From: Flavivirga abyssicola
GTDB taxonomy: Bacteria > Bacteroidota > Bacteroidia > Flavobacteriales > Flavobacteriaceae
Length of the DNA stretch: 64,000 nt
Assembly: GCF_030540775.2 (NCBI RefSeq)
Contig: NZ_CP141266.1
Span: 4,451,001 to 4,515,000, forward strand
Reading direction: 5' to 3'
The translations under genes and the position numbers were made by a program. Shown here one piece after another: positions 1 to 64,000 of this stretch. Below the pieces are notes generated by a model. The model was given only the letters and a program-made list of their open reading frames with translations, did no database searches and was not told the origin of the DNA. Each line of letters opens with the position of its first letter. Position 1 is the first letter of the stretch.

Positions 1-1269
1 TACACCTTTTGGTAATTTATGTGTAAACGTCCCCACTTCTCTGGCTGTACCGCAAGCTGATGGCTGACCTGTTAAAGAAAATGGTCCGTTTCCTGGTTGT
101 GAAATTTTACCAGTTAATAAGTGAATGTTATACACTAAGTTATTCATCCAGGTTCCTCTGGTATGTTGGTTCATCCCCATACACCAATAAGACACTACCT
201 TTTTATTAGGATCTCCATAAATAGCAGCCAAATATTTAATGTCTTTTACAGATACTTTTGAATATTTTGCTACTTTCTCAGGCTTATAATCTTCCAAGAA
301 TTTTTTATAGGCTTCAAAATCAATTTTGGTAGGCTTGTCTTTAAAATTAAATTTATCTTCAACACCATATCCCATGTTTGTTAAGCCTTTACTAAAGTTC
401 ACATGGTTTTCTACAAACGATTTATTCATCCAACCATTATTAATAATCTCGTAACAAATGGCATTTGCAACAGCTAAATCTGTTTGTGGTTCAAATAAAA
501 TCGATTTATTGGATGCTGTACTTGAACGTGTCGTTCTTGTGGCAAAATCTATAATTTTAGCACCCCTCCTGTTTTTTTGTTCTAACATTCTTGAGAATAA
601 TACAGGATGCATTTCTGCCATATTATTACCCCAGGTAATGAAATAATCTGCATGGTCTATATCTTCATAACAGCCCATAGGCTCATCAGCTCCAAAAGTG
701 GTTAAAAATCCAGCTACAGCACTTGCCATACATAGTCGCGCATTACAGTCTAAATTATTAGTTCCAATAGCCCCCTTCATCAATTTTGAAGCGACATAAC
801 CTTCAGGAATTGTTGATTGTCCCGACGTATACATTGCTACTGAATCTTTACCATGCTTTTCAATGGTTTCCTTCATTTTATTAGCAACAATGTCTAAAGC
901 TTCATTAATAGGTGTTTGGATATACCTCCCATTCTTCTTAACCAAAGCATGCGTTAGCCTATCTTTAGCCTGCGTACACATAATTTGATGGTAGCCTTTT
1001 ACACAAAGTAATCCTTTGTTTACTTCACAATTAGGATCACCTTTTACCGCTACTGCTTTTCCTTGATCCACTCCTACCAGGATACCGCATCCTACACCGC
1101 AAAAACGACAAGGTCCTTTTTTCCAATCTAGATTACCTCCTTTAGGTAGATTAGCATTTTGTTCTGAAGCAAATATAATTCCAGGGAACATCGATGCTGC
1201 CGCAGTCATTGCTGCAGCCGCTGCCATCTTTTTTAAAAAATTTCTTCTGTTAGTTAAAGAGTTTTGCAT
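1..1269 (-). CDS. napA: Periplasmic nitrate reductase catalytic subunit, 5' part only
   Basis: Molybdenum enzyme that reduces nitrate to nitrite in the periplasm. The first 423 codons are present and the gene runs off the left edge. Residues 8-14 are RRNFLKK, a twin-arginine (Tat) signal followed by an Ala-rich hydrophobic stretch. Cys54, Cys57, Cys61 (CRFCGVGC) and Cys89 (CVKG) form the N-terminal [4Fe-4S] site. The motif NARLCMASAV supplies the Cys expected to bind molybdenum in Nap-type enzymes, and GPFSLTGQP follows near the end. The start codon lies 2 nt after the napD stop, so the two are co-transcribed. The Tat signal separates it from the cytoplasmic NasA-type enzyme at 39194-42715. 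Confidence 0.93.
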   Translation of the reverse strand, partial: MQNSLTNRRNFLKKMAAAAAMTAAASMFPGIIFASEQNANLPKGGNLDWKKGPCRFCGVGCGILVGVDQGKAVAVKGDPNCEVNKGLLCVKGYHQIMCTQAKDRLTHALVKKNGRYIQTPINEALDIVANKMKETIEKHGKDSVAMYTSGQSTIPEGYVASKLMKGAIGTNNLDCNARLCMASAVAGFLTTFGADEPMGCYEDIDHADYFITWGNNMAEMHPVLFSRMLEQKNRRGAKIIDFATRTTRSSTASNKSILFEPQTDLAVANAICYEIINNGWMNKSFVENHVNFSKGLTNMGYGVEDKFNFKDKPTKIDFEAYKKFLEDYKPEKVAKYSKVSVKDIKYLAAIYGDPNKKVVSYWCMGMNQHTRGTWMNNLVYNIHLLTGKISQPGNGPFSLTGQPSACGTAREVGTFTHKLPKGV

Positions 1270-1271
1270 AT

Positions 1272-1511
1272 TTAGTTGTTTTTGGGTGTATTAAAGCCAG
1301 AAACCATTGCCAGAAGTTTTAAACTCTCAATAGCTTCAATGGACTCTTTTACTTTTTCGTCGTCAGTTTTATTTTCTGTATCGGTCACTACAATTAGTAG
1401 ATCTTTGTTCTCTGATGGAATAACATCACAATGGTCAATTTTGGACAAAGCCGCTATGAGTGCTTCTTTTTGACCTTCTTCCGGGTGTGCTAAATAACTT
1501 TTTATAGGCAT
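1272..1511 (-). CDS. napD: NapD-like chaperone for NapA maturation
   Basis: A 79-residue cytoplasmic protein with the small ferredoxin-like fold expected of NapD. Members of this family bind the Tat signal peptide of NapA and hold back export until the cofactor is loaded. Visible pattern: an N-terminal strand (IKSYLAHP), a helix (QKEALIAALSKI), a strand pair around DLLIVVTDTEN, and a C-terminal helix ending LLAMVSGFN. Length matches NapD (about 80-90 residues). It is first in a minus-strand operon immediately before napA, which is strong support because the sequence itself is divergent. Confidence 0.75.
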   Translation of the reverse strand: MPIKSYLAHPEEGQKEALIAALSKIDHCDVIPSENKDLLIVVTDTENKTDDEKVKESIEAIESLKLLAMVSGFNTPKNN

Positions 1512-1635
1512 AAAAAATGCGTTTATTTTTAAAACAGGATAAAATTATCTTAAATGAAAAAGATAAAAACTGATAAATATCATAGAAAGGAGACTACGAA
1601 GTAATTTAAACTAAATCTAAATAACCTGTTTTTTG

Positions 1636-1707
1636 GCAGTTTTTGAACTGCTAAATATCAGGTTGTGAGGTCACAATAAATATAACATAAATAACTGACA
1701 ATTGTCA
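1636..1707. promoter_or_regulatory. Cluster of three perfect dyads between napD and moeA
   Basis: The divergent napD/moeA gap holds three inverted repeats: GCAGTT-TTTG-AACTGC at 1636-1651, TTGTGA-GG-TCACAA at 1663-1676 and TGACAATTGTCA at 1696-1707. The last is a TGAC-N4-GTCA dyad of the kind bound by some CRP/FNR-family regulators. The centres of the second and third are 32 nt apart, about three helical turns. That they are operators is inference. Candidate binders include an FNR/HcpR-type regulator or the adjacent ModE-like protein. Confidence 0.45.
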
Positions 1708-1731
1708 TGTCATATTAAAAATCAAAATCGT

Positions 1732-1739
1732 TATATTTG
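1732..1739 (+). promoter_or_regulatory. Bacteroidota -7 promoter element for moeA
   Basis: TATATTTG matches the Bacteroidota -7 consensus TAnnTTTG. It ends 24 nt before the ATG at 1764, leaving a short leader. Its presence argues against using the TTG at 1737, which overlaps the promoter, as the moeA start. Confidence 0.6.
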
Positions 1740-1763
1740 CTGAGACATAACGATATTTATGAC

Positions 1764-2942
1764 ATGATAACAATACATGAGGCTATAAACGCTGTTAAAA
1801 ACAATATTACCCCTCTTTTTAAAGAAGAAACTAAACCGCTAGAAAGATGCGGAGGTTATCACTTGTCTAAAGATATTGTTTCACCTGTAAACATGCCTCC
1901 TTTTAGGCAATCTGCCATGGATGGTTATGCTTTGTATTTACATAATGACTTGTCATATAATTTGGTAGATGAAGTAAAAGCTGGTGATCATCATCAGCCT
2001 GTTTTAAAACCTGGTGAGGCTGTTAGAATATTTACTGGAGCTCCAGTTCCAGAAACTGCCAATGCCGTTATGATGCAGGAAAAAGTTGTTGTTGATGGTT
2101 CAAAAATAACTGTAGAAAGCGATGTATTGGAAGGTCATAATATTCGCCCTATGGGAGAACAAGTTAAAACCGGGGAATTAGCTTTAAAAAAAGAAACCAA
2201 ATTAACACCTGCTGCCATAGGTTATTTAACGTCTTTAGGAATCACTGAGGCTCAGGTTTTCCAAAAACCGTCTATAGCCCTAATTACTACAGGCAATGAG
2301 CTTGTTGAAGCTGGTGCCCCATTAACATATGGAAAAATATATGAAAGCAACTCAAAAATGCTTTTAAATGCGTTGTATAATCTTAAATTTTATGATGTGA
2401 CTATTCATAAGATAGAAGACCATTATATACAAACTAAAAATAAGCTTGAAGCTGTTATCAACAATAATGATCTGGTTATTGCGACAGGAGGGATATCAGT
2501 TGGTGATTATGATTTTGTTGGTAAGGCTCTTAAAGAATTACAAGTCAAAGAGGTATTCTATAAAGTAAAACAAAAACCAGGTAAACCTTTATTTTTTGGA
2601 AAAAAAGAGGATACTGCCATATTTGCTTTACCAGGGAACCCAGCAGCTGCACTCTCTTGCTTCTATGCTTATGTGTATATCGCACTGCAAAAAATGATGA
2701 ATAAAGGTACTGTCGAATTACCTAGAGTTAAGGCCAAGTCTATTTCTAAATTTGATAAAAAAGGTGATAGACCCCAGTTTCTAAAGGCTATATATAACAA
2801 TGATCACGTTGAAATATTAGAAGGACAAAACTCATCCATGCTGCAAACATTTGCGCTTTCAAATGCTTTGGTTTTTGTTCCTGAAGATGTTTCCCGCATT
2901 AATATAAATGATGAATTAGAAGTTATTTTATTACCAGTTTAA
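1764..2942 (+). CDS. moeA: Molybdopterin molybdenumtransferase MoeA
   Basis: Inserts molybdate into adenylylated molybdopterin, the last common step before Mo-cofactor is modified for bisMGD or MCD enzymes. The 392-residue length is typical. Family landmarks are PPFRQSAMDGYAL near residue 45, the GNEL and IATGGISVGDYDFV segments of the MoaB-like domain, KPGKPLFFG, and ALPGNPAA. The ATG at 1764 is chosen over an in-frame TTG at 1737 because the latter lies in the promoter. First gene of the plus-strand cofactor operon, 9 nt before the ModE-like gene. Confidence 0.95.
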   Translation: MITIHEAINAVKNNITPLFKEETKPLERCGGYHLSKDIVSPVNMPPFRQSAMDGYALYLHNDLSYNLVDEVKAGDHHQPVLKPGEAVRIFTGAPVPETANAVMMQEKVVVDGSKITVESDVLEGHNIRPMGEQVKTGELALKKETKLTPAAIGYLTSLGITEAQVFQKPSIALITTGNELVEAGAPLTYGKIYESNSKMLLNALYNLKFYDVTIHKIEDHYIQTKNKLEAVINNNDLVIATGGISVGDYDFVGKALKELQVKEVFYKVKQKPGKPLFFGKKEDTAIFALPGNPAAALSCFYAYVYIALQKMMNKGTVELPRVKAKSISKFDKKGDRPQFLKAIYNNDHVEILEGQNSSMLQTFALSNALVFVPEDVSRININDELEVILLPV

Positions 2943-2951
2943 ACTAAGATT

Positions 2952-3290
2952 ATGGGATATAAGATTAAAAGTAGAATCTGGATTGAATCTGAGAATAATG
3001 TACTTCTCGGTGAAGGGCGTGTACATTTACTAAAAGCCATACATGAAACTGGATCGCTTTCAAAAGCTGCTAAATCCTTAAATATATCCTATAAGAAAGC
3101 ATGGCAACTTTTAGACTCGGTAAATAAATCAGCTAAAAAGCCCGTAACGATTAATAGTATTGGTGGTAAAGGTGGCGGTGGCGCCGAATTAACTGAATAT
3201 GGTCAGTCGTTAATTAATGCTTTTGATGAAATCAATAAGAATTGTTGGGCCTTTTTGGATAAGCAATTGGAGAAAATAGAAGCGCTGTAG
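2952..3290 (+). CDS. ModE-type winged-helix regulator, DNA-binding domain only
   Basis: A 112-residue protein matching the N-terminal DNA-binding domain of ModE, the molybdate-responsive regulator. The helix-turn-helix runs through LLKAIHETGSLSKAAKSLNI and SYKKAWQLLDSVN, followed by the Gly-rich wing GGKGGGGAELTEYG. It lacks the C-terminal TOBE/Mop domains that bind molybdate in full-length ModE, so it either senses something else or relies on a partner. Immediately downstream of moeA and probably controls this operon or molybdate uptake. Confidence 0.85.
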   Translation: MGYKIKSRIWIESENNVLLGEGRVHLLKAIHETGSLSKAAKSLNISYKKAWQLLDSVNKSAKKPVTINSIGGKGGGGAELTEYGQSLINAFDEINKNCWAFLDKQLEKIEAL

Positions 3291-3302
3291 GTGATAGTGA
3301 TC

Positions 3303-3427
3303 AGTATTCAGTGATCAGTCATCAGTAGGCAAGCAATAAATTATCAAAAACAAATATAAAATTGAAACTCTGTAGATTATATAACAAATTCCAAACACTG
3401 AACACTGGGCACTGAACACTGAATACT
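3303..3427. repeat. Short inverted and direct repeats around CAGT/CACTGAA
   Basis: The gap before the transporter gene holds the inverted pair AGTATTCAGTG (3303-3313) and CACTGAATACT (3417-3427), plus tandem CACTGAA-like words around 3395-3425. This is a common flavobacterial intergenic texture. No function can be assigned. Confidence 0.5.
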
Positions 3428-3433
3428 AAAAAA

Positions 3434-4174
3434 ATGCTACAAACAGAAAACATATACATATTTTTAATCATACTCCCAGTAGTATCGTTTCTGTATTCCA
3501 GCGTTGGTCATGGTGGTGCTAGTGGGTATTTGGCACTTATGGCTTTGTTTTCATTTGCTCCAGAAAGTATGAAACCTACTGCCCTATTGTTAAATCTTTT
3601 TGTAGCTGGTATTTCATTTTACTATTATTATAAGGAAGGCTTCTTTAACAAAAAGTTATTTATATCATTTGCAATAACTTCTATACCAATGGCTTTTATT
3701 GGGGGTATGATTGAAATAGATGCGTCATTATACAAAAAGATACTAGCTGTTTTATTGATTTTTGCCATATTAAAAATGTTGAACGTTTTCGGAAAAGAAA
3801 GTACAGCCATTAAAGACGTAAAATTATGGCAAGGTTTGTTAGTTGGAGGTATTATTGGTTTCTTCTCAGGGCTTATAGGTATTGGTGGTGGTATCATATT
3901 AACACCCATTATTTTGTTGTTACATTGGGGTAAAATGAAAGAGGCCGCAGCTGTTTCGGCTTTATTTATTTGGGTGAATTCTGCTTCTGGTTTAATTGGC
4001 CAGTTTAGTATTGGTGTTACCTTAGAAAAAGCATCTTTTTTGTTAGTCATCATTGCGTTAATTGGCGGCATTTTAGGAGGGTATTATGGTAGTAAAAAAA
4101 TAAACAATCAGAACTTACAATATATCTTAGCTTTTGTATTACTGATTGCTTGTGTTAAATTATTTTTCACATAA
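3434..4174 (+). CDS. TSUP (TauE/SafE) family membrane transporter
   Basis: A 246-residue integral membrane protein with about eight hydrophobic segments. It has the duplicated TSUP signature: SVGHGGASGY at about residues 23-32 and GIGGGIILTPI in the second half. Family members move sulfur oxyanions or organosulfonates, usually outward. Its place between modE and mobA, overlapping neither but only 1 nt from the mobA start, suggests a role linked to cofactor synthesis, such as anion balance (sulfate, sulfite or molybdate). The substrate cannot be read from sequence. Confidence 0.85.
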   Translation: MLQTENIYIFLIILPVVSFLYSSVGHGGASGYLALMALFSFAPESMKPTALLLNLFVAGISFYYYYKEGFFNKKLFISFAITSIPMAFIGGMIEIDASLYKKILAVLLIFAILKMLNVFGKESTAIKDVKLWQGLLVGGIIGFFSGLIGIGGGIILTPIILLLHWGKMKEAAAVSALFIWVNSASGLIGQFSIGVTLEKASFLLVIIALIGGILGGYYGSKKINNQNLQYILAFVLLIACVKLFFT

Positions 4175-4175
4175 A

Positions 4176-4760
4176 ATGATAGACAGAAAAGACATAACAG
4201 GTATCATTTTAGCTGGAGGTAAAAGCTCTAGGATGGGAACAGACAAAGGGTTTTTAGTATTAAACGAGAGACCTTTTATTCAGTATAGCATTGATGCTTT
4301 AAAACCTCTGGTATCTGAAATCATCATTGTTTCTGATCATCCAGATTACGATGCTTTAGGCTACAAAAGAGTAACAGACACCTTAAAAGATGCTGGACCC
4401 GTATCAGGAATCTGCTCAGGCCTTGAAGCATCTAAAACGGATTATAATTTAGTTTTGAGCTGCGACATTCCATTAATTAAAACTGAAATACTGGAAAAAT
4501 TAACAACTAATGCAGAGCATGACACTGATATCATTCAGATAGAAAGTAATGGTAAAACGATGCCATTAATAGCGCTTTATAAAAAACAGTGTAGTCGTAT
4601 TTTTAGTAATTTATTGAAAAAAGATGAAAGACGTTTACGTATAGCGGTTAGTCAATGCCGTGTTAAAAATATTTCACTGGACTATACAGATTATAAAACT
4701 ACAATGAACGTGAATACAAAAGAAGAATTAAAACAATTAGAAGATGCTCATAAAGATTAA
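4176..4760 (+). CDS. mobA: Molybdenum cofactor guanylyltransferase MobA
   Basis: Transfers GMP from GTP to Mo-molybdopterin to give the guanine dinucleotide cofactor used by Nap, Nas and YdeP-type enzymes. 194 residues. The nucleotide-binding loop ILAGGKSSRMGTDKG lies at the N-terminus, and CDIPLIK is the metal-binding region. The ATG at 4176 puts the glycine-rich loop about 10 residues in, as usual. An upstream in-frame start at 4146 would lie inside the transporter gene. The last 17 nt overlap moaD. Confidence 0.94.
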   Translation: MIDRKDITGIILAGGKSSRMGTDKGFLVLNERPFIQYSIDALKPLVSEIIIVSDHPDYDALGYKRVTDTLKDAGPVSGICSGLEASKTDYNLVLSCDIPLIKTEILEKLTTNAEHDTDIIQIESNGKTMPLIALYKKQCSRIFSNLLKKDERRLRIAVSQCRVKNISLDYTDYKTTMNVNTKEELKQLEDAHKD

Positions 4761-4977
4761 ATATTTTGGTCAAATAGCAGAGATTACTCAGAAAGAAGAA
4801 GAGTCTTTAGAGTTCTCAGGAGTCTTGATTTCTGAGCTTTTAGAGCATATCTATTCAAAATATAATGCTCTAAAAAATAAAGATTTTCAAATTGCTCAAA
4901 ATCAGGAATTGGTGTCTTTAGAAACAGAATTATCAGGAAAAGAAATAGCTTTATTACCACCTTTCGCAGGTGGGTAG
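4744..4977 (+). CDS. moaD: Molybdopterin synthase small subunit MoaD
   Basis: A 77-residue ubiquitin-like sulfur carrier. The C-terminus PPFAGG ends in the invariant Gly-Gly that is adenylylated and thiocarboxylated, then donates sulfur inside the MoaE complex. ATG lies within the last codons of mobA (17-nt overlap), implying translational coupling. The stop codon TAG shares its final G with the first base of a dispersed repeat. Confidence 0.93.
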   Translation: MLIKIKYFGQIAEITQKEEESLEFSGVLISELLEHIYSKYNALKNKDFQIAQNQELVSLETELSGKEIALLPPFAGG

Positions 4978-5062
4978 TCATTTCGATCTAGAGGGAGACA
5001 TCATAATTAATGAAACAATTCACTGTTATGGGATGTCTCAATCGTACCTCTATCGACATGAC
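4977..5062. repeat. Single copy of the GTCATTTCGA...CGACATGAC hairpin repeat
   Basis: An 86-nt imperfect inverted repeat that starts GTCATTTCGA and ends TCGACATGAC, with inner arms GAGACATCA and GATGTCTC. It is the same family as the tandem array at 47401-48830, here as a solitary copy abutting the moaD stop codon. Confidence 0.7.
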
Positions 5063-5103
5063 AGAAAATGAAATATTAAAGTAATTAGAAATGGTAGGAT
5101 GAG

Positions 5104-5123
5104 ATTCCTGCCTTCGCAGGAAT
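5104..5123. repeat. Small hairpin ATTCCTGC-CTTC-GCAGGAAT
   Basis: Perfect 8-nt arms around a CTTC tetraloop, ending 6 nt before the next ATG. An identical hairpin occurs at 63311-63330, so it is a dispersed element rather than a gene-specific site. It could still occlude or expose the following ribosome binding site. Confidence 0.6.
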
Positions 5124-5129
5124 TTGGGA

Positions 5130-6218
5130 ATGAACAGATACAGCAGACATATTATATTATCAGAAATCGGTCAAGAAGGCCAAGACAAAATTTCTAAGGC
5201 TAAAGTATTAGTCATTGGTGCTGGTGGCTTAGGTTGTCCCATTTTACAATATCTTACCGCTGCAGGTATAGGAACACTCGGTATTGTAGATTTTGATGTG
5301 GTAGAACTATCAAATTTACAACGTCAGGTGTTATTTGGCACATCGTCATTAGGCGAAAATAAAGCAGTAGCAGCAAAAAAACGTTTAGAAGATTTAAACA
5401 ATAGCATTTCTATAATCTCCTATCCCGAAAAATTGACACATAAAAATGCGATCGAATTATTTAATCAATACGATATCATTGTTGATGGATCCGATAATTT
5501 TGCAACCCGTTACCTAGTCAACGACGCGTCTGTTATAACCAACAAACCATTAGTTTTTGGGTCTATTTACAAGTTTGAAGGTCAGGTTTCGGTCTTCAAT
5601 TATAACAGCGGACCAAGCTATCGCTGCTTATTTCCTACGCCTCCAGAAAAAGGTACTGTTCCTAATTGCTCTGAAATAGGTGTTTTAGGTGTGTTACCTG
5701 GCATTATAGGAACGATGCAGGCTAATGAAGTTTTAAAGATCATTTTAGGTCTGGGTCAACCACTTTCTGGAAAACTACTTTGTTACAATGCGTTAAATAA
5801 CCAAACCATCACATTAAAAATAAACAGATCCACATCAGAAATTGAGACTGTTTTAAGTAAAAAAAACAGCTTCCATACTCAAGATATTGAAGAAGTTTGT
5901 GACATAGAAATCGATACTATTTCAATAACAGAAGCTATTAACCTGAAAGAGATTCAAATTATTGATGTTCGTGAAACTCATGAAACACCAAAAATTGAAA
6001 GTTTAGATGTTACATGCATCCCTTTGAGTGTATTAGAGTCTCAATTAGAGAAAATCAATCCAGAAAAGAAAAAAGTCATCTTTTGTCAATCTGGAATCAG
6101 AAGTAAAAAGGCCGTTTCCATGCTAAAAGCATTTGAAATTAATAATTGTTACAGCGTTATTGAAGGGGCTTTAGAGATAGATGAATTTTGTCAAAAAGCT
6201 AGCAGGTTAACCGATTAA
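5130..6218 (+). CDS. MoeB/MoeZ-like adenylyltransferase with rhodanese domain
   Basis: Activates the C-terminus of MoaD by adenylylation and, through its rhodanese domain, probably delivers the sulfur. The ThiF/MoeB domain (about residues 1-245) has the ATP loop VIGAGGLGCPILQYL, the RQVLFG segment and the catalytic-Cys region YRCLFPTPP. The rhodanese domain (about 265-362) ends with the active loop FCQSGIRSKKA. The two CxxC pairs that bind zinc in E. coli MoeB are absent, as in MoeZ-type proteins. The ATG at 5130 is preferred over an in-frame TTG at 5124. Confidence 0.9.
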   Translation: MNRYSRHIILSEIGQEGQDKISKAKVLVIGAGGLGCPILQYLTAAGIGTLGIVDFDVVELSNLQRQVLFGTSSLGENKAVAAKKRLEDLNNSISIISYPEKLTHKNAIELFNQYDIIVDGSDNFATRYLVNDASVITNKPLVFGSIYKFEGQVSVFNYNSGPSYRCLFPTPPEKGTVPNCSEIGVLGVLPGIIGTMQANEVLKIILGLGQPLSGKLLCYNALNNQTITLKINRSTSEIETVLSKKNSFHTQDIEEVCDIEIDTISITEAINLKEIQIIDVRETHETPKIESLDVTCIPLSVLESQLEKINPEKKKVIFCQSGIRSKKAVSMLKAFEINNCYSVIEGALEIDEFCQKASRLTD

Positions 6219-6225
6219 AATAATC

Positions 6226-6258
6226 AGACCTGTCAGGTTTTAAAAACCTGACAGGTCT
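6226..6258. repeat. Near-perfect 33-nt palindrome, copy 1
   Basis: Arms AGACCTGTCAGGTTTT and its exact complement surround a single central base. A second copy at 7714-7746 differs by a compensating pair of changes. Lies in the 58-nt gap before moaE and may act as a processing or attenuation hairpin within the operon. Confidence 0.75.
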
Positions 6259-6276
6259 ACAAAACATAAAAAAACA

Positions 6277-6720
6277 ATGGCAGATAAAAAAATAAAAAAC
6301 GTATTTAGGCAAGGGGCAATTTCTTCAGAATTCATAGGAAATTCCATTGCAAAACATCAAACAAAAACAAGCATAGGCGCTCATAATATTTTCTTAGGTC
6401 AAGTACGAGCCGACGTTATCGATAACAAAACAGTTTCAGCAATAGAATATACGGCTTATGAAGACATGGCGAATGCCAAATTCCATGACATCAGAGAAGC
6501 TGCATTCGAGAAATTCGAATTAACCTGTATGCATATCTATCACAGTTTAGGAACTGTTAAAGCTGGAGAAATCTGTTTATTCGTTTTTGTGTCTTCTCCA
6601 AGGCGTAAAGTGGTTTTTGAAGCTTTAGAGTTTATTGTTGAAGCTATAAAAGCAGATGTTCCTGTATTTGGAAAGGAAATTTTTGAAGATGAAAGTCACC
6701 AATGGAAAGTAAACTCGTAA
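6277..6720 (+). CDS. moaE: Molybdopterin synthase catalytic subunit MoaE
   Basis: Large subunit of molybdopterin synthase. Together with thiocarboxylated MoaD it converts cyclic pyranopterin monophosphate to molybdopterin. 147 residues, standard length. Motifs are FLGQVRAD, EYTAYEDMA, the central block HSLGTVKAGE followed by SSPRRK, and the catalytic-lysine region IKADVPVFGKEIF. The ending ESHQWKVNS is the family tail. Confidence 0.95.
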   Translation: MADKKIKNVFRQGAISSEFIGNSIAKHQTKTSIGAHNIFLGQVRADVIDNKTVSAIEYTAYEDMANAKFHDIREAAFEKFELTCMHIYHSLGTVKAGEICLFVFVSSPRRKVVFEALEFIVEAIKADVPVFGKEIFEDESHQWKVNS

Positions 6721-6795
6721 ACTGTTTTTTGTTTAGCAGTTTGTCGTTAAGTCGAAAACAAATAAACAACACACAACTATACAACACACACCACA

Positions 6796-7707
6796 ATGGT
6801 AGATATCACACATAAAAGTACCACATTAAGAACCGCTATAGCACAAGCCATAGTAAAGGTTAGCAAACCCGAAACCATTACAGCTATTCAAAATGATACG
6901 GTTCCAAAAGGCAACGTTTTTGCCATGAGTAAAGCAGCAGGATTATTAGGCGTAAAAAGAACTCCTGATATTCTTCCTGACTGTCACCCCTTACCTATTG
7001 AATTTACTGGTGTTGAATATGAAATCAATGATCTTGAAATCACTGTTTTATTCACAGTAAAAACCATTTATAAAACAGGCGTTGAAGTTGAAGCCATGCA
7101 TGGTGCCAGCGTTGTTGCTTTAAACATGTACGATATGCTAAAACCTATTGATAAAGGCATTGAAATTCACGACATAAAACTACTAAATAAAAAAGGTGGG
7201 AAATCTGATTTTAGAGATCGTTTTAGAAAAGATTTAAAAGCTGCCGTGATTGTATGCTCTGATACGATTTCAGCAGGACATAAAGAAGATAAAGCAGGAA
7301 AAGCCATCATAAAGAAATTAGAAGAAAGTGATGTAAAAATCGAAGATTACATTATTATACCAGATGAAAAAGAAATTATTCAAGAGAAAGCAAAAAGCTA
7401 TCAAGAACAAGGTATTGATTTAATCATTTATACTGGCGGTACAGGGCTTTCTGTTAGAGACATTACTCCTGAAGCACTTTTACCGCTTTTAGATAGAAGA
7501 ATTCCGGGTATTGAGGAAGCTATTCGCAACTACGGACAAGATAGAACACCATTTTCAATGTTGTCCAGAAGTGTTGCAGGAACCATGGATAACACCTTGG
7601 TATTGGCATTACCAGGCTCAACCAATGGTGCTAAAGAGTCCATGGATGCTATATTTCCATCGGTGCTGCATATTTTTAGAATATTAAAAGGGGCAAGGCA
7701 CGATTAA
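6796..7707 (+). CDS. Fused MoaC-MoaB cofactor biosynthesis protein
   Basis: A 303-residue fusion. Residues 1 to about 140 are MoaC, the cyclic pyranopterin monophosphate synthase acting after MoaA. Visible are [13 protein letters not shown], the CHPLPI histidine, the EVEAMHGAS acidic pair, and YDMLKPIDK with the expected Asp and Lys. Residues about 146-303 are MoaB/MogA, the molybdopterin adenylyltransferase, with [15 protein letters not shown] and [12 protein letters not shown]. The join is at [10 protein letters not shown]. The fusion is known in other bacteria. It explains why no separate moaC, moaB or mogA is seen in this operon. Confidence 0.93.
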
Positions 7708-7713
7708 GGATTA

Positions 7714-7746
7714 AGACCAGTCAGGTTTTAAAAACCTGACTGGTCT
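7714..7746. repeat. Near-perfect 33-nt palindrome, copy 2
   Basis: Same palindrome as 6226-6258 but with AGACCA in place of AGACCT in the left arm and the matching change TGGTCT in the right arm. The paired substitution preserves the stem. It sits 6 nt after the moaC-moaB stop and 17 nt before moaA. Confidence 0.75.
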
Positions 7747-7763
7747 CTGAACAATATCATAAA

Positions 7764-8777
7764 ATGAATAGAAGTCAGAATAAAAATATTTTACAAGATT
7801 CATACGGTAGAGACCATGCCTATTTGCGCATTTCTTTAATAGAGCGATGCAACTTACGCTGTACCTACTGTATGCCAGAAGAAGGTGTGAAATTATCTCC
7901 TAAAAGTCATCTAATGACTTATGAAGAAATCTATGATATAGCTAAAACTTTTGTAGACCATGGGGTGACTAAAATCAGATTAACTGGAGGTGAGCCTTTA
8001 ATAAGAAAAGACATTCCTGCTATTTTAGAGAAATTAGCAACGCTTCCCGTAGAGTTATCCATAACATCTAATGCAGTTATTATTGATAAATTTATCGATG
8101 TTTTAAAGGCCAATGGTGTTAATAAAATTAATGTTAGTTTAGATTCCTTAGATGAGGGCAAATTTAAGCACATTACCAGAAGGCATGAGTTTAAAAAGGT
8201 TTATAACAATATTTTATTGTTGGTCAAAGAAGGCTTTACAGTTAAAGTGAATGCTGTTTTAATGAAAGGGTTTAATGATAATGAAATTATAGATTTTATA
8301 AACTTCACTAAAGATTTACCTGTTTCTGTCCGTTTTATCGAATTCATGCCTTTTGATGGCAATAAATGGGATATGAGTAAAATGGTTTCCTATGCCCAAG
8401 TGATGAACGATGTTAATGCTTCTTTTCCTGAAGAAAACATTGTACGCCTTCAAGATGCTCCAAACGATACTTCTAAAAATTATAAAATAAAAGGCTATAA
8501 AGGTAGTTTTGCTATTATTAGTTCTGTGACGAATCCGTTTTGTGATTCATGTAACAGACTTAGATTAACAGCCAATGGACAATTAAAAAACTGTTTATTT
8601 TCTTCAACAGAATCCGATTTACTAACAACGCTAAGGTCTGGAAATCCTATTGAACCAATCATCCAAAAAGCAGTACAAGCAAAGCTTAAAGTTCGTGGTG
8701 GTATGGATACTTTGAAAAAGCTGCAAGAACCCAAGCTACATAGCAATAATAGAAGCATGACTGCTATAGGCGGGTAA
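7764..8777 (+). CDS. moaA: GTP 3',8-cyclase MoaA
   Basis: Radical SAM enzyme that starts molybdopterin synthesis by cyclising GTP. 337 residues. The N-terminal cluster Cys29, Cys33, Cys36 (CNLRCTYC) binds the SAM [4Fe-4S]. LTGGEPLIRKD is the SAM glycine motif. The C-terminal cluster lies in FCDSCNRLRLT with a third Cys in LKNCLF. The final residues IGG give the Gly-Gly tail needed for activity in MoaA proteins. Last gene of the cofactor operon. Confidence 0.96.
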   Translation: MNRSQNKNILQDSYGRDHAYLRISLIERCNLRCTYCMPEEGVKLSPKSHLMTYEEIYDIAKTFVDHGVTKIRLTGGEPLIRKDIPAILEKLATLPVELSITSNAVIIDKFIDVLKANGVNKINVSLDSLDEGKFKHITRRHEFKKVYNNILLLVKEGFTVKVNAVLMKGFNDNEIIDFINFTKDLPVSVRFIEFMPFDGNKWDMSKMVSYAQVMNDVNASFPEENIVRLQDAPNDTSKNYKIKGYKGSFAIISSVTNPFCDSCNRLRLTANGQLKNCLFSSTESDLLTTLRSGNPIEPIIQKAVQAKLKVRGGMDTLKKLQEPKLHSNNRSMTAIGG

Positions 8778-8794
8778 GGGGTATTACATCAAAA

Positions 8795-9310
8795 CTAAAC
8801 CCCTAGAGAATATGTAAGTCCAAAAATAACAGTATCATATCGTTTCCCAAAGCTCTTTAGGTTAAACTCTACAAACACCTGTATCGGATTTATATGATAT
8901 AATCCTCTAAATTTAAGTGCTGCGGCATGATTAAAATTACCTGTGGAGAAAAACAATGAAGAGGTGTCTTCTGCTCTACTTAATATTCTATAGTCATTTC
9001 CAACATAACCAACTCCCCCAGTTATACTTAATGCTTCCCAATGCATTAAACGCACATTATAGGTAATACCAAACTCATTATAAACTTCTGTATTTTCGAA
9101 TTCTTTTATAAAAAATCGATTATACTCAGCTATATAAGTACTTTTTTGTGTTGAGGATTGGTACTGAAATCTAATATCAAAACCTACTTCTTCCTGCAAT
9201 CCAACACTAATTGCGCCACCCAAACCAAAATCAACACTTCCATTCTCATAGTCTTGAGAAAAGGAAAAAAAACAAACAAACCATATGAGTGTTAAAAAAA
9301 TGGTTTTCAT
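8795..9310 (-). CDS. Small exported beta-barrel-like protein
   Basis: 171 residues with a signal peptide (MKTIFLTLIWFVCFFSFSQ). The rest is alternating polar/aromatic strands (GSVDFGLGGAISVG, FDIRFQYQS, LSITGGVGYVG, VIFGLTYSLGV), the look of a small outer-membrane barrel. No family recognised. It converges with moaA and is not obviously part of the cofactor operon. Confidence 0.65.
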   Translation of the reverse strand: MKTIFLTLIWFVCFFSFSQDYENGSVDFGLGGAISVGLQEEVGFDIRFQYQSSTQKSTYIAEYNRFFIKEFENTEVYNEFGITYNVRLMHWEALSITGGVGYVGNDYRILSRAEDTSSLFFSTGNFNHAAALKFRGLYHINPIQVFVEFNLKSFGKRYDTVIFGLTYSLGV

Positions 9311-9431
9311 CTATTGCATATTAGCCCTGAAATTGAATAAAAAGATTTCAAATGTAAAGCAATAATTCATCGAAAACAACTGTCAAAAAGCCTAGCAAGA
9401 CAACTAATCAAATTATTTATTAAATTTGTGT

Positions 9432-10301
9432 ATGACCCTCGACGTTTTCAAATACTTTAAAAACGACCCAAAAAATAATAAATTAATTGGTGACGACTAT
9501 TTATTTGTAGAATACAAATGTCCTATTGAAGTTGAAAAATTCAAATTATGGACCGATACACCTTTTATAACATATGTGATAAGCGGTAAAAAGGATTGGA
9601 CTTCCGTTAACAAAACATATCCATTACATTCTGGAGATTCTCTTTTTATTAGAAAAGGTATTTACAATACAAAGCAATATTTCGAGGAAGATTATTGTAC
9701 CATTCTATTTTTTATTACTGAAGACTTTATAAGACACTTCATAACGAATAATGCATCGGTTATAAAATCTGCAAGTCCAAAAGAATATTACGATCAAATA
9801 TTCCCCATACATGTTACCAACTCGTTAAACTCGCTATTTCTATCTGTTTTTAACTATTTTGATATGGGTGGTGAAATTCCTAGAGAATTAGTTGAAATAA
9901 AATTTAACGAACTACTTTTTAACATCGCACTCAATCCTGCCAATCAAGATTTGATTAGTTTCTTTAATACATTAAGACAAGTTGAAAAAACCAGCATTCA
10001 GGATATTATGATGAAAAATTTCCATTATGATTTGCAATTGGAAGAATATGCACGTCTTTGCGGAAGAAGCCTATCTACCTTCAAAAGAGATTTTAAAGCA
10101 CACTTTAATGAAACACCTGGTAAATGGTTAACTAACACACGCTTAGACTATGCAAAAACCTTGTTGCAAAATTCAGAATTGAATATCAATGAGGTGTGTT
10201 ATGAAAGTGGTTTTAAAAACACATCTCACTTTAATAGTAGTTTTAAACAAAAGTTTAGCTACCCTCCAAATCAATACCGAAACCTCCATTTAGCTACTTA
10301 G
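9432..10301 (+). CDS. AraC-family transcriptional regulator
   Basis: 289-residue regulator. The N-terminal half looks like an ExsA-type cupin sensor (WTDTPFITYVISG, HSGDSLFIRKG). The C-terminal 100 residues hold the double helix-turn-helix: LQLEEYARLCGRSLSTFKRD, then VCYESGFKNTSHFNSSFKQ and a YPPNQYR end. ATG at 9432 is preferred to an in-frame TTG at 9426. TAAATTTG at 9421-9428 resembles a -7 promoter, which would leave almost no leader. Its likeliest target is the methyltransferase gene 108 nt downstream. Confidence 0.88.
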   Translation: MTLDVFKYFKNDPKNNKLIGDDYLFVEYKCPIEVEKFKLWTDTPFITYVISGKKDWTSVNKTYPLHSGDSLFIRKGIYNTKQYFEEDYCTILFFITEDFIRHFITNNASVIKSASPKEYYDQIFPIHVTNSLNSLFLSVFNYFDMGGEIPRELVEIKFNELLFNIALNPANQDLISFFNTLRQVEKTSIQDIMMKNFHYDLQLEEYARLCGRSLSTFKRDFKAHFNETPGKWLTNTRLDYAKTLLQNSELNINEVCYESGFKNTSHFNSSFKQKFSYPPNQYRNLHLAT

Positions 10302-10409
10302 TCCACATTTTTTTGATTTGAACTTTTTAGAAAGAAAGTTGGACTTTTAAGAACATTCTAAACCTCCGTTTCAGAATACTTTTGGCATATCATTTAAAAT
10401 CAATATGTC

Positions 10410-11147
10410 ATGAAAAAAGTATTAATGTTCTTGTATTCAATTATCGCTTACCTTATCGGGTTTGCATCTTTATTATTATGGATTATATCAGTAAGTGATT
10501 TAGTTCCAGAAATATCTATAGATCAAACCGCTACCCTACCTTTTCACTTAGCCTTACTTAAAAACTTTGGTTTAGTAGCACTCTTTGGCGTGCAACACAG
10601 CGTAATGGCCAGACAGTCGTTTAAAACGGCATTTGCCAAGTATTTCCCAAAACCTGTAGAACGTAGCACGTTTGTACTGATTTCAGGATTGTTACTCGTG
10701 CTTTTAGTTTTAGAATGGGCACCTATGGGCGGTTCTGTATGGAAATTACAATCTGGTAGCATTCTGTATTATCTGGCTTATATTATGTTTTTTTCTGGTT
10801 GGGCAATTCTGTTTATCAGTACGTTTTTAATCAATCATTTTGATTTGTTCGGATTGCGCCAAACCTATTTAGAGCTCAGAAACAAACCTTATACAACCCT
10901 TAATTTTAAGGTGGTTTCGTTTTACAAATATGTACGTCATCCTTTATATTTTGGTGGTATCCTTGGGTTATGGGCAACGCCGAATATGACAGTAACACAC
11001 TTGGTTTTTGCAATGGGTTTAACCGCCTATTTTGTAATAGGCACCTTGCTTGAAGAACGTGACCTCAAAAAGGAATTTGGAAAAGCATATAAAGCGTATC
11101 AATCTAAAACACGCATGTTGATTCCGTTTCCAAAAAGAATAAAGTAA
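10410..11147 (+). CDS. MddA-like thiol S-methyltransferase (NnrU/ICMT-like membrane protein)
   Basis: 245-residue membrane protein with about five to six hydrophobic segments. The C-terminal signature is typical of methanethiol S-methyltransferases and other ICMT-like enzymes: NHFDLFGLRQTYL, YVRHPLYFGG, LWATPNMT, and LLEERDLKKEFG. MddA proteins methylate methanethiol to dimethyl sulfide using SAM, a marine sulfur-cycle trait. The NnrU family is related, so nitrite or nitric-oxide related function is an alternative. An AraC gene lies upstream and a 45-codon ORF follows after 4 nt. Confidence 0.75.
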   Translation: MKKVLMFLYSIIAYLIGFASLLLWIISVSDLVPEISIDQTATLPFHLALLKNFGLVALFGVQHSVMARQSFKTAFAKYFPKPVERSTFVLISGLLLVLLVLEWAPMGGSVWKLQSGSILYYLAYIMFFSGWAILFISTFLINHFDLFGLRQTYLELRNKPYTTLNFKVVSFYKYVRHPLYFGGILGLWATPNMTVTHLVFAMGLTAYFVIGTLLEERDLKKEFGKAYKAYQSKTRMLIPFPKRIK

Positions 11148-11151
11148 CATC

Positions 11152-11289
11152 ATGAAAACAGATACCAAATTAAGAAGGAACCAACTCTTTTTACCCATGG
11201 GATTTGGTTGGTATACAGGGGCAAAACCTTCAGTAAAAAAACCAATTAATCGACCAACAGAAAACATAGATAAAGTTTACTACACATAA
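11152..11289 (+). CDS. Small 45-residue ORF coupled to the methyltransferase gene
   Basis: ATG begins 4 nt after the methyltransferase stop and the frame runs 45 codons to TAA. The product is basic and Pro/Gly-rich in the middle (LPMGFGWYTGAKPSVKKP) with no membrane segment or signal peptide. No family recognised. The tight spacing supports translation, but a frame this short could be chance. Confidence 0.4.
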   Translation: MKTDTKLRRNQLFLPMGFGWYTGAKPSVKKPINRPTENIDKVYYT

Positions 11290-11544
11290 AAAATTAATAG
11301 TGTCCAATAAAAATTTGTAAAACAGTCCGAATGATAGACTGGGTATAGGTCACAATATTTTTTTAATAGGTACCCTTGTTTTTACAGCAAGTAGAGATTT
11401 ATAAACTTTCTGAAAATGATGAATTTGCTGTAAAATGGATTATCAGTTAGTTAAAAACAAAATCTTGATTCTATGTTCTATCAGCGCAGCGGTCTTGACT
11501 CTAGTATTGGACAACAATAATAAAAAATTAAAAAACAATATATT

Positions 11545-12087
11545 ATGAAACATCTATTTTTAACGCTAGTGGCACTATTTATATATGCAACTAGCAATGC
11601 ACAACAAAATGACCTTGCTTTTTTAAGTAAGAGTGACGCTGAAACGACACATAAGTTTAAAAGAAAAACAGCACATTACGGCAATGCCTATTTTAGAACT
11701 GTTGCCATTTATAGCACTTCAAAAATTGTTACTGATTTGCAACAAGAGGTTTTAAATTTCAACTTAAAAAACGATGCTATTTTCGATAAATCGGAAAGAG
11801 CGACTTACCGCATAGTATTTAATAAAAACCAAGGAAAAGCGGTTGTGACTTATAATACTGACGGCACTATTATAGCGTCAAAAGAAACCTATAAAAACAT
11901 AAAATTGCCTTATGAATTGCGGGTTAAAATATCAAAAATATACCCGGAATGGGCTTTTGAGAAAAATATATATACTCTTAATTATCTCAATAATAAAGAC
12001 CTGAAAGCGCTTTATACCATTCAAATTAAAAAAGGAAACGCTAAAAAACGACTTAAGTTTAATGATAGGTATCAACGTATTGATTAA
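11545..12087 (+). CDS. Exported protein of unknown function
   Basis: 180 residues with a clear signal peptide (MKHLFLTLVALFIYATSNAQ). The remainder is a compact basic domain with a repeated hydrophobic-strand pattern (YRIVFNKNQGKAVVTYNTDG, NIKLPYELRVKISKIYPEWA), reminiscent of PepSY-like periplasmic domains, though I cannot name it. The 255 nt before it hold no obvious gene. Confidence 0.6.
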   Translation: MKHLFLTLVALFIYATSNAQQNDLAFLSKSDAETTHKFKRKTAHYGNAYFRTVAIYSTSKIVTDLQQEVLNFNLKNDAIFDKSERATYRIVFNKNQGKAVVTYNTDGTIIASKETYKNIKLPYELRVKISKIYPEWAFEKNIYTLNYLNNKDLKALYTIQIKKGNAKKRLKFNDRYQRID

Positions 12088-12097
12088 AACTAAAAGA

Positions 12098-12139
12098 GAC
12101 CGTCTAAAAAGTGATTAATCTTGTCAGTTTTAGACAGCC
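12098..12139. terminator. Intrinsic terminator between convergent genes
   Basis: Stem GACCGTCTAAAA pairs with TTTTAGACAGCC, allowing one C-A mismatch and one G-C/G-U variation, and is followed by a run of T on the plus strand. Lies between the plus-strand exported protein (ending 12087) and the minus-strand fusion gene (ending 12176), so it can serve both directions. Confidence 0.65.
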
Positions 12140-12175
12140 TTTTTCATCACAAAAACAAAATCAAAATAAACTGTA

Positions 12176-13369
12176 TTAATTCTTATGAACCAATGAAAGT
12201 TCAACTTGATTACTATCAACTATTTTATTTTTAGATCTGTATACCCAGGCTATTTGCCCTAACTGGGCTACAATTTTAATAGAATCCTTCATTGAAAGTT
12301 TTGATCCATCAGCGTGAATCCAACGTTTTAAAGGTTTTTCACAGATATAACTTTTAGCTTTTTCAATACCAAAATGAATAGACATTCTTTTAAATATTTC
12401 AACATCAAAAATCCATTGGGTAACAAATTTTTTGTCAAATGCTAGTTGTATCACATCTTTACGGAAGATTTTTGCACCACATTGTGTGTCCTTAAAGTTC
12501 ATTCCTAGAATTTTTCGGATGATGAAATTAATCGTCATACTTATAATTTTTCTAGCAGATTCCTTAGTAATATTAGCCCCCATTCTGCTTATTCTAGATC
12601 CGCTAACTATTTTAAAGTCTGAGTTTTCAATAGTAGATACCAGTTCATCAAAATCTTTTAAGTCTGTAGATAAATCTGCATCTAAGAAGCCTATAAAATC
12701 TAAATCTGCTTTTTCGACCATATGCAACATTCCCAATCTTACAGCTTCTGCCTTACCGCCATTTTTTTCGCAGTTGTAAACAGTAATGTAATCTTCTCGT
12801 CCTTTTCTCAAATTATTTAGTACTTCTAAGGTATTATCGGTACTCCCATCATTTACAAAGCACAAATGATACCCTGTATTCTTATCAATAAAATTGGTAA
12901 ATTCAGCACTTAACAAACGATCTTCTTCATTGTAACATGGTATCACCACGCCTACACAGCGTTGTTGAATCACCACATGGCTATTGTTTGTATTACTAAA
13001 TGTAACCGTTGGCTGTCCTATTAAGCGCTTGATTCGTGCACATATTTCGTTTAAACTTAAAGGTTTTTTCATGTAGTCGTTAATACCCAAATCAAAACCA
13101 GCAGTAATAACTTTATCTTCTGTATTTCCAGAAAGAACCATTACTGGTGTATCTTTTCGTTTAGAGTTTCTGATATACTTTACAATTTCCAATCCTGAAA
13201 CTGTAGGCATATTAATATCAACAATGACTAAATCAGGGTTAAAACTATCATACTGAGATATGCCTTTATTAGCATCAGTTTCAATTCTAACGTCGTATCC
13301 TAATTCGTTTAATCTTTTTTGCAATGGTAGCAACACGAGTTGCTGATCATCAATAGCTAAAATTTTCAT
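12176..13369 (-). CDS. Response-regulator receiver fused to a family 2 glycosyltransferase
   Basis: 397 residues. The receiver domain (1 to about 118) has all key residues: Asp7-Asp8, phospho-acceptor Asp51 (VIVDINMP), Ser80 and Lys102. From about residue 138 a GT-A glycosyltransferase follows: VGVVIPCYNEEDRL, VNDGSTDNT, GGKAEAVRLGML and the metal-binding FLDADLSTDL. It is closest in look to dolichyl/polyprenyl-phosphate glucosyltransferases. There is no membrane segment. The architecture suggests that sugar transfer is controlled directly by phosphorylation. It carries a LytTR-like box and a -7 element upstream and is divergent from the large membrane protein. Confidence 0.9.
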   Translation of the reverse strand: MKILAIDDQQLVLLPLQKRLNELGYDVRIETDANKGISQYDSFNPDLVIVDINMPTVSGLEIVKYIRNSKRKDTPVMVLSGNTEDKVITAGFDLGINDYMKKPLSLNEICARIKRLIGQPTVTFSNTNNSHVVIQQRCVGVVIPCYNEEDRLLSAEFTNFIDKNTGYHLCFVNDGSTDNTLEVLNNLRKGREDYITVYNCEKNGGKAEAVRLGMLHMVEKADLDFIGFLDADLSTDLKDFDELVSTIENSDFKIVSGSRISRMGANITKESARKIISMTINFIIRKILGMNFKDTQCGAKIFRKDVIQLAFDKKFVTQWIFDVEIFKRMSIHFGIEKAKSYICEKPLKRWIHADGSKLSMKDSIKIVAQLGQIAWVYRSKNKIVDSNQVELSLVHKN

Positions 13370-13399
13370 AAATAGATGTTTTTGTGATTATTTACACTC

Positions 13400-13407
13400 C
13401 AAAAGTA
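13400..13407 (-). promoter_or_regulatory. -7 promoter element for the receiver-glycosyltransferase gene
   Basis: On the minus strand this reads TACTTTTG, a match to TAnnTTTG, 30 nt before the ATG at 13369. The LytTR-like box at 13457-13491 lies about 50 nt upstream of it. Confidence 0.5.
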
Positions 13408-13456
13408 TTATGATTGGTGTAAGAAAAAGTCTATTTTAGCCTAATAAGACATTTTG

Positions 13457-13491
13457 TGTAGACGAATGGTAATTAAGTGTAGACGACCAAT
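13457..13491 (-). promoter_or_regulatory. LytTR-like direct-repeat box 1
   Basis: Two plus-strand repeats, TGTAGACGAATGG (13457) and TGTAGACGACCAA (13478), start exactly 21 nt apart. On the minus strand the first contains ACCATTCGT, 8 of 9 matches to the LytTR consensus [TA][AC][CA]GTTN[AG][TG]. Lies 87 nt upstream of the receiver-glycosyltransferase gene and 55 nt upstream of the divergent membrane-protein gene. Confidence 0.7.
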
Positions 13492-13546
13492 AAAGCTAAC
13501 CGAAAACACTTTATATACCTTTATATTATCAAAAAAATTATAAGCA

Positions 13547-16500
13547 TTGCCACCAAAAACGTCAAATAAATACTTAATTGCTGCTTTACTTATAGGTATA
13601 GCATTTCATGGGACCTCTATCTTTTTTACTTTAGAGGGTACTTACGATGCCTTAATTCATTTGTTTTTTGCTGAGCATTATTCGAGCAGTTGGTTTGAAC
13701 CCTGGAACTACAAGTGGTATACAGGCTTTACGGTTATGAGTTATCCGCCGCTAGTGCATCAAGGCATCGCTGCATTATCATTAATAGGTGGTTTAAAATT
13801 TGGATTATTTACTGTTGCCCTTATCAGCATTGTTTTATTTATAACGGGTGTCTATCGGTTTTCACTGTTAATGACTTCCAGTAGAACTGCAGCAGGTTAT
13901 GCAGCTATTTTAGCCGTATTATCATCGTCGTTTGTAGAAACCCTACATGTGTTTGGACAATTACCAAGTATTATAGGAATCTCGGTTTTAATGCATGCTT
14001 TACCAGAAATTTATTTATGGTTAAAGACAGGTAAATACCGTTACTTACTCACCAGTTTATCTCTAATAGCTGTAACAGTGACCTCGCATCATGTTACCCC
14101 TATTTTCGGAATGATCTTCTTTATATTTCCCTTAATTGGTATGGTGATTATGGATGCGTCTAGAGAGCAGGTTAATACCATGAAAGAAGTCAGATTTAAG
14201 GTGTTCCTAAGAAGCTTTTTTAAGCTTTTTAAACGTATTGTTGGCTTTGGATTACTTTCACTAGTCATTATTGTGGGATGCATTCTTCCCTATTGGATTA
14301 ATTCTAAAAACAACCCCATTACGCAAGTTCCTATACCACATGGTTCCAGAGATAATTTTCTTGAGGTTACGTCTTCTGGATTGGTTTTCTTTTTAATCCC
14401 CTGGGGCATTTTACTTATTCTCTTACCCTATATATTTTATAGATATTATAGCAAACGTTATTTGTTTTTTGGACTATCTATAACCCTTTTAACTGTTTTA
14501 GGAACAGGAGGTACAACCCCAATTCCTAAAATGATCTTGGGAGATACTGCTTTTAATATATTAACTTTAGATAGGTTCACGCTTTGGGCCTCTATTATGT
14601 CTTTGCCCCTTTTCGGTGAATTTGCCTATCGTTTTGTTGAGGGAGATCTAAAAACACGCATTCAAAATACATTTGGTGCTATATATCATAGAATTATAGG
14701 GGGTATTCTTGCTGGTTTATTTTTATTTATGACGATTTTCACGATGAGTTTGGGCTACTTCAGACCTTCACAACCGCAGAAAATAAAGATGCTTCCTATT
14801 GTTAATTTCCTCAATCAAGATCAGCATGATCATTGGCGTTATATGACCTTAGGTTTTGGTGATCAAATGGCATGGTTATCCGCGCAAACCAAAGCCTTGT
14901 CCGTAGATGGCAATTACCACTCAGCAAGACGATTACCCGAACTTACCACACGCCCTATTGAGCGCTTAGAAAATTCAAAATTTAAAGGGGTTGAAGGTAT
15001 TGGTTCTTTACAGCAGTTTTTAACGACACCAGAAAAATATCATTTAAAGTATATTTTTTCTAATGATAAATTTTACGACCCTATTTTATATTTCTGTGGC
15101 TGGCAGCGCTTACGACAATTAGAAAATGGTATTATGGTTTGGGAAAAACTTAATGTCCCTCCTATGCCTTCCATATTACCAAAAGACGATGTTGCACTAT
15201 GGCAAAAAATCCTTTGGGGTGTTATGCCTTTTTTAACGGTTCTTATTGCTTTTATACTGAATATTCAAATGTTATGGATACGCGCTTTAAAAACCAAAGA
15301 AAAAATAACTCCAGCATATTTAAATTTTAAAAACAACTACACAAGCTTTTCAAAAGGCGTTTTAAAAGTCACTCATATTTGGTCTATTATTCTTGCCATA
15401 TTTGTTAATTATGGTATTTACTTATTCTATATCAAGAATGATTCACATCGTTCTCCAGAACATGTGATCATGGCCTATTACGATGCCTTGGATTTTAAAG
15501 CTTTTGAAAAAGCGCATCGTTTAATTAATCCCGAAAGTCATTTACCCATAGCCCAATATATGCTTGAAATATCGGTAACTGATGGGTTATTAAGTTCGTA
15601 TGCAAAATTAGATGCCCTTAAGACTATTGTAACGAGTAAAACGGATAGTTTAGCTAGTGTGAAAGTGATAACCGATTGGATTACACCTTTAGAAAAAATT
15701 AATAAAGTAGATTATAAATCGCTTGTTAAAAAGGATGGTAAATGGTTTCTTCAACCCGAAGATATCAATCTGGACTTGCCTCCAGATCAGTTATATTCAG
15801 ATAACTCAACGCGTTACTTTAATCAAGGTAGACGACGCATCACCACCGAGCAAACCCACCACGAGGATGTTTTAAAACAACCTGTTTTAGAAATTCTTTC
15901 GGCTAAATTGGTAAAACAGGACAATCATTATGCCATTATTGGAGCCATTCAAAATATTGATAATGTTCCCGCAGACGTTGTCCTAAAGGGAACACTTTAT
16001 AATGATGACAATAAAGAACTAGCCACTTATAACGCCAAACATCAGGTCAAACATAAATTAATGCCTAAAGAAGTGAGTGCTTTTAGAATTAATTTTGAAG
16101 GGATTGCTTGGTCTAAAACACAAGATTCTATTCCTAAAACTTTTAATCCAGATGAATTTACGCCTGTGGAATTTGATGAGCAACCCACAAAATTCAATTT
16201 ACAAGTTGCTGGTAATGTATCTGGTTCCGATTTATATAAAGCAACCACTATAAGTGCCTTAAATATCACTTCAGAATCTATTAAAGGGAATTTGTTTAAT
16301 TCTGGATTAGAAGAAGTCACCATTCCACAACTAATTATTTCGTATTACGATACTAATAAAACCATGATCTGGGTAGATCATTTATTTCTTGAAGAAGGCA
16401 TCAGACAACAAAGACAGCAACCTTTTGAATACAAACTACTTCAAAATAATACTATAAAACTTATTAATAGTGATATGACGAACTGTTTTGTAAATGGCTT

Positions 16501-16639
16501 ACCTAATGAAGCTATTTCAAATAAAGTGGTGCCGAATAGAATTGAAGATCAAACACAATCTGTTTTGCAACCCATATCACATTCTCATTATAGTTATGTG
16601 AAAATTGAAGTTAACACCTATATAGGAAATCCAAATTAA
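13547..16639 (+). CDS. Large polytopic membrane protein (PTPS-related/GT-C-like) with periplasmic C-terminus
   Basis: 1030 residues. The first 590 or so hold about 12 membrane segments with acidic and aromatic luminal loops (GTYDALIHLFFAEHY, YPPLVHQGIAAL). This resembles the 6-pyruvoyl-tetrahydropterin-synthase-related membrane family and GT-C glycosyltransferases. After a last membrane helix near 611-632 comes a periplasmic part: an NTF2-like segment (VIMAYYDALDFKAFEKAHRL), then two FxLYD-like beta-sandwiches (GAIQNIDNVPADVV, GNLFNSGLEEVTIP). TTG at 13547 must be the start: an in-frame TAA lies two codons upstream and the next ATG is deep in the membrane domain. Likely sugar polymerase or transferase of the locus (inference). 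Confidence 0.75.
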   Translation: MPPKTSNKYLIAALLIGIAFHGTSIFFTLEGTYDALIHLFFAEHYSSSWFEPWNYKWYTGFTVMSYPPLVHQGIAALSLIGGLKFGLFTVALISIVLFITGVYRFSLLMTSSRTAAGYAAILAVLSSSFVETLHVFGQLPSIIGISVLMHALPEIYLWLKTGKYRYLLTSLSLIAVTVTSHHVTPIFGMIFFIFPLIGMVIMDASREQVNTMKEVRFKVFLRSFFKLFKRIVGFGLLSLVIIVGCILPYWINSKNNPITQVPIPHGSRDNFLEVTSSGLVFFLIPWGILLILLPYIFYRYYSKRYLFFGLSITLLTVLGTGGTTPIPKMILGDTAFNILTLDRFTLWASIMSLPLFGEFAYRFVEGDLKTRIQNTFGAIYHRIIGGILAGLFLFMTIFTMSLGYFRPSQPQKIKMLPIVNFLNQDQHDHWRYMTLGFGDQMAWLSAQTKALSVDGNYHSARRLPELTTRPIERLENSKFKGVEGIGSLQQFLTTPEKYHLKYIFSNDKFYDPILYFCGWQRLRQLENGIMVWEKLNVPPMPSILPKDDVALWQKILWGVMPFLTVLIAFILNIQMLWIRALKTKEKITPAYLNFKNNYTSFSKGVLKVTHIWSIILAIFVNYGIYLFYIKNDSHRSPEHVIMAYYDALDFKAFEKAHRLINPESHLPIAQYMLEISVTDGLLSSYAKLDALKTIVTSKTDSLASVKVITDWITPLEKINKVDYKSLVKKDGKWFLQPEDINLDLPPDQLYSDNSTRYFNQGRRRITTEQTHHEDVLKQPVLEILSAKLVKQDNHYAIIGAIQNIDNVPADVVLKGTLYNDDNKELATYNAKHQVKHKLMPKEVSAFRINFEGIAWSKTQDSIPKTFNPDEFTPVEFDEQPTKFNLQVAGNVSGSDLYKATTISALNITSESIKGNLFNSGLEEVTIPQLIISYYDTNKTMIWVDHLFLEEGIRQQRQQPFEYKLLQNNTIKLINSDMTNCFVNGLPNEAISNKVVPNRIEDQTQSVLQPISHSHYSYVKIEVNTYIGNPN

Positions 16640-17868
16640 TGATGCATAAACTCACATACATACTAGCCATTGTTTTGATGTTTATAGGGTCTTTTTCGCT
16701 TGTAGGGCAATCTGAAATAAAGAATACTTTCAAACTTTTAACCCATGACACTGAATTTGAAGCTGGACATAGCATCTTATTAAAATTTTCTGGTGATGGT
16801 GAAACTAATCCTTTATTATATTGTACCAATAGTTATGGTTCCGTTTTAATTCAGGGCACTAATAAGAACAAAATATTAGCGTTTGAAATACCTAAAAGTA
16901 TAGCAAACAAAACGGGGTTAGTGAATTGGAAACTATTGACTAACGGTACTAACCTATCTGGAAAATTTAATATCACTCCTAAACAAAAGGTTAGTAAAAT
17001 GGAAACTTATCTGGGACCACCAAGTATTGAAGCTGGTGGAACCGATTATTCGATGCTAGTCGTTATTCCAACAGATCCTCTTGATAATCCATTGCAAGAC
17101 AGTACTCAGGTTAACGTAAAGCATCAATTTTTAACTTCAGAATATAATAATGCTATTTATACTAATTATTTAATAGCCTATAAAAACCTGTATTCTGAGA
17201 CTAAATCTGGTCGCATGCTTATTAGTTCGGATGCCTTAGGCACCCATTCTAAAGAATACACTGTTAATGTTTTACCTGCTATTCCTGCTAATTTTAAGAT
17301 CTCGTATCAACAACATCATAACTATGCCGACGGCAATCAAATTACAACATTTACAACCTCTATAATTGAGGACAAATACGATAACATCGTTAGCGATGGT
17401 ACTTATGTAGATTTCTTTATTACAAACAAAGACAATAACATTCTTAAAACATCTGGCACGACAATTAATGGTATTGCCACCGCTAAAATGATCCATCCAG
17501 ACCATGAAGATACCTGGTCGGTGAAGGCATTTATAGAAGGTATGGCAGAAAGCGATAACATATCACTTAATTTTAAACAAGTAATCACAGATTTTGAGGT
17601 CGCCTTTTCAGATGATTCCAGAACCATTACTATTGGTCCCTTGCAAAGTTTTATGAAACAAATGATCCCTGATGGCTTGCAAGTAAAACTACATTTTTAC
17701 CAAAACGACACAAAAATTAAAACACTTTTAAAAAGTTCTTTTGAAGGGTTTGTAACATTCAAATTAAACGAAGATATTATACCTGTACCAAGCGATATAA
17801 ATGACACCTTTAAAATCATCATAGAGACAGCTCGTATTGAAAAATCATTTGAAAACATAAAGCTATAA
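16639..17868 (+). CDS. Exported beta-sandwich protein of the polysaccharide locus
   Basis: 409 residues with a signal peptide (MMHKLTYILAIVLMFIGSFSLVGQ). The rest is beta-rich with Ig-like repeats; the segment around DGNQITTFTTSIIEDKYDNI resembles a bacterial Ig-like (Big_1/invasin) strand pattern. No catalytic motif. Start and stop overlap the neighbours by 1 nt (TAATG on both sides), so it is translationally coupled to the membrane protein and the glycosidase and probably works in the same periplasmic complex. Function unknown. Confidence 0.7.
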   Translation: MMHKLTYILAIVLMFIGSFSLVGQSEIKNTFKLLTHDTEFEAGHSILLKFSGDGETNPLLYCTNSYGSVLIQGTNKNKILAFEIPKSIANKTGLVNWKLLTNGTNLSGKFNITPKQKVSKMETYLGPPSIEAGGTDYSMLVVIPTDPLDNPLQDSTQVNVKHQFLTSEYNNAIYTNYLIAYKNLYSETKSGRMLISSDALGTHSKEYTVNVLPAIPANFKISYQQHHNYADGNQITTFTTSIIEDKYDNIVSDGTYVDFFITNKDNNILKTSGTTINGIATAKMIHPDHEDTWSVKAFIEGMAESDNISLNFKQVITDFEVAFSDDSRTITIGPLQSFMKQMIPDGLQVKLHFYQNDTKIKTLLKSSFEGFVTFKLNEDIIPVPSDINDTFKIIIETARIEKSFENIKL

Positions 17869-19382
17869 TGAACATTAACAGAAACATATTACGTAGTATT
17901 CTGGTACTTTCTTATGTATTGGTTATTGGTTTTATCATTTATGGTTTTAGTGCCTTATATAGCTATCTGAATACGGGTGCAGATAGAAGTAATATGTTGC
18001 ATACTCATGTTAAAAAAATCGATCAATATCTCCCAAAAATCATCTGGGAAGCGCTTGAAAATGAAGGCAGGTCTATGGACGAACAAACCTTAGCGCGTAT
18101 TGAAACTAATTATTTAGATGCCTGGTATATAAAACATTTGGCGTACCAAACCAATACAAAAAAGGGTATCGACAATTATTACACGGAAAATGCACGTAAA
18201 AACATCTACGCCATTATCGATGAAAATCTTGAGGCTGGCGTGACTATTCAAAGCACCACATTACAACACCAACCAAAATTAGAGTTTTTTAGTGAAGATG
18301 GTCAATTAGTCGTTATTACTGATAAAAATGTGGTTGAATACAAACGTATTTATAAAAATGAGACTTTACTCTTAGAAACGACTGATGTATCCTCCTATAA
18401 AATCATTTTACTCCTGGAAGATGGGTTTTGGCGTATTCGACATATGGTAAAAGAAACGAGTGCCAACTTTAAACCTAATCACAAAATCGTTTCAAATAAA
18501 AGTATAGATATTAAAGGTATCAATTATTACCCGCAAGCCTCTCCCTGGAACATGTTTGGTGAGCAATTTGATGCAAACATTATTTCTAAAGACCTTAAAC
18601 GTATTAAAGAAGCAGGCTTAAACAGCATTCGTATTTTTGTGCCTTATGCCGCTTTTGGTAAAGCGAATGTCGATTCTGAAAAGCTTAAAAAGCTAGTACA
18701 AGTCATGGATCTTGCTGAAACGGAACACATAAAAGTTATGGTCACGCTTTTTGATTTTTATGGGGATTATGCTGTTTTAGACTGGACTTTAAATCATCGT
18801 CACGCAGAAACCATCATATCCAAATTAAAAGACCACAACGCTCTGTTTGCCTGGGATATTAAAAATGAACCCAATTTAGATTTCGAATCTCGTAACAAAA
18901 CAAACGTTATGGCGTGGTTGGACCATATGATAAACTTGGTAAAGTCATTAGATTCGGAACATCCCGTAACCATTGGCTGGTCTAATGCAGAAAGTGCAAC
19001 ACTTTTAAAAGACAAGGTTGATTTTGTATCTTTTCACTATTATGAAGCGTTAGACGATTTAGAAACCACCTTTAACAACTTAAAAACAGAAATAACAGAC
19101 AAACCTATTGCTATTACTGAATTTGGTATATCGTCTTATAATGGTTTATGGAATCCATTTGGAAATTCGGAAACAGACCAAGCGGAATATCATAAGGACT
19201 CCCAAACCATCTTTTCTGAAAATAGCATCCCTTTTATGTCCTGGACTTTATATGACTTTACAGATATACCAAAAGAAGTTGTGGGTAGACTTCCCTGGCG
19301 TAAAAATAATCAAAAACGTTTTGGTTTTATAAATGAAAATGGGGTTGAAAAAGAAGCTTATAAGTATATTAACCATCCTTGA
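17868..19382 (+). CDS. Membrane-anchored TIM-barrel glycoside hydrolase (GH5/clan GH-A-like)
   Basis: 504 residues. One membrane helix at about 9-31, then a helical spacer to about 200, then a (beta/alpha)8 domain beginning IKGINYYPQASPWN. Clan GH-A features: SIRIFVPYAAF, acid/base Glu334 in DIKNEPN, FVSFHYYEALDD, and nucleophile Glu418 in AITEFGISSY. It faces the periplasm, so it probably trims or transfers the exported glycan, as glycosidases do in Pel-, Psl- and Bcs-type systems. TAATG overlap with the upstream gene. A partial duplicate of its 3' end follows at 19704-19922. Confidence 0.87.
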   Translation: MNINRNILRSILVLSYVLVIGFIIYGFSALYSYLNTGADRSNMLHTHVKKIDQYLPKIIWEALENEGRSMDEQTLARIETNYLDAWYIKHLAYQTNTKKGIDNYYTENARKNIYAIIDENLEAGVTIQSTTLQHQPKLEFFSEDGQLVVITDKNVVEYKRIYKNETLLLETTDVSSYKIILLLEDGFWRIRHMVKETSANFKPNHKIVSNKSIDIKGINYYPQASPWNMFGEQFDANIISKDLKRIKEAGLNSIRIFVPYAAFGKANVDSEKLKKLVQVMDLAETEHIKVMVTLFDFYGDYAVLDWTLNHRHAETIISKLKDHNALFAWDIKNEPNLDFESRNKTNVMAWLDHMINLVKSLDSEHPVTIGWSNAESATLLKDKVDFVSFHYYEALDDLETTFNNLKTEITDKPIAITEFGISSYNGLWNPFGNSETDQAEYHKDSQTIFSENSIPFMSWTLYDFTDIPKEVVGRLPWRKNNQKRFGFINENGVEKEAYKYINHP

Positions 19383-19545
19383 TATTACCCGTAAACTGAA
19401 GAATATTATCAAAATAAATGGACTGACGGACTTGGCTGAAAGCTCTAAACTTTGGGTTAAGTACCAAGACCGTATTTACTTTTCGGTGTTGTGTTTAGTT
19501 TTTACTTTTCAACTTATTATATTTATTTATAAAAACAAAAGCTAA
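19383..19545 (+). pseudogene. Degenerate coding remnant with one membrane segment
   Basis: Directly after the glycosidase stop, an open frame encodes LTDLAESSKLWVKYQDRIYF followed by a strongly hydrophobic stretch and a basic end (FIYKNKS, stop at 19543-19545). It has no proper start of its own. It looks like a C-terminal fragment of a lost membrane protein, left by the rearrangement that also made the 19704-19922 fragment. A chance frame is possible. Confidence 0.35.
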
Positions 19546-19551
19546 ACCTCT

Positions 19552-19703
19552 GCTACCGCTAGTATTTACTAGTGGCGGCAAGTCTTGTCTCGTCCAATAA
19601 AAAATAATTTAGAAAAGCTATTACTTCTCTGTAAAAGCTTTCTCTTTTTCCTTCTTACACTTAAAACTTACTCAGTACGCCACTAGTAAATACTAGCGGT
19701 AGC
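19552..19703. mobile_element. MITE-like element with 26-nt perfect terminal inverted repeats
   Basis: Arms at 19552-19577 (beginning GCTACCGCTAGTATTTACTA) and 19678-19703 (ending TTTACTAG's complement, ACTAGCGGTAGC) are perfect complements. They enclose 100 nt of non-coding sequence. A partial arm sequence (GTATTTACTAGTGGC) recurs near 21502. It abuts the duplicated glycosidase fragment exactly, so its insertion probably truncated that copy. Confidence 0.7.
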
Positions 19704-19922
19704 ACATACTATGGAGCAGCAGGGGAATATCATAAAGAAGCTCAAACCATCTTTTCTGAAAATAACATCCCTTTTATGTCTTGGACTTTATACGACTTTA
19801 CAAACATACCAAAGGAAGTCGTTGGTAGACTTCCTTGGTGTAAAAATGCTCAAAAACGTTTTGGTTTTATTGATGAAAATGGGACAAAAAAGAATGCTTT
19901 TAAATTTATTTCTAAGCAATAA
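19704..19922 (+). pseudogene. Truncated 3' copy of the glycoside hydrolase gene
   Basis: The frame encodes TYYGAAGEYHKEAQ and then closely follows the C-terminus of the intact glycosidase (SENNIPFMSWTLYDFTNI, KRFGFIDENGTK) to its own TAA at 19920. There is no 5' part: the MITE-like arm ends at 19703. The intact gene carries the same segment at about 19180-19350 with clear divergence (for example PWCKNAQ versus PWRKNNQ), so the duplication is not recent. Its end overlaps the GT4 gene by 11 nt. Confidence 0.8.
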
Positions 19923-21126
19923 CTTCTTGCTTTTGTAGTACGTCTTCTTGCTTTTTTAAAATTATGGATTTAAATGTATTTAAGTACATGTTCGTTATTC
20001 TGGACATAGGGTATGCCGTAGCAGCCTTATAATTGGCGCGTTCTAGTTCTACTCTATAAGCATTATTTTCAAGAATTTTTTGTACTGCCAATGCTAAACT
20101 GCTCACACTTGTTGGCTCGAAAAACTCTCCTCTATACCCTTCATCTTTTACCAAAAGGGCTAAGTCTCCTAGATCTGGCATCACTACCGCTTTACCATAG
20201 CTTCCCGCTTGATGTAAAACACCAGAGCTTCCTGTTGTAGATGTATAAGGAAATACCACAAGCGCACTCTCTTTGAACAATTTTGGTACTTCCTGTTCTT
20301 CAACATAACCCGTAAAGGTTACCCCTTCTACATGGCTATAAGCCTTTTTTACAGACTCTAAATACCCTGGTGTATTTGGATTATCAGTTCCAGCTATAAC
20401 AACTTCTAAATTTAAATTTGAATATGTCTTAATCTCTTCTACAGCTTCAATTAAGTTTTCTACCTTTTTATACGTTCCAAATTTCCCAAAAGTCATCACT
20501 TTAAAAGGTTGTAGCGGTACATTAAAACTTGGCTCTTCAAGAATTTCAAATGTACCATGAGGTATCAGTTTTACATTTTTAGCTTTGTACTTAGCCTCTA
20601 AAGTATCAACGTATTTTTGCATGGTAACGGCAACCACATCAGCTTGAAGAATTAACTTGGTTAAGGTAGATCCTATAAATCCATATAATTTTTGCATGAT
20701 TTTATTCGATGTAAAACCAGCACTCCCTAAATCGACTTCTTCTAAAATATTATGTAATAAAGCTATTGTAGGGATTTTTTTAAGCTTGCAAACTAATGGC
20801 AACATTAAACCTAATGCTGCTGCTACTTTTTTATCACCAAACTTCATAAACTGTAAATTGAATAATACGGCATCTGGTTGTGTTTGGTTTATAGCCTGTG
20901 TTACTTTTATAATATTTGTATAACTATTAAATGACCAACATTCTTTTACGCTGACTTTACAACCTGCTTCTACAAATTGTAAATCTTTTTTACCTTCTGT
21001 TTTATCGGTTAATAAAACAATTTCAGTAATGTTTTCTCTTTGTCTAAAATGTTTTACTAAATGATACGCATATTCATTTAAAGTGACTTTACTTGGCGGA
21101 TACGCTGTTACGATTGCTAGTTTCAT
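19912..21126 (-). CDS. GT4-family glycosyltransferase
   Basis: 404 residues, GT-B fold. The N-terminal half starts MKLAIVTAYPPSKVTLNEYA, with an acceptor-side domain to about 190. The C-terminal half shows the donor-binding pattern of family 4: VMTFGKFGTYKKVENLIEAV, EVVIAGTDNPN, VTFTGYVEEQEVPKLF, then VVFPYTSTTGSSGVLHQAG. It probably adds a sugar to the lipid-linked or nascent polysaccharide made by this locus. It has its own LytTR-like box upstream. Confidence 0.88.
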   Translation of the reverse strand: MKLAIVTAYPPSKVTLNEYAYHLVKHFRQRENITEIVLLTDKTEGKKDLQFVEAGCKVSVKECWSFNSYTNIIKVTQAINQTQPDAVLFNLQFMKFGDKKVAAALGLMLPLVCKLKKIPTIALLHNILEEVDLGSAGFTSNKIMQKLYGFIGSTLTKLILQADVVAVTMQKYVDTLEAKYKAKNVKLIPHGTFEILEEPSFNVPLQPFKVMTFGKFGTYKKVENLIEAVEEIKTYSNLNLEVVIAGTDNPNTPGYLESVKKAYSHVEGVTFTGYVEEQEVPKLFKESALVVFPYTSTTGSSGVLHQAGSYGKAVVMPDLGDLALLVKDEGYRGEFFEPTSVSSLALAVQKILENNAYRVELERANYKAATAYPMSRITNMYLNTFKSIILKKQEDVLQKQEVIA

Positions 21127-21211
21127 AAGTTTATTTTTTTAATGTTTCTAATAATTTTATTCCTTTGTTATGGTGTAAATTTGAGGATTTAAAAGTCTAA
21201 AAAGGGGCGAT

Positions 21212-21246
21212 TGTAGATGGGTTAGCGTTTACTGTAGACGAATGGT
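21212..21246 (-). promoter_or_regulatory. LytTR-like direct-repeat box 2
   Basis: Plus-strand TGTAGATGG (21212) and TGTAGACGAATGG (21233) start exactly 21 nt apart. The second gives ACCATTCGT on the minus strand. The first shares the TGTAGA flank but its core is weak. Lies 85 nt upstream of the GT4 start, the same spacing as box 1 to its gene. Confidence 0.7.
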
Positions 21247-21880
21247 AATTTGCTTTAGATTAGACTCTCATTCCAAAGTTTATACTGAGAGCAATCGAAG
21301 TAAAGGCAGGAATGACAATCTCAATTACGATCTAATTTGAAGAACATAAGCTAAATAATCAGTAATAAAACAATGTCATTAAGTTATAAGGATTTTATTT
21401 TGTCACGTTGAGCGCAGTCGAAACGCTATTGAAAGCAAGAGGTTTAAATGTCTTCGACTGCGCTCCTGACATTTCAATCTTAACTTAATGACATTGACTA
21501 CTGTATTTACTAGTGGCAATAATGAGTAAGCAAACTAAGAAGCTTCTATATAAATAGAATAGATTCTCTATTTATAGTTTTCAACTAAAGCATTCATAAT
21601 TTACTTATAATTATATTTTTTATTTAACAATAGTTAAATTTAGTTATTAATATAGAGACAGATTAGAGAAGTATAGTAAAGCCATTGATTGCTGTGTGAT
21701 GTCTCACTGCGTTCGACATGACTTAAAAGGATAATTCAACGTTCTGTGTCATTTCGACTGAACGAAGCATGAGCGACGAGAAATCGCATTATCGAAAGAA
21801 TAAATAAAAGGTAATTTCGTTTTAAATTTGACAGATTCTCACGTCATACTTATGGTGCTTCTCAGAATGACAAATACAGA
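21247..21880. repeat. Gene-free stretch filled with dispersed inverted repeats
   Basis: No credible ORF. Contains a 126-nt element at 21371-21496 bounded by perfect 16-nt inverted repeats (CAATGTCATTAAGTTA and its complement), with a second nested pair GAGCGCAGTCGAA / TTCGACTGCGCTC at 21410 and 21453. Also a GTTTATACTGAG word at about 21278 shared with 46432-46470, and a right arm of the CGACATGAC repeat ending at 21722. Confidence 0.6.
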
Positions 21881-23122
21881 TTAAATTCTTCTCTGATCTA
21901 GTTTGAAAAATATAAGTTGAATAATCAGCAATAAAACCATAGCAATAATCTGCATATACACAACTTGCTCTAAACTATCGTGAAAAAAGATCACTAATAC
22001 CATTTGAAGCATTCCAAACACACCAGATATAACGACTGGTACATATTTATCTAAAGACAAATAGTAATATGCAAATATGTTAGAAATAGCAAACATACTT
22101 GTTGCAATAGCATATTTCCATAAAAGTGGTGCCATAGCAATATAACTCTCACCAAATAATAGTTTTATGATGGTTTCGGGAAAACTTAAACATGCTAAAA
22201 CAATTGTTATCGAAATAGCTGCTATATACCCAACATATTTAAACAATATGGATGCTGTTTCCTTACCCTCCTTTTTAAGTTGTACCACTGTTGGTAACAA
22301 CAACATGACAAACATCCAGGCTATAAAGTATACCATACGCCCTATTAAAGCTAAAGAAGCATATAAACCTGCTTCATAAGATTCAAAATAATGCTTTACT
22401 AAAAGAATATCACTATTGTTTATTATGATTTGTGTTAATTCATAAAACGCTGTTAATATGAAAAACTGCTTTATTTGTTTCGCTTGGACAACTGATATCA
22501 ATGATTTCGATTTAAGATCGATTGACTTGAACTTAAAAGGTATTAAGCCAAACCCGAATGAAATTAAAATACCTATCGCTATAACGACTGAAGATTGTAT
22601 GTTAAACAAAAAGATCAATGCCAAGGTGAAGAACAAACGACTCAACATTTCTGATTGATACGTCATAGATAATGCTTTAAATGCTTTTTTTCCTTGAAAA
22701 GCACCTCTGTTTACACTCATTAAAAAGTATAAGGGTACTCCACAACCAAAAATTACGAACATACTAGATGAGGATGTGTTAAACAGTTCTTGCAATTGTG
22801 TTGCAAAACCGACAATTAAAGCCCCCATTACAATGCCGACAATTAATGCATTTTTATAGATTTTTGAAACAATACTTTTAAATAATTGATTTTCAAAAAG
22901 TACAGAAAACTTTGCAGTGACTAACTGAAACGTCATCGCAACAAAAGACAATACCAACAAGAAGGTTATTAATACTGCTGCATCTGCAAACTGTGCTGGC
23001 CCTAACAAACGACCAAGAATTAGGTTATACAAATAATTCCCGCCATTTACAGCCAGAACACTTATCATAAATAGCTGCTCCGGAGAAATTCTTTTCCTTA
23101 AATTATTTACTATCGTAATCAT
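21881..23122 (-). CDS. Wzx/MATE-like polysaccharide flippase
   Basis: 413-residue integral membrane protein with about 12 membrane segments. The N-terminal half has the pattern of O-antigen/teichoic-acid flippases (NGGNYLYNLILGRLLGPAQF, VNRGAFQGKKAFKALS) and a central NSDILLVKHYFESYEAGLYA. It should move a lipid-linked glycan across the inner membrane. Its ATG overlaps the end of the preceding STAS gene by 20 nt, so the two are translated together. Confidence 0.87.
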   Translation of the reverse strand: MITIVNNLRKRISPEQLFMISVLAVNGGNYLYNLILGRLLGPAQFADAAVLITFLLVLSFVAMTFQLVTAKFSVLFENQLFKSIVSKIYKNALIVGIVMGALIVGFATQLQELFNTSSSSMFVIFGCGVPLYFLMSVNRGAFQGKKAFKALSMTYQSEMLSRLFFTLALIFLFNIQSSVVIAIGILISFGFGLIPFKFKSIDLKSKSLISVVQAKQIKQFFILTAFYELTQIIINNSDILLVKHYFESYEAGLYASLALIGRMVYFIAWMFVMLLLPTVVQLKKEGKETASILFKYVGYIAAISITIVLACLSFPETIIKLLFGESYIAMAPLLWKYAIATSMFAISNIFAYYYLSLDKYVPVVISGVFGMLQMVLVIFFHDSLEQVVYMQIIAMVLLLIIQLIFFKLDQRRI

Positions 23123-23411
23123 TTTTAAAAATATTATTTAGATTAGAGGTCTTAAATTGTTTGTTAATTCTTTTATTCTCTTTTCCTAAAACAAAAAGTG
23201 TTTTGCTTCTTCTTTTGGCTTTAGCTGCTATAAATTGCATGACATTTAAAGCCGTATCATCCATACGTTTCACCTGATTTAGGCATATAACAACCTCATA
23301 ATACGTATCCAATAGATTATTAAAGTAAGTGGCTACCTGATTGGTATGCTCGTTAATAAAATCACCATGGATTTCAAAAACGCCTCTGTTATTTATAATT
23401 TTGAAGTTCAT
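23103..23411 (-). CDS. STAS-domain protein with Thr at the phosphorylation position
   Basis: 102 residues, STAS fold (anti-sigma-factor-antagonist type). The motif KRMDDTALNVMQF places Thr53 where SpoIIAA-type proteins have the phosphorylated Ser. The preceding GDFINEHTNQVATYFNNLL is the usual first helix. The ATG at 23411 is used; the longer frame from 23444 adds no domain sequence. Lies between a second STAS gene and the flippase, implying post-translational control of polysaccharide output. Confidence 0.8.
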   Translation of the reverse strand: MNFKIINNRGVFEIHGDFINEHTNQVATYFNNLLDTYYEVVICLNQVKRMDDTALNVMQFIAAKAKRRSKTLFVLGKENKRINKQFKTSNLNNIFKNDYDSK

Positions 23412-23444
23412 AATATTTAGATTTGAGTTTATACTAAGAATCAA

Positions 23445-23723
23445 TTATGCTGCATAGGTAAATATGAAATCATCATAGACTTCTTTACATCCAGTACCAA
23501 CAATATAAAATGGTCTGTTATAAATTAAAGCATTGTTGTAAAGCGCTCTTAAAGCTTGCATACCACTAGCATCAATTTCTGTGACATTTTCTATATCTAT
23601 AGTTAGAGTTTCATAAGTATTTAAAATAGCCTCTAAATGATTTTGAAAATTTAGAGCTGTAGTCGTGTTAATAGTTCCTTCTACTAAAAATGTTCCGTTT
23701 TGATCTGTAATTTTAAGTGCCAT
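23445..23723 (-). CDS. STAS-domain protein with canonical Ser site
   Basis: 92 residues. EGTINTTTALNFQNHLEAIL and VTEIDASGMQALRAL give the complete STAS pattern, with Ser53 in the DASGM loop as the predicted phosphorylation site. First gene of the minus-strand STAS-STAS-flippase operon and preceded by LytTR-like box 3. The minus-strand word CATCTTTG (23764-23771) is near the -7 consensus. No partner kinase of the SpoIIAB/RsbW type is visible in the window. Confidence 0.85.
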   Translation of the reverse strand: MALKITDQNGTFLVEGTINTTTALNFQNHLEAILNTYETLTIDIENVTEIDASGMQALRALYNNALIYNRPFYIVGTGCKEVYDDFIFTYAA

Positions 23724-23799
23724 AATTTTTATTTTTTAGTTATTATTCTTTTAACTTCTGATACAAAGATGCTATCAAACCTTTAAATTTTATGGTCAA

Positions 23800-23834
23800 T
23801 ATCGGTGAGTGGCAGGTTGCTGTAGATGAATGAT
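23800..23834 (-). promoter_or_regulatory. LytTR-like direct-repeat box 3
   Basis: The most diverged copy: TGTAGATGAATGAT at 23821 with a weaker partner TATCGGTGAGTGG 21 nt before it at 23800. The minus-strand core is ATCATTCAT (7 of 9 to the LytTR consensus). Lies 76 nt upstream of the STAS operon and 41 nt upstream of the divergent TPR/beta-barrel gene, so it could serve both. Confidence 0.55.
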
Positions 23835-23874
23835 TAAAATCTATTGCTTACCTTGCATGTATTAAAAATCGCTC

Positions 23875-25935
23875 ATGAAGTTTAAGTCCTATTTAGTCTT
23901 AGTATCCCTGTTTATTGGTGCTCTTGGGGTTTCTCAAAACATGCAAGAAGGGTTCACCTACTTAGAAACTGGTAAGTATAAAGCCGCCGAAGCCTATTTC
24001 AAAACTGTTTTAAAAGATTATCCGCAAAATAAAACCGCAAAATTATGCTATGGACGTGCTGTTGGGTTAAATGGAAGTTCTAAGGAAGCTGTTTCTATAT
24101 TTACAGACATGTTAAAAGACTATCCAAATGATTTTGAAATCAAACTGAATTATGCAGAATCGCTACTGTGGAATAAAAACTATCATACTGCAAAAAACTA
24201 CTATGAAAGTCTTATTAAAGAAAACGATCAAAGTTTCCCAGCACTTTTAGGGTATGCCAATACCTTATCCAATCTTAAAATCTATGATCAAGCATTAGTA
24301 TATGTTAATAAAGCTTTAGACGTATCCCCAGGGAATCAAAATGCCCAAACCTCTAAAAAATATATTTACTTAGGTTATGCTTATAAAAATCAACAGCAAC
24401 AGAAATACATTGAAGCAGAACGTCTTTTAAAAAAGAATTTATCTCTTTTTAAAAATGATAAGGAAACCTTAATCAACTTAGCTAATCTTTATTTAATAGC
24501 TGAAGCATTTGATAAAGCTGAAACCACCTATAATACTATTGGTAACAATGAAACTAATAAAACAATAGCTCTAAACGGTCTTGCCTTAGTAAAACACTTA
24601 AAAGGCAAGGAGAAAACAGCTTTAAGAATCAGTAAAGAGGCTTATAGTACCTTAGCTAGTTTAAGTAATGCCGTACTCGTACAGCAAACACAGGAACGTT
24701 ATATACAAGCCCTAATTTGGAATAAAAAGTATAAAAAAGCTCAAACTTTAATAGACGAATTGATAAAAACAAAACCTAATGATAATTGGGTTTTAGCCTT
24801 ACAGGCTACATTGAATATCTATAAAAGTGATTTTAAAAAGAGTTTAATTGATTACAACCATATTTTAAAAAACGATAGCACGTCTTTTGATGGCAACTTA
24901 GGAAAAGCTAATACATTAAAAGCTTTGGGTTTTTATAATGAGGCATATAAATCTGCAAACAACACCTTACAATTTTATAGCAAACAAAAAGATGCCACTA
25001 ATTTTATTAAAGATTTAAATACCCGTTTTACCCCTTTTATAGAAACGAAAGGATCCTATACTTTTGATAATGGAGATAACGAAGCTTATGCATTCCAAGC
25101 ACGTCTTGAATTCCCTACATCTACAAAATTTAAGTGGCTTGCTAATTATGGATATAGAACAACCAGTAATACTGTAACCGATAATAAAGCGACCTCAAAT
25201 AATTTTTCGTTAGGATTAGCTTATCAGTTATTACCGAACATCACTTTTAAAGGCACTGCTGGTATCACTTCTGCTAAAGCTGATACGGATGATTATACCC
25301 AATTACTTAGCGATGTGTCGTTTAATATCAAACCTTTTAAATTGCAGGTGTTAGATATTGGTTATAAACGAGAGCTTCAAAATTTTAACGCAGATTTATT
25401 AGATCGTGAAATTGTTATGAACCACTTTTACGCAAACTACAATATTAGTACGAACTTTAATTTAGGTTGGTTTACGCAATACTATTATACTTCACAAAAC
25501 GATGATAACACCAGGAATTTACTGTTTACCTCGTTATACTATAATATACTTAGCAAACCATCATTAAAAGCAGGCTTAAACTATCAGTATATTACTTTTA
25601 AGAACCCAGTTCCAGCTATTTATTTTAGTCCGGAAAGATTTAATGCTACAGAGATCTTTATAAATTTGATTAAAGATGAAGTGATTACCAAACCCAAGGA
25701 ATGGTTTTATGAGTTAACTGCTGCTACAGGCTATCAATTTATTGAAAGCAATGCAAAACAAAGCACATATCGTGTACAGGGAAAGTTAGGTTATAAGTTT
25801 TGTGACCGTGCTTTATTAAATGTTTATGGCACTCGAAGTAATATTGCTTCTGCTACTGCTGCTGGTTTTACTTTTACTGAAATTGGGGTACGTTTTAAGT
25901 GGTATGTGTTTGACAAGCCTGTTTTTAGGGAATAA
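23875..25935 (+). CDS. TPR protein with YaiO-like outer-membrane barrel
   Basis: 686 residues with a signal peptide (MKFKSYLVLVSLFIGALGVSQ). Residues about 25-385 are tetratricopeptide repeats (GKYKAAEAYFKTVLKDYPQN, IYDQALVYVNKALDVSPGNQ). From about 395 a beta-barrel of the YaiO type follows (GSYTFDNGDNEAYAFQAR, GFTFTEIGVRFKWYVF at the end). TPR plus barrel is the layout of export porins such as BcsC, PgaA and AlgK/AlgE pairs, so this is the probable outer-membrane exit for the glycan. Confidence 0.85.
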   Translation: MKFKSYLVLVSLFIGALGVSQNMQEGFTYLETGKYKAAEAYFKTVLKDYPQNKTAKLCYGRAVGLNGSSKEAVSIFTDMLKDYPNDFEIKLNYAESLLWNKNYHTAKNYYESLIKENDQSFPALLGYANTLSNLKIYDQALVYVNKALDVSPGNQNAQTSKKYIYLGYAYKNQQQQKYIEAERLLKKNLSLFKNDKETLINLANLYLIAEAFDKAETTYNTIGNNETNKTIALNGLALVKHLKGKEKTALRISKEAYSTLASLSNAVLVQQTQERYIQALIWNKKYKKAQTLIDELIKTKPNDNWVLALQATLNIYKSDFKKSLIDYNHILKNDSTSFDGNLGKANTLKALGFYNEAYKSANNTLQFYSKQKDATNFIKDLNTRFTPFIETKGSYTFDNGDNEAYAFQARLEFPTSTKFKWLANYGYRTTSNTVTDNKATSNNFSLGLAYQLLPNITFKGTAGITSAKADTDDYTQLLSDVSFNIKPFKLQVLDIGYKRELQNFNADLLDREIVMNHFYANYNISTNFNLGWFTQYYYTSQNDDNTRNLLFTSLYYNILSKPSLKAGLNYQYITFKNPVPAIYFSPERFNATEIFINLIKDEVITKPKEWFYELTAATGYQFIESNAKQSTYRVQGKLGYKFCDRALLNVYGTRSNIASATAAGFTFTEIGVRFKWYVFDKPVFRE

Positions 25936-25995
25936 ATATTAACTTTGAAGGACTTGGTTAGTACTTTTCATAGAAGCCATAGTTGTAGCATATTT

Positions 25996-26448
25996 TTATT
26001 CAAATATTATTGGTAAATCAGAATTTGGAATTTTCACAATATGAAAAGGTTGGGTTATTACAGTTGTAGCATTTCCTTTAGGAGCAAAATAGGTAATGTT
26101 TACAATTATATTTTCGGAATTCGACACTATATTTAATTCCAAGCTATGACCTCCGTTTCCTTTTATTTCGTCAAATACTGCGATAATCTTGTATTCATAA
26201 AAATCTATTTCAGTTTCGGAAAAATTATCAGAAATATTATTTACTGAATTCATTTGAGTTATTAAATCATTCCAATTAGATTGATCAGATATAATTAAAT
26301 TCTGTTCAATAATTCCTTCCGCTCCATTTCCGTAAAGATTATCTTTAGCAATTAAAGTAGATTCAACATCAGTCATTTTTGAGTTATCATCATCAGAAAT
26401 ACAGCTCCAAACTAAAATTGATAAAAAGATGATTAATATATTTTTCAT
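25996..26448 (-). CDS. Lipoprotein with PrcB-like domain
   Basis: 150 residues. The signal sequence ends in LVWSC, a lipobox. The mature part has the PrcB-like pattern: a YEYKIIAVFDEIKGNGGHS strand pair and a P-H-I-V segment (TQPFHIVKIPNSDLP). Such proteins are small envelope lipoproteins of uncertain role. First of four minus-strand genes in an accessory stretch. Confidence 0.7.
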   Translation of the reverse strand: MKNILIIFLSILVWSCISDDDNSKMTDVESTLIAKDNLYGNGAEGIIEQNLIISDQSNWNDLITQMNSVNNISDNFSETEIDFYEYKIIAVFDEIKGNGGHSLELNIVSNSENIIVNITYFAPKGNATTVITQPFHIVKIPNSDLPIIFE

Positions 26449-26643
26449 AATCGATTACATTTTTTAATTAGATGTTGAAATTCACGAAAGGTTGCTTCAA
26501 AATGTAGGTAACATTTATGTATATGGAAAGTTACGTGTTTGTATGAGAGGGTTTTCCTTCGAAAAATCAGCAACTAACATTCGTTTAGCCAAAACTAGCA
26601 AATTTTATAGGACACGGTGTTGTAGTACGTTTTGTGATTAATC

Positions 26644-26823
26644 TCAAGAAAACGCTTGATAATCATTTTCGGTATTTTCATCATCATCTTTTTTATCAAT
26701 TTGTTCAATTTCGTAAGAAGGTAAATTATCTTTTTTGTAAAATTTTATTGGAAATGGCACTATAGAGGCTATTATGATAAAAATCAAAAGCATTAAAAAA
26801 CGCAAGAATTTTTTTATTCTCAT
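26644..26823 (-). CDS. Small single-pass membrane protein
   Basis: 59 residues, begins MRIKKFLRFLMLLIFIIIAS, then PFPIKFYKKDN and an acidic tail (KKDDDENTENDYQAF). One N-terminal membrane helix with a basic front. It would be inserted with the tail outside the cytoplasm. No family recognised; the composition makes a real protein likely. Confidence 0.5.
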   Translation of the reverse strand: MRIKKFLRFLMLLIFIIIASIVPFPIKFYKKDNLPSYEIEQIDKKDDDENTENDYQAFS

Positions 26824-26918
26824 TGTGAATTAATTTTATACGATTAATTATTTTCAATTCCAATATTATAGTGATAGGAATTGAGCTATTTAATATTGAC
26901 GATTTAAAATCGATTATA

Positions 26919-27287
26919 TTAAATACAATGAGATTTTTGGATTAAAATTTCGTTAATAACGATTTGTAAGAGAATAGGTTTAAAGCTTAAAACAGTATGT
27001 TTTTGAGTATTGAATGTTAGTTGCTCTAAGGAATTCTGATTATTAATTTGATAGTCAAATTTTTGATTTTTCTTATAAGATGTTACAGGTGCATAAGGTG
27101 AAAAAGATTGCTTTAATTGATTAAAATCAATAGAATCATATTCATACTGATTTTGTGTTAGTAGCAATTCAATGTTATAGTCATTCGCAAGAGAATCTTG
27201 ACTAATTATATGGTCAAATGAGATATACAAATTGACTATAAAAAGGAAAGAAAGAAGTATTTTAATTAGATTTCTCAAATGATGCAT
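26919..27287 (-). CDS. Hypothetical protein with N-terminal membrane helix
   Basis: 122 residues. A hydrophobic segment at about 7-27 (LIKILLSFLFIVNLYISF), followed by a polar Asn/Gln-rich region and a C-terminal amphipathic helix. No family recognised. 37 nt separate it from the following membrane gene on the same strand. Confidence 0.5.
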   Translation of the reverse strand: MHHLRNLIKILLSFLFIVNLYISFDHIISQDSLANDYNIELLLTQNQYEYDSIDFNQLKQSFSPYAPVTSYKKNQKFDYQINNQNSLEQLTFNTQKHTVLSFKPILLQIVINEILIQKSHCI

Positions 27288-27324
27288 TTTTTTAAAGTAC
27301 TAACCTTTAGATTTAGGAATAAAC

Positions 27325-27954
27325 TTAAGCATTATTTTTAGCATCGTTACCATTAGTGCTTTTTTCAGATATTATTTTATTTAATCTTGGTTGTATAAAC
27401 CAAATTCCAATTGGAAAGAACCAAATCATGAAAAATTCTCCTATGAAATCGCTAAAAGCAACTGTCCGTTTTAATTCAGTTGTCTTGATAGTTTTCGATA
27501 CGAAATACAGTAAATAAAACATACAGAACATTGAAAACAGATGCATTGGAATAATGAAAAACAACATTTTACCAACAATTCCGCCAACAGCGTTATTTCC
27601 AGATGAAAACCCATAAAATGTAGTTCCAATTATTACTAAAAGAAAAAGAATATAAATCAGAGGAATAAAGAAGAATATCTTAAACTTTTTCATTTTCATT
27701 TTTATGTCGGTTGGAATAAATTTCTGTAATCCAATTCCAATTGACCAAAACCAACCAAAAAGAAGTCCTGTATAAAGGAACATTATGATTGGAAACAATT
27801 TGAAAGTGTTCAGCACCCCAGTTTGGTCAAGATTTCCGTTTGAGTCAACATCAGTAAACATAAATATCATAGTAACTATTTGCAATAACATCGGAATTCC
27901 GAACATTAAAGTGAATAATTGCCAATGTTTAGCATTTAAAAATTTGTTTATCAT
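27325..27954 (-). CDS. Hypothetical membrane protein
   Basis: 209 residues with four or five membrane segments (TLMFGIPMLLQIVTMIFMF, LFPIIMFLYTGLLFGWFWSI, FFIPLIYILFLLVIIG, MHLFSMFCMFYLLYFVS). Ends with the WFFPIGIWFIQPRLN motif that I associate with a flavobacterial family of unknown function. Part of the accessory stretch. Confidence 0.6.
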   Translation of the reverse strand: MINKFLNAKHWQLFTLMFGIPMLLQIVTMIFMFTDVDSNGNLDQTGVLNTFKLFPIIMFLYTGLLFGWFWSIGIGLQKFIPTDIKMKMKKFKIFFFIPLIYILFLLVIIGTTFYGFSSGNNAVGGIVGKMLFFIIPMHLFSMFCMFYLLYFVSKTIKTTELKRTVAFSDFIGEFFMIWFFPIGIWFIQPRLNKIISEKSTNGNDAKNNA

Positions 27955-28141
27955 TTAGTTAGTCCGTTTTTCAGCATTAATGGCAACATCGGTATATAAT
28001 TACTTGTAACTATATATCCATTATATAAACCACTAATATAATAAGTTATTTCCTTTAATTTATTTACATTTTAAACATAAAAAAGACAAAAAACTTACGC
28101 CTTTTGCCTTTTCAAAAAAATAAAACTAGAGTAGCTATTAA

Positions 28142-30721
28142 TTATTCTATAAGTAATTTTATTGTTTTATAAGTTGTTGCTTTGCTTTTTATATTACAGA
28201 AATACACCCCCGAACCTAAACCTGTTCTTTCTAGTTTCACTTTATTTTCACCTCTAACAGCTTCATGCATCATCTTTTTCACCAAACTTCCTAATTGATT
28301 ATAAACTAGCAGCTCAACTTTTCCTGAATCCTGACTTGTAAAATGTATCGTTGTACTAGACACCATAGGGTTTGGAGACGCAAACGTTTTGCTTAGTTCA
28401 TCGTTAGTAAATGCTTCTACCGAAAGCGTATTACTAGTCGAAAAATGTAATTGCTGTAAAGTCATTTCTTTAGTTTCTACTTCACCAGTTTCTGCTAACA
28501 TGGTAAATACTATAGACGTGATATCATTAGTTTCGAAATTATTACCATTAATAGATTTAAAGTCAGAAAAAGGTATACTATAATCTTGTAAGCTATTAGT
28601 TAATGGTATTCTTGCTTTATATTGCTTCTCCCAGTTACTAATACCTTCCTTAACCAATCTTACGATCAATGTTCCTGTACCTTTAGCTTTAAACTGAAAG
28701 CTATTATAAGCTGATAAATCGATAGGATTAAACTTTGGCGTTAAAGCTCTATATACAGCAATATATTCACTAGTGTTAGCTACCAATTCTATATTACGTT
28801 CTATAGGATATTCATCATCATTAAATTCCTCTTCATTAGGTTCAACATGATATGTATTTACTACGGTACTTGGTGCGGCATTATCGTATCCCCAAGGACC
28901 ATCGGACATAAATAAATCATCTGGTGTTTGTATGCCATCTCCTATTCTAAAACCTATATCAAAAAGATTACCTGCATCTACTTCTATGTTTGTAATGTAG
29001 TTTCCATCTAAATCTAAGGTTGACGATACGTATTCTAACGTATTTGTTTCGGTAGCTCTTAAACCACCATCAAATTTAACAGCTTCACTTCTATTCGTAT
29101 TTACAATTTGTAGTTCTAACCTTCCATGGTGATATTTTCCTTTTCTAACAAACACTGTTGGTGATGTTGAGTTATTATAACTCGTTACTGGTTTTTGAAC
29201 GCCTAATAACCTTACCACTTCTTCACCAAGGCGTAATAGATCATCTAGAGAATTAGACCAGATTTGGAAATTATAAAATGGTACATTGTCTTCGTATTTA
29301 TCCAAATTCCAATGGCTTTCAATTCCAAAATCGCGACCTTCATTTATAGGTTTTGCTGATAAACTCAATACAAATTCCAAAGAACCATCAATATTTCTAA
29401 TCAATGCTTTTATAAATTTTTGTTCTTGAATCTCTATAGTTGATACCGAAATTAACTCAGCGCCTAACAATCTATCGCAAATGTATTTCGTGTGTTCATA
29501 AACCCCTTTATCGGTTTTAAGGACAAGTATCGATGCTACTGCTTCATCTGCCTTCATATAATCTACTGAATATATATCGGTAGCATTTGTGATGTTTAAC
29601 AAATCTGTAGGCGACGATTCTATAACATGGTCTTCATTTAAAATTTCCAACGGCACAAAATCTGATAATTGCAATCCTTTTTTAGCTGTTTTTTTACCAT
29701 ACTTTGCCGATTTTGTAAATCGCTTCGCTGACGCTTTATCAAACTTATAATTGTTCTTAACTCTATCGAAGTTTCGCTTATTAATCTGTTCAGATAATCT
29801 GTTGTTACTTTCCAATCCTCCAGAATTACCACTAGACGTTGGTGCTTCCATTACAGGACAAGCTGCATAACCAGAACATGAAGGATCTTCACAATCTATT
29901 AAACCGTCACCGTCATCATCAATACCATTGGTACAATCTTCTTGAGGTACTGGAGCTGTTGGACAACGTGCTCCATCATTTTGAGAACTTGAAGGTCCAA
30001 AAGCAAACAGATTAGAATTCATAGTATTCGTACCATCTAAGTCTTGCACATTTTGTATCACATAAATAGTTCCTGTTTGATTCGCTGATACATAAAAACG
30101 ACCAGAGGCATCAAAATAAACGGCACCATACGTGTAATTTAAACCAGATAAGATTGGGACTTCGCCTAAATTTTCCACGGTGCCGCTTTCAGCATTTATA
30201 CGATATAATATATTCGTTTTCTTTTCTACGGTATATAATTTACCATCCACGGCATTAAATGCCCAGTCGTGAATGCTTATGCTTTTTGATAAATTCTTAG
30301 TTGCTATATAACTTCCGTAGTTATCAGATTCAGGATTTAAATCTATAACATAATATGGTGTCCCTCCTGCTTTTAAATAATAAATGCCTTCAGCACTAAC
30401 ATCTCCAACATATCTGCCGTTTGTTGGCAATTCATCTACATAAAAAGTAAGCGTCGAAAAATCTTTACCTATTCTAACAATAGATTTTGAAGGATAGCTT
30501 AATGACCCCCATATAAATCCATCTGCAGGATTGTATGCGGCTGCGTTAATAGTTCCTTCTGTTACATCGGTTGCCACTGCATATGAACTACCAGAAGCCA
30601 AGTCTATAGCATATACATCATTATATTGAAATAAGTAAGCATTATAATCACAATTAAACGGAATGTCTTGTGTATATACATTCGTGTAAATAAGCACAAG
30701 TAGTAGTAATATTTTTTTCAT
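28142..30721 (-). CDS. Large T9SS-secreted surface protein with carbohydrate-binding-like region
   Basis: 859 residues. Signal peptide, then a beta-propeller-like repeat region (about 25-255; VYAIDLASGSSYAV), a MopE-type acidic Ca-binding motif CTNGIDDDGDGLIDCEDPSC at about 262-281, a DUF4114-like part (VFVRKGKYHHGRLELQIVN, DIGFRIGDGIQTPDDLFMSD) and a CBM-like jelly-roll segment at about 660-750. The C-terminal 80 residues (SPNPMVSSTTIHF to TIKLLIE) are a type A T9SS sorting domain. Preceded by a good -7 element and LytTR-like box 4, so it is probably a surface or matrix protein co-regulated with the polysaccharide. Confidence 0.8.
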   Translation of the reverse strand: MKKILLLLVLIYTNVYTQDIPFNCDYNAYLFQYNDVYAIDLASGSSYAVATDVTEGTINAAAYNPADGFIWGSLSYPSKSIVRIGKDFSTLTFYVDELPTNGRYVGDVSAEGIYYLKAGGTPYYVIDLNPESDNYGSYIATKNLSKSISIHDWAFNAVDGKLYTVEKKTNILYRINAESGTVENLGEVPILSGLNYTYGAVYFDASGRFYVSANQTGTIYVIQNVQDLDGTNTMNSNLFAFGPSSSQNDGARCPTAPVPQEDCTNGIDDDGDGLIDCEDPSCSGYAACPVMEAPTSSGNSGGLESNNRLSEQINKRNFDRVKNNYKFDKASAKRFTKSAKYGKKTAKKGLQLSDFVPLEILNEDHVIESSPTDLLNITNATDIYSVDYMKADEAVASILVLKTDKGVYEHTKYICDRLLGAELISVSTIEIQEQKFIKALIRNIDGSLEFVLSLSAKPINEGRDFGIESHWNLDKYEDNVPFYNFQIWSNSLDDLLRLGEEVVRLLGVQKPVTSYNNSTSPTVFVRKGKYHHGRLELQIVNTNRSEAVKFDGGLRATETNTLEYVSSTLDLDGNYITNIEVDAGNLFDIGFRIGDGIQTPDDLFMSDGPWGYDNAAPSTVVNTYHVEPNEEEFNDDEYPIERNIELVANTSEYIAVYRALTPKFNPIDLSAYNSFQFKAKGTGTLIVRLVKEGISNWEKQYKARIPLTNSLQDYSIPFSDFKSINGNNFETNDITSIVFTMLAETGEVETKEMTLQQLHFSTSNTLSVEAFTNDELSKTFASPNPMVSSTTIHFTSQDSGKVELLVYNQLGSLVKKMMHEAVRGENKVKLERTGLGSGVYFCNIKSKATTYKTIKLLIE

Positions 30722-30741
30722 GATAGTTGTATTTAATACTA

Positions 30742-30749
30742 CAAAGCTA
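30742..30749 (-). promoter_or_regulatory. -7 promoter element for the large T9SS protein
   Basis: Minus-strand TAGCTTTG, a full match to TAnnTTTG, 20 nt before the ATG at 30721. LytTR-like box 4 starts 28 nt further upstream. Confidence 0.55.
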
Positions 30750-30776
30750 TATGACTATAAGTGTTTAAATTTTAAT

Positions 30777-30811
30777 TTTCGGTGGATGAAAATTAAGTGT
30801 AGACGAATGGT
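30777..30811 (-). promoter_or_regulatory. LytTR-like direct-repeat box 4
   Basis: TGTAGACGAATGGT at 30798 with a weak partner (TTTCGGTGGATGA) 21 nt before it. The minus strand reads ACCATTCGT. The flank AATTAAGTGTAGACGAATGG is identical or nearly so in boxes 1, 4 and 5. It lies 55 nt upstream of the gene start. Confidence 0.65.
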
Positions 30812-31777
30812 TGTTATGCGGGGTTTAGACTGTTTGATGAGTAATTGGGATAGCTGATCGCATCATAAAAAAAGATTCATTATTTACTTTTCTTTGCGCG
30901 TCCAAAGAAAAGTAACAAAAGAAAAGACGCCCCTTCGATAGGAATTTCTTCTCTTAGCTTACGCTCGAGAAGAACCAAGCACAAAACTTCGACGTCGCGC
31001 CAATACACCATCCAACGCTATGCTCCTGGGATTCGAAGCTTTTGTCCTTTATTCTTACGAAGGGTCGGGGCTTGCCTAATGGTCATTTCTTAACGAGTAC
31101 CTTAGACTCTTTTTTATAACCCTCTATTTAAGAAGGAACGTGTTCAAAAGGGGTTTTTATGTGCCTCTCTTCTGAAGGTATTGGGGCTACTATCTGGTAG
31201 ATACTATCAACATATCATCACGATGCAGCTTTTCTTTAATATTATTTATATGCCTGTCTAGTCAATATTTGTGGGTACACCATAGCTGCTGGAAGGCAGG
31301 GAATCTCATCGTGATGAGATGTCTCGAAAATTTATCTTGAAGTCGAAAAGCTCATACTTCGCCCTATCGACATGACAAACACCTGTATTTAAAACAATTA
31401 ACATGGTTCTTTTGAGTGTTTATTTACGTCGAACTTGACGTTAATAATTATGAATTTTATTTTGTTAAGATTATGGGGTTTCTCCTGTCGTCGAAATGAC
31501 TCAGAATGTGAAATTACACCTTGAAGTCATATCGAAATGAGATACGATTGAGACATCACATTATAATTGAGTATTAATACCGTCTAAAGGAACAAAGTCG
31601 AAAGGCTCATATTTCACTCTGTTGAAAAGACCTCGAAGTTAAATTTATATTTGTTGTCATGTCGAACCTTAGTGAGACATCACATAACACTTGATTATGA
31701 TATCTTAATTACTCGATGCAATTTCTTGTCGTTCATGCTTCACGCTTTACAGAAATGACTACGAATGATTTTAAAGT
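30812..31777. repeat. Gene-free stretch with hairpins and dispersed repeats
   Basis: About 970 nt with no credible gene; the 86-codon plus-strand frame at 31716-31976 is antisense to the LytTR gene. Holds a 13-nt-arm hairpin TTACTTTTCTTTG / CAAAGAAAAGTAA at 30884-30915, a CATCACGATG / CATCGTGATG pair near 31217 and 31309, and several arms of the CGACATGAC / GTCATGTCGA repeat between 31370 and 31690. Confidence 0.6.
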
Positions 31778-32491
31778 TTACAATAAATTTAAACGCTTCA
31801 TCAGTTCTGGTCTATTAGAACGACTTACTGGAATCACATCTTTTTTAATCAGTACGCTATTATCTTCAATGTCTATGATTTTTTTAATATTAATGATGTA
31901 CGAACGGTGTACTTTGAGGAATAGTGAATCTGGCAACTTCTCTTCAATCTTTTTTAAAGTAGAATGCACCGTGTAATTTTTATCTTCCGTTTTCACGTTG
32001 ATATAATCGCCTTTTGCCTCTATGAGATAGATACTAGGAATATCTAGTTTTATTAAACGTCTGTCTATATTTATATATAAATCATTACCTGAAGCTGTTT
32101 CTACAGCATCTACTGACTCTCTACTTTTTACAGGTTCCGAATTGGTTGCTTCTGCTTTTTGAATCGCTTTTTCAAAACGTGGCAAAGCTATGGGTTTTAC
32201 CAAGTAATCTACAATACAATCGTATTCAAAAGCTTCGATTGCAAAGTTAGTGTCTGAAGTTGTTAGAATTATTTTAGGTGGATTTTTTAACGTTTGAATA
32301 AAATCAAATCCTGTAAAATCTGGCATATGTATATCTAAAAAGATAAGATCTACATGATTTTGATTTAGATATTTAATGGCTTGAATCGCATTGGGAAATT
32401 CTTCGAGAATATTTAATCTTGGGATATTTATACAAAGCTGAGAGATAATAGCTCTAGCAGTAGCTTCGTCATCAATAATAATACAATTCAT
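31778..32491 (-). CDS. LytTR-family response regulator
   Basis: 237 residues. Receiver domain with Asp7-Asp8, phospho-acceptor Asp53 (FLDIHMPDFTG), Thr and Lys (LVKPIALPRF). The LytTR DNA-binding domain covers about 133-237 (YLIEAKGDYINVKTEDKNYT, LFLKVHRSYIINIKKI). LytTR proteins bind direct repeats of about 9 bp spaced by 12 bp, a 21-bp period. Last gene of the H-NOX operon, 9 nt after the Hpt gene. The inferred regulator of the five 21-nt-spaced boxes. Confidence 0.93.
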   Translation of the reverse strand: MNCIIIDDEATARAIISQLCINIPRLNILEEFPNAIQAIKYLNQNHVDLIFLDIHMPDFTGFDFIQTLKNPPKIILTTSDTNFAIEAFEYDCIVDYLVKPIALPRFEKAIQKAEATNSEPVKSRESVDAVETASGNDLYINIDRRLIKLDIPSIYLIEAKGDYINVKTEDKNYTVHSTLKKIEEKLPDSLFLKVHRSYIINIKKIIDIEDNSVLIKKDVIPVSRSNRPELMKRLNLL

Positions 32492-32500
32492 AAAAAGTGA

Positions 32501-32821
32501 TTATAGTGTCTTTAAAAAGTCTGTAATAAGTTTTAAAATGGTATCGAAATCTTGTTTACCTACCATACTGCCTTCTTTTAAATTATTTTCAAAATCGTCA
32601 GCTATCTTATAACTTTTTTCAAGTCCTAAAATACTAATTTTATGTTTAATTTTGTGTACATTTTCTGCTGATTCTTTAAAGTTTTTAGCCTCAATATTCT
32701 TTATGTAAATATCTTTTTCGCTCGGAAACTCATTTTTAATAATAGTTATCAACTTGGCTTTAAAAGCCTCATCCCCGCCTGAAAGCGTATCTATGTATGA
32801 CAAATTAGGCAGTTCCCTCAT
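32501..32821 (-). CDS. Histidine phosphotransfer (Hpt) protein
   Basis: 106 residues, all-helical. The motif ENVHKIKHKISILGL matches the Hpt H-x-x-K phosphorylation site with His56 as the likely phosphate carrier. Stand-alone Hpt proteins pass phosphate between receiver domains. Its ATG overlaps the kinase stop by 1 nt (TAATG), and the LytTR gene follows after 9 nt, so a relay kinase to receiver to Hpt to LytTR is likely. Confidence 0.85.
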   Translation of the reverse strand: MRELPNLSYIDTLSGGDEAFKAKLITIIKNEFPSEKDIYIKNIEAKNFKESAENVHKIKHKISILGLEKSYKIADDFENNLKEGSMVGKQDFDTILKLITDFLKTL

Positions 32822-34797
32822 TACTTTTTAAGTGTAAAATAAAACGTCGTACCATTTCCTACTTCAGAATCAATCCAGATTTCGCCTTTATATAAGTCAA
32901 CTATTTTTTTGACTATAGAGAGCCCTATACCTGTTGATTCTTTACTTGTATTAAGAGAGTGAAATATTTTAAAAATCTTATGATGATATTCCTTTTCAAT
33001 ACCGACTCCATTATCTTTTATTGAAAATTGATAAAACGATTTTTGTTCTAATACATCTATTTCAATAATACCTTCTTCTTTATCATTAAACTTGACGCCA
33101 TTGCTTATTAAGTTTTGAAATAGCTGCTTAAGCTTTGTTTTATCGCCTTTTACTATAGGTAATTTGTTAAGTACATTTATAGAAATGTGTTCTGGCACAA
33201 ACAGTATTGTTTTTAGTTCATTAACTACGTCATTTAAATCTACGGGTTCTTTTTCGGAAGCCTCAGAACTAATACTGGAATACAGCAAAATATCAGAAAT
33301 AAGCTGTTCCATCTTTTCTAATGTTGTTTCTATAAGTTCGAAATTCTGAATACTCACAGCATCCAACTTACCTTTGTTATCTTCTTTTATCCAATTCACT
33401 AAAGCATCTATACTACGTAATGGTGACTTTAAATCATGAGACACTATGTGCGCATATTCTTGTAACTCATCATTACTTTTTTCCAGCTTTACTAACAATT
33501 TTTCTTTCTGGAGTTCCAATTTTTTTATCTCAGTGATATCTAAATGAACACCTATAGACCCTACCAATTCCCCATTTAAATTATAGTTGGGAGCACCACT
33601 TATTAACCAATGCCTATCTTCTTTTGATTTATTTTTAACCTTTATTTCATACGAGTGTGACTCTCCTTTATCGCGCTTTACGTCTTTAGTTTCTATAACT
33701 TCAGCGTTTTCTTCAGTTAAGAATAGTTCCTTACCCGTTCTTCCTATGAGTTCTTTTTCTAAATACCCTGACATTTCAGAAAAACTCTGGTTAATCATTA
33801 GTATTTTACCATCATTATCAGCTTCAACCAAACCTAAGTTCATGTTGGCAATAATATTGCTATATTTTTGTCTTTGAGCTTCTAAGCTTTGGTGATAATT
33901 TCGTTTTAAAGTAACATCCCTATAACTCCATAAATGCCCTTTATATACATTGTTTTTAAAAATAGGGATATAATCGCGCTCCAAAATTTTCCCATCTAGC
34001 ATTTTAAGTTCATCTCCTAAAACAGTCTTTTTGTTTTTTAGGGTTTCATTGATTTTTGATATGAATTTTTCTGCATCTACAAACAGGGTTTTGCTATGCT
34101 CTGCTGCATTTGAACAATCCTGCCCTACCATTAATTCTGGAGATATAGGAATACCAAACAACTCACAAAACTTCTTGTTAGTGAGCACTATTTTCCTGTT
34201 TTCATCTTCAAGTAAAACACCACTATCTAAATTGAGAATGAGCGTTGATAATCTATTTTCAGATTCAATTAATTGTTCCTCATTTTGTTTGGCTATGGTT
34301 ATGTCTCTAACAATGCCTTGTGCTGCTACAGGAATACCTTTATCGTAAATAACACTAGCATTAATATGAACCAATTTGGATTCTTTTTTTCTGGTAATAA
34401 TATTTAGAAAAAAATCTGTAATGGCACCATTTTTTAATAAAGACTTAAATGAATCTGTAACACGTTTAGTCTCTGCTGGTGCTGCCATTTTTATAAGGTT
34501 GAAATTTTCCTTAGCATCATCAAACCCCAACATATCTACGGCAGCATCATTCATTTTTAGAATATACCCTTGAAGATCTATAATAACATAGGCATCAACG
34601 ATATTCTCAAAAACACCTTGCAACTGAGAATCTGTTTTATCCAGTAATGCTTCTAGCTCCGAATAAGATTTTTCTAATTTTTGTTTGGCCTCGTATAATT
34701 CGGCTGCTTTATCTTCAAGGATTTTTTCTGCCTGTTTTCTGGCTGCTTTTTCGCGTGCGAGTGCACGTTTTAACATGTCAATTTGATCTTGACTCAT
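32821..34797 (-). CDS. Soluble triple-PAS histidine kinase
   Basis: 658 residues, no membrane segment. An N-terminal coiled coil (about 5-60), then three PAS domains (about 62-170, 185-305, 313-430), each followed by a PAC-like DIT motif (VRDITIAKQ, YRDVTLKRN, HLDITEIKK). HisKA has the H-box HIVSHDLKSPLRS, and the ATPase has NLISNGVKFND, DNGVGIE and STGIGLSIVKKIV. There is no fused receiver or Hpt, which are separate proteins here. ATG overlaps the H-NOX stop by 1 nt, so it is the probable H-NOX partner kinase. Confidence 0.93.
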   Translation of the reverse strand: MSQDQIDMLKRALAREKAARKQAEKILEDKAAELYEAKQKLEKSYSELEALLDKTDSQLQGVFENIVDAYVIIDLQGYILKMNDAAVDMLGFDDAKENFNLIKMAAPAETKRVTDSFKSLLKNGAITDFFLNIITRKKESKLVHINASVIYDKGIPVAAQGIVRDITIAKQNEEQLIESENRLSTLILNLDSGVLLEDENRKIVLTNKKFCELFGIPISPELMVGQDCSNAAEHSKTLFVDAEKFISKINETLKNKKTVLGDELKMLDGKILERDYIPIFKNNVYKGHLWSYRDVTLKRNYHQSLEAQRQKYSNIIANMNLGLVEADNDGKILMINQSFSEMSGYLEKELIGRTGKELFLTEENAEVIETKDVKRDKGESHSYEIKVKNKSKEDRHWLISGAPNYNLNGELVGSIGVHLDITEIKKLELQKEKLLVKLEKSNDELQEYAHIVSHDLKSPLRSIDALVNWIKEDNKGKLDAVSIQNFELIETTLEKMEQLISDILLYSSISSEASEKEPVDLNDVVNELKTILFVPEHISINVLNKLPIVKGDKTKLKQLFQNLISNGVKFNDKEEGIIEIDVLEQKSFYQFSIKDNGVGIEKEYHHKIFKIFHSLNTSKESTGIGLSIVKKIVDLYKGEIWIDSEVGNGTTFYFTLKK

Positions 34798-35336
34798 TAA
34801 TTTTTATTAATTAAAAACTTAACCTCTGTTCCGTCTTCTTTTATTTTTTCTAACTCTATGGTAGCAGTAGCATCAAAGTGCTCGAATGTTTTATTCATTA
34901 ATCCCAACCCAAAATGGTGCATCGCTCTGCTTGATTTATATACCATGACAAGTGAATTATCTGTTTTTTCAACAACTTCGAAAGTAGGCAATTCTGCATC
35001 TGGATAAATTTTTCTGACTTCTACATGAATATGATTTTCAATAGATGCCAACATATTTATGGGATCTTTATAAGTGGCTAAAAGCCCTGGATAGCTTTGC
35101 TTTAAAACATCAAAAAAATGTTCTGCATAAACTAACAACAAATCGTCTATTTCTATATTTGTATGGGCACTTAAATGCTGAAGTAATTGAAGCATTTCTG
35201 AGAATTTATAAGTTCCTACTGCTGTATAAATACCTTCGGACTCTAACTCAGATTGGGATATAATGGTATCGACCATTTCTAATCCAAATTTTTCCTCAAC
35301 AAGATCTAAAAACTCTGTAAATACAATACCTTTCAT
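34797..35336 (-). CDS. H-NOX heme gas-sensor protein
   Basis: 179 residues, begins MKGIVFTEFLDLVEEKFG, the standard HNOB start. Proximal heme ligand His104 lies in NHIHVEVRKIYPDAELPTF, and the heme-propionate motif YxSxR is Tyr133, Ser135, Arg137 (VYKSSR). Bacterial stand-alone H-NOX proteins bind nitric oxide and inhibit or modulate a neighbouring histidine kinase. The 1-nt overlap with the PAS kinase gene is a classic arrangement. Expected to sense NO in the cytoplasm. Confidence 0.94.
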   Translation of the reverse strand: MKGIVFTEFLDLVEEKFGLEMVDTIISQSELESEGIYTAVGTYKFSEMLQLLQHLSAHTNIEIDDLLLVYAEHFFDVLKQSYPGLLATYKDPINMLASIENHIHVEVRKIYPDAELPTFEVVEKTDNSLVMVYKSSRAMHHFGLGLMNKTFEHFDATATIELEKIKEDGTEVKFLINKN

Positions 35337-35468
35337 ATATTAAATTTTATAATTAAGACAATTAGTTAGTTAAAAATTGAGAGTCCATAAATCTGTAATG
35401 TTCTCCTCTAAAATTTTGAACATTCCTTTTTTATGACAAGTATCCTTGAAATTTGTTGCTATATAGTT

Positions 35469-35885
35469 TTACTTAATTTCTATTAATTCATTAATACTCC
35501 AATACGCCAGTAAGTTTTCTATTTTAGTAACATAATCCTCATATTTTAAAGGTTTTAAAACGTAACCAGCTATGCCTAATTTATAACATTCTAACAAATC
35601 TTTTTGGTTATTTGAAGTTGTTAATATTATGGCAGGAATATGTCTTAACTTTTCATCTTTTTTTAAAATGGACAAAAACTCCAAACCATTAATTTTTGGC
35701 ATGTTTAAATCTAATAAAATTATGTGAGGTAATTCGTATTTTTTTTCTAAAATTTTTAAAGCTTCTTCCCCATTATGAGCTTCTACGATATTATGCTTAA
35801 GGCCTAGAGATGAAATAACCCTATTTAGCTTCATAATTTCAATCATGTCGTCTTCTATAAGTAGAACTTTTAAATTATTTTTCAT
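35469..35885 (-). CDS. Single-domain response regulator
   Basis: 138 residues, receiver domain only. Glu11-Asp12-Asp13 (LLIEDDMIE), phospho-acceptor Asp59 (IILLDLNMPKING), LTTSNNQ and LKPLKYEDY are intact. ATG at 35885 is used; the longer frame begins with an unlikely leader. There is a 132-nt gap to the H-NOX gene. With no output domain it is a good candidate for the middle receiver of a kinase-receiver-Hpt-LytTR relay. Confidence 0.88.
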   Translation of the reverse strand: MKNNLKVLLIEDDMIEIMKLNRVISSLGLKHNIVEAHNGEEALKILEKKYELPHIILLDLNMPKINGLEFLSILKKDEKLRHIPAIILTTSNNQKDLLECYKLGIAGYVLKPLKYEDYVTKIENLLAYWSINELIEIK

Positions 35886-35963
35886 CGTAAAAAATTTAAT
35901 TCGGTAGTAAAAATAAAGCAAAGTGATAAACTCTATAGTAGACTTCGTTAAATTGAATTTAAG

Positions 35964-35998
35964 TGTCGTTCAATGGAAATTAAGTGTCGACGAATGGT
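35964..35998 (-). promoter_or_regulatory. LytTR-like direct-repeat box 5
   Basis: TGTCGTTCAATGG (35964) and TGTCGACGAATGG (35985) start exactly 21 nt apart. Both halves are good here: minus-strand TCCATTGAA (7 of 9) and ACCATTCGT (8 of 9). Lies 78 nt upstream of the receiver/H-NOX/kinase/Hpt/LytTR gene set, suggesting autoregulation. Confidence 0.7.
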
Positions 35999-36059
35999 TT
36001 TTATATATGAAGCAGCTTAAATTATTGTTACCTAAAAATTCACAACAATATTTCACAAT

Positions 36060-36161
36060 GAACTTTTTTTATGCTTAGCACTGCTATGCCTTGCAAAAAA
36101 GGCCTCATCTGAACAAATTTTATCTCATTTTCGGTTAAAAACAAAAAGTCAAGATGAGTTC
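36060..36161. mobile_element. 160-nt MITE family, internally deleted copy
   Basis: Shares the 3' two-thirds (TATGCTTAGCACTGCTATGC onward) and right terminal repeat AAAAAGTCAAGATGAGTTC with the full copies at 57781 and 61782, but has lost about 58 nt after GAACT at its left end. It is flanked by AAT on both sides, consistent with a 3-bp target duplication. Confidence 0.75.
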
Positions 36162-36167
36162 AATAAA

Positions 36168-36199
36168 AAAAGCTAAAATAAATTGATATTTTAGCTTTT
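36168..36199 (-). terminator. Intrinsic terminator of the small T9SS gene
   Basis: Perfect 13-nt stem AAAAGCTAAAATA / TATTTTAGCTTTT with a 6-nt loop, followed on the minus strand by a run of T. It lies 31 nt after the minus-strand stop at 36230. Confidence 0.75.
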
Positions 36200-36229
36200 A
36201 GGTTTAAGTTTTAGAACTCTTCTTTTTCA

Positions 36230-36952
36230 CTATTTTCTAACTAATTTTTTATAAGCTATACTATTCTGACTTCCCTCTACTTGCAATATATAAGTAGCAA
36301 TTTTAAAATCTGACAAAACTAATTGAGAAACATCATTATTATCAATTTCTTTTTCTAAAATACGTTTCCCATATAAGTTAGTGCTTTTAACTTTTGAACC
36401 CGATTCAGCATACATTGCAGGTAAAACATCAGGCTTCACAGCAGCTGAATACCATTCTGTTGCCGTTCCATTTGACGAAGCCGTTCTCCAAGTAATTGTA
36501 TAATCTCCTACTGAAGGGTTTATAATGATACCTGTAACTATAATTTCAATGGTAGATCCTGCTGGTATTGTTAATCCTGGAGATCCAGCTAAAGTGGACA
36601 TTTGAATTCCATTAGACCAGGATCCTCCTATAGGTCCAAAGGTAGTCTCATCAATAGCCTTTTCATTTCCATTTACCTTTAATATAATGTTAGAATCCAA
36701 TAACGTTGGATAATCTATAATGTTGGTAATTGATGGAAATCCATTTGGTAGTGTCATATAGAATATATTTGATGTATTACTTCCTGCTCCAATGGCTTCT
36801 GCTGTGACATAGGTAAAGGTATAAGTTGGACTTTCACCTGGGGTATTATCACTCACAGTAACTGATTGAGAATACACAAATATTAAAGAAAATTGAATAA
36901 ATAAAAATGATAAAAAGTATGGTCGTTTTATCACAAAGTAAAACTGTTTCAT
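36230..36952 (-). CDS. Secreted protein with T9SS-like C-terminal tail
   Basis: 240 residues. Signal region MKQFYFVIKRPYFLSFLFI with cleavage near VYSQS. A single beta-sandwich resembling bacterial DUF11/Ig-like repeats (SVTVSDNTPGESPTYTFTY, TIPAGSTIEIIVTGIIINPS), ending in a short T9SS-like tail (LSDFKIATYILQVEG to KKLVRK). ATG at 36952 is chosen over the 15-residue-longer frame. A minus-strand TAAATTTG at 37008-37015 is a plausible -7 element. Confidence 0.65.
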   Translation of the reverse strand: MKQFYFVIKRPYFLSFLFIQFSLIFVYSQSVTVSDNTPGESPTYTFTYVTAEAIGAGSNTSNIFYMTLPNGFPSITNIIDYPTLLDSNIILKVNGNEKAIDETTFGPIGGSWSNGIQMSTLAGSPGLTIPAGSTIEIIVTGIIINPSVGDYTITWRTASSNGTATEWYSAAVKPDVLPAMYAESGSKVKSTNLYGKRILEKEIDNNDVSQLVLSDFKIATYILQVEGSQNSIAYKKLVRK

Positions 36953-37277
36953 AACTATTCTTATGTAGGTTAGTACTACGAATATAACAAACAACACCTA
37001 TTAAAATCAAATTTATTCGATGAAATGTATTTTTTATAAAAATAAACCTACAAAAAATTCTTACTTACGAAAACTATAAATCAACACAAATAATAATTAT
37101 AACTGAAGATAAAAATGGTTAGGAAGGACTCTAGCCAGCAGCATTAAAGAAGACTCATGAAAAATAGCTTATGTGTTGTTAGCATATTTGTTATAGCTGT
37201 TAATTATATAAAATTAGTTGCTATAATTTGGGTTAGTAAATTTTTGGTAACACTTGAGAATACTTACTTTTGAAATT

Positions 37278-37736
37278 ATGATAAATAACTTCGAAAACGA
37301 ATTCTTTGGTATAGGCATCCAAAACGGAAAAACACCCGAAAACCTTGGTGTGCTTTGGAGATCGGCTCAAAATCTTGGAGCAAGTTTTATTTTTACCATC
37401 GGTAATAGATACGCTAAACAAGCTTGTGATACGCACAATGCCGTGAAATCTATGCCCTATTTTCATTATGAAAATTTTGATGATTTTTTTAATAACTTAC
37501 CAAAGGGTGCCCGAATAGTTGGCGTAGAATTAACTGATAAAGCCGAAGATTTGGAAACCTTTCACCATCCTAGACGTTGTGTTTATTTACTAGGTGCAGA
37601 AGATCATGGGTTATCTAATCAAGCTATTGAAAAAAGTCATTTCCTGGTTAAATTTAAATCGCAATTGAGTTTGAATGTATCTGTAGCTGGAAGTATTGTG
37701 ATGTACGACCGAGGTATGGATAAACCCAGAATATAA
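37278..37736 (+). CDS. SPOUT-class RNA 2'-O-methyltransferase (TrmH/TrmL-like)
   Basis: 152 residues. All three SpoU motifs: LGVLWRSAQNLGASFIF (motif 1), VYLLGAEDHGLS (motif 2) and SLNVSVAGSIVMYDR (motif 3). The short single-domain length fits TrmL-like tRNA methyltransferases. ATG at 37278 is used. TACTTTTG at 37265-37272 resembles a -7 element only 5 nt before the start, hinting at a leaderless transcript or an upstream promoter. Confidence 0.88.
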   Translation: MINNFENEFFGIGIQNGKTPENLGVLWRSAQNLGASFIFTIGNRYAKQACDTHNAVKSMPYFHYENFDDFFNNLPKGARIVGVELTDKAEDLETFHHPRRCVYLLGAEDHGLSNQAIEKSHFLVKFKSQLSLNVSVAGSIVMYDRGMDKPRI

Positions 37737-37763
37737 AGTTTTTCTATTTCTAAACCCTGACTC

Positions 37764-39197
37764 TTACTTTACTAGCACTTTCTTTTCAAAATGACTCTTT
37801 GGTGCTTCACAAAGGGAACACTCATATGTATCTGGTAAACTGTCAAAGCTTGTTTTTTTAGCTATATTTTGAGTCATATCTCCATAAGCCTCATTATAAA
37901 CAGTTAAACAATCTTTGCATTGATATACTTCTTCTTCAAATGTCTCTGAAGCAATTTCAACCGTTTTCTCTTCTTCTTGCTCTGTTCCTAGTTGTTCAAA
38001 ATACAACTGACTTAATTCCATTAAAAGCCCTGGTAATTCTACCTTATCGACATCTTGAACATGCATGATGTATTCGTGTGTATTCGGATCGAATTTCTTC
38101 GCGTATAACAAATTGTAAGTATCTCTAATTTTAAAATCTCCAATAGCCTCTGGTTGCTTATTTTTCTCGATAACAATAGACGTGAAATTATAAGTATCAC
38201 TCTCATGGCTTGTAATGCCAAATGTTAATCCGTATGTACTAATATCGTTTTGATCAAAATTAGTAACGAGGTATTTTTTTAAACTTAAAGCGTCTTTATT
38301 ATTGACTGGGACGTGCCAATTCATCTCTAACATTGAATGGCGTACATTGATACCAAATTTACCTAAAAGCTTTTCCCATTGTAGTTTGGACTTTGATGGA
38401 ATTCCTTTAACAATAAAAGATTTCCAAGGTGTAATTGAAATTTTACCAATCTTATTTTCAGAACATAAGTCGCACATGGCTTTTAAAAAAGCTAAATCAT
38501 ATCTGTTATTCCTCCAATATAATCCCAGCCAATAACTGTCTGTACCAATTCGATTCATCCCTTCATAATATGGAAATGGATAGAAAGGGACTTCTAAAGG
38601 TTTATCTACGGTTCTATTATTAGTATCGACTGCATCGCTTACTAATTCAAAAAGTGTTTCAATAGTTTCTGGTTCTTCTTGTAAAATAGTTTCAATGGCT
38701 AGTTCGATCTTATCCATATCCCAACTGTAGATGAGTGCAGGATACATTTGTGTTTTCCCCCAACCTGGAAGCCTTACATACAAATACCAATAGTCTTCAT
38801 GCTCTGACGCTATAAAGTTTATGTTTCCTGTATATAACGGCACTAAACGTTGCTTCGGATCGATGACATTGACTCTTAAACTCAATTTATGCTTGAACTG
38901 CTCTATAACATACAAATACCTGTCACTAGTAAGCCATGAGGTGCTTGGTAATATATCTGCCGACACATAAGAGGATACAATATTCTCTATACCATCTCTT
39001 TTTGGTTTGATAAATTGAATTTTATCAAATTTATCAAACTTACTTTCATCTATTTCTTCAGGAAAAATAATATCCTGACGAGAACCGAAAGAAATAGCAT
39101 CCAACCCCAAACCTTCTGCAGCTTCACAAATATATTTTAGTTCGCCAGGAGATACGACCCCTCCATTAATTCTTAATCTATACGGCTCTTTCATCAT
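37764..39197 (-). CDS. NIR/SIR-fold protein with C-terminal rubredoxin
   Basis: 477 residues. The N-terminal 400 resemble nitrite/sulfite reductase half-domains (YRLRINGGVVSPGELKYICE, GTDSYWLGLYWRNNRYD), but the C-x5-C and C-x3-C siroheme/[4Fe-4S] motif is absent. The C-terminus is a rubredoxin: YQCKDCLTVYNEAYGD and LPDTYECSLCEAPKSHFE supply the four Fe-binding Cys. It overlaps the start region of the nitrate reductase fusion by 4 nt, so it is most likely an electron-transfer partner of that enzyme. Start could be 39197 or 39194. Confidence 0.8.
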   Translation of the reverse strand: MMKEPYRLRINGGVVSPGELKYICEAAEGLGLDAISFGSRQDIIFPEEIDESKFDKFDKIQFIKPKRDGIENIVSSYVSADILPSTSWLTSDRYLYVIEQFKHKLSLRVNVIDPKQRLVPLYTGNINFIASEHEDYWYLYVRLPGWGKTQMYPALIYSWDMDKIELAIETILQEEPETIETLFELVSDAVDTNNRTVDKPLEVPFYPFPYYEGMNRIGTDSYWLGLYWRNNRYDLAFLKAMCDLCSENKIGKISITPWKSFIVKGIPSKSKLQWEKLLGKFGINVRHSMLEMNWHVPVNNKDALSLKKYLVTNFDQNDISTYGLTFGITSHESDTYNFTSIVIEKNKQPEAIGDFKIRDTYNLLYAKKFDPNTHEYIMHVQDVDKVELPGLLMELSQLYFEQLGTEQEEEKTVEIASETFEEEVYQCKDCLTVYNEAYGDMTQNIAKKTSFDSLPDTYECSLCEAPKSHFEKKVLVK

Positions 39198-42100
39198 GCT
39201 AATACTTTTGAGTTATGAAGGATCTCTCTAACTTCGGTTTTGCAACTTCCACAGCCTAGACCTGCACCAGTTTTATTACATAATTCCGTAAAATTAGTAC
39301 ATCCTTTTGCTATGGCTTCTTCAATATTACCTGCTCCAACTTGACTGCAGGAACATACTAGTTTTCCTAATACGGGTGTATCATTTGACGAACCACGAAG
39401 TAGTGTATTTCGTTTATCGGCCATTTCAATTTTACTTTCAATCATGGTTTTAAACTCGGCAAATTCATTTTTATCGCCCATTAAAACTGCTCCGACAAGT
39501 AAATCATCTTTAACAATACACTTTTTGTAATAGCGTTTTTTAATATCGGTGAATATGATTTCTTCGTAACTATCATCATTATCAGGAACAATAATGTCTC
39601 CAATACTACAAAGGTTTAAATCGTTAAACTTTAGAATATTCATTAATACTGAACCATTATAAGAACAGCTAATGTCTCCCGCAATGAAATTTGCCAATAT
39701 AGCAGCTTGTTCTTCTGCTGCCGATGTAATTCCGAATAACTGATTGTTAAACTCTGCGATTTCTCCTATAGCAAATATGTCGGGATGTGAGGACTGTAAA
39801 TGCTGATTCACTTTTACGCCTCTACTACAATCTATACCATTTTCTCTGGCTATTTCAACGTTAGGAATTGTACCTATAGCATAAACTATGGCATTGGCTG
39901 TAATGAGTTTTCCACTTTTTAAGGTAATATTTAATTCGCCTGTATCTTCATCATCAAACACGGTGCTTACTTCATTATCAAAATAAATCTGAATGCCACG
40001 TTCCTGAACATCTAATGCCAATAGCTTACTGGATACCTTGTCTAATTGTCGTTCCATTAAACGAGAAGCACGCTGAACGATAGTAATTTTCACATTCTTA
40101 TGTTTCATCGCCGCTGCTAACTCCAAACCTAGCAATCCACCTCCCACAATAACAACATGTTGTTCTTCTGGGGGTAAATTTGTAGCGTCTAAATACCCTT
40201 TAAACTTATCTGCATCAATTTTGTTTCGCATTGTAAAACGCCCAGGTAAATCTATTTGAACATCTTTCGGAATAAAGGCACGACTACCCGTTGCTAAAAT
40301 CAATTTATCAAACGTATGTTTCTCGTTATGACTGTCTGTTACAACCTTATTTTCTTTATCTATGTTTGTAATATAAGTTTCTGGATGTACCTGAATATTC
40401 AGTTTATTTAACTCTATTTTTTTTATTTTAAGGAGTTGTTCCCATGTTAATTCTTCAGTTACATACTCAGGCAATAACACTCTGTTATAAAATAAGTTAG
40501 GCTCTTTTGAAAATACATGAATTTCATCGACTTCATTAGATTCACGATAATTTTGTACAAATCTGAACGCCGCAGCACCAGCGCCTACAATGATAATTTT
40601 TTCAACCGGTTTTTTATATTTTGAAACTGAAACACAAGTAAACTTAAAATCTGGTTCTTTCGATACGGGATCTATATGTGTATTTGTTAAATTATTTGTT
40701 CTATTTAAATCACTTTGAAGCTGTTTTCCCCAATGCATTGGTAAAAACACAACACCTTTTTTAATGGTATCGGTTATTTTAGCACGTACTCTAACCACTC
40801 CATTTTCACTTTTAATTTCTGCAATACCCCCATCTTTTAATTTGCATAAATAGGCATCAACCGGATTAATTTCTAAAACGGGAGTTGGGTAATGTGTTTT
40901 TAACCTGGACACTTTCCCAGTTTTGGTCATCGTGTGCCATTGATCCCTAACACGCCCAGTAGTTAAAATTAATGGAAAGTCCTCACTAGGTTGAACCGAC
41001 GTATTTTTAATAGTACTCGGTAAATTAAATTGAGCCTTTTGTGAAGGCGTATAGAACTTTTTATTTTCAAAAAGTCTAGGTGTACCTTGATGTCTATACT
41101 CTGGGACTGGCCACTGAAAAGTGCCTTCGTTTTTTAATCTATCGTAGTTTAAAAACGATACATCAATATTTGTTCCTTTGGTCATTGATGCATACTCATC
41201 GTAAATTTCGCTAGTATTACTATAATTAAAACCTCTAAACCCCATCCGCTGCGCAAAATCACAAAAAATTTCGACATCTGGTCTTGCTTCTCCGGGGGGA
41301 TCTATTTCTTTTGGTAAATACGAGATACGTCTTTCGGAATTCGTCATCGTTCCCTCTTTTTCTAACCATCCTGCAGCGGGTAATACTAAATCGGCATAGT
41401 CTACAGTATCAGATTTATGTGAAATATCCTGAACAACCACAAACTTAGCTTTTTTCATGGCCCTCTCAATTTGGTGGATGTTGGGCAAACTTACCAAAGG
41501 ATTGGTACAAGCAATCCAAACAGCTTTTAGTTTACCACTTTCCAACGCTTCAAACATCTCGGTAGCTGTGTAACCAGGCTTATCAGATATTTTATCAACG
41601 CCCCAAAACTGAGCCACTTCTCGTCTGTGCTCTTCGTTCATCAAATCTTTATGAACTGCTAATAAATTAGCCATACCTCCTACTTCACGTCCGCCCATAG
41701 CATTGGGTTGTCCAGTAAGTGAAAATGGTCCAGAACCAGGTTTACCTATCTGCCCCGTTATTAATGATAAGTTTAATAGTGATACATTCTTATCGGTTCC
41801 CACAACACTTTGATTAAGCCCCATGGCCCACATGCTTATAAAACCTTTAGAAAGCCCTATAATATCTGCTGCTTTTTTAATATCTTTTTCTGGTACACCA
41901 CAAAGTTTTGATGCTTGTTTTACGGATGTTGAAAAGATTAAGTCCTTGTAAGGCGCCAATCCTTCGGTATGATTCTTAATAAACTTTTCATCAATTAAAC
42001 CACGTTCAAATAAACGTCTACCTATAGCATTGTAAAGAATAACATCGGTTCCTGGAATTAATTGAAGATGTAAATCTGCAAAATTAGCGGAGTCTGTTTT

Positions 42101-42715
42101 ACGAGGGTCAATAACAATAATCTGAACGTCTGGATTTTCTTCTTTACGCTTTTCAATTCGTCTAAAAAGAATAGGATGACACCACGCTGGATTTGCTCCT
42201 GTAATCAAAAAACAATCTGCTAATTCTATATCTTCATAAGAAATAGGAACGCTATCTTCTCCAAATGTTTTTTTATAACCAACCACAGCAGAACTCATAC
42301 ATAAACGTGAGTTGGTATCTATATTATTGGTTCCTAAAAACCCTTTTGTTAATTTATTGGCAATATAATATTCTTCGGTAAGACTTTGCCCTGATACATA
42401 AAACCCAACGCTGTCGGGTCCGTATTTTTTTATAATCGATTTAAAAACGCTACTGGCTCTATCTAATGCATCATCCCAACTTACTCGCTCGCGTGGGTGT
42501 GACCTACTCCATCTCATTTCAGGGTATAAAATCCTATCCGATGTATCATTTACCACATAGTGTAAATTCATACCTTTTGAACAAAGCATACCTTTATTAA
42601 CCGGATGATCCTTATCTCCTTCGACAAATACCTTATTATTAATGTCTTTTTTTACTATAATACCACATCCGACACCACAATAAGAGCAGGTAGTTTTCAC
42701 TTGATTCGTAACCAT
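39194..42715 (-). CDS. Assimilatory nitrate reductase fused to a NirB-type flavoprotein and BFD domain
   Basis: 1173 residues. Residues 1 to about 690 are a NasA-type molybdoenzyme without signal peptide: CSYCGVGCG and MLCSKGMN bind [4Fe-4S], SRLCMSSAVVGYKKTFG contains the Mo-ligand region, and GPFSLTGQPNAMGGRE follows. From about 705 a pyridine-nucleotide-disulfide oxidoreductase begins (IIIVGAGAAAFRFVQNY, HVVIVGGGLLGLELAAA). The last 60 residues are a BFD [2Fe-2S] domain (LVCSCSQVGAGN, GLGCGSCKTEVRE). This makes one polypeptide carrying NAD(P)H or rubredoxin input and nitrate reduction. Cytoplasmic. Confidence 0.93.
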   Translation of the reverse strand: MVTNQVKTTCSYCGVGCGIIVKKDINNKVFVEGDKDHPVNKGMLCSKGMNLHYVVNDTSDRILYPEMRWSRSHPRERVSWDDALDRASSVFKSIIKKYGPDSVGFYVSGQSLTEEYYIANKLTKGFLGTNNIDTNSRLCMSSAVVGYKKTFGEDSVPISYEDIELADCFLITGANPAWCHPILFRRIEKRKEENPDVQIIVIDPRKTDSANFADLHLQLIPGTDVILYNAIGRRLFERGLIDEKFIKNHTEGLAPYKDLIFSTSVKQASKLCGVPEKDIKKAADIIGLSKGFISMWAMGLNQSVVGTDKNVSLLNLSLITGQIGKPGSGPFSLTGQPNAMGGREVGGMANLLAVHKDLMNEEHRREVAQFWGVDKISDKPGYTATEMFEALESGKLKAVWIACTNPLVSLPNIHQIERAMKKAKFVVVQDISHKSDTVDYADLVLPAAGWLEKEGTMTNSERRISYLPKEIDPPGEARPDVEIFCDFAQRMGFRGFNYSNTSEIYDEYASMTKGTNIDVSFLNYDRLKNEGTFQWPVPEYRHQGTPRLFENKKFYTPSQKAQFNLPSTIKNTSVQPSEDFPLILTTGRVRDQWHTMTKTGKVSRLKTHYPTPVLEINPVDAYLCKLKDGGIAEIKSENGVVRVRAKITDTIKKGVVFLPMHWGKQLQSDLNRTNNLTNTHIDPVSKEPDFKFTCVSVSKYKKPVEKIIIVGAGAAAFRFVQNYRESNEVDEIHVFSKEPNLFYNRVLLPEYVTEELTWEQLLKIKKIELNKLNIQVHPETYITNIDKENKVVTDSHNEKHTFDKLILATGSRAFIPKDVQIDLPGRFTMRNKIDADKFKGYLDATNLPPEEQHVVIVGGGLLGLELAAAMKHKNVKITIVQRASRLMERQLDKVSSKLLALDVQERGIQIYFDNEVSTVFDDEDTGELNITLKSGKLITANAIVYAIGTIPNVEIARENGIDCSRGVKVNQHLQSSHPDIFAIGEIAEFNNQLFGITSAAEEQAAILANFIAGDISCSYNGSVLMNILKFNDLNLCSIGDIIVPDNDDSYEEIIFTDIKKRYYKKCIVKDDLLVGAVLMGDKNEFAEFKTMIESKIEMADKRNTLLRGSSNDTPVLGKLVCSCSQVGAGNIEEAIAKGCTNFTELCNKTGAGLGCGSCKTEVREILHNSKVLA

Positions 42716-42841
42716 TTACCGTAACATTTTAATACTAATTAAAAAAATAAAATAACGCGATGCAACTTGTGTTTTAATTATTCTGAATACCATAAAAATT
42801 GATACTGATATTCATAAAATGATAAAAATCGCAGCCATAAA

Positions 42842-44263
42842 TTAGCTATTTACAGGTGCTAATTTTCCTAGTGATTGTTTTAATTCTGTATCTGCTATTT
42901 TTTCGTCTTCTTTAGAAAACTTAATTGCTAGAGCTACTGCTCCTGTAATTACAACAATACAACCAATTACCAAATAGCCTTGAGAAACTGCCGCTGATGA
43001 TGCTGCGGCTTGCGCACTATTTATAACATCTTCTCCCAACCCTTGATTGGCTGCTATGGCTGCTTTTTCTGCTACAGCAGATTTAGATTTAAGCAATAAT
43101 GCCGCAAGAAATGCGCCTACATTTCCACCTGCACCTACAATACCTGAAACTGCACCTATTGCTTTTTTATTTATAAATGGTACCACCGAAAATGTAGCAC
43201 CCTCGGCCATTTGAACTGATAAACTAAATAAAATTAAAAACACAATCCCAATAGTAATACTTGTTGTTGATGAGAATGTAACCAGCATAATACCTTGAAG
43301 TGTTAATATAAATGATAAGAATAATACACGCCCTCTCAAACCTTTTAGTTTTCCAAATTTGTCACCAAAAAATCCGCCTAAAGTACGGGCAAATATGTTC
43401 ATTAAAGCAAATGACAAAACAATATTACCTGCCGTAAGTCTTTCTAATTGAAAGGTATTCTGAAGATAATCATCCATAGTACCATAAACCGTAAGTTCAA
43501 TACCAAAACTAGCTGCATATACTACAAAGAGTATCCAAATTCTATAATCTTTCAGTACAGTTAAAAATTTAACTTGATCCTTTTTAGTTTCTATGGTTTT
43601 ACCTGCAGCTCTTAAATCGCTAATATTTCCTTCGGGTGTATCTTGTGTGAAGAAATGATACACAATACCCATTAAAAAACAAATAATACCCGCAATAACC
43701 ATAGAATATCTCCAAGCTTCAGCATCTGCTACTCCAAAACTTACTACTGCTGCTGCAATTAAAGGCATTCCCAAACGGTTAGCGCCTCCTCCTAAATTAC
43801 CCCAACCTGCTGATGTCGCATTCGCTGTACCAACAATATTAGGTGCAAACATTAAAGAGGTATGTACTTGCGTAATAACAAATGATGCGCCTATAAAACC
43901 AATAAATAGTCTACATATTAAAAATTGAAGCGGTGTTTGTACCAATCCACACAGAATAACAGGAATGGCTCCTAAAATTAGCAACCAGGTATAGCATTTT
44001 CTTGGTCCGTATTTATCACATAATTTACCAATAAGTAAACGAGCAAATACGGTTCCTGAAACTGCTAAAATGATGGAATTCCATTTTTGGTCTGGGGTTA
44101 AGCCCAAATCTTTAACAACATCCGGCATAAAAGGAACGATACCAAACCATGCAAAGAAGCACATGAAAAAGGATATTGATGTAATCCAAAATGTACGTAT
44201 GGATACATTTTTAAAATTCAATAAATTTAAATTTGTAGACTTAGTTTGTTTAGGCGTATTCAT
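42842..44263 (-). CDS. NarK/NasA-type nitrate/nitrite transporter (MFS)
   Basis: 473 residues, 12 membrane segments. Nitrate-porter signatures GWGNLGGGANRLGMP and SGIVGAGGNVGAFLA are present, along with the Arg residues in membrane helices typical of the family. It brings nitrate to the cytoplasmic fused reductase. 126 nt upstream of that gene on the same strand and preceded by the GTA-N4-TAC operator at 44286-44311. Confidence 0.93.
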   Translation of the reverse strand: MNTPKQTKSTNLNLLNFKNVSIRTFWITSISFFMCFFAWFGIVPFMPDVVKDLGLTPDQKWNSIILAVSGTVFARLLIGKLCDKYGPRKCYTWLLILGAIPVILCGLVQTPLQFLICRLFIGFIGASFVITQVHTSLMFAPNIVGTANATSAGWGNLGGGANRLGMPLIAAAVVSFGVADAEAWRYSMVIAGIICFLMGIVYHFFTQDTPEGNISDLRAAGKTIETKKDQVKFLTVLKDYRIWILFVVYAASFGIELTVYGTMDDYLQNTFQLERLTAGNIVLSFALMNIFARTLGGFFGDKFGKLKGLRGRVLFLSFILTLQGIMLVTFSSTTSITIGIVFLILFSLSVQMAEGATFSVVPFINKKAIGAVSGIVGAGGNVGAFLAALLLKSKSAVAEKAAIAANQGLGEDVINSAQAAASSAAVSQGYLVIGCIVVITGAVALAIKFSKEDEKIADTELKQSLGKLAPVNS

Positions 44264-44285
44264 AATTAAGTATTTTTATACGTAC

Positions 44286-44311
44286 AAAATTAAGTATTTA
44301 TACGTAATTTT
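44286..44311 (-). promoter_or_regulatory. GTA-N4-TAC dyad operator before narK
   Basis: AAAATTAAGTA-TTTA-TACGTAATTTT, a dyad with 10 of 11 matched positions, 23 nt before the ATG. On the minus strand TAATTTTG (44285-44292) is a -7 element overlapping the proximal arm. Further half-sites (TTATACGTAC, AATACGTAATTTTG) flank it. A similar dyad precedes nirB and the narL-like gene. Confidence 0.65.
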
Positions 44312-44546
44312 AAAATATTCAAATACGTAATTTTGAATAAATATCAGATTGATAATTATTGAAAGTGGATTTTGAGGATTTGGTAAAAAAGGAAGAAATT
44401 AAGGGGACTTTTTTAGGGTTACTAAAAAAAGAACTTCAATATAACTCACCTTATTAACGCCTGCATAAAAGATTTACTATATTGGTCTTATAATATGGAA
44501 ATGGACAATTATCTATATTTAATTGTTGGCAGCCATTTGAAAAACG

Positions 44547-45011
44547 ATGAAAATTAATAAATCGAATTACGAATTTTATAAAGGAGTTTTCAAAGTCATA
44601 TGGGAATTTGAAGCTAAATATGCAAAAATGGATCCGAATGCGGATTTTTCGCCTATAAATGTATTACAGAATTGGGAAAAGGAAAGTGATTCATTAGCTA
44701 GAAGAGGTTTGAGAGAAGGTTTAAGAGATTCTCTAACTGTACTTAAAGATGTACCAACAGACATAAAAACAGAACTGAATAGCAGTTTAATTTCTAAAAA
44801 TTTCCCATCAATAAATATTTTGACTTCCCAAATCAGAAATGTGCCAAAAAAAGTGCTCGAAAAAGGAAAAATCAAAAACCTTGATGAATATTATGTAATC
44901 AAAGAAGTTTTAGACGATTTAGAATATGAAATAACTGAATCTGAACGAACTGATTTAAATAAAATATTCGGAGAGTTTGAACGGAATTATAAAGAAAAAA
45001 ACGTCAGCTAA
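44547..45011 (+). CDS. Hypothetical protein
   Basis: 154 residues, charged, no signal or membrane segment. Mostly helical with segments such as DSLARRGLREGLRDSLTVLK and YYVIKEVLDDLEYEITESE. No family recognised. Together with the following hydrolase gene it interrupts the nitrate cluster on the opposite strand and looks like an acquired accessory pair. Confidence 0.55.
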   Translation: MKINKSNYEFYKGVFKVIWEFEAKYAKMDPNADFSPINVLQNWEKESDSLARRGLREGLRDSLTVLKDVPTDIKTELNSSLISKNFPSINILTSQIRNVPKKVLEKGKIKNLDEYYVIKEVLDDLEYEITESERTDLNKIFGEFERNYKEKNVS

Positions 45012-45125
45012 AACCGTAAAAAATAATGTGTAGGTTAGTGTACTTTTGCTAGATTCTGATTTTCTTTTGAAAAATCCGCCATTATCAAACTCGTGCCTTC
45101 CTTACAACGACCTTTACCCCTTATT

Positions 45126-46220
45126 ATGAAAAACCCAACAATATTTACAATTTTCATCTTACTAGTAAGCTCATTTTGCTCTGCTCAAAATACTTATATC
45201 TATTCCAAGCCGAAAAAACTTGAAGACGGATGGAAAACAAATGATTTGCAGTCACAAAATATTGATTCAACACTTATCATTAAATTATTCAATCAACTAC
45301 AAATAAAAGAGAATAAAATTCATAGTGTTTTATTAGTTAAAAACGACCAAATTATTATTGAAGAATACTTTGGTGAAAATTCAGTAAACAATCAACATGA
45401 TCTTCGTTCTGCAACTAAAAGCATAACATCTATCTTAATGGGAATTGCAGTCGACAAAGGATTTGTTAAAAATGTAAACGACCCAATATCAAAATACCTC
45501 AATAGCCTTGTTCCGACCAAAAATCTGGATGAAAGAAAAAAGGAAATTACAATCGAACACTTATTAACAATGTCTACTGGATTGGATTGCAATGATTGGG
45601 ATAAAAAATCAAAAGGGCAAGAAGATAAAATATATAAAAAAAATGATTGGTTACAATATTTTTTAAATCTGCCAATGATTAATAAGCCCGGTACAGTTTC
45701 AAATTATTGTACTATAGGACAAATTTTAGCTACTGAAATTATTAGTCAAACTTCGGGAATAACGATCGACAAATTTGCCGAAAAATATTTATTCAACCCA
45801 TTAGGGATAAACAATGTAAATTGGGGTCATACTTCCAAAAAAGAGATTATTCCTTCTGGCAAGAGGTTATATATGACTTCTCGAGATATGGCAAAAATTG
45901 GACAACTAATTCTTAATAAGGGAAAGTGGAATGGAAAACAAGTTGTATCCGAAAAATGGATTGAGAAATCAACTACTCCAAAAACAAAAATTACAGGAAT
46001 TGATTACGGTTATTTATGGTGGAATATTCCGTTTAAAGCAAACGGAAAAATATTTGCTTCTAAAACAGCAACAGGAAACGGAGGACAATACATTATGGTT
46101 CTTCCGGAATTAGATATGGTTGCTATTTTTACGGGAGGTGCATACAATTCTCAAGAAGACAAACTACCTTTTGTAATAATGAAGGATATATTCTTGCAAA
46201 CATTCACGAGCGGAAAGTAA
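45126..46220 (+). CDS. Secreted serine hydrolase of the beta-lactamase/PBP4* fold
   Basis: 364 residues with a signal peptide (MKNPTIFTIFILLVSSFCSA). Active-site S-x-x-K is Ser-Ala-Thr-Lys in LRSATKSITSILMG. The second motif is SNYCTIG, where Tyr-Cys replaces the usual Tyr-x-Asn, as in a subset of this family. The third is KTATGNGGQY. The substrate is unknown; esterase or peptidase activity is as likely as beta-lactamase. ATG at 45126 is preferred to the longer frame from 45093. Confidence 0.85.
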   Translation: MKNPTIFTIFILLVSSFCSAQNTYIYSKPKKLEDGWKTNDLQSQNIDSTLIIKLFNQLQIKENKIHSVLLVKNDQIIIEEYFGENSVNNQHDLRSATKSITSILMGIAVDKGFVKNVNDPISKYLNSLVPTKNLDERKKEITIEHLLTMSTGLDCNDWDKKSKGQEDKIYKKNDWLQYFLNLPMINKPGTVSNYCTIGQILATEIISQTSGITIDKFAEKYLFNPLGINNVNWGHTSKKEIIPSGKRLYMTSRDMAKIGQLILNKGKWNGKQVVSEKWIEKSTTPKTKITGIDYGYLWWNIPFKANGKIFASKTATGNGGQYIMVLPELDMVAIFTGGAYNSQEDKLPFVIMKDIFLQTFTSGK

Positions 46221-46577
46221 CAAGGGGTACAATGGTAATCGTTACTAAAATCTTATTTTAAGTTCATTAAGACTTTTATCTCTAAAATGACAGACACACT
46301 GTTTTGGTAACGCTTTTAATGGTTTTTGTAACGAATTTAATTAGTTTAACGTGAATTCGATACAACCTTAGTTTTATTTAAATGAAAATCAGTTAATTAT
46401 ATTCAAATGTCAGATTGAGTACTTCGGCTATAGTTTATACTGAGCGCAGTCGAAGTACTCAGTATAAACTAAAGTCGAAACCTAATTAAAACCTTTCGAC
46501 TGCGCTCAAGGTGACAGGCTTTATTTTATTGAACTTTTGTCTATTTTTTATAAATTTTATGTCGAACTCATGTTAGT
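46221..46577. repeat. Gene-free stretch with nested inverted repeats
   Basis: No ORF. GAGTACTTCG / CGAAGTACTC and AGTTTATACTGAG / CTCAGTATAAACT nest within 46417-46470, followed by AAAGTCGAAA and TTTCGACTGCGCTC. The same words occur near 21278 and 21453, so this is a dispersed family. Confidence 0.6.
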
Positions 46578-47231
46578 TTAAATTAACTGATACTCTTTGG
46601 CTTTATTGTTTAATTCCATAATGTTTTTTACATCTAATTTTTTCATGAGATTAAAACGATGTACTTCGGCTGTTCGCTTACTTATCTGAAGTTCTTCAGC
46701 AATTACTTTATTGTTTTTAAGTTGTAAAACCAAACTAAGTATTTGTTTTTCTCTTTTGGTAAGATGAAACGGGTCTGCGACTGGGTCTTTCTTTGAAGTA
46801 CTTGTTACATTTCCGTTTACAAAATTATTCATAATGATAGCAGATACATCTCCTGTAAAATATTTACCGCCTGAAGCTACTTTATTTATAGCCTTTAAGA
46901 ATTCATCTTTGCTTGCTCCTTTTAATAAGTAGCCATCTGCTCCAGCCTGAATCGCTTTAACAACATATTCTTCGGAGTCATGCATAGAGAGTACTAAAGT
47001 TTTTACATTCTTATATGTCTTTGTTACTTCTGTTACGACTTCAATACCATTAAGCTCAGGCATTCTTATGTCTACAATTAGCAAATCCGGATTGGTGCGT
47101 TCTAAAACCTCTAAAGCTTCTCGACCATCTGCAGCTTCATCTATAACCTCGATGCCTTGTTGGTCTTCTAAAAGAGCCTTAATACCATCTCTTACTAACT
47201 CGTGATCGTCTGCTAAAATGATGTTAATCAT
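46578..47231 (-). CDS. NarL/FixJ-type response regulator
   Basis: 217 residues. Receiver with Asp-Asp (ILADDHELVR), phospho-acceptor Asp in LLIVDIRMPELNG and Lys in LLKGASKDEF. C-terminal LuxR-type helix-turn-helix: LTKREKQILSLVLQLKNNKV and ISKRTAEVHRFNLMKKL. Likely partner is the NarX-like kinase at 48850-50664, separated by the repeat array. Its own promoter holds a GTA-N4-TAC dyad, so it may regulate itself, narK and nirB. Confidence 0.92.
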   Translation of the reverse strand: MINIILADDHELVRDGIKALLEDQQGIEVIDEAADGREALEVLERTNPDLLIVDIRMPELNGIEVVTEVTKTYKNVKTLVLSMHDSEEYVVKAIQAGADGYLLKGASKDEFLKAINKVASGGKYFTGDVSAIIMNNFVNGNVTSTSKKDPVADPFHLTKREKQILSLVLQLKNNKVIAEELQISKRTAEVHRFNLMKKLDVKNIMELNNKAKEYQLI

Positions 47232-47265
47232 ATCTATAAACTTGAATTATAAGTACAAAAATAAG

Positions 47266-47290
47266 AATTTTAAGTAAAACTACGTATTTT
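47266..47290 (-). promoter_or_regulatory. GTA-N4-TAC dyad before the narL-like gene
   Basis: AATTTTAAGTA-AAAC-TACGTATTTT, the weakest of the three dyads in its outer arms. A minus-strand TATTTTTG at 47256-47263 is a -7 element just downstream of the dyad, 24 nt before the ATG. Confidence 0.5.
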
Positions 47291-47400
47291 GATGTGGATT
47301 ATAGAGAAAATGTAGGGCATCATAGCTCAAGTCTTATTATGTGATTGCCTAAATTAAGATTTGTTTATCAATTAACTAAAATGATAATTCTACATTCTGA

Positions 47401-48055
47401 GTCATTTCGAACGACAGTGAGAAATCATATAAAGAGGATCATTTTTTTTATTTAAAATACTATGTGATGTCTCCTAATGTCGACATGACTACCAAGTCCT
47501 AATTAATACACTTAGTCATTTCGAACAACTGTGAGAAATTACATAAAGAGGATCACTTTTTTTATTTAAAATACTATGTGATGTCTCCTAATGTCGACAT
47601 GACTACCAAGTCCTAATTAATACACTTAGTCATTTCGAACAACTGTGAGAAATTACATAAAGAGGATCACTTTTTTTATTTAAAATACTATGTGATGTCT
47701 CCTAATGTCGACATGACTATCGAGCCTAATTAACACACTTAGTCATTTCGAACGAAGTGAGAAATCACATAAAGATGATTACTTTTTTATTTAAAATACT
47801 ATGTGATGTTTCCTAATGTCGACATGACTATCGAGCCTAATTAACACACTTAGTCATTTCGAACGAAGTGAGAAATCACATAAAAGGGATCATTTTTCTT
47901 ATTTAAAAATACTATGTAATGTCTCCTATTGTCGACATTGACTATCAAGCCTAATTAATACACTTAGTCATTTCGAACGACTGTGAGAAATCGCATAAAG
48001 AGGATTACTTTTTTATTTAAAATACTATGCGATGTCTCCTACTCGTTCGACATGA
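47401..48055. repeat. Tandem array of hairpin repeats, six units
   Basis: Units begin at 47401, 47515, 47629, 47742, 47853 and 47967 (period 111-114 nt). Each has a left arm GTCATTTCGAACGAAGTGAG continuing to ATCACATA, an AT-rich centre with TTTATTTAAAATACTATG, and a right arm GTGATGTCTCC to GTCGACATGAC. The arms are imperfect inverted complements about 30 nt long, so each unit can fold into a long hairpin. A spacer of about 25 nt ends in ACTTA. Unlike CRISPR, both halves of the period are repeated. Confidence 0.85.
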
Positions 48056-48133
48056 CTATGAGATGCTTTTAATATTTCAAATTAAATCGTATGACAAATC
48101 CTACTTTTTAATTAAAAGTATTATATTTAATTC

Positions 48134-48433
48134 ATGTTACACAAATACTTCGTTTACATAACAACTAATAAATATCGAACGACTTTATATATCGGATTTA
48201 CCAATAATATTCAAAACAGATTGTCTCAACATTATTTTGATAGTCAAAATGCTAAAAAGTCCTTTGCTGGCAAGTATGGTTGTGTTTATCTTGTTTATTA
48301 TAAAACTTTTGATTATCCCAAAATTGGTATTGCCAGAGAAAAAGAATTGAAAAAATGGAGGAGAGAAAAGAAAAATAAGTTAGTATCTGATTTTAATCCT
48401 AAATGGGAAAATTTGAATAATCAAATATTTTAA
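48134..48433 (+). CDS. GIY-YIG endonuclease-domain protein embedded in the repeat array
   Basis: 99 residues, single GIY-YIG domain (UPF0213/YhbQ-like). FVYITTNKYRTTLYIGFTNN carries the YxI and YIG elements; then RLSQHYFDSQN, and KIGIAREKELKKWRREKKNK near the end. Small GIY-YIG proteins of this type are common in flavobacteria and their role is unclear. The gene sits inside the tandem array with units in the same orientation on both sides, and a right arm follows it at 48463. Confidence 0.85.
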   Translation: MLHKYFVYITTNKYRTTLYIGFTNNIQNRLSQHYFDSQNAKKSFAGKYGCVYLVYYKTFDYPKIGIAREKELKKWRREKKNKLVSDFNPKWENLNNQIF

Positions 48434-48462
48434 TTGCTTGAATATGATATTTTTAACATTTA

Positions 48463-48830
48463 TATATTATGTGATGTCCCCTAATGTCGACATGACTATC
48501 AAGTCTATTTTATGTACTTAGTCATTTCGAACAAAGTGAGAAATCACATAAAGCTGATCACTTTTTTATTTAAAATATTATGTGATGTCTCCTGATGTCG
48601 ACATGACTATCAAGCCTAATTAATCGCACTTAGTCATTTCGAACGAAGTGAGAAATCGCATAAAGATGATTACTTTTTTATTTAAAATACTATGTGATGT
48701 CTCCTATCGTCGACATGACTATCGAGCCTAATTAATACACTTAGTCATTTCGAACGAAGTGAGAAATCACATAAAGGGGATCGCTTTTTTATTTAAAATA
48801 TTATGTGATGTCTCCTATCGTCGACATGAC
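48463..48830. repeat. Continuation of the hairpin-repeat array after the GIY-YIG gene
   Basis: Starts with a right half-unit (TATTATGTGATGTCCCC to CGACATGAC, to about 48495), then units beginning at 48521, 48633 and 48744, ending at 48830, 20 nt before the kinase stop codon. The half-unit implies that the GIY-YIG gene occupies the place of one repeat centre. Confidence 0.8.
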
Positions 48831-48849
48831 TATAAAACACAATCTATAA

Positions 48850-50664
48850 CTATACTAACGGAATATTCAAGGTAACTCTAGTGCCTTTACCTATTTCTGA
48901 ATTAAGGAATAATCGGCCATTAATATACTTAATACGTTCTTTCATAAAAGTCATACCCATACCGCCTTCGCCATTTTTTATATTTTTAACTTTATCAGGG
49001 TTAAAACCTTTACCATCGTCATCAACAACAATACTAAGTATTTCTTTACTATGCGACAATGATACTGCGATATGTGTAGAATCGGCATATTTTATGGCAT
49101 TATTTATCGCTTCCTGTACAATTCGATAGATGTTAATCTCTGATAATGAATCCAGTCTTTCTGCAAAATCCGTCTTATTATAAAGCACAATATGCTTCCC
49201 TGTAAGCTTGGACAGCTCCTGTGTTAGCTTAGTTATTGCAGGTACAATACCATAATCTGCTAATTCCGGTGGTGTTAAATTAAATGTAGCAGTTCTTACT
49301 CCTTTTATAATTTTAGAAGTCAGTTCTTTTAAGTGCTCAATTTTTATAGCCGTTTTATCTATATCGCTAATGTCAATACTCTCTAGGTTATACTTTAACC
49401 CCGTAAGCATTTGCCCGATACCGTCATGAACATCTTTAGCAATACGATTTTGCTCTTTTTCCTGATTTTCTATAATTTTACTGGAAATGGTTTTTTGCTG
49501 ACTCATCTTCTCCTCAAAGCTCGCTTTTGTCAATCTCTCGATTTCTATTTGCCCTGCTTTTTTTGAAGTTATTTCTGATGCTATAATTAATAATTCCGAT
49601 TTATCATCGGTAGGACTAAAAGGAATGATAGACATTTCTAACCACACCTCAATATTTTCTTTGGTAGTGGCTTTAACTTCACCTTGCCAACCTGTTTTTT
49701 TATGTTTAGAAACAATATCATCTATAATGACTTGTTCATTTTCATGAATAGATAATACTTCAGAAAAAAGGACATTGGTATTAAACTTACTAAATTTAAA
49801 CAAACGAGAAAACTTATTCCCCATATGTGTGACAATACCATCAGGGGAAATCCGTGCAAACAGTAAAGTTTCATCCATAGCACGACTCAATGCTCTTAAT
49901 TCTTTTACCGATTTTTCCTTTGCTTGACTTAAAACATCTGCATCAAAAGCCATTTTTTTAGCTTTCTTCTCTGCTTCTAATAATTCGGAAAGATTATTTT
50001 TTACGGTTTTAGCAGCTGGCCAGAATATAAAGAGCAATTCTGCTAATAAAAGCAATAAGGTTATTGCCATCAAAACCATTTCTAAATTACGTAACCAGGC
50101 AACTTTCTCTTCTGCCTCTAAATCAAATTGATTTACAATTTGATCCATTTGCAGTAAAAATACCTGTTCGTTTTCTTGAATAATCTTTAATTCATCTTCA
50201 AACTCTGAATTTGAAGTTAATGGGTTATTTTCAATGCTTTTTGTAATTAAAGAAGAAGCTTTCCTTATGGCGTTAAAAGACGGATTAATATCTTTAAACA
50301 TACTTACAATAACAGCGCTATTATTTCCTGGTAATCCAAGACTATCATTTCCTTTTTGAAGCGCATAATGAGACGACTCCCAAAGTTGAAGGGTCTGTTT
50401 AAACTCATTTTTTAACTTAACTCTCTTTTCTTGATTGCTTACTATAGAAAGTAAAAAAGCTTCTTTTGTCAATTTCTGACTCAACATACGCTGTCTCCCT
50501 GCAACATTAATTACCGTAGAATCACTTTGTTGAGCATTTAAATGCTTTCTAATAAGAATTTGACTAATAATAACTGAAAGTGCTACCGTACTTAATGCAA
50601 TAATATACAAACGGCTTAGTTTATCAAACGTACGTTGATCTAAAGAATTACCGCTTTTAGTCAT
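48850..50664 (-). CDS. NarX-like membrane histidine kinase with PAS domain
   Basis: 604 residues. Two membrane helices (about 19-38 and 203-223) enclose a PilJ/NarX-type periplasmic domain with the nitrate-box-like INVAGRQRMLSQKLTKEA at about 52-69. A coiled coil and PAS domain follow, then HisKA_3 (EQNRIAKDVHDGIGQMLTG) and an ATPase (IVQEAINNAIKYA, DDDGKGFNPD, GGMGMTFMKERI). NarX senses nitrate/nitrite through this box, so a nitrate-sensing role is probable given the context. 11 nt after the DUF4202 gene; likely partner is the NarL-like regulator. Confidence 0.88.
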   Translation of the reverse strand: MTKSGNSLDQRTFDKLSRLYIIALSTVALSVIISQILIRKHLNAQQSDSTVINVAGRQRMLSQKLTKEAFLLSIVSNQEKRVKLKNEFKQTLQLWESSHYALQKGNDSLGLPGNNSAVIVSMFKDINPSFNAIRKASSLITKSIENNPLTSNSEFEDELKIIQENEQVFLLQMDQIVNQFDLEAEEKVAWLRNLEMVLMAITLLLLLAELLFIFWPAAKTVKNNLSELLEAEKKAKKMAFDADVLSQAKEKSVKELRALSRAMDETLLFARISPDGIVTHMGNKFSRLFKFSKFNTNVLFSEVLSIHENEQVIIDDIVSKHKKTGWQGEVKATTKENIEVWLEMSIIPFSPTDDKSELLIIASEITSKKAGQIEIERLTKASFEEKMSQQKTISSKIIENQEKEQNRIAKDVHDGIGQMLTGLKYNLESIDISDIDKTAIKIEHLKELTSKIIKGVRTATFNLTPPELADYGIVPAITKLTQELSKLTGKHIVLYNKTDFAERLDSLSEINIYRIVQEAINNAIKYADSTHIAVSLSHSKEILSIVVDDDGKGFNPDKVKNIKNGEGGMGMTFMKERIKYINGRLFLNSEIGKGTRVTLNIPLV

Positions 50665-50675
50665 ACTATAAGGTA

Positions 50676-51260
50676 TTAATCAATCGCCTGCTTTATTAAG
50701 GCCAAACTTTTGTCTGAAAACTTAATTTGTAGGGCAGCTTCATGTCCTTTATCTGACATTTTTACCCAGGTTTTTTTAAGAATGTCTATAATCTTTTTAT
50801 CATCGTGCTTTGCAGCAAACTCTTCGAAATAATAATCTAAAAAGACTAGACAAATAGTATCTTCTAAGGCTTGAGATTCTTCATTCTTTTTGATTAACTT
50901 CTTGTTTATCAACAAAGAAACTCTATCAATAAACACCTTGTCGTACCCTACCTGGTTTAGAATCTCTGCAGTTAACTCTGCATGCATTTTTTTAAGTGTT
51001 TCACGCCACTTTAAATAGCCTACTCTATCCATAGGATATTCGTCTCTCGCTATTTTCCAACGACAAATATGCTGTGCACGCGCTGCTATTTGAAGGGCTC
51101 TTGAAGCATTTGGATTAAACTGAAGTAATTTTCGAGACATGCGCTGCGAATACAATAATTCCTTGGGATAATCTATACCAGAAACGTGATATGTATTTAT
51201 GTCTTCAGCATTTTTTTTATCTATTAGTGCTATACTTGTTTCAAATCTTGTGGGCTTCAT
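50676..51260 (-). CDS. DUF4202 family protein
   Basis: 194 residues, helical. The core RAQHICRWKIARDEYPMDR has His/Arg/Asp residues resembling an HD-like metal or phosphate site, followed by GYLKWRETLKKMHAELTAEI. Members of this family often lie beside nitrate-assimilation genes, but I know of no assigned reaction. ATG at 51260 is preferred: the longer frame starts at a TTG inside the MITE-like sequence at 51277-51436. It is coupled to the NarX-like kinase. Confidence 0.8.
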   Translation of the reverse strand: MKPTRFETSIALIDKKNAEDINTYHVSGIDYPKELLYSQRMSRKLLQFNPNASRALQIAARAQHICRWKIARDEYPMDRVGYLKWRETLKKMHAELTAEILNQVGYDKVFIDRVSLLINKKLIKKNEESQALEDTICLVFLDYYFEEFAAKHDDKKIIDILKKTWVKMSDKGHEAALQIKFSDKSLALIKQAID

Positions 51261-51276
51261 TTCTTTAAATGTGTTT

Positions 51277-51436
51277 GAACTATTCTCAGTTTTTACTTTT
51301 TCCTGCAAAATTCACATTTCGCGCTCTAATTTCGCTATTTTTTTCACCGTAGCTAAGGCTATGCTGAAAAAAAATAACATTATTACAGCACAAAAGCCAA
51401 ACTTTTCGGTTTAAAACTAAAAATTAAGATTAGTTC
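51277..51436. mobile_element. 160-nt MITE family, diverged copy
   Basis: Exactly 160 nt between GAACTATTCTC and AAGATTAGTTC. Core words are diverged (GTAGCTAAGGCTATGCTG against TTAGCACTGCTATGCC), but end structure, length and the CGGTTTAAAACTAAAAA segment match the copies at 57781 and 61782. It sits between nirD and the DUF4202 gene, 1 nt from the nirD stop. Confidence 0.55.
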
Positions 51437-51437
51437 A

Positions 51438-51815
51438 TTAATCAGAAAAGCCAATATACACATTTCCGTCTTCAATTTTAACAGGATAGGTTGCTATTTT
51501 TAAATCTTCTCCTGCAAGATTGGAGCCATCCTCTAAAGAAAAATTCTTTTTATGCATAGGACAAACGACTTTAGGAATATCATCTTTATCCCCTATCATA
51601 CCTAATGATAGCACCATTTCCATTTTATGTGGACATAGGTTCTGTGTAGCGTACCATTTCGATGTTCTTGTAAAATTATAAACCGCTATTTGCTTTGTTT
51701 TATATTTAATACAGGCACCACTATTTTCTGGAAAATCGGACACAACTCCTACATTAAACCACTCTTTTACATCGGCTTCTGCTACTGTTTCGTATTGATT
51801 AAGTATATCTTGCAT
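51438..51815 (-). CDS. nirD: Nitrite reductase small subunit NirD (Rieske type)
   Basis: 125 residues. Rieske [2Fe-2S] ligands are C-P-H in QNLCPHKMEM and C-P-M-H in VVCPMHKKNFSL, the NirD pattern. Partner of NirB in NADH-dependent reduction of nitrite to ammonium. 311 nt downstream of nirB, a gap filled with low-complexity sequence. Confidence 0.92.
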   Translation of the reverse strand: MQDILNQYETVAEADVKEWFNVGVVSDFPENSGACIKYKTKQIAVYNFTRTSKWYATQNLCPHKMEMVLSLGMIGDKDDIPKVVCPMHKKNFSLEDGSNLAGEDLKIATYPVKIEDGNVYIGFSD

Positions 51816-52126
51816 ATTTTTAAATTTTAAATCAATATATTTTATTTTGGCGTTACCTTTTACTCATACCTGCCAGGTTAAAACAAAACCTTGCAGGATC
51901 GCAAAAGGTCGGGCTTTCCGTTACAATCTTTTTTGTATTTAACCCTTCAAAAAATTTCACCTGCTAATTTCAAATACTATATGTTTGTTTTCAATAATGT
52001 TCAGGAGCCACAAAAAAGGATTTCCTCTTCAATCCCTAACGCAACTAGTTTTCAGTATCCACTTCCAACTTCCAACTTCCAACTTCAAACTTCAAACTTC
52101 TTGCTTCTAACTTCAAACCCCTAAAT
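51816..52126. repeat. nirB-nirD spacer with low-complexity tandem repeat
   Basis: The words CCTGCCAGGTT and AACCTTGCAGG at about 51869-51898 resemble a decayed copy of the 6226 palindrome. From 52060 to 52118 the 7-nt word CAACTTC/CAAACTT repeats imperfectly, a typical slippage-prone tract. No gene seen. Confidence 0.6.
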
Positions 52127-54646
52127 TCAACTCCAAGCTTTAGGCATTTTTTGATCGCGCATTGGTACAAACACCAAGTTATCATCTGTATCATCAGAAT
52201 TGACAAAATGTTTAAAACGTTTCATCATTTCTGGATTTTCAATGGCTTGTTTCCACTCACATTCATACTTATCTACCAAACCTTGCATTTCTAATTCTAA
52301 TTCTTCAGCAATTCCTAAAGAATCTTCAATAACCACTTGCTTTAAATACTCAATACCACCTTCCAGTTTATCTAACCAAGGAGCTGTTCTTACTAAAGGA
52401 CCAGCAGTACGTATGTAAAACATTAAGAATCTATCCAGGTATTTAATAGCTGTTGCATCATCTAATTGCTCTGCAAATAGTACGGCATGTTTTGGTGTGG
52501 CTCCACCATTTCCACAAACATATAAATTCCAACCACCCTCTACAGCAATTAATCCAAAATCTTTTCCTCTTGCTTCAGCACATTCACGAATACATCCTGA
52601 TACTCCACCTTTTAATTTGTGTGGTGAACGCAAGCCTCTATAACGATTTTCAATTTCTATAGCATAGGTAACACTTTCATGCATACCGTAACGACACCAT
52701 GTAGAGCCTACACAACTTTTAACGGTACGTAGTGATTTACCATAGGCATGTCCACTTTCAAAACCAGCGTCTATAAGTTCTTTCCATATAAGAGGCAATT
52801 CATGTAATTGTGCACCGAATAAATCGATACGCTGTCCTCCTGTTACTTTGGTATATAAATCATATTTTTTAGCGACCTGCCCTATAACAATTAGCTTATC
52901 TGGTGTAATTTCTCCACCCGCTATTCTTGGCACCACAGAATATGTTCCGTTTCGTTGAATGTTAGCTAAAAACCTGTCGTTTGTATCTTGAATACCCACT
53001 TGTCGGTTAGGCGTTTCCATATTAATACTAGCAAATATAGAAGCCACTAATGGTTTGCAAGTCTCACAACCATGACCTTCTCCAAATAGGTTTAAAGTCT
53101 CCTGATAATCTTTTACTTTGTTTATTTTTATTAAATCGTAAAGTTCCTGTCTGTTAAAATCAAAATGTTCACAAATGGTTTCTTTAACTTCTTTTCCTAA
53201 CGATTTAAGAGACTCATTAACTAAATCGACTACCATTGGATTACAACCTCCACAACCTGTTGTCGCTTTTGTTTTAGCTATCACATCCCCTAAATTATTA
53301 CAATCGCCTTCTATAATAGAGCAACAAATATCTCCTTTGGTAACACTCTCACAAGAACACACTTGTGCAGCATCTGGAATATCCATCACACTACCAAATC
53401 CTCCTTCGCCTTCTCCTCTGGCACCAACGATCAATTCTTCTGCGTCCTCTGGAATTGGCAAACCATTCAAATAAATCTGGTGTAACATATTATAGTCAGA
53501 CGCATCTCCAACCAAAATACCTCCTAATAATTTTTTACCATCGTGACTAACATTAATACGCTTATATAGATTTTTTGTTTTGTTTTCAAAAACGATAGAA
53601 TATCCCTTTTCAACTGGCATAAACGGTTCTCCATAACTCGCTACATCGACACCGATTAATTTCAATTTAGTTGACATATCAATATCCTCAACCATGGTAA
53701 TATCGGTATTCCCCAAAATTTGATTTACGGCAACCTCAGCCATATCATAACCTGGGGCTACTAAACCATAAATCATATTATTGTAAAGTGCTACCTCGCC
53801 AATAGCATATATTTCTGGGTCTGACGTTTGCATTTTGTTATTTACCACAATACCGCCTCGAGTTCCCATTGCTAGATCGCAGGTTTTACCAAGTTCATCA
53901 CGAGGTCTGATTCCTGCTGAAATCACCAACATTTCAACATCTATCTTATCGTACTCACCAAACTCCATACCTGTAATGGCATCTTCTCCTAAAATCTTAT
54001 TTGTAGCTTTAGAAAGGTGTACATTGATTCCTATGGACTCAATCTTCTCTTGTAATACTTTACTAGATCGTCTATCTAATTGTCTTGGCATTAATTTAGG
54101 CGCAAATTCCACTACATGTGGCTCTAGTCCCATATCCATAACCGCTTTTGCTGCTTCCAACCCTAAAAGTCCACCACCAAGAACTGCGGCTTTTACAGTC
54201 TCTGTTTTGCCTTTTTGAATGGCATCTGCATAAGCAAGCATGGCCTCTAAATCTTCAATGGTTCTATAAACAAAAACACCTTTTTTCTCAATGCCTTTAA
54301 TGTTTGGCACAAAAGGAACAGATCCAGTAGCTAATACCAGATAGTCGTATTTATAATTTACATCTTTTGCAGTGGTAATTTTCTTTGATGAACGGTGAAT
54401 ATCCGTGATACGCTCATTAGTAATCAATTCTATACCTTGTTCCTCATACCATTCTCTAGGAGCCATTTCCAGGGCTTTAGCATCCTGGTTGTCAAAAAAC
54501 TCACTTAAATGAACACGATCATATGCAGGCCTAGGTTCTTCTCCAAAAATTGTAATTTTAAAATCTTTTGAGTTTTCCTGAGCTACAAATTTTTCACAAA
54601 ATTTATAGCCTACCATACCATTACCGATTACAATGACTTTTTTCAT
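52127..54646 (-). CDS. nirB: NAD(P)H-dependent nitrite reductase large subunit NirB
   Basis: 839 residues, cytoplasmic. FAD/NAD domain at about 1-310 (VIVIGNGMVGYKFCEKF), two BFD [2Fe-2S] domains (AQVCSCESVTKGDICC near 425 and GEGHGCETCKP near 525), then NIR/SIR domains. Siroheme/[4Fe-4S] ligands are intact: SCVGSTWCRYG (C-x5-C) and SGCIRECAEARG (C-x3-C). Reduces nitrite to ammonium with NirD. Its promoter region has a GTA-N4-TAC dyad. Confidence 0.96.
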   Translation of the reverse strand: MKKVIVIGNGMVGYKFCEKFVAQENSKDFKITIFGEEPRPAYDRVHLSEFFDNQDAKALEMAPREWYEEQGIELITNERITDIHRSSKKITTAKDVNYKYDYLVLATGSVPFVPNIKGIEKKGVFVYRTIEDLEAMLAYADAIQKGKTETVKAAVLGGGLLGLEAAKAVMDMGLEPHVVEFAPKLMPRQLDRRSSKVLQEKIESIGINVHLSKATNKILGEDAITGMEFGEYDKIDVEMLVISAGIRPRDELGKTCDLAMGTRGGIVVNNKMQTSDPEIYAIGEVALYNNMIYGLVAPGYDMAEVAVNQILGNTDITMVEDIDMSTKLKLIGVDVASYGEPFMPVEKGYSIVFENKTKNLYKRINVSHDGKKLLGGILVGDASDYNMLHQIYLNGLPIPEDAEELIVGARGEGEGGFGSVMDIPDAAQVCSCESVTKGDICCSIIEGDCNNLGDVIAKTKATTGCGGCNPMVVDLVNESLKSLGKEVKETICEHFDFNRQELYDLIKINKVKDYQETLNLFGEGHGCETCKPLVASIFASINMETPNRQVGIQDTNDRFLANIQRNGTYSVVPRIAGGEITPDKLIVIGQVAKKYDLYTKVTGGQRIDLFGAQLHELPLIWKELIDAGFESGHAYGKSLRTVKSCVGSTWCRYGMHESVTYAIEIENRYRGLRSPHKLKGGVSGCIRECAEARGKDFGLIAVEGGWNLYVCGNGGATPKHAVLFAEQLDDATAIKYLDRFLMFYIRTAGPLVRTAPWLDKLEGGIEYLKQVVIEDSLGIAEELELEMQGLVDKYECEWKQAIENPEMMKRFKHFVNSDDTDDNLVFVPMRDQKMPKAWS

Positions 54647-54666
54647 ATTTACGTATTTAAATCACA

Positions 54667-54690
54667 AAACTAAGTAATTATACTTAATTT
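54667..54690 (-). promoter_or_regulatory. GTA-N4-TAC dyad operator before nirB
   Basis: AAACTAAGTA-ATTA-TACTTAATTT, 9 of 10 arm positions paired, 21 nt before the ATG. The minus strand gives TAGTTTTG as an overlapping -7 element. It is nearly the same layout as at narK. Confidence 0.65.
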
Positions 54691-54803
54691 TTAATACATA
54701 AACGAAGTGAATTGTAGGTTAATTTCAAATTATTAAAGATTTCTCAAATTCAGAGCTGGATAATTACTTATAAGGCAAAAAACAGGTATTAGAATTACAC
54801 ATA

Positions 54804-57101
54804 CTATTTATTAGCAGCAACTGTTATTATTATACTTTTAGATGCCGGTGTTTTGGCTGTATGCGCATAACTATCTATGGGCACCAATACATTAGCTTCT
54901 GGAAAATAAGTAGCGCAGCAATTTTTAGGAATATCGTAACCAACAACTTTAAAATTATTAGCTTTTCTAATTTTACCATTGAATTCTGAAGTCAGGTTTA
55001 CTACTTGATGCTCTTCAAGGTTTCTATTTTTCATATCTTCTCGATTCATGAAAATAATTCGTCTTTCATTAAAAACACCTCGATAACGGTCATCTAAACC
55101 ATAAATAGTAGTATTAAACTGATCATGACTACGTATAGTCATCATAATTAATTCTGAATCTTTAAGCTTCCACTTAGGCAACTTATTTAAAGAAAAATTC
55201 GCCTTACCTGTAGCTGTTTTAAATTTTCTTTTTCTTGCTCCATTGGGTAAATAAAAACCTGATGGTTGTTTAAGTCTTTTGTTGTAATCCTGAAAACCAT
55301 CTACTACTTCTTGAATATCATCACGAACTAAATTATAATCATCTTTATATTGAAGCCAATTGATTTTAGAACGTTCTTTTAATGTAGCATGTGCAATATT
55401 ACAAACCACTGCCACTTCGCTTAATAAGGTCTCTGAGCAAGGCTCTAAAATACCTTTGGTAGACGACACAATACCCATGGAATTTTCCACGCTTTGGGTC
55501 TGAATTCCTGTTTTTTGATAGTCCTTTTCGGCACGGCCCAAACAAGGTAATATTAAGGCTTCTTTACCTGTAACTAAATGTGAACGGTTTAATTTTGTAC
55601 TTACATGAACTGTTAAATTACAATTAGCTAATCCTTGAGCAGAATAATTAGTATCTGGAACTGCAGATATAAAATTGCCTCCTAAACCAAAGAATACTTT
55701 GACTTTTTTTTCATTCATGGCTTTTATAGCATCTATTACCGAATACCCGTGTTTTGTAGTTGGTTTAAAGCCATATTTATTTTCTATCTTATCTAAAAAC
55801 GCTTGTGGTGCAGCTTCCCAAATTCCTACCGTTCTATCGCCTTGTACATTAGAATGGCCACGAACAGGGCAAGTACCCGCGCCTTCTTTTCCAATACTAC
55901 CTTTTACCAATAATAAATTCACTAATTCACGAATATTATCTACTGCATTTTCATGCTGAGTCAGTCCCATGGCCCAACAAATAATAATCTTTTTTTTGTT
56001 TAAAACTAAATCGAAAACATCATTGAAAGTCGATCTGGACACTCCAGACAAAGCCAAACAATCATCAAAATCAAATTGCTTTAAATCTGAAATAAAGGCA
56101 TCGTAACCATGTGTATGTTCATTGATAAAATCTTTATCAAATACGTTGCATTCTAATGTTTCTTTTTCTAATAATTTAAGCAATAAAGCCTTAACAAAAG
56201 CAACATCTCCATTAATAGTGATAGGCACAAATACATCAGCGAGTTTAGTACCGCCCGTTAATAGTTTTATAGGACTTTGTGGATTCGTGAATTTAATAAG
56301 TCCAGCTTCCGGTAAAGGATTAATTGCTATAATTTTTCCGCCATTCTTTTTACATTTTTCTAAAGCCGTAAGCATTCTGGGGTGGTTAGTTCCTGGGTTC
56401 TGACCAATTACCATAACTAGTTCTGCTTTATACAAATCATCTAAGGTTACAGAACCTTTTCCTATCCCTAAGGTTTCAGAAAGGGCACTACCACTAACTT
56501 CATGGCACATATTGGAACAGTCTGGGAGATTTGCAGTTCCAAACTCACGAACAAATAATTGGTATAAAAAGGCGGCTTCATTTGTTGTTCTTCCTGAAGT
56601 GTAAAAAACGGCTTCATCTGGATTACTCAATGCATTTAAATGATTGCCTACTTTTTCAAAAGCAGCTTTCCAAGATATGGGCTGGTAATGAGTAGCGCCT
56701 TCTGCCAAAAACATGGGTTCTGAAAGACGTCCCGATTTACCAATTTCAAAATCGGATAAATTAGCAAGTGCCTCAACAGAATGATTTGCAAAAAACTCAT
56801 AACCTATCGTTTTCTTTTGTCTCTCCTCAGACATCGCTTTCATACCATTTTCACAATACTCACCTAATGATGAGCGGTCATCGTCCGGATCTGGCCATGC
56901 ACAACCTGGACAATCAAATCCTCCTTTTTGATTTATTTTAGTTGAAATTTTAATAGCCTCAGATGGTTTCATATATTTTGAAGCATGCATCATTGCTGAT
57001 TTTAATGCTTTAAAACCTCCAGTGTTTTTTGCTGGCTCTGTGGTTTTTAAATTTGTGAATTCTTCTGGTGTATTTGCTTTATCTACTGGAGATGTGCTCA
57101 T
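54804..57101 (-). CDS. YdeP/FdhF-family molybdopterin oxidoreductase
   Basis: 765 residues, no signal peptide. N-terminal NQKGGFDCPGCAWPDP is the YdeP-family signature. LPDCSNMCHEVSGSALSETL contains the probable Mo-ligand Cys. The C-terminal MoCo-binding domain is present (TIRSHDQFNTTIYGLDDRYR, FPEANVLVPIDS). The family resembles formate dehydrogenases but the physiological reaction is uncertain; acid resistance is reported for E. coli YdeP. It depends on the MobA product. Confidence 0.88.
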   Translation of the reverse strand: MSTSPVDKANTPEEFTNLKTTEPAKNTGGFKALKSAMMHASKYMKPSEAIKISTKINQKGGFDCPGCAWPDPDDDRSSLGEYCENGMKAMSEERQKKTIGYEFFANHSVEALANLSDFEIGKSGRLSEPMFLAEGATHYQPISWKAAFEKVGNHLNALSNPDEAVFYTSGRTTNEAAFLYQLFVREFGTANLPDCSNMCHEVSGSALSETLGIGKGSVTLDDLYKAELVMVIGQNPGTNHPRMLTALEKCKKNGGKIIAINPLPEAGLIKFTNPQSPIKLLTGGTKLADVFVPITINGDVAFVKALLLKLLEKETLECNVFDKDFINEHTHGYDAFISDLKQFDFDDCLALSGVSRSTFNDVFDLVLNKKKIIICWAMGLTQHENAVDNIRELVNLLLVKGSIGKEGAGTCPVRGHSNVQGDRTVGIWEAAPQAFLDKIENKYGFKPTTKHGYSVIDAIKAMNEKKVKVFFGLGGNFISAVPDTNYSAQGLANCNLTVHVSTKLNRSHLVTGKEALILPCLGRAEKDYQKTGIQTQSVENSMGIVSSTKGILEPCSETLLSEVAVVCNIAHATLKERSKINWLQYKDDYNLVRDDIQEVVDGFQDYNKRLKQPSGFYLPNGARKRKFKTATGKANFSLNKLPKWKLKDSELIMMTIRSHDQFNTTIYGLDDRYRGVFNERRIIFMNREDMKNRNLEEHQVVNLTSEFNGKIRKANNFKVVGYDIPKNCCATYFPEANVLVPIDSYAHTAKTPASKSIIITVAANK

Positions 57102-57161
57102 GCTTTGATACTATATTTTGAATTTAATCGATCATAAATATAATGGACTTAAAAAAACAAA

Positions 57162-57788
57162 TCAATTTTTAAAATTCACTTTATATAGATGGTCATAATC
57201 TTCTTTATTATCTATATCGATATTATCTAATTTAAGCTTAAAAGTGTCAACTAAAGCGGTATATTTCCTAAGAAGTGATTTAGCTCCGTTATCGTCAATT
57301 AATTTAGACAATTCGGATGCATATGCCTTATCAAAAATTACCGGAACACCAGAAAACCCATTTTTATAAGAAGTTGCTACAATTTTATTTTTATTTGGAA
57401 CAAAATTTTGAATCAACGTATTTAAAAAATCAGTATCAACAAAAGGCTGATCTGCCAAACAAATAAGAATCCCTTCAACATGTGATTCTGCTTGTAGAAT
57501 ATGATCAACTGCACAGGCTATAGATTTCCCCAAGCCCAATTCCCATGCATCGTTTTTAATAATAGTTACAGGAAACTTATCTATTTCTTTTTTAATAGTA
57601 CGATAGTTTGCTCCCAATACAACATAAATATCCTTTGTATTTGTTTTTAATGCTGTTTGGATGGCATGCCCTAAAAGTGTGTGTTCTCCCCACGATAATA
57701 ATTGCTTTATAGTTCCCATACGTTTTGAAGCTCCTGCCGCTAAAATGACTATAGGGATATTTAAAGTATGTTTAGGCACTGAACTCAT
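57162..57788 (-). CDS. mocA: Molybdenum cofactor cytidylyltransferase MocA-like
   Basis: 208 residues, nucleotidyltransferase. VILAAGASKRMGTIKQLLSW is the family start and ICLADQPFVD the metal-binding motif. MocA makes the cytosine-dinucleotide cofactor used by xanthine-oxidase-type enzymes, such as the hydroxylase encoded just upstream. The start codon and first two codons (ATGAGTTC) lie in the terminal repeat of a MITE-like element; no other ATG is available before the glycine-rich loop. Confidence 0.88.
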   Translation of the reverse strand: MSSVPKHTLNIPIVILAAGASKRMGTIKQLLSWGEHTLLGHAIQTALKTNTKDIYVVLGANYRTIKKEIDKFPVTIIKNDAWELGLGKSIACAVDHILQAESHVEGILICLADQPFVDTDFLNTLIQNFVPNKNKIVATSYKNGFSGVPVIFDKAYASELSKLIDDNGAKSLLRKYTALVDTFKLKLDNIDIDNKEDYDHLYKVNFKN

Positions 57789-57940
57789 CTTGACTTTTTC
57801 TATTTCCTAAAAAATGGCTAAAATTCGCCCATATTTTGTTACTTTTTTTATGCTTAGCACTGCTATGCCTTGCAAAAAACATCTCATCTGAACAAATTTT
57901 ATCTCATTTTCGGTTAAAAACAAAAAGTCAAGATGAGTTC
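57781..57940. mobile_element. 160-nt MITE, full-length copy A
   Basis: Perfect 19-nt terminal inverted repeats GAACTCATCTTGACTTTTT and complement, 160 nt in all, no ORF. Flanked by ACT on both sides. Nearly identical to copy B at 61782-61941. The left end supplies the mocA start codon. Confidence 0.85.
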
Positions 57941-57955
57941 ACTAATTAAAACTAT

Positions 57956-58975
57956 TTAAGAATGAATCTTACCCTTTTTTTTACTTAATGATATCGGGTC
58001 TTGTTTTCTAGCTACAGACAATATTTCTGCTACAATTGAGACTGCTATCTCCTGAGGGGTTTCAGAACCAATATTAATGCCTGCCGGACCATGAATGCTA
58101 TCTAGAAAATCATCTTCTATATCTGGACAATATTCTATAAGTTGAGACAGTAAATCTTCTCTTCGTTTTAATGGTCCCAATAAACCAATATACACAGGGT
58201 TTGTATTTTTTAATTGCACTAAATACCTTAGATCATTAGCAAAATTGTGGGTCATTAATACAATAGCTGTCTGGTCATCGATAGATGTAGTTTCCATATG
58301 TTCTGCTGAAACTGCCTGAAAGCTAATTGCTCCCGGAAAATTAGCAATTGATTTAGATTCTGATGGTCCTGAAACAACAGCAACCTCCCAGCCTGTTAAA
58401 GTAGCATATTTGCATAATTGTACCGCGTCATGCTCTGCGCCAATAATAACAAGCTTAAAACACGGTGGCATATGTTGTTTAAAAATTGATAATGAATGAT
58501 TTGTTTTTAGTTTTTTAGCATGGCTTTGTAATGGAAAAAACGCCCCTTTAATTTTTACCCAAGAACCTATTCCTGAAACGAACGCTTCTGTTTTATTATA
58601 ATATGACCAAATTTCGAATGATTCTCTTTCTTCCAGAGCATTAAAAAAGACTTCTTTAAAAGAGTTATCTGGTTCAAATACTTCTATTAAAATATATAAA
58701 ACGCCTTCACATCCTAACCTATATCTACCATCATAGGTTATTATTTTAGATTGTCCTGTCTTAAAAACAGATTCAGATTGTAACAAGATCTCCTTTTCTA
58801 CACAGCCTCCACTAACGGCACCAATCATTTTACCATCTTCTAAAATAAGCATCCGCACCCCTGGTTTTCTATAGGAAGAGCCATTAAGAGCTACGACTGA
58901 TGCTAAAACCGATTTAATGCCTTTTTCTCTAGCTATTTCAGCCTGATTAACGATGTCTTTAAATTCATGTGTCAT
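57956..58975 (-). CDS. XdhC/CoxI-family maturation factor
   Basis: 339 residues. The N-terminal XdhC domain has NGSSYRKPGVRMLI and VSGGCVEKEILLQ; the C-terminal Rossmann part has KLVIIGAEHDAVQLCKYATL and YIGLLGPLKRRED. XdhC-type proteins bind the cofactor and help insert its sulfurated form into molybdenum hydroxylases. 9 nt downstream of the hydroxylase large subunit. Confidence 0.9.
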   Translation of the reverse strand: MTHEFKDIVNQAEIAREKGIKSVLASVVALNGSSYRKPGVRMLILEDGKMIGAVSGGCVEKEILLQSESVFKTGQSKIITYDGRYRLGCEGVLYILIEVFEPDNSFKEVFFNALEERESFEIWSYYNKTEAFVSGIGSWVKIKGAFFPLQSHAKKLKTNHSLSIFKQHMPPCFKLVIIGAEHDAVQLCKYATLTGWEVAVVSGPSESKSIANFPGAISFQAVSAEHMETTSIDDQTAIVLMTHNFANDLRYLVQLKNTNPVYIGLLGPLKRREDLLSQLIEYCPDIEDDFLDSIHGPAGINIGSETPQEIAVSIVAEILSVARKQDPISLSKKKGKIHS

Positions 58976-58984
58976 AGATGAAGA

Positions 58985-61204
58985 TTACCCGACTACTTTT
59001 TCCAAATCCAAATTACTCATATACGGCTGCTTGGTTAATCTTTTCCCTGTAGCTTTGTATATAGCATTAGCAACTGCTGCTCCAACGGGTGGTAAGGTAG
59101 GCTCTCCTAAACCTGTAGGGTCTATATCATTTTCAATAAAATGCACATCCACTTTTGGGGTTTGTGCCATACGAATGAGTTGATATGTACTAAAATTATT
59201 AGACTGAGGCACGCCGTTATTAAATCCAAAATCGGAATACATAGCATGTCCAATACCATCAATAACACCACCTTTTATCTGGTTCATTGCTCCTAGCGGA
59301 TTTACAACAATACCACAATCTACAGCGCAGGTTACTTTTTTAACTATTGGGGTACCATTATCCATGATAATATCTGCAACTTCTGCCACATGAGTATTAT
59401 GACAATAATATACAGAAAACCCTTGATAAACGCCTGCTTCGGTTTTCCCCCAATTAGACTTATCTACGACCTTTTTTATAACGCCTTGTAAGCGTTCCGG
59501 ACTATACTCTATATTAGGTTCTGGGTTCTTTTTAGCATTTTCTAATAGATCCAAATGCAATTGAACACGATCTACTTCTAAAACCTCAGCTAATTCATCA
59601 AAAAAGCTTTGTTCTGCGCTTGCTAAAAAGTTCGTATAAGGCGCTCTCCAAGCTCCTGTTGTTATATTACTTTTATAATTAGCGGTATCAACCTGGTAGT
59701 TCTCTAATGCAGCTGCCGGAAAGAAATTTGGAATCAACCCATACATATTACCATTAATGCATGCTTCTTTTAAATGATATCCTGTTAATTTTCCATCTTT
59801 GATCGACGCCGAAATTTTATATTTACTTGCTGGTCTGTAAACCCCTGTAGTCATATCATCTTCTCTTGTAGACACCATTTTTACTGGTTTATTAATGGCG
59901 TTTGATATTTCGGCTACTTCATATACAAAATCGCCATAAAGTCGTCTACCAAAACCACCTCCCATTCTTGTCATATCTATATGGATATCTTCAAGTTTTC
60001 TGTCTAATAAGTCTGATACTACTTTAGCTGCTTCCGCCGGAGTTTGAATCGGACCAACCAAATGGACTTTTTCTGAAGTTATATTTGCAAAAAAGTTCAT
60101 AGGTTCCATACAATTATGTGGTAAAAACGGGGATTCATAAATACGTTCTAAAACTTTATCAGCGTTTGCAAATGCTTTTTTTACATTACCGTCTTTTCGT
60201 CTTGTTTTAAACGTTTCACCTTCTAATAAATCCAATAGTAGTTTATCATGAGACTCTGTACTTTCAAGTTCAGAATCATTTTTCCAAATGGCTTTAATTG
60301 CTCTTTTTCCTTTTATGGCATCCCAGGTCGTTTTTGCAAGCACAACCATCTTATCACTTTTACTTAATTGTGCTGTCCAACTTGTCTTTTTGCTACCCTC
60401 TAAATACGCTCTAGCTTTTTCGCCAATAACAATAACGTCTACAACTCCTGAGAGTGCACGCGCAGCAGTATCATCAAAAGATTCAAGCACTTGTCCAAAA
60501 GCAGGCGGTCTTAAAACCGAAGCATAAAGCATGCCTTCTTCTTTATAATCTAGTCCAAATAAAGGTTTTCCTGTAACTATTTTATCAATATCTACATTAC
60601 CAGCGCCTTTACCAATGATTGTAAAATCTTTAGGGTCTTTTAATGTGACATCCTCAGGGACTTCTAAGGTCGAAGCCTCTAGAACAACATCACCATAACC
60701 TAACTTTTCTCCTTTCGCATTTGTAATAATCCCTTTAGCTACTGAGCATTCTGAAGCATCGATACCCCAATTTGCTGCTGCGGCATTTACCAACATTTGT
60801 TTTGCAGTGGCTCCTGTTTGTCTTAATGCTTGCCAACTCAGTCTTATAGATTGACTACCTCCAGCAACCTGCCTTGTGTAATTCTCTGTATCTAAAGGTG
60901 CTTGTACTACATAAACATCTTCCCAAGCGACATCCAATTCTTCTGCAATAATCATAGGCATAGAGGTTTTAACGCCTTGTCCGATTTCTGGATTGGGAGA
61001 AAAAATAGTAACCTTGCCTTCTTTTGAAATTTTTATATAGGCATTAAAATCATTATAATTTAATTGACTTAAATCTATAGGAACTTTTGCTTCTGGTTTA
61101 CAGGCATTAAATAAGTTAAAACCTATTAACATACCACCACCAGCCAATGCCGATGTTTTTAAGAACGATCTTCTACTGAATGCTATTTGTTTTGAAGGTG
61201 TCAT
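58985..61204 (-). CDS. Molybdenum hydroxylase large subunit (isoquinoline 1-oxidoreductase type)
   Basis: 739 residues of the xanthine-oxidase family. The Tat signal SRRSFLKTSALAGGG at about residues 10-24 marks it as periplasmic. IFSPNPEIGQGVKTSM and MTRMGGGFGRRLYGDFVYEV are cofactor-binding segments, and VGAAVANAIYKATGKRL is the usual end. Members hydroxylate N-heterocycles or aldehydes; the substrate here is unknown. Partner is the [2Fe-2S] subunit 21 nt upstream. Confidence 0.88.
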   Translation of the reverse strand: MTPSKQIAFSRRSFLKTSALAGGGMLIGFNLFNACKPEAKVPIDLSQLNYNDFNAYIKISKEGKVTIFSPNPEIGQGVKTSMPMIIAEELDVAWEDVYVVQAPLDTENYTRQVAGGSQSIRLSWQALRQTGATAKQMLVNAAAANWGIDASECSVAKGIITNAKGEKLGYGDVVLEASTLEVPEDVTLKDPKDFTIIGKGAGNVDIDKIVTGKPLFGLDYKEEGMLYASVLRPPAFGQVLESFDDTAARALSGVVDVIVIGEKARAYLEGSKKTSWTAQLSKSDKMVVLAKTTWDAIKGKRAIKAIWKNDSELESTESHDKLLLDLLEGETFKTRRKDGNVKKAFANADKVLERIYESPFLPHNCMEPMNFFANITSEKVHLVGPIQTPAEAAKVVSDLLDRKLEDIHIDMTRMGGGFGRRLYGDFVYEVAEISNAINKPVKMVSTREDDMTTGVYRPASKYKISASIKDGKLTGYHLKEACINGNMYGLIPNFFPAAALENYQVDTANYKSNITTGAWRAPYTNFLASAEQSFFDELAEVLEVDRVQLHLDLLENAKKNPEPNIEYSPERLQGVIKKVVDKSNWGKTEAGVYQGFSVYYCHNTHVAEVADIIMDNGTPIVKKVTCAVDCGIVVNPLGAMNQIKGGVIDGIGHAMYSDFGFNNGVPQSNNFSTYQLIRMAQTPKVDVHFIENDIDPTGLGEPTLPPVGAAVANAIYKATGKRLTKQPYMSNLDLEKVVG

Positions 61205-61225
61205 TTTTTGTTATTTACAGGTTAG

Positions 61226-61696
61226 TTAACTTAATTTTTTTGAGGCTACTTTTATAGCTTCTTCAATACTATTATAGGATGCGCATCTACAAATATTACC
61301 ATGCATTGCATTTCTAATTTCCGATTCATTAGGATTCGGGTTTTTACTTAAAAATGCTGAAGCTGTCATTATTTGTCCAGATTGACAATAGCCACATTGT
61401 GGTACATCTATTTCTTTCCATGCTTGTTGTACCGGATGGTCTCCTTGTTCTGACAGTCCTTCTATGGTTGTAATATTTAACCCTTCAGCTTGTGATACTA
61501 GAAGTAAACAACTGCGCATGGCATTACCATCTACATGAACGGTACAAGCACCACATTGACCTATTCCACAACCAAATTTAGTTCCTACTAAATCTATCTT
61601 ATCTCTTAAAACCCATAGTAAAGGTGTATCTGCATCTGCTTCTACAGTATGCTTTTTATTATTAATTTTTAAATTGAAGGTCGGCATAAATGACAT
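61226..61696 (-). CDS. Molybdenum hydroxylase [2Fe-2S] small subunit
   Basis: 156 residues. Plant-type cluster CGIGQCGACTVHVDG plus a further Cys in MRSCLLLV, and the second cluster CGYCQSGQIM with NICRCASY. No signal peptide, so it is presumably co-exported with the Tat-tagged large subunit. Either the first Met or the one three codons later could be the start. Confidence 0.92.
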   Translation of the reverse strand: MSFMPTFNLKINNKKHTVEADADTPLLWVLRDKIDLVGTKFGCGIGQCGACTVHVDGNAMRSCLLLVSQAEGLNITTIEGLSEQGDHPVQQAWKEIDVPQCGYCQSGQIMTASAFLSKNPNPNESEIRNAMHGNICRCASYNSIEEAIKVASKKLS

Positions 61697-61781
61697 ATTA
61701 AATTAAGTGTATTCCCTAAATGTACAAAAAATAGAAATCTTTTTAACTCCAAAATTTGTTTTAACATTGTTTTAAGATACT

Positions 61782-61941
61782 GAACTCATCTTGACTTTTT
61801 CTATTTCCTAAAAAATGGCTAAAACTCGCCCATATTTTGTTACTTTTTTTATGCTTAGCACTGCTATGCCTTGCAAAAAAAGCCTCATCTGAACAAATTT
61901 TATCTCATTTTCGGTTAAAAACAAAAAGTCAAGATGAGTTC
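61782..61941. mobile_element. 160-nt MITE, full-length copy B
   Basis: Same 19-nt terminal inverted repeats as copy A with only a few differences inside (for example AAAACTCGCC for AAAATTCGCC). Flanked by ACT on both sides. It occupies the gap between the hydroxylase operon and the exchanger gene; the rest of 61697-62051 shows no gene. Confidence 0.85.
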
Positions 61942-62024
61942 ACTCTAAAATTCATTTTTATTTTTTAAGCTCTGTAAAACAAAACATTAAGAAATAAGCC
62001 CTTATTTTCTATTTTTAATTTTTT

Positions 62025-62032
62025 TAGATTTG
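62025..62032 (+). promoter_or_regulatory. -7 promoter element for the cation exchanger
   Basis: TAGATTTG, a full match to TAnnTTTG, 19 nt before the ATG at 62052 and preceded by T-rich sequence. Confidence 0.5.
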
Positions 62033-62051
62033 CCGAATACAAATACTACTT

Positions 62052-63197
62052 ATGACTATTATTTCTTCTTTGGGACTTATTTTAATTACATGCATCATTA
62101 TTTGGAGAGCTTGCGATGGTTTTGAAATGGCTTCTAATTATCTAGGTCGAAATATGAAAGAAGGTATAAAAGGAGCTACCATCAATGCTATTGGAAGCAG
62201 TTTACCTGAATTATTTACAACGCTTTTTTTCTTATTTGTTTTAAAAGATAAAGATGGTTTTTCTGGTGGTATTGGTACCACAGCAGGAAGTGCTGTTTTT
62301 AATGCTATGATTATTCCTGCTGTTGTTATTTTGGCAGTTATAGGAAAAGGCATTTCTCCTAAAATTGAAATCTCAAGGAAAGTTATATTACGTGATGGGA
62401 TATCACTTATCATTGCTGAATTAGCTTTAATTTTTGTAATTACCGGACCGTCCTTAAACTGGATCCACGGACTTATTTTAATGGTTCTATATTTTATTTA
62501 TGTAGCCTATATGCTAATAAGTCAAGGGGCTGGCGATATAGAAAATGACTATGAAGATACTGCCGATGGTGGTAACAGGGCTGTTGCTTTTTTTAAAGGT
62601 GATTTATCTACTGTCGTTTTAGGAGATTCTAAAATCAATAAAGTGAAAGCCTTTGGTTTGTTGATACTTTCTGTTTTTTTTATTGGTATGGCTTGTTTTT
62701 GGCTTGTTGAAGCTTGTGAACAGTTTGGAACTGCCATTGGCATGCCTATTTATTTTGTTTCTGTGGTACTCGCCTCTGCTGCGACCAGTGTTCCGGATAC
62801 TATTATTTCATACAAGGATGCCATGAAAGGTAATTATGATGATGCTGTTGCCAATGCTTTGGGTAGTAATATTTTTGACGTTTGTTTTGCACTTGGTCTT
62901 CCTCTATTTTTATTCACACTTATTTATGGTCCTATTGAAATGAGTAGTGAGACTATAGAGAATGTTGGACAATTACGTGTATTACTTTTAATTTCAACAA
63001 TAATAGTTTTTCTGATTTTTGTTTTTGCTAAACATGGTATTAAAAAACTTCATGCGAAGTTATTACTATTATTATATGTGCTGTTTGTGGCTTATTCAAT
63101 TGGCAAAGGCGTGAGTTATGATATTCCAGTTATTAATGAAATATCCCAGTTGTTGTCTATGATATCTCATTGGTTTTCTTCGATTGTATGGTTTTAG
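62052..63197 (+). CDS. CaCA-family cation exchanger (Na+/Ca2+ type)
   Basis: 381 residues, about ten membrane segments. The two inverted alpha-repeats are visible: NAIGSSLPELFTTLFF and GTTAGSAVFNAMIIPA in the first half, SAATSVPDTIISYKDA and NALGSNIFDVCFALG in the second. Exchanges Na+ or H+ for Ca2+ or a related cation at the inner membrane. Converges with the channel gene. Confidence 0.9.
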   Translation: MTIISSLGLILITCIIIWRACDGFEMASNYLGRNMKEGIKGATINAIGSSLPELFTTLFFLFVLKDKDGFSGGIGTTAGSAVFNAMIIPAVVILAVIGKGISPKIEISRKVILRDGISLIIAELALIFVITGPSLNWIHGLILMVLYFIYVAYMLISQGAGDIENDYEDTADGGNRAVAFFKGDLSTVVLGDSKINKVKAFGLLILSVFFIGMACFWLVEACEQFGTAIGMPIYFVSVVLASAATSVPDTIISYKDAMKGNYDDAVANALGSNIFDVCFALGLPLFLFTLIYGPIEMSSETIENVGQLRVLLLISTIIVFLIFVFAKHGIKKLHAKLLLLLYVLFVAYSIGKGVSYDIPVINEISQLLSMISHWFSSIVWF

Positions 63198-63310
63198 TTT
63201 TTTAACAAAACATTGATGATTACCAAAAACGTTCAAAATGATATGATAAATATTATCATTACTAAGAGACCAGAAATCCTATAAATTTAAAGGTATTTCT
63301 TTTTAAGTGG

Positions 63311-63330
63311 ATTCCTGCCTTCGCAGGAAT
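63311..63330. repeat. Small hairpin ATTCCTGC-CTTC-GCAGGAAT, second copy
   Basis: Identical to 5104-5123. Here it lies between two convergent genes, where it could aid termination, but without a T-run it is better read as a dispersed repeat. Confidence 0.55.
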
Positions 63331-63338
63331 AACAATTA

Positions 63339-64000
63339 CTAAAGTTCGTCCTCACTTAAAACAATTAGGAAATCGTTTTCTTCAAGCTCGATAGCCATAT
63401 CTTTGTCTGGATTAAGCTTAATACCAAAATTAGCATCTAAAGATTTACTTAAATCTCCTTTTCTAATTCCTAAACAAATTTCATCTCGTTGGTGTGCACA
63501 GAAAATAGCATCTGCAAATGTTATAGTTTGTGGGAAAGTATCAAAGTATAAAGTTGCCGGTTTTACATATATCTCACTACCATCTTCTGAGAAAATATCA
63601 TCATAAAAACTCTTCATTAATGTTTCCTCGCTCAATTGCGCTAAAATCATAGTGATTAGCTTATTACTAATAATAAAATCATCCACATTAGTTTGTGTTA
63701 TAATTTCTTGATTTTCAGAATTTAAAACCTGTGTGATGATTTGCAATCCATTATCTTCATTCAGTAATTTCCTTAATAATAATAGGATAATAAGTGTATC
63801 TGAATCTATTTTATCTGCAGATTGCTCTTCCATACTTTGCGATAAAATAACAACAGTATCGTAACTTTCTGGATTTATAGCTTGTAGTTTTTCTAAATCT
63901 AACGGATTAGAATCGTGCAGTTTTATATTAAAATCTCCATATTCTGCTGTTACACCTTCAATAATACCCTTTAATTCTTCGGTAGGTGCATCGAACATAA
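63339..64000 (-). CDS. CASTOR/POLLUX-like ion channel, C-terminal part only
   Basis: About 220 residues visible; the 5' end lies beyond the window. The segment NPLDLEKLQAINPESYDTVV with DSDTLIILLLLRKLL is the RCK-like regulatory region of CASTOR/POLLUX-type channels, and DDFIISNKLITMILAQLSEE follows. The Met at 63998 is probably internal because the family is normally several hundred residues longer and has membrane helices upstream. Confidence 0.75.
   Translation of the reverse strand, partial: MFDAPTEELKGIIEGVTAEYGDFNIKLHDSNPLDLEKLQAINPESYDTVVILSQSMEEQSADKIDSDTLIILLLLRKLLNEDNGLQIITQVLNSENQEIITQTNVDDFIISNKLITMILAQLSEETLMKSFYDDIFSEDGSEIYVKPATLYFDTFPQTITFADAIFCAHQRDEICLGIRKGDLSKSLDANFGIKLNPDKDMAIELEENDFLIVLSEDEL

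Follow-up and report, generated by a model that had tools for sequence, protein, structure and literature searches.

The window analysed here, 64,000 nucleotides of the Flavivirga abyssicola genome, raises the question of what reads five similar boxes that lie upstream of polysaccharide genes and of an H-NOX phosphorelay operon. Very probably, they are operators of the LytTR regulator encoded at 31778-32491, which is predicted to activate from them its own relay operon, the gene of a secreted protein and polysaccharide genes. A putative LytTR regulon of polysaccharide genes and the H-NOX relay had been suggested by the first-pass annotation, and it is largely supported by genome ranks, association with the LytTR ortholog and promoter geometry. 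The five boxes are present as annotated, all on one strand and each upstream of a minus-strand gene:

13457..13490, minus strand: box 1, half-sites 13457-13469 and 13478-13490 in the 21-bp register; -7 type element TACTTTTG at 13400-13407
21212..21245, minus strand: box 2, half-sites 21233-21245 and 21212-21224 (weaker); imperfect -7 element CAAATTTA at 21176-21183
23800..23833, minus strand: box 3, half-sites 23821-23833 (2 mismatches) and 23800-23812; -7 type element CATCTTTG at 23764-23771
30777..30810, minus strand: box 4, half-sites 30798-30810 and 30777-30789; -7 element TAGCTTTG at 30742-30749
35943..35997, minus strand: box 5, half-sites 35985-35997 and 35964-35976, possible third 35943-35955; -7 type element TATTTTTA at 35908-35915

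The word TGTAGACGAATGG is exact at 13457, 21233 and 30798, reads TGTCGACGAATGG at 35985 and, with 2 mismatches, TGTAGATGAATGA at 23821; GACGAATGGT is identical in four boxes, and the partner words at 21 nt were found as well. With the matrix of the first half-site itself, the partners score 11.0 in box 5, 4.5 in box 1, -1.4 in box 2 and -2.0 in box 4, compared to a mean of -32.7 at other offsets across the boxes; box 3 lies outside that scoring. It matches the cross-genome site model described below via its second half-site and is conserved in the sister species (G019). Box 4 is the top-scoring site of the genome with this model, and boxes 2, 3 and 5 are without an exact -7 element. The distance to the start codon, given before as mostly 76-87 nt, had to be revised to 87, 106, 97, 76 and 99 nt for boxes 1 to 5, because a STAS reading frame (23445-23723) follows box 3 and the first gene of the relay operon most likely starts with the ATG at 35885, as judged from comparison with its orthologs.

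The genes behind the boxes and those of the relay operon are the following:

12176..13369, minus strand: predicted target of box 1, fusion of a response-regulator receiver and a GT2 glycosyltransferase, 397 aa (Pfam Response_reg 5e-24, Glycos_transf_2 2e-22)
19912..21126, minus strand: predicted target of box 2, GT1 glycosyltransferase, 404 aa (Pfam Glycos_transf_1 1.2e-19)
23445..23723, minus strand: predicted first target of box 3, STAS domain protein, 92 aa (Pfam STAS 7.5e-8), absent from the first-pass list
23103..23411, minus strand: second STAS gene of the box 3 unit (Pfam STAS 8.9e-5), start taken from the comparison with G019
21881..23122, minus strand: polysaccharide flippase of the box 3 unit (Pfam Polysacc_synt_3 4.1e-11)
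28142..30721, minus strand: predicted target of box 4, secreted DUF6923 protein with a T9SS tail, 859 aa (Pfam DUF6923 6.7e-24, Por_Secre_tail 3e-9)
35469..35885, minus strand: RR, single-domain response regulator, gene 1 of the relay operon behind box 5 (Pfam Response_reg 1.8e-22)
34797..35336, minus strand: H-NOX haem sensor (Pfam HNOB 3.2e-39)
32821..34797, minus strand: PAS histidine kinase (Pfam PAS, HisKA, HATPase_c; HATPase_c 3.6e-25)
32501..32821, minus strand: Hpt phosphotransfer protein, a weak call (Pfam Hpt E 0.002, below cut-off)
31778..32491, minus strand: LytTR response regulator, the proposed reader of the boxes (Pfam LytTR 8.5e-22, Response_reg 1.2e-17)

The regulator gene is found where it had been annotated, and its own operon is preceded by box 5, located before RR. 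By Pfam, the H-NOX domain adjoins a histidine kinase, and the receiver, kinase and output regulator domains are clear; only the Hpt protein stays below the cut-off, as do two of its orthologs (0.0038 and 3.7e-5). Of 80 loci that surround LytTR orthologs, 76 show the order RR-H-NOX-HK-Hpt-LytTR. A NO reductase gene adjoins the H-NOX operon in the sister species G019 and was considered as a conserved neighbour; since neither the other 80 loci nor window positions 8001-45000 contain a reading frame homologous to it at E 1e-10, it was left out of the argument.

Within the window, the 10-mer GACGAATGGT alone is not significant (4 matches at up to one mismatch, reached in 14 of 100 window shuffles) and was for this reason dropped as evidence. 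The 13-mer at up to three mismatches has 24 matches, a number reached in none of 100 shuffles. Genome-wide, ACCATTCGTCNACA occurs exactly four times, each time inside the window, and seven times at up to one mismatch compared to three for the reversed control; for the bare 9-mer CCATTCGTC the numbers are 16 and 9. Our argument is based on comparative tests in place of shuffle statistics.

For the comparison between genomes, we trained a site model on 92 sites from other genomes, with the window sites held out (117 sites were found and 110 listed, of which 18 were dropped by hand for thinning, without a rule). With this model the five boxes take the first five ranks of the 4.68-Mb genome, with E values between 1.6e-8 and 2.4e-3 (0.06 for the next hit), so that the motif, which might have proved to be scattered at random positions, has its five best genomic sites in exactly the five window boxes. 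As additional sites, hits 6 to 12 were inspected and rejected: hit 6 has no gene ahead on its own strand, and the others are inside reading frames, of 66 codons for hit 7 and of more than 100 codons for hits 8 to 12. Hits 15 and 17 fall within boxes 1 and 5, and hits 13, 14 and 16 were left out of the inspection.

In the 80 LytTR-ortholog loci, the word occurs 196 times at up to one mismatch, always on the LytTR strand, compared to 10 times for the reversed word, and 78 loci contain at least one. The exact word has 92 matches at up to 30 kb from the LytTR gene, all 92 on the strand of that gene. A box precedes RR in 71, the DUF6923 ortholog in 39 and the GT1 ortholog in 18 of the 80 loci, counts which exclude four window boxes; box 3 is outside the 189-box set because of its two mismatches. 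The cross-locus comparison also revealed that the flanks carry little information and the box carries it.

Among 128 non-redundant boxes, the best downstream partner is located at +21 in 86 and at +22 in 14, corresponding to a spacer of 12-13 bp. Spacers of 12-13 bp are likewise described for LytTR pairs in two reports (PMC6193735, PMC11347149), and LytTR direct repeats are about 9 bp long with spacers of 10-13 bp (spacer range from PMC11347149); with their +21/+22 partners, the boxes thus have the direct-repeat architecture of LytTR operators. The averages at -21 and +42 have a z of 2.3 and are not above the best background offset, thus a third half-site was rejected as a general rule and is claimed only as possible. 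Where a TAnnTTTG (-7) element is present downstream, it is located at offset 61, 62, 82 or 83 in 75 of 76 cases. If this element is placed at -12 to -5, as in PMC9723704, the promoter-adjacent repeat register is found at about -52 to -40 in both geometries and the 0/+21 pair is centred at about -56; for AgrA repeats, a centre at about -60 is given in PMC4227749. A mapping of DNA-contact residues onto AgrA was given up, since AgrA did not appear in the sequence-based list of solved structures, and we claim no contact residues. Position just upstream of the promoter core, with one site on the regulator's own operon, is again what characterises LytTR operators. The sigma-A -33 TTG was considered as positive support and rejected, since box promoters almost always lack it (2 of 75 carry it, compared to 12 of 96 other promoters; Fisher p 0.024, a modest difference), and we take this scarcity as activator dependence.

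The boxes could also be sites of the same LytTR protein that act as repressor sites relieved by phosphorylation, as with Shewanella HnoC, which is not known to be a LytTR protein; we regard this as unlikely. HnoC represses the hno regulon until it is phosphorylated (PMC8738867), and three direct repeats serve the LytTR protein CoxC as repressor sites (PMC11347149). However, the CoxC repeats overlap the -35 box, whereas here the proximal register ends at about -40, upstream of the promoter core, and the rarity of the -33 TTG is expected if the promoters depend on an activator.

Among 199 Flavobacteriaceae genomes, the model matches in 63 of the 83 with a LytTR ortholog, a rate that is partly by construction since the model was trained on LytTR-locus sites and the 199 may include some of the training species, and in 1 of the 116 without one (Fisher 8e-33). 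In this comparison, proposed in the first-pass annotation, LytTR-less relatives do not keep the motif, with few exceptions (G049, G158). Exact words number 114 in the 83 genomes and 14 in the 116, the latter about the rate of the reversed word (17 in 199 genomes). Genomes with LytTR and without H-NOX have a match in 7 of 10 cases, genomes with H-NOX and without LytTR in none of 5; the sites track LytTR, not H-NOX. In two genomes (G005, G115) the kinase directly follows RR, and the sites are retained. No match at E 1e-3 was obtained in 20 of the 83 genomes, in part owing to filter losses (G140 has two exact tandem words and no model match). An exact word near the gene was found in 25 of 38 genomes with orthologs of at least 75% identity and in 2 of 12 with the most divergent ones (48-64%).

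Still less probable, by a small step, is that another factor, whether unrelated or from among the genome's 14 further LytTR proteins, reads the boxes and merely shares the neighbourhood, with the linked LytTR acting elsewhere. The genome encodes 15 LytTR proteins, and two genomes retain a box without a LytTR ortholog: in G049 the box precedes RR-H-NOX and the best LytTR protein is 42% identical (its H-NOX frame contains a stop, which may reflect decay), and in G158, an 87%-complete genome, a site is present. Against this stand the split between genomes with and without the ortholog, the sites in H-NOX-less genomes that retain the LytTR gene and the identity of at most 43% between the other LytTR proteins of the genome and the relay LytTR. 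An RNA leader element, a mobile repeat or chance can practically be dismissed, the insignificant bare 10-mer notwithstanding, given the fixed distances to the -7 element, the absence of any Rfam family at threshold in 12000-37300, the low information in the flanks compared to the box, the strand-biased words in 80 loci, the held-out ranks and the LytTR-dependent genome split.

Our preferred reading, activation by the linked LytTR regulator, suggests the following scheme. Each operator would be a tandem of two direct half-sites with the core ACCATTCGTCKACA and a 21-bp period, with perhaps a third at some promoters. It would directly precede a sigma-A promoter, in most cases one without the -33 TTG, and phosphorylated LytTR would recruit RNA polymerase from there. 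Phosphate would most likely flow from the PAS kinase associated with H-NOX via the single-domain RR and then Hpt to LytTR. The same order is found in the Bacillus Spo0 phosphorelay (kinase, single-domain RR, phosphotransferase, DNA-binding RR), which differs in DNA-binding domain, sensor and targets. LytTR would activate its own operon in a positive feedback, the gene for the secreted T9SS protein and, in this genome, the glycosyltransferase, STAS and flippase genes; in this way matrix polysaccharide production would be set by transcription in response to the H-NOX ligand, which is probably NO. Tentatively, and with chances somewhat short of even, this might be a Flavobacteriaceae cassette with an exchangeable sensor, in which a conserved RR/kinase-core/Hpt/LytTR tail and the 21-bp operator drive matrix polysaccharide transcription, H-NOX can be lost or exchanged and NO acts via a transcription factor, not c-di-GMP.

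The core CCATTCGTC fits 8 of 9 positions of what we take to be the LytTR family consensus. It also resembles, as annotated, the core of Pseudomonas aeruginosa AlgR (CCGTTCGTC, 8 of 9), a LytTR response regulator that controls polysaccharide (alginate) genes; the AlgR sites described in PMC4064291 are single cores at positions that range from far upstream to the interior of genes, one of them inverted, unlike the tandem 21-bp arrays at a fixed distance to the -7 element found here. The LytTR regulatory systems of Streptococcus mutans and others (PMC6193735) also use direct repeats, 9-bp units separated by 11-13 bp, which adjoin the -35 element on its upstream side and are present on the operon that encodes the regulator. 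Their regulator is controlled by a membrane inhibitor, where we propose a phosphorelay; one predicted Staphylococcus aureus half-site in the table of that paper (ACCATTCAA) is close to the box core. The CO-responsive RcoM1 and CoxC are likewise gas-linked LytTR regulators with three direct repeats (18-21 bp apart for CoxC), but have the sensor fused to the DNA-binding domain, CoxC represses, and the RcoM1 consensus TTCNNGCA is unlike the box core (PMC11347149). In Shewanella oneidensis hno (H-NOX, kinase, HnoC, HnoD), H-NOX also adjoins a kinase and a transcription factor feeds back on the H-NOX regulon; according to PMC8738867, the relay there has c-di-GMP as a further output and HnoC acts by repression, whereas the operon described here ends in a LytTR regulator with predicted polysaccharide targets.

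In our searches of open-licence literature, no paper was found on H-NOX with a LytTR output, nor on H-NOX in Flavobacteriaceae or Bacteroidota. A predicted operator, a promoter geometry and a target list are now available for the H-NOX pathway in Flavobacteriaceae, and a NO-to-matrix pathway of a large bacterial family becomes directly testable in binding and reporter assays. Beyond the first-pass annotation, the analysis provides the fixed promoter geometry, the H-NOX-less relatives that keep the boxes, the possible third repeat and predicted box targets in other genomes, which additionally include a UDP-glucose dehydrogenase, an outer-membrane efflux-type protein and a CAP protein.

The five LytTR-like box words described in the first-pass annotation lie at the positions given there, on a common strand, and each is located upstream of a minus-strand gene. 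The distances to the gene starts, which had been put at mostly 76–87 nt, were corrected, and the target of box 3 was absent from the earlier list. The boxes are listed here with the flavobacterial -7 element TAnnTTTG, its offset counted from the box word.

Box 1, 13457: 87 nt before the GT2 fusion gene (minus strand); exact -7 element at +62
Box 2, 21233: 106 nt before the GT1 gene (minus strand); two-mismatch -7 element at +62
Box 3, 23821: 97 nt before a STAS gene of 92 aa (23445-23723, minus strand); one-mismatch -7 element at +62
Box 4, 30798: 76 nt before the gene for a secreted DUF6923 protein (minus strand); exact -7 element at +61
Box 5, 35985: 99 nt before the RR gene of the relay operon (minus strand); one-mismatch -7 element at +82

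The start of the relay operon is most likely the ATG at 35885 rather than the TTG at 35921. On the sense strand the half-site reads ACCATTCGTCKACA, and the exact 14-mer ACCATTCGTCNACA is present in four copies in the genome, all of them inside the window. In the box 1 target (12176-13369) a receiver domain and a GT2 glycosyltransferase are fused in one protein; phosphorylation may thus regulate this polysaccharide enzyme directly, in addition to box 1. At 23103-23723, two small STAS proteins precede a polysaccharide flippase, a pairing also seen in the sister species (G019).

Within the window the 10-mer has no significance, since 14 of 100 shuffles reach the four matches seen when one mismatch is allowed. 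It is the comparative evidence by which the boxes exceed chance. In 80 loci with a LytTR ortholog, fetched by protein similarity (the best 80 of at least 560), the word (one mismatch allowed) has 196 occurrences and the reversed word 10; all 196 share the LytTR gene's strand, and 78 loci carry at least one. A sequence-only site model built from 92 sites of ortholog loci, none from the window, was run against the window's own genome. Had the motif been scattered at random, other positions would be expected at the top, but matches 1 to 5 are the five boxes (E values of 1.6e-8 for box 4, 1.3e-6 for box 2, 2.6e-6 for box 5, 8.2e-4 for box 1 and 2.4e-3 for box 3) and the sixth has an E value of 0.06. 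The regulon in this genome is therefore, at the model's sensitivity, a single 22-kb island.

A set of 189 boxes that includes four from the window served to determine the repeat anatomy; 128 were left once similar boxes had been removed. The first half-site is nearly invariant in the 189, partly because it was used as the search word; the upstream flank is poor in information, and positions +13 to +33 carry a good deal. The proposed 21-nt period was borne out by the 128 boxes: the +21 register averages 7.1 standard deviations over other offsets, and 86 boxes have their best downstream partner at +21, 14 at +22. The best upstream partner lies at -21 in 38 of the 128, and the averages at -21 and +42 (z 2.3) are not above the best background offset. 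Of 13 positions, boxes before RR genes match on average 9.56 at +21 and 5.64 at +42, against 5.50 for the best other offset; for boxes before GT1 genes the means are 6.63 at -21 and 5.84 at +21, against 5.16 for the best other offset. Judged from these averages and class means, a third repeat is likely in some promoters, not as a proven rule.

The boxes keep a fixed distance to the promoter. At offsets of 36 or more, TAnnTTTG occurs 76 times, 75 of them at +61, +62, +82 or +83, two offset pairs that are one repeat apart, although these counts are not independent, the sequences being related. Five scrambled or reversed control motifs gave 2 to 15 occurrences, with no offset above two, and the same geometry was found again before unrelated genes. 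With the -7 element at -12 to -5, as placed in PMC9723704, the promoter-adjacent repeat register lies at about -52 to -40. A TTG at -33 is present in 2 of 75 box promoters versus 12 of 96 other promoters.

Gene order RR, H-NOX, HK, Hpt, LytTR is found in 76 of the 80 loci. There, 71 boxes precede RR (71 loci), 41 DUF6923 (39 loci) and 18 GT1 (18 loci). Further boxes precede a CAP-domain protein (11), STAS genes (8), UDP-glucose dehydrogenase (4), an efflux-type outer-membrane protein (3) and, once each, an O-antigen-ligase-like protein and a protein that Pfam does not match. Six boxes precede a small ORF upstream of RR that has no Pfam match above the cut-off. Pfam was run on one representative of each of these classes. 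Of the 189 boxes, 22 have no ORF start within 30–200 nt downstream. The sister species retains boxes before RR, DUF6923, STAS1 and GT1 (four promoters covered).

Which gene of the relay the box accompanies was addressed in 199 Flavobacteriaceae genomes. A LytTR ortholog (E 1e-60 or better) is encoded in 83, H-NOX in 78 and both in 73. The window's LytTR protein shares 91–95% identity with those of two Flavivirga species, which suggests that its host, a member of Flavobacteriaceae, is probably close to Flavivirga. Ortholog-bearing genomes contain 114 copies of the exact word and genomes without the ortholog 14; the reversed word has 17 copies in all 199. Ninety-two of the 114 are no more than 30 kb from the LytTR gene, all on its strand, and the remaining 22 elsewhere. 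Close to the LytTR gene the exact word grows scarce with ortholog divergence: it is found in 25 of 38 genomes at 75% identity or more, 17 of 33 at 65–74% and 2 of 12 below. Sites are present in 7 of 10 genomes with LytTR but not H-NOX (in three of the ten, G048, G062 and G170, the contig ends before H-NOX would show) versus none of five with H-NOX but not LytTR. In G005 and G115 the kinase directly follows RR, with no H-NOX between, and sites are present; locus L086 retains the box before RR with no H-NOX at the thresholds used. Thus, the box accompanies LytTR more than H-NOX. G082 shares the H-NOX-less operon of G005 and G115, with no site found.

The expectation that genomes lacking this LytTR gene would not keep the box held with rare exceptions: the site model matches in 63 of the 83 genomes with the ortholog, a rate partly due to construction since the training sites came from LytTR loci, and in 1 of the 116 without, which is unaffected by this. 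Twenty ortholog-bearing genomes gave no match, some due to filters, as with G140, which has tandem exact words. The exceptions are G158, an 87%-complete genome with a site, and G049, with a box before RR-H-NOX; neither has an ortholog. In G049 the closest LytTR protein is 42% identical, the H-NOX reading frame has an internal stop, and the kinase is followed by a FIST-domain gene (L180, 6970-12154) with Hpt and LytTR genes absent after the kinase: the output of this relay may have been lost or rewired. Relay operons without H-NOX lie in L181, L182 and L186, and the PAS plus GAF kinases of the latter two suggest sensor exchange. The kinases of G005 and G082 have GAF in addition to PAS, and the window's kinase PAS only.

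We read the boxes, from sequence, as predicted LytTR activator operators, with binding and sign of regulation both predicted. Going by gene content, phosphate would pass from the kinase to RR, Hpt (a Pfam match below threshold) and LytTR, and the H-NOX domain points to NO as the probable ligand. Known LytTR sites (PMC6193735) are 9-bp direct repeats with 11–13 bp spacers upstream of -35, found also on the regulator's own operon. Triple repeats are described for the gas-linked RcoM1 and CoxC (PMC11347149), and promoter-proximal AgrA repeats centre at about -60 (PMC4227749), compared with about -56 here. The box core differs from the AlgR core (PMC4064291) in one base out of nine. LytTR regulons are a known kind of system; within the reach of our literature searches, both this combination and this operator are new. 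Nothing was found for H-NOX with Flavobacteriaceae or Bacteroidota, and among the matches listed for H-NOX with Bacteroidetes or Flavobacteri- no title concerns this system. In one of the papers that contain both H-NOX and LytTR, LytTR is mentioned for AgrA only.

In the sister species a NorB-type NO reductase and an Rrf2 regulator adjoin the H-NOX operon (L192, 1190-5087); no homolog was found in the other 80 loci. In the window, the relay is adjoined by a likely nitrate/nitrite assimilation region (37764-54646):

37764-39197: nitrite/sulfite reductase half-domain protein
39194-42715: molybdopterin oxidoreductase fusion
42842-44263: MFS transporter
48850-50664: PilJ-type sensor kinase
52127-54646: NirB-like protein

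The first of these genes has an ortholog in 14 of the 80 loci.
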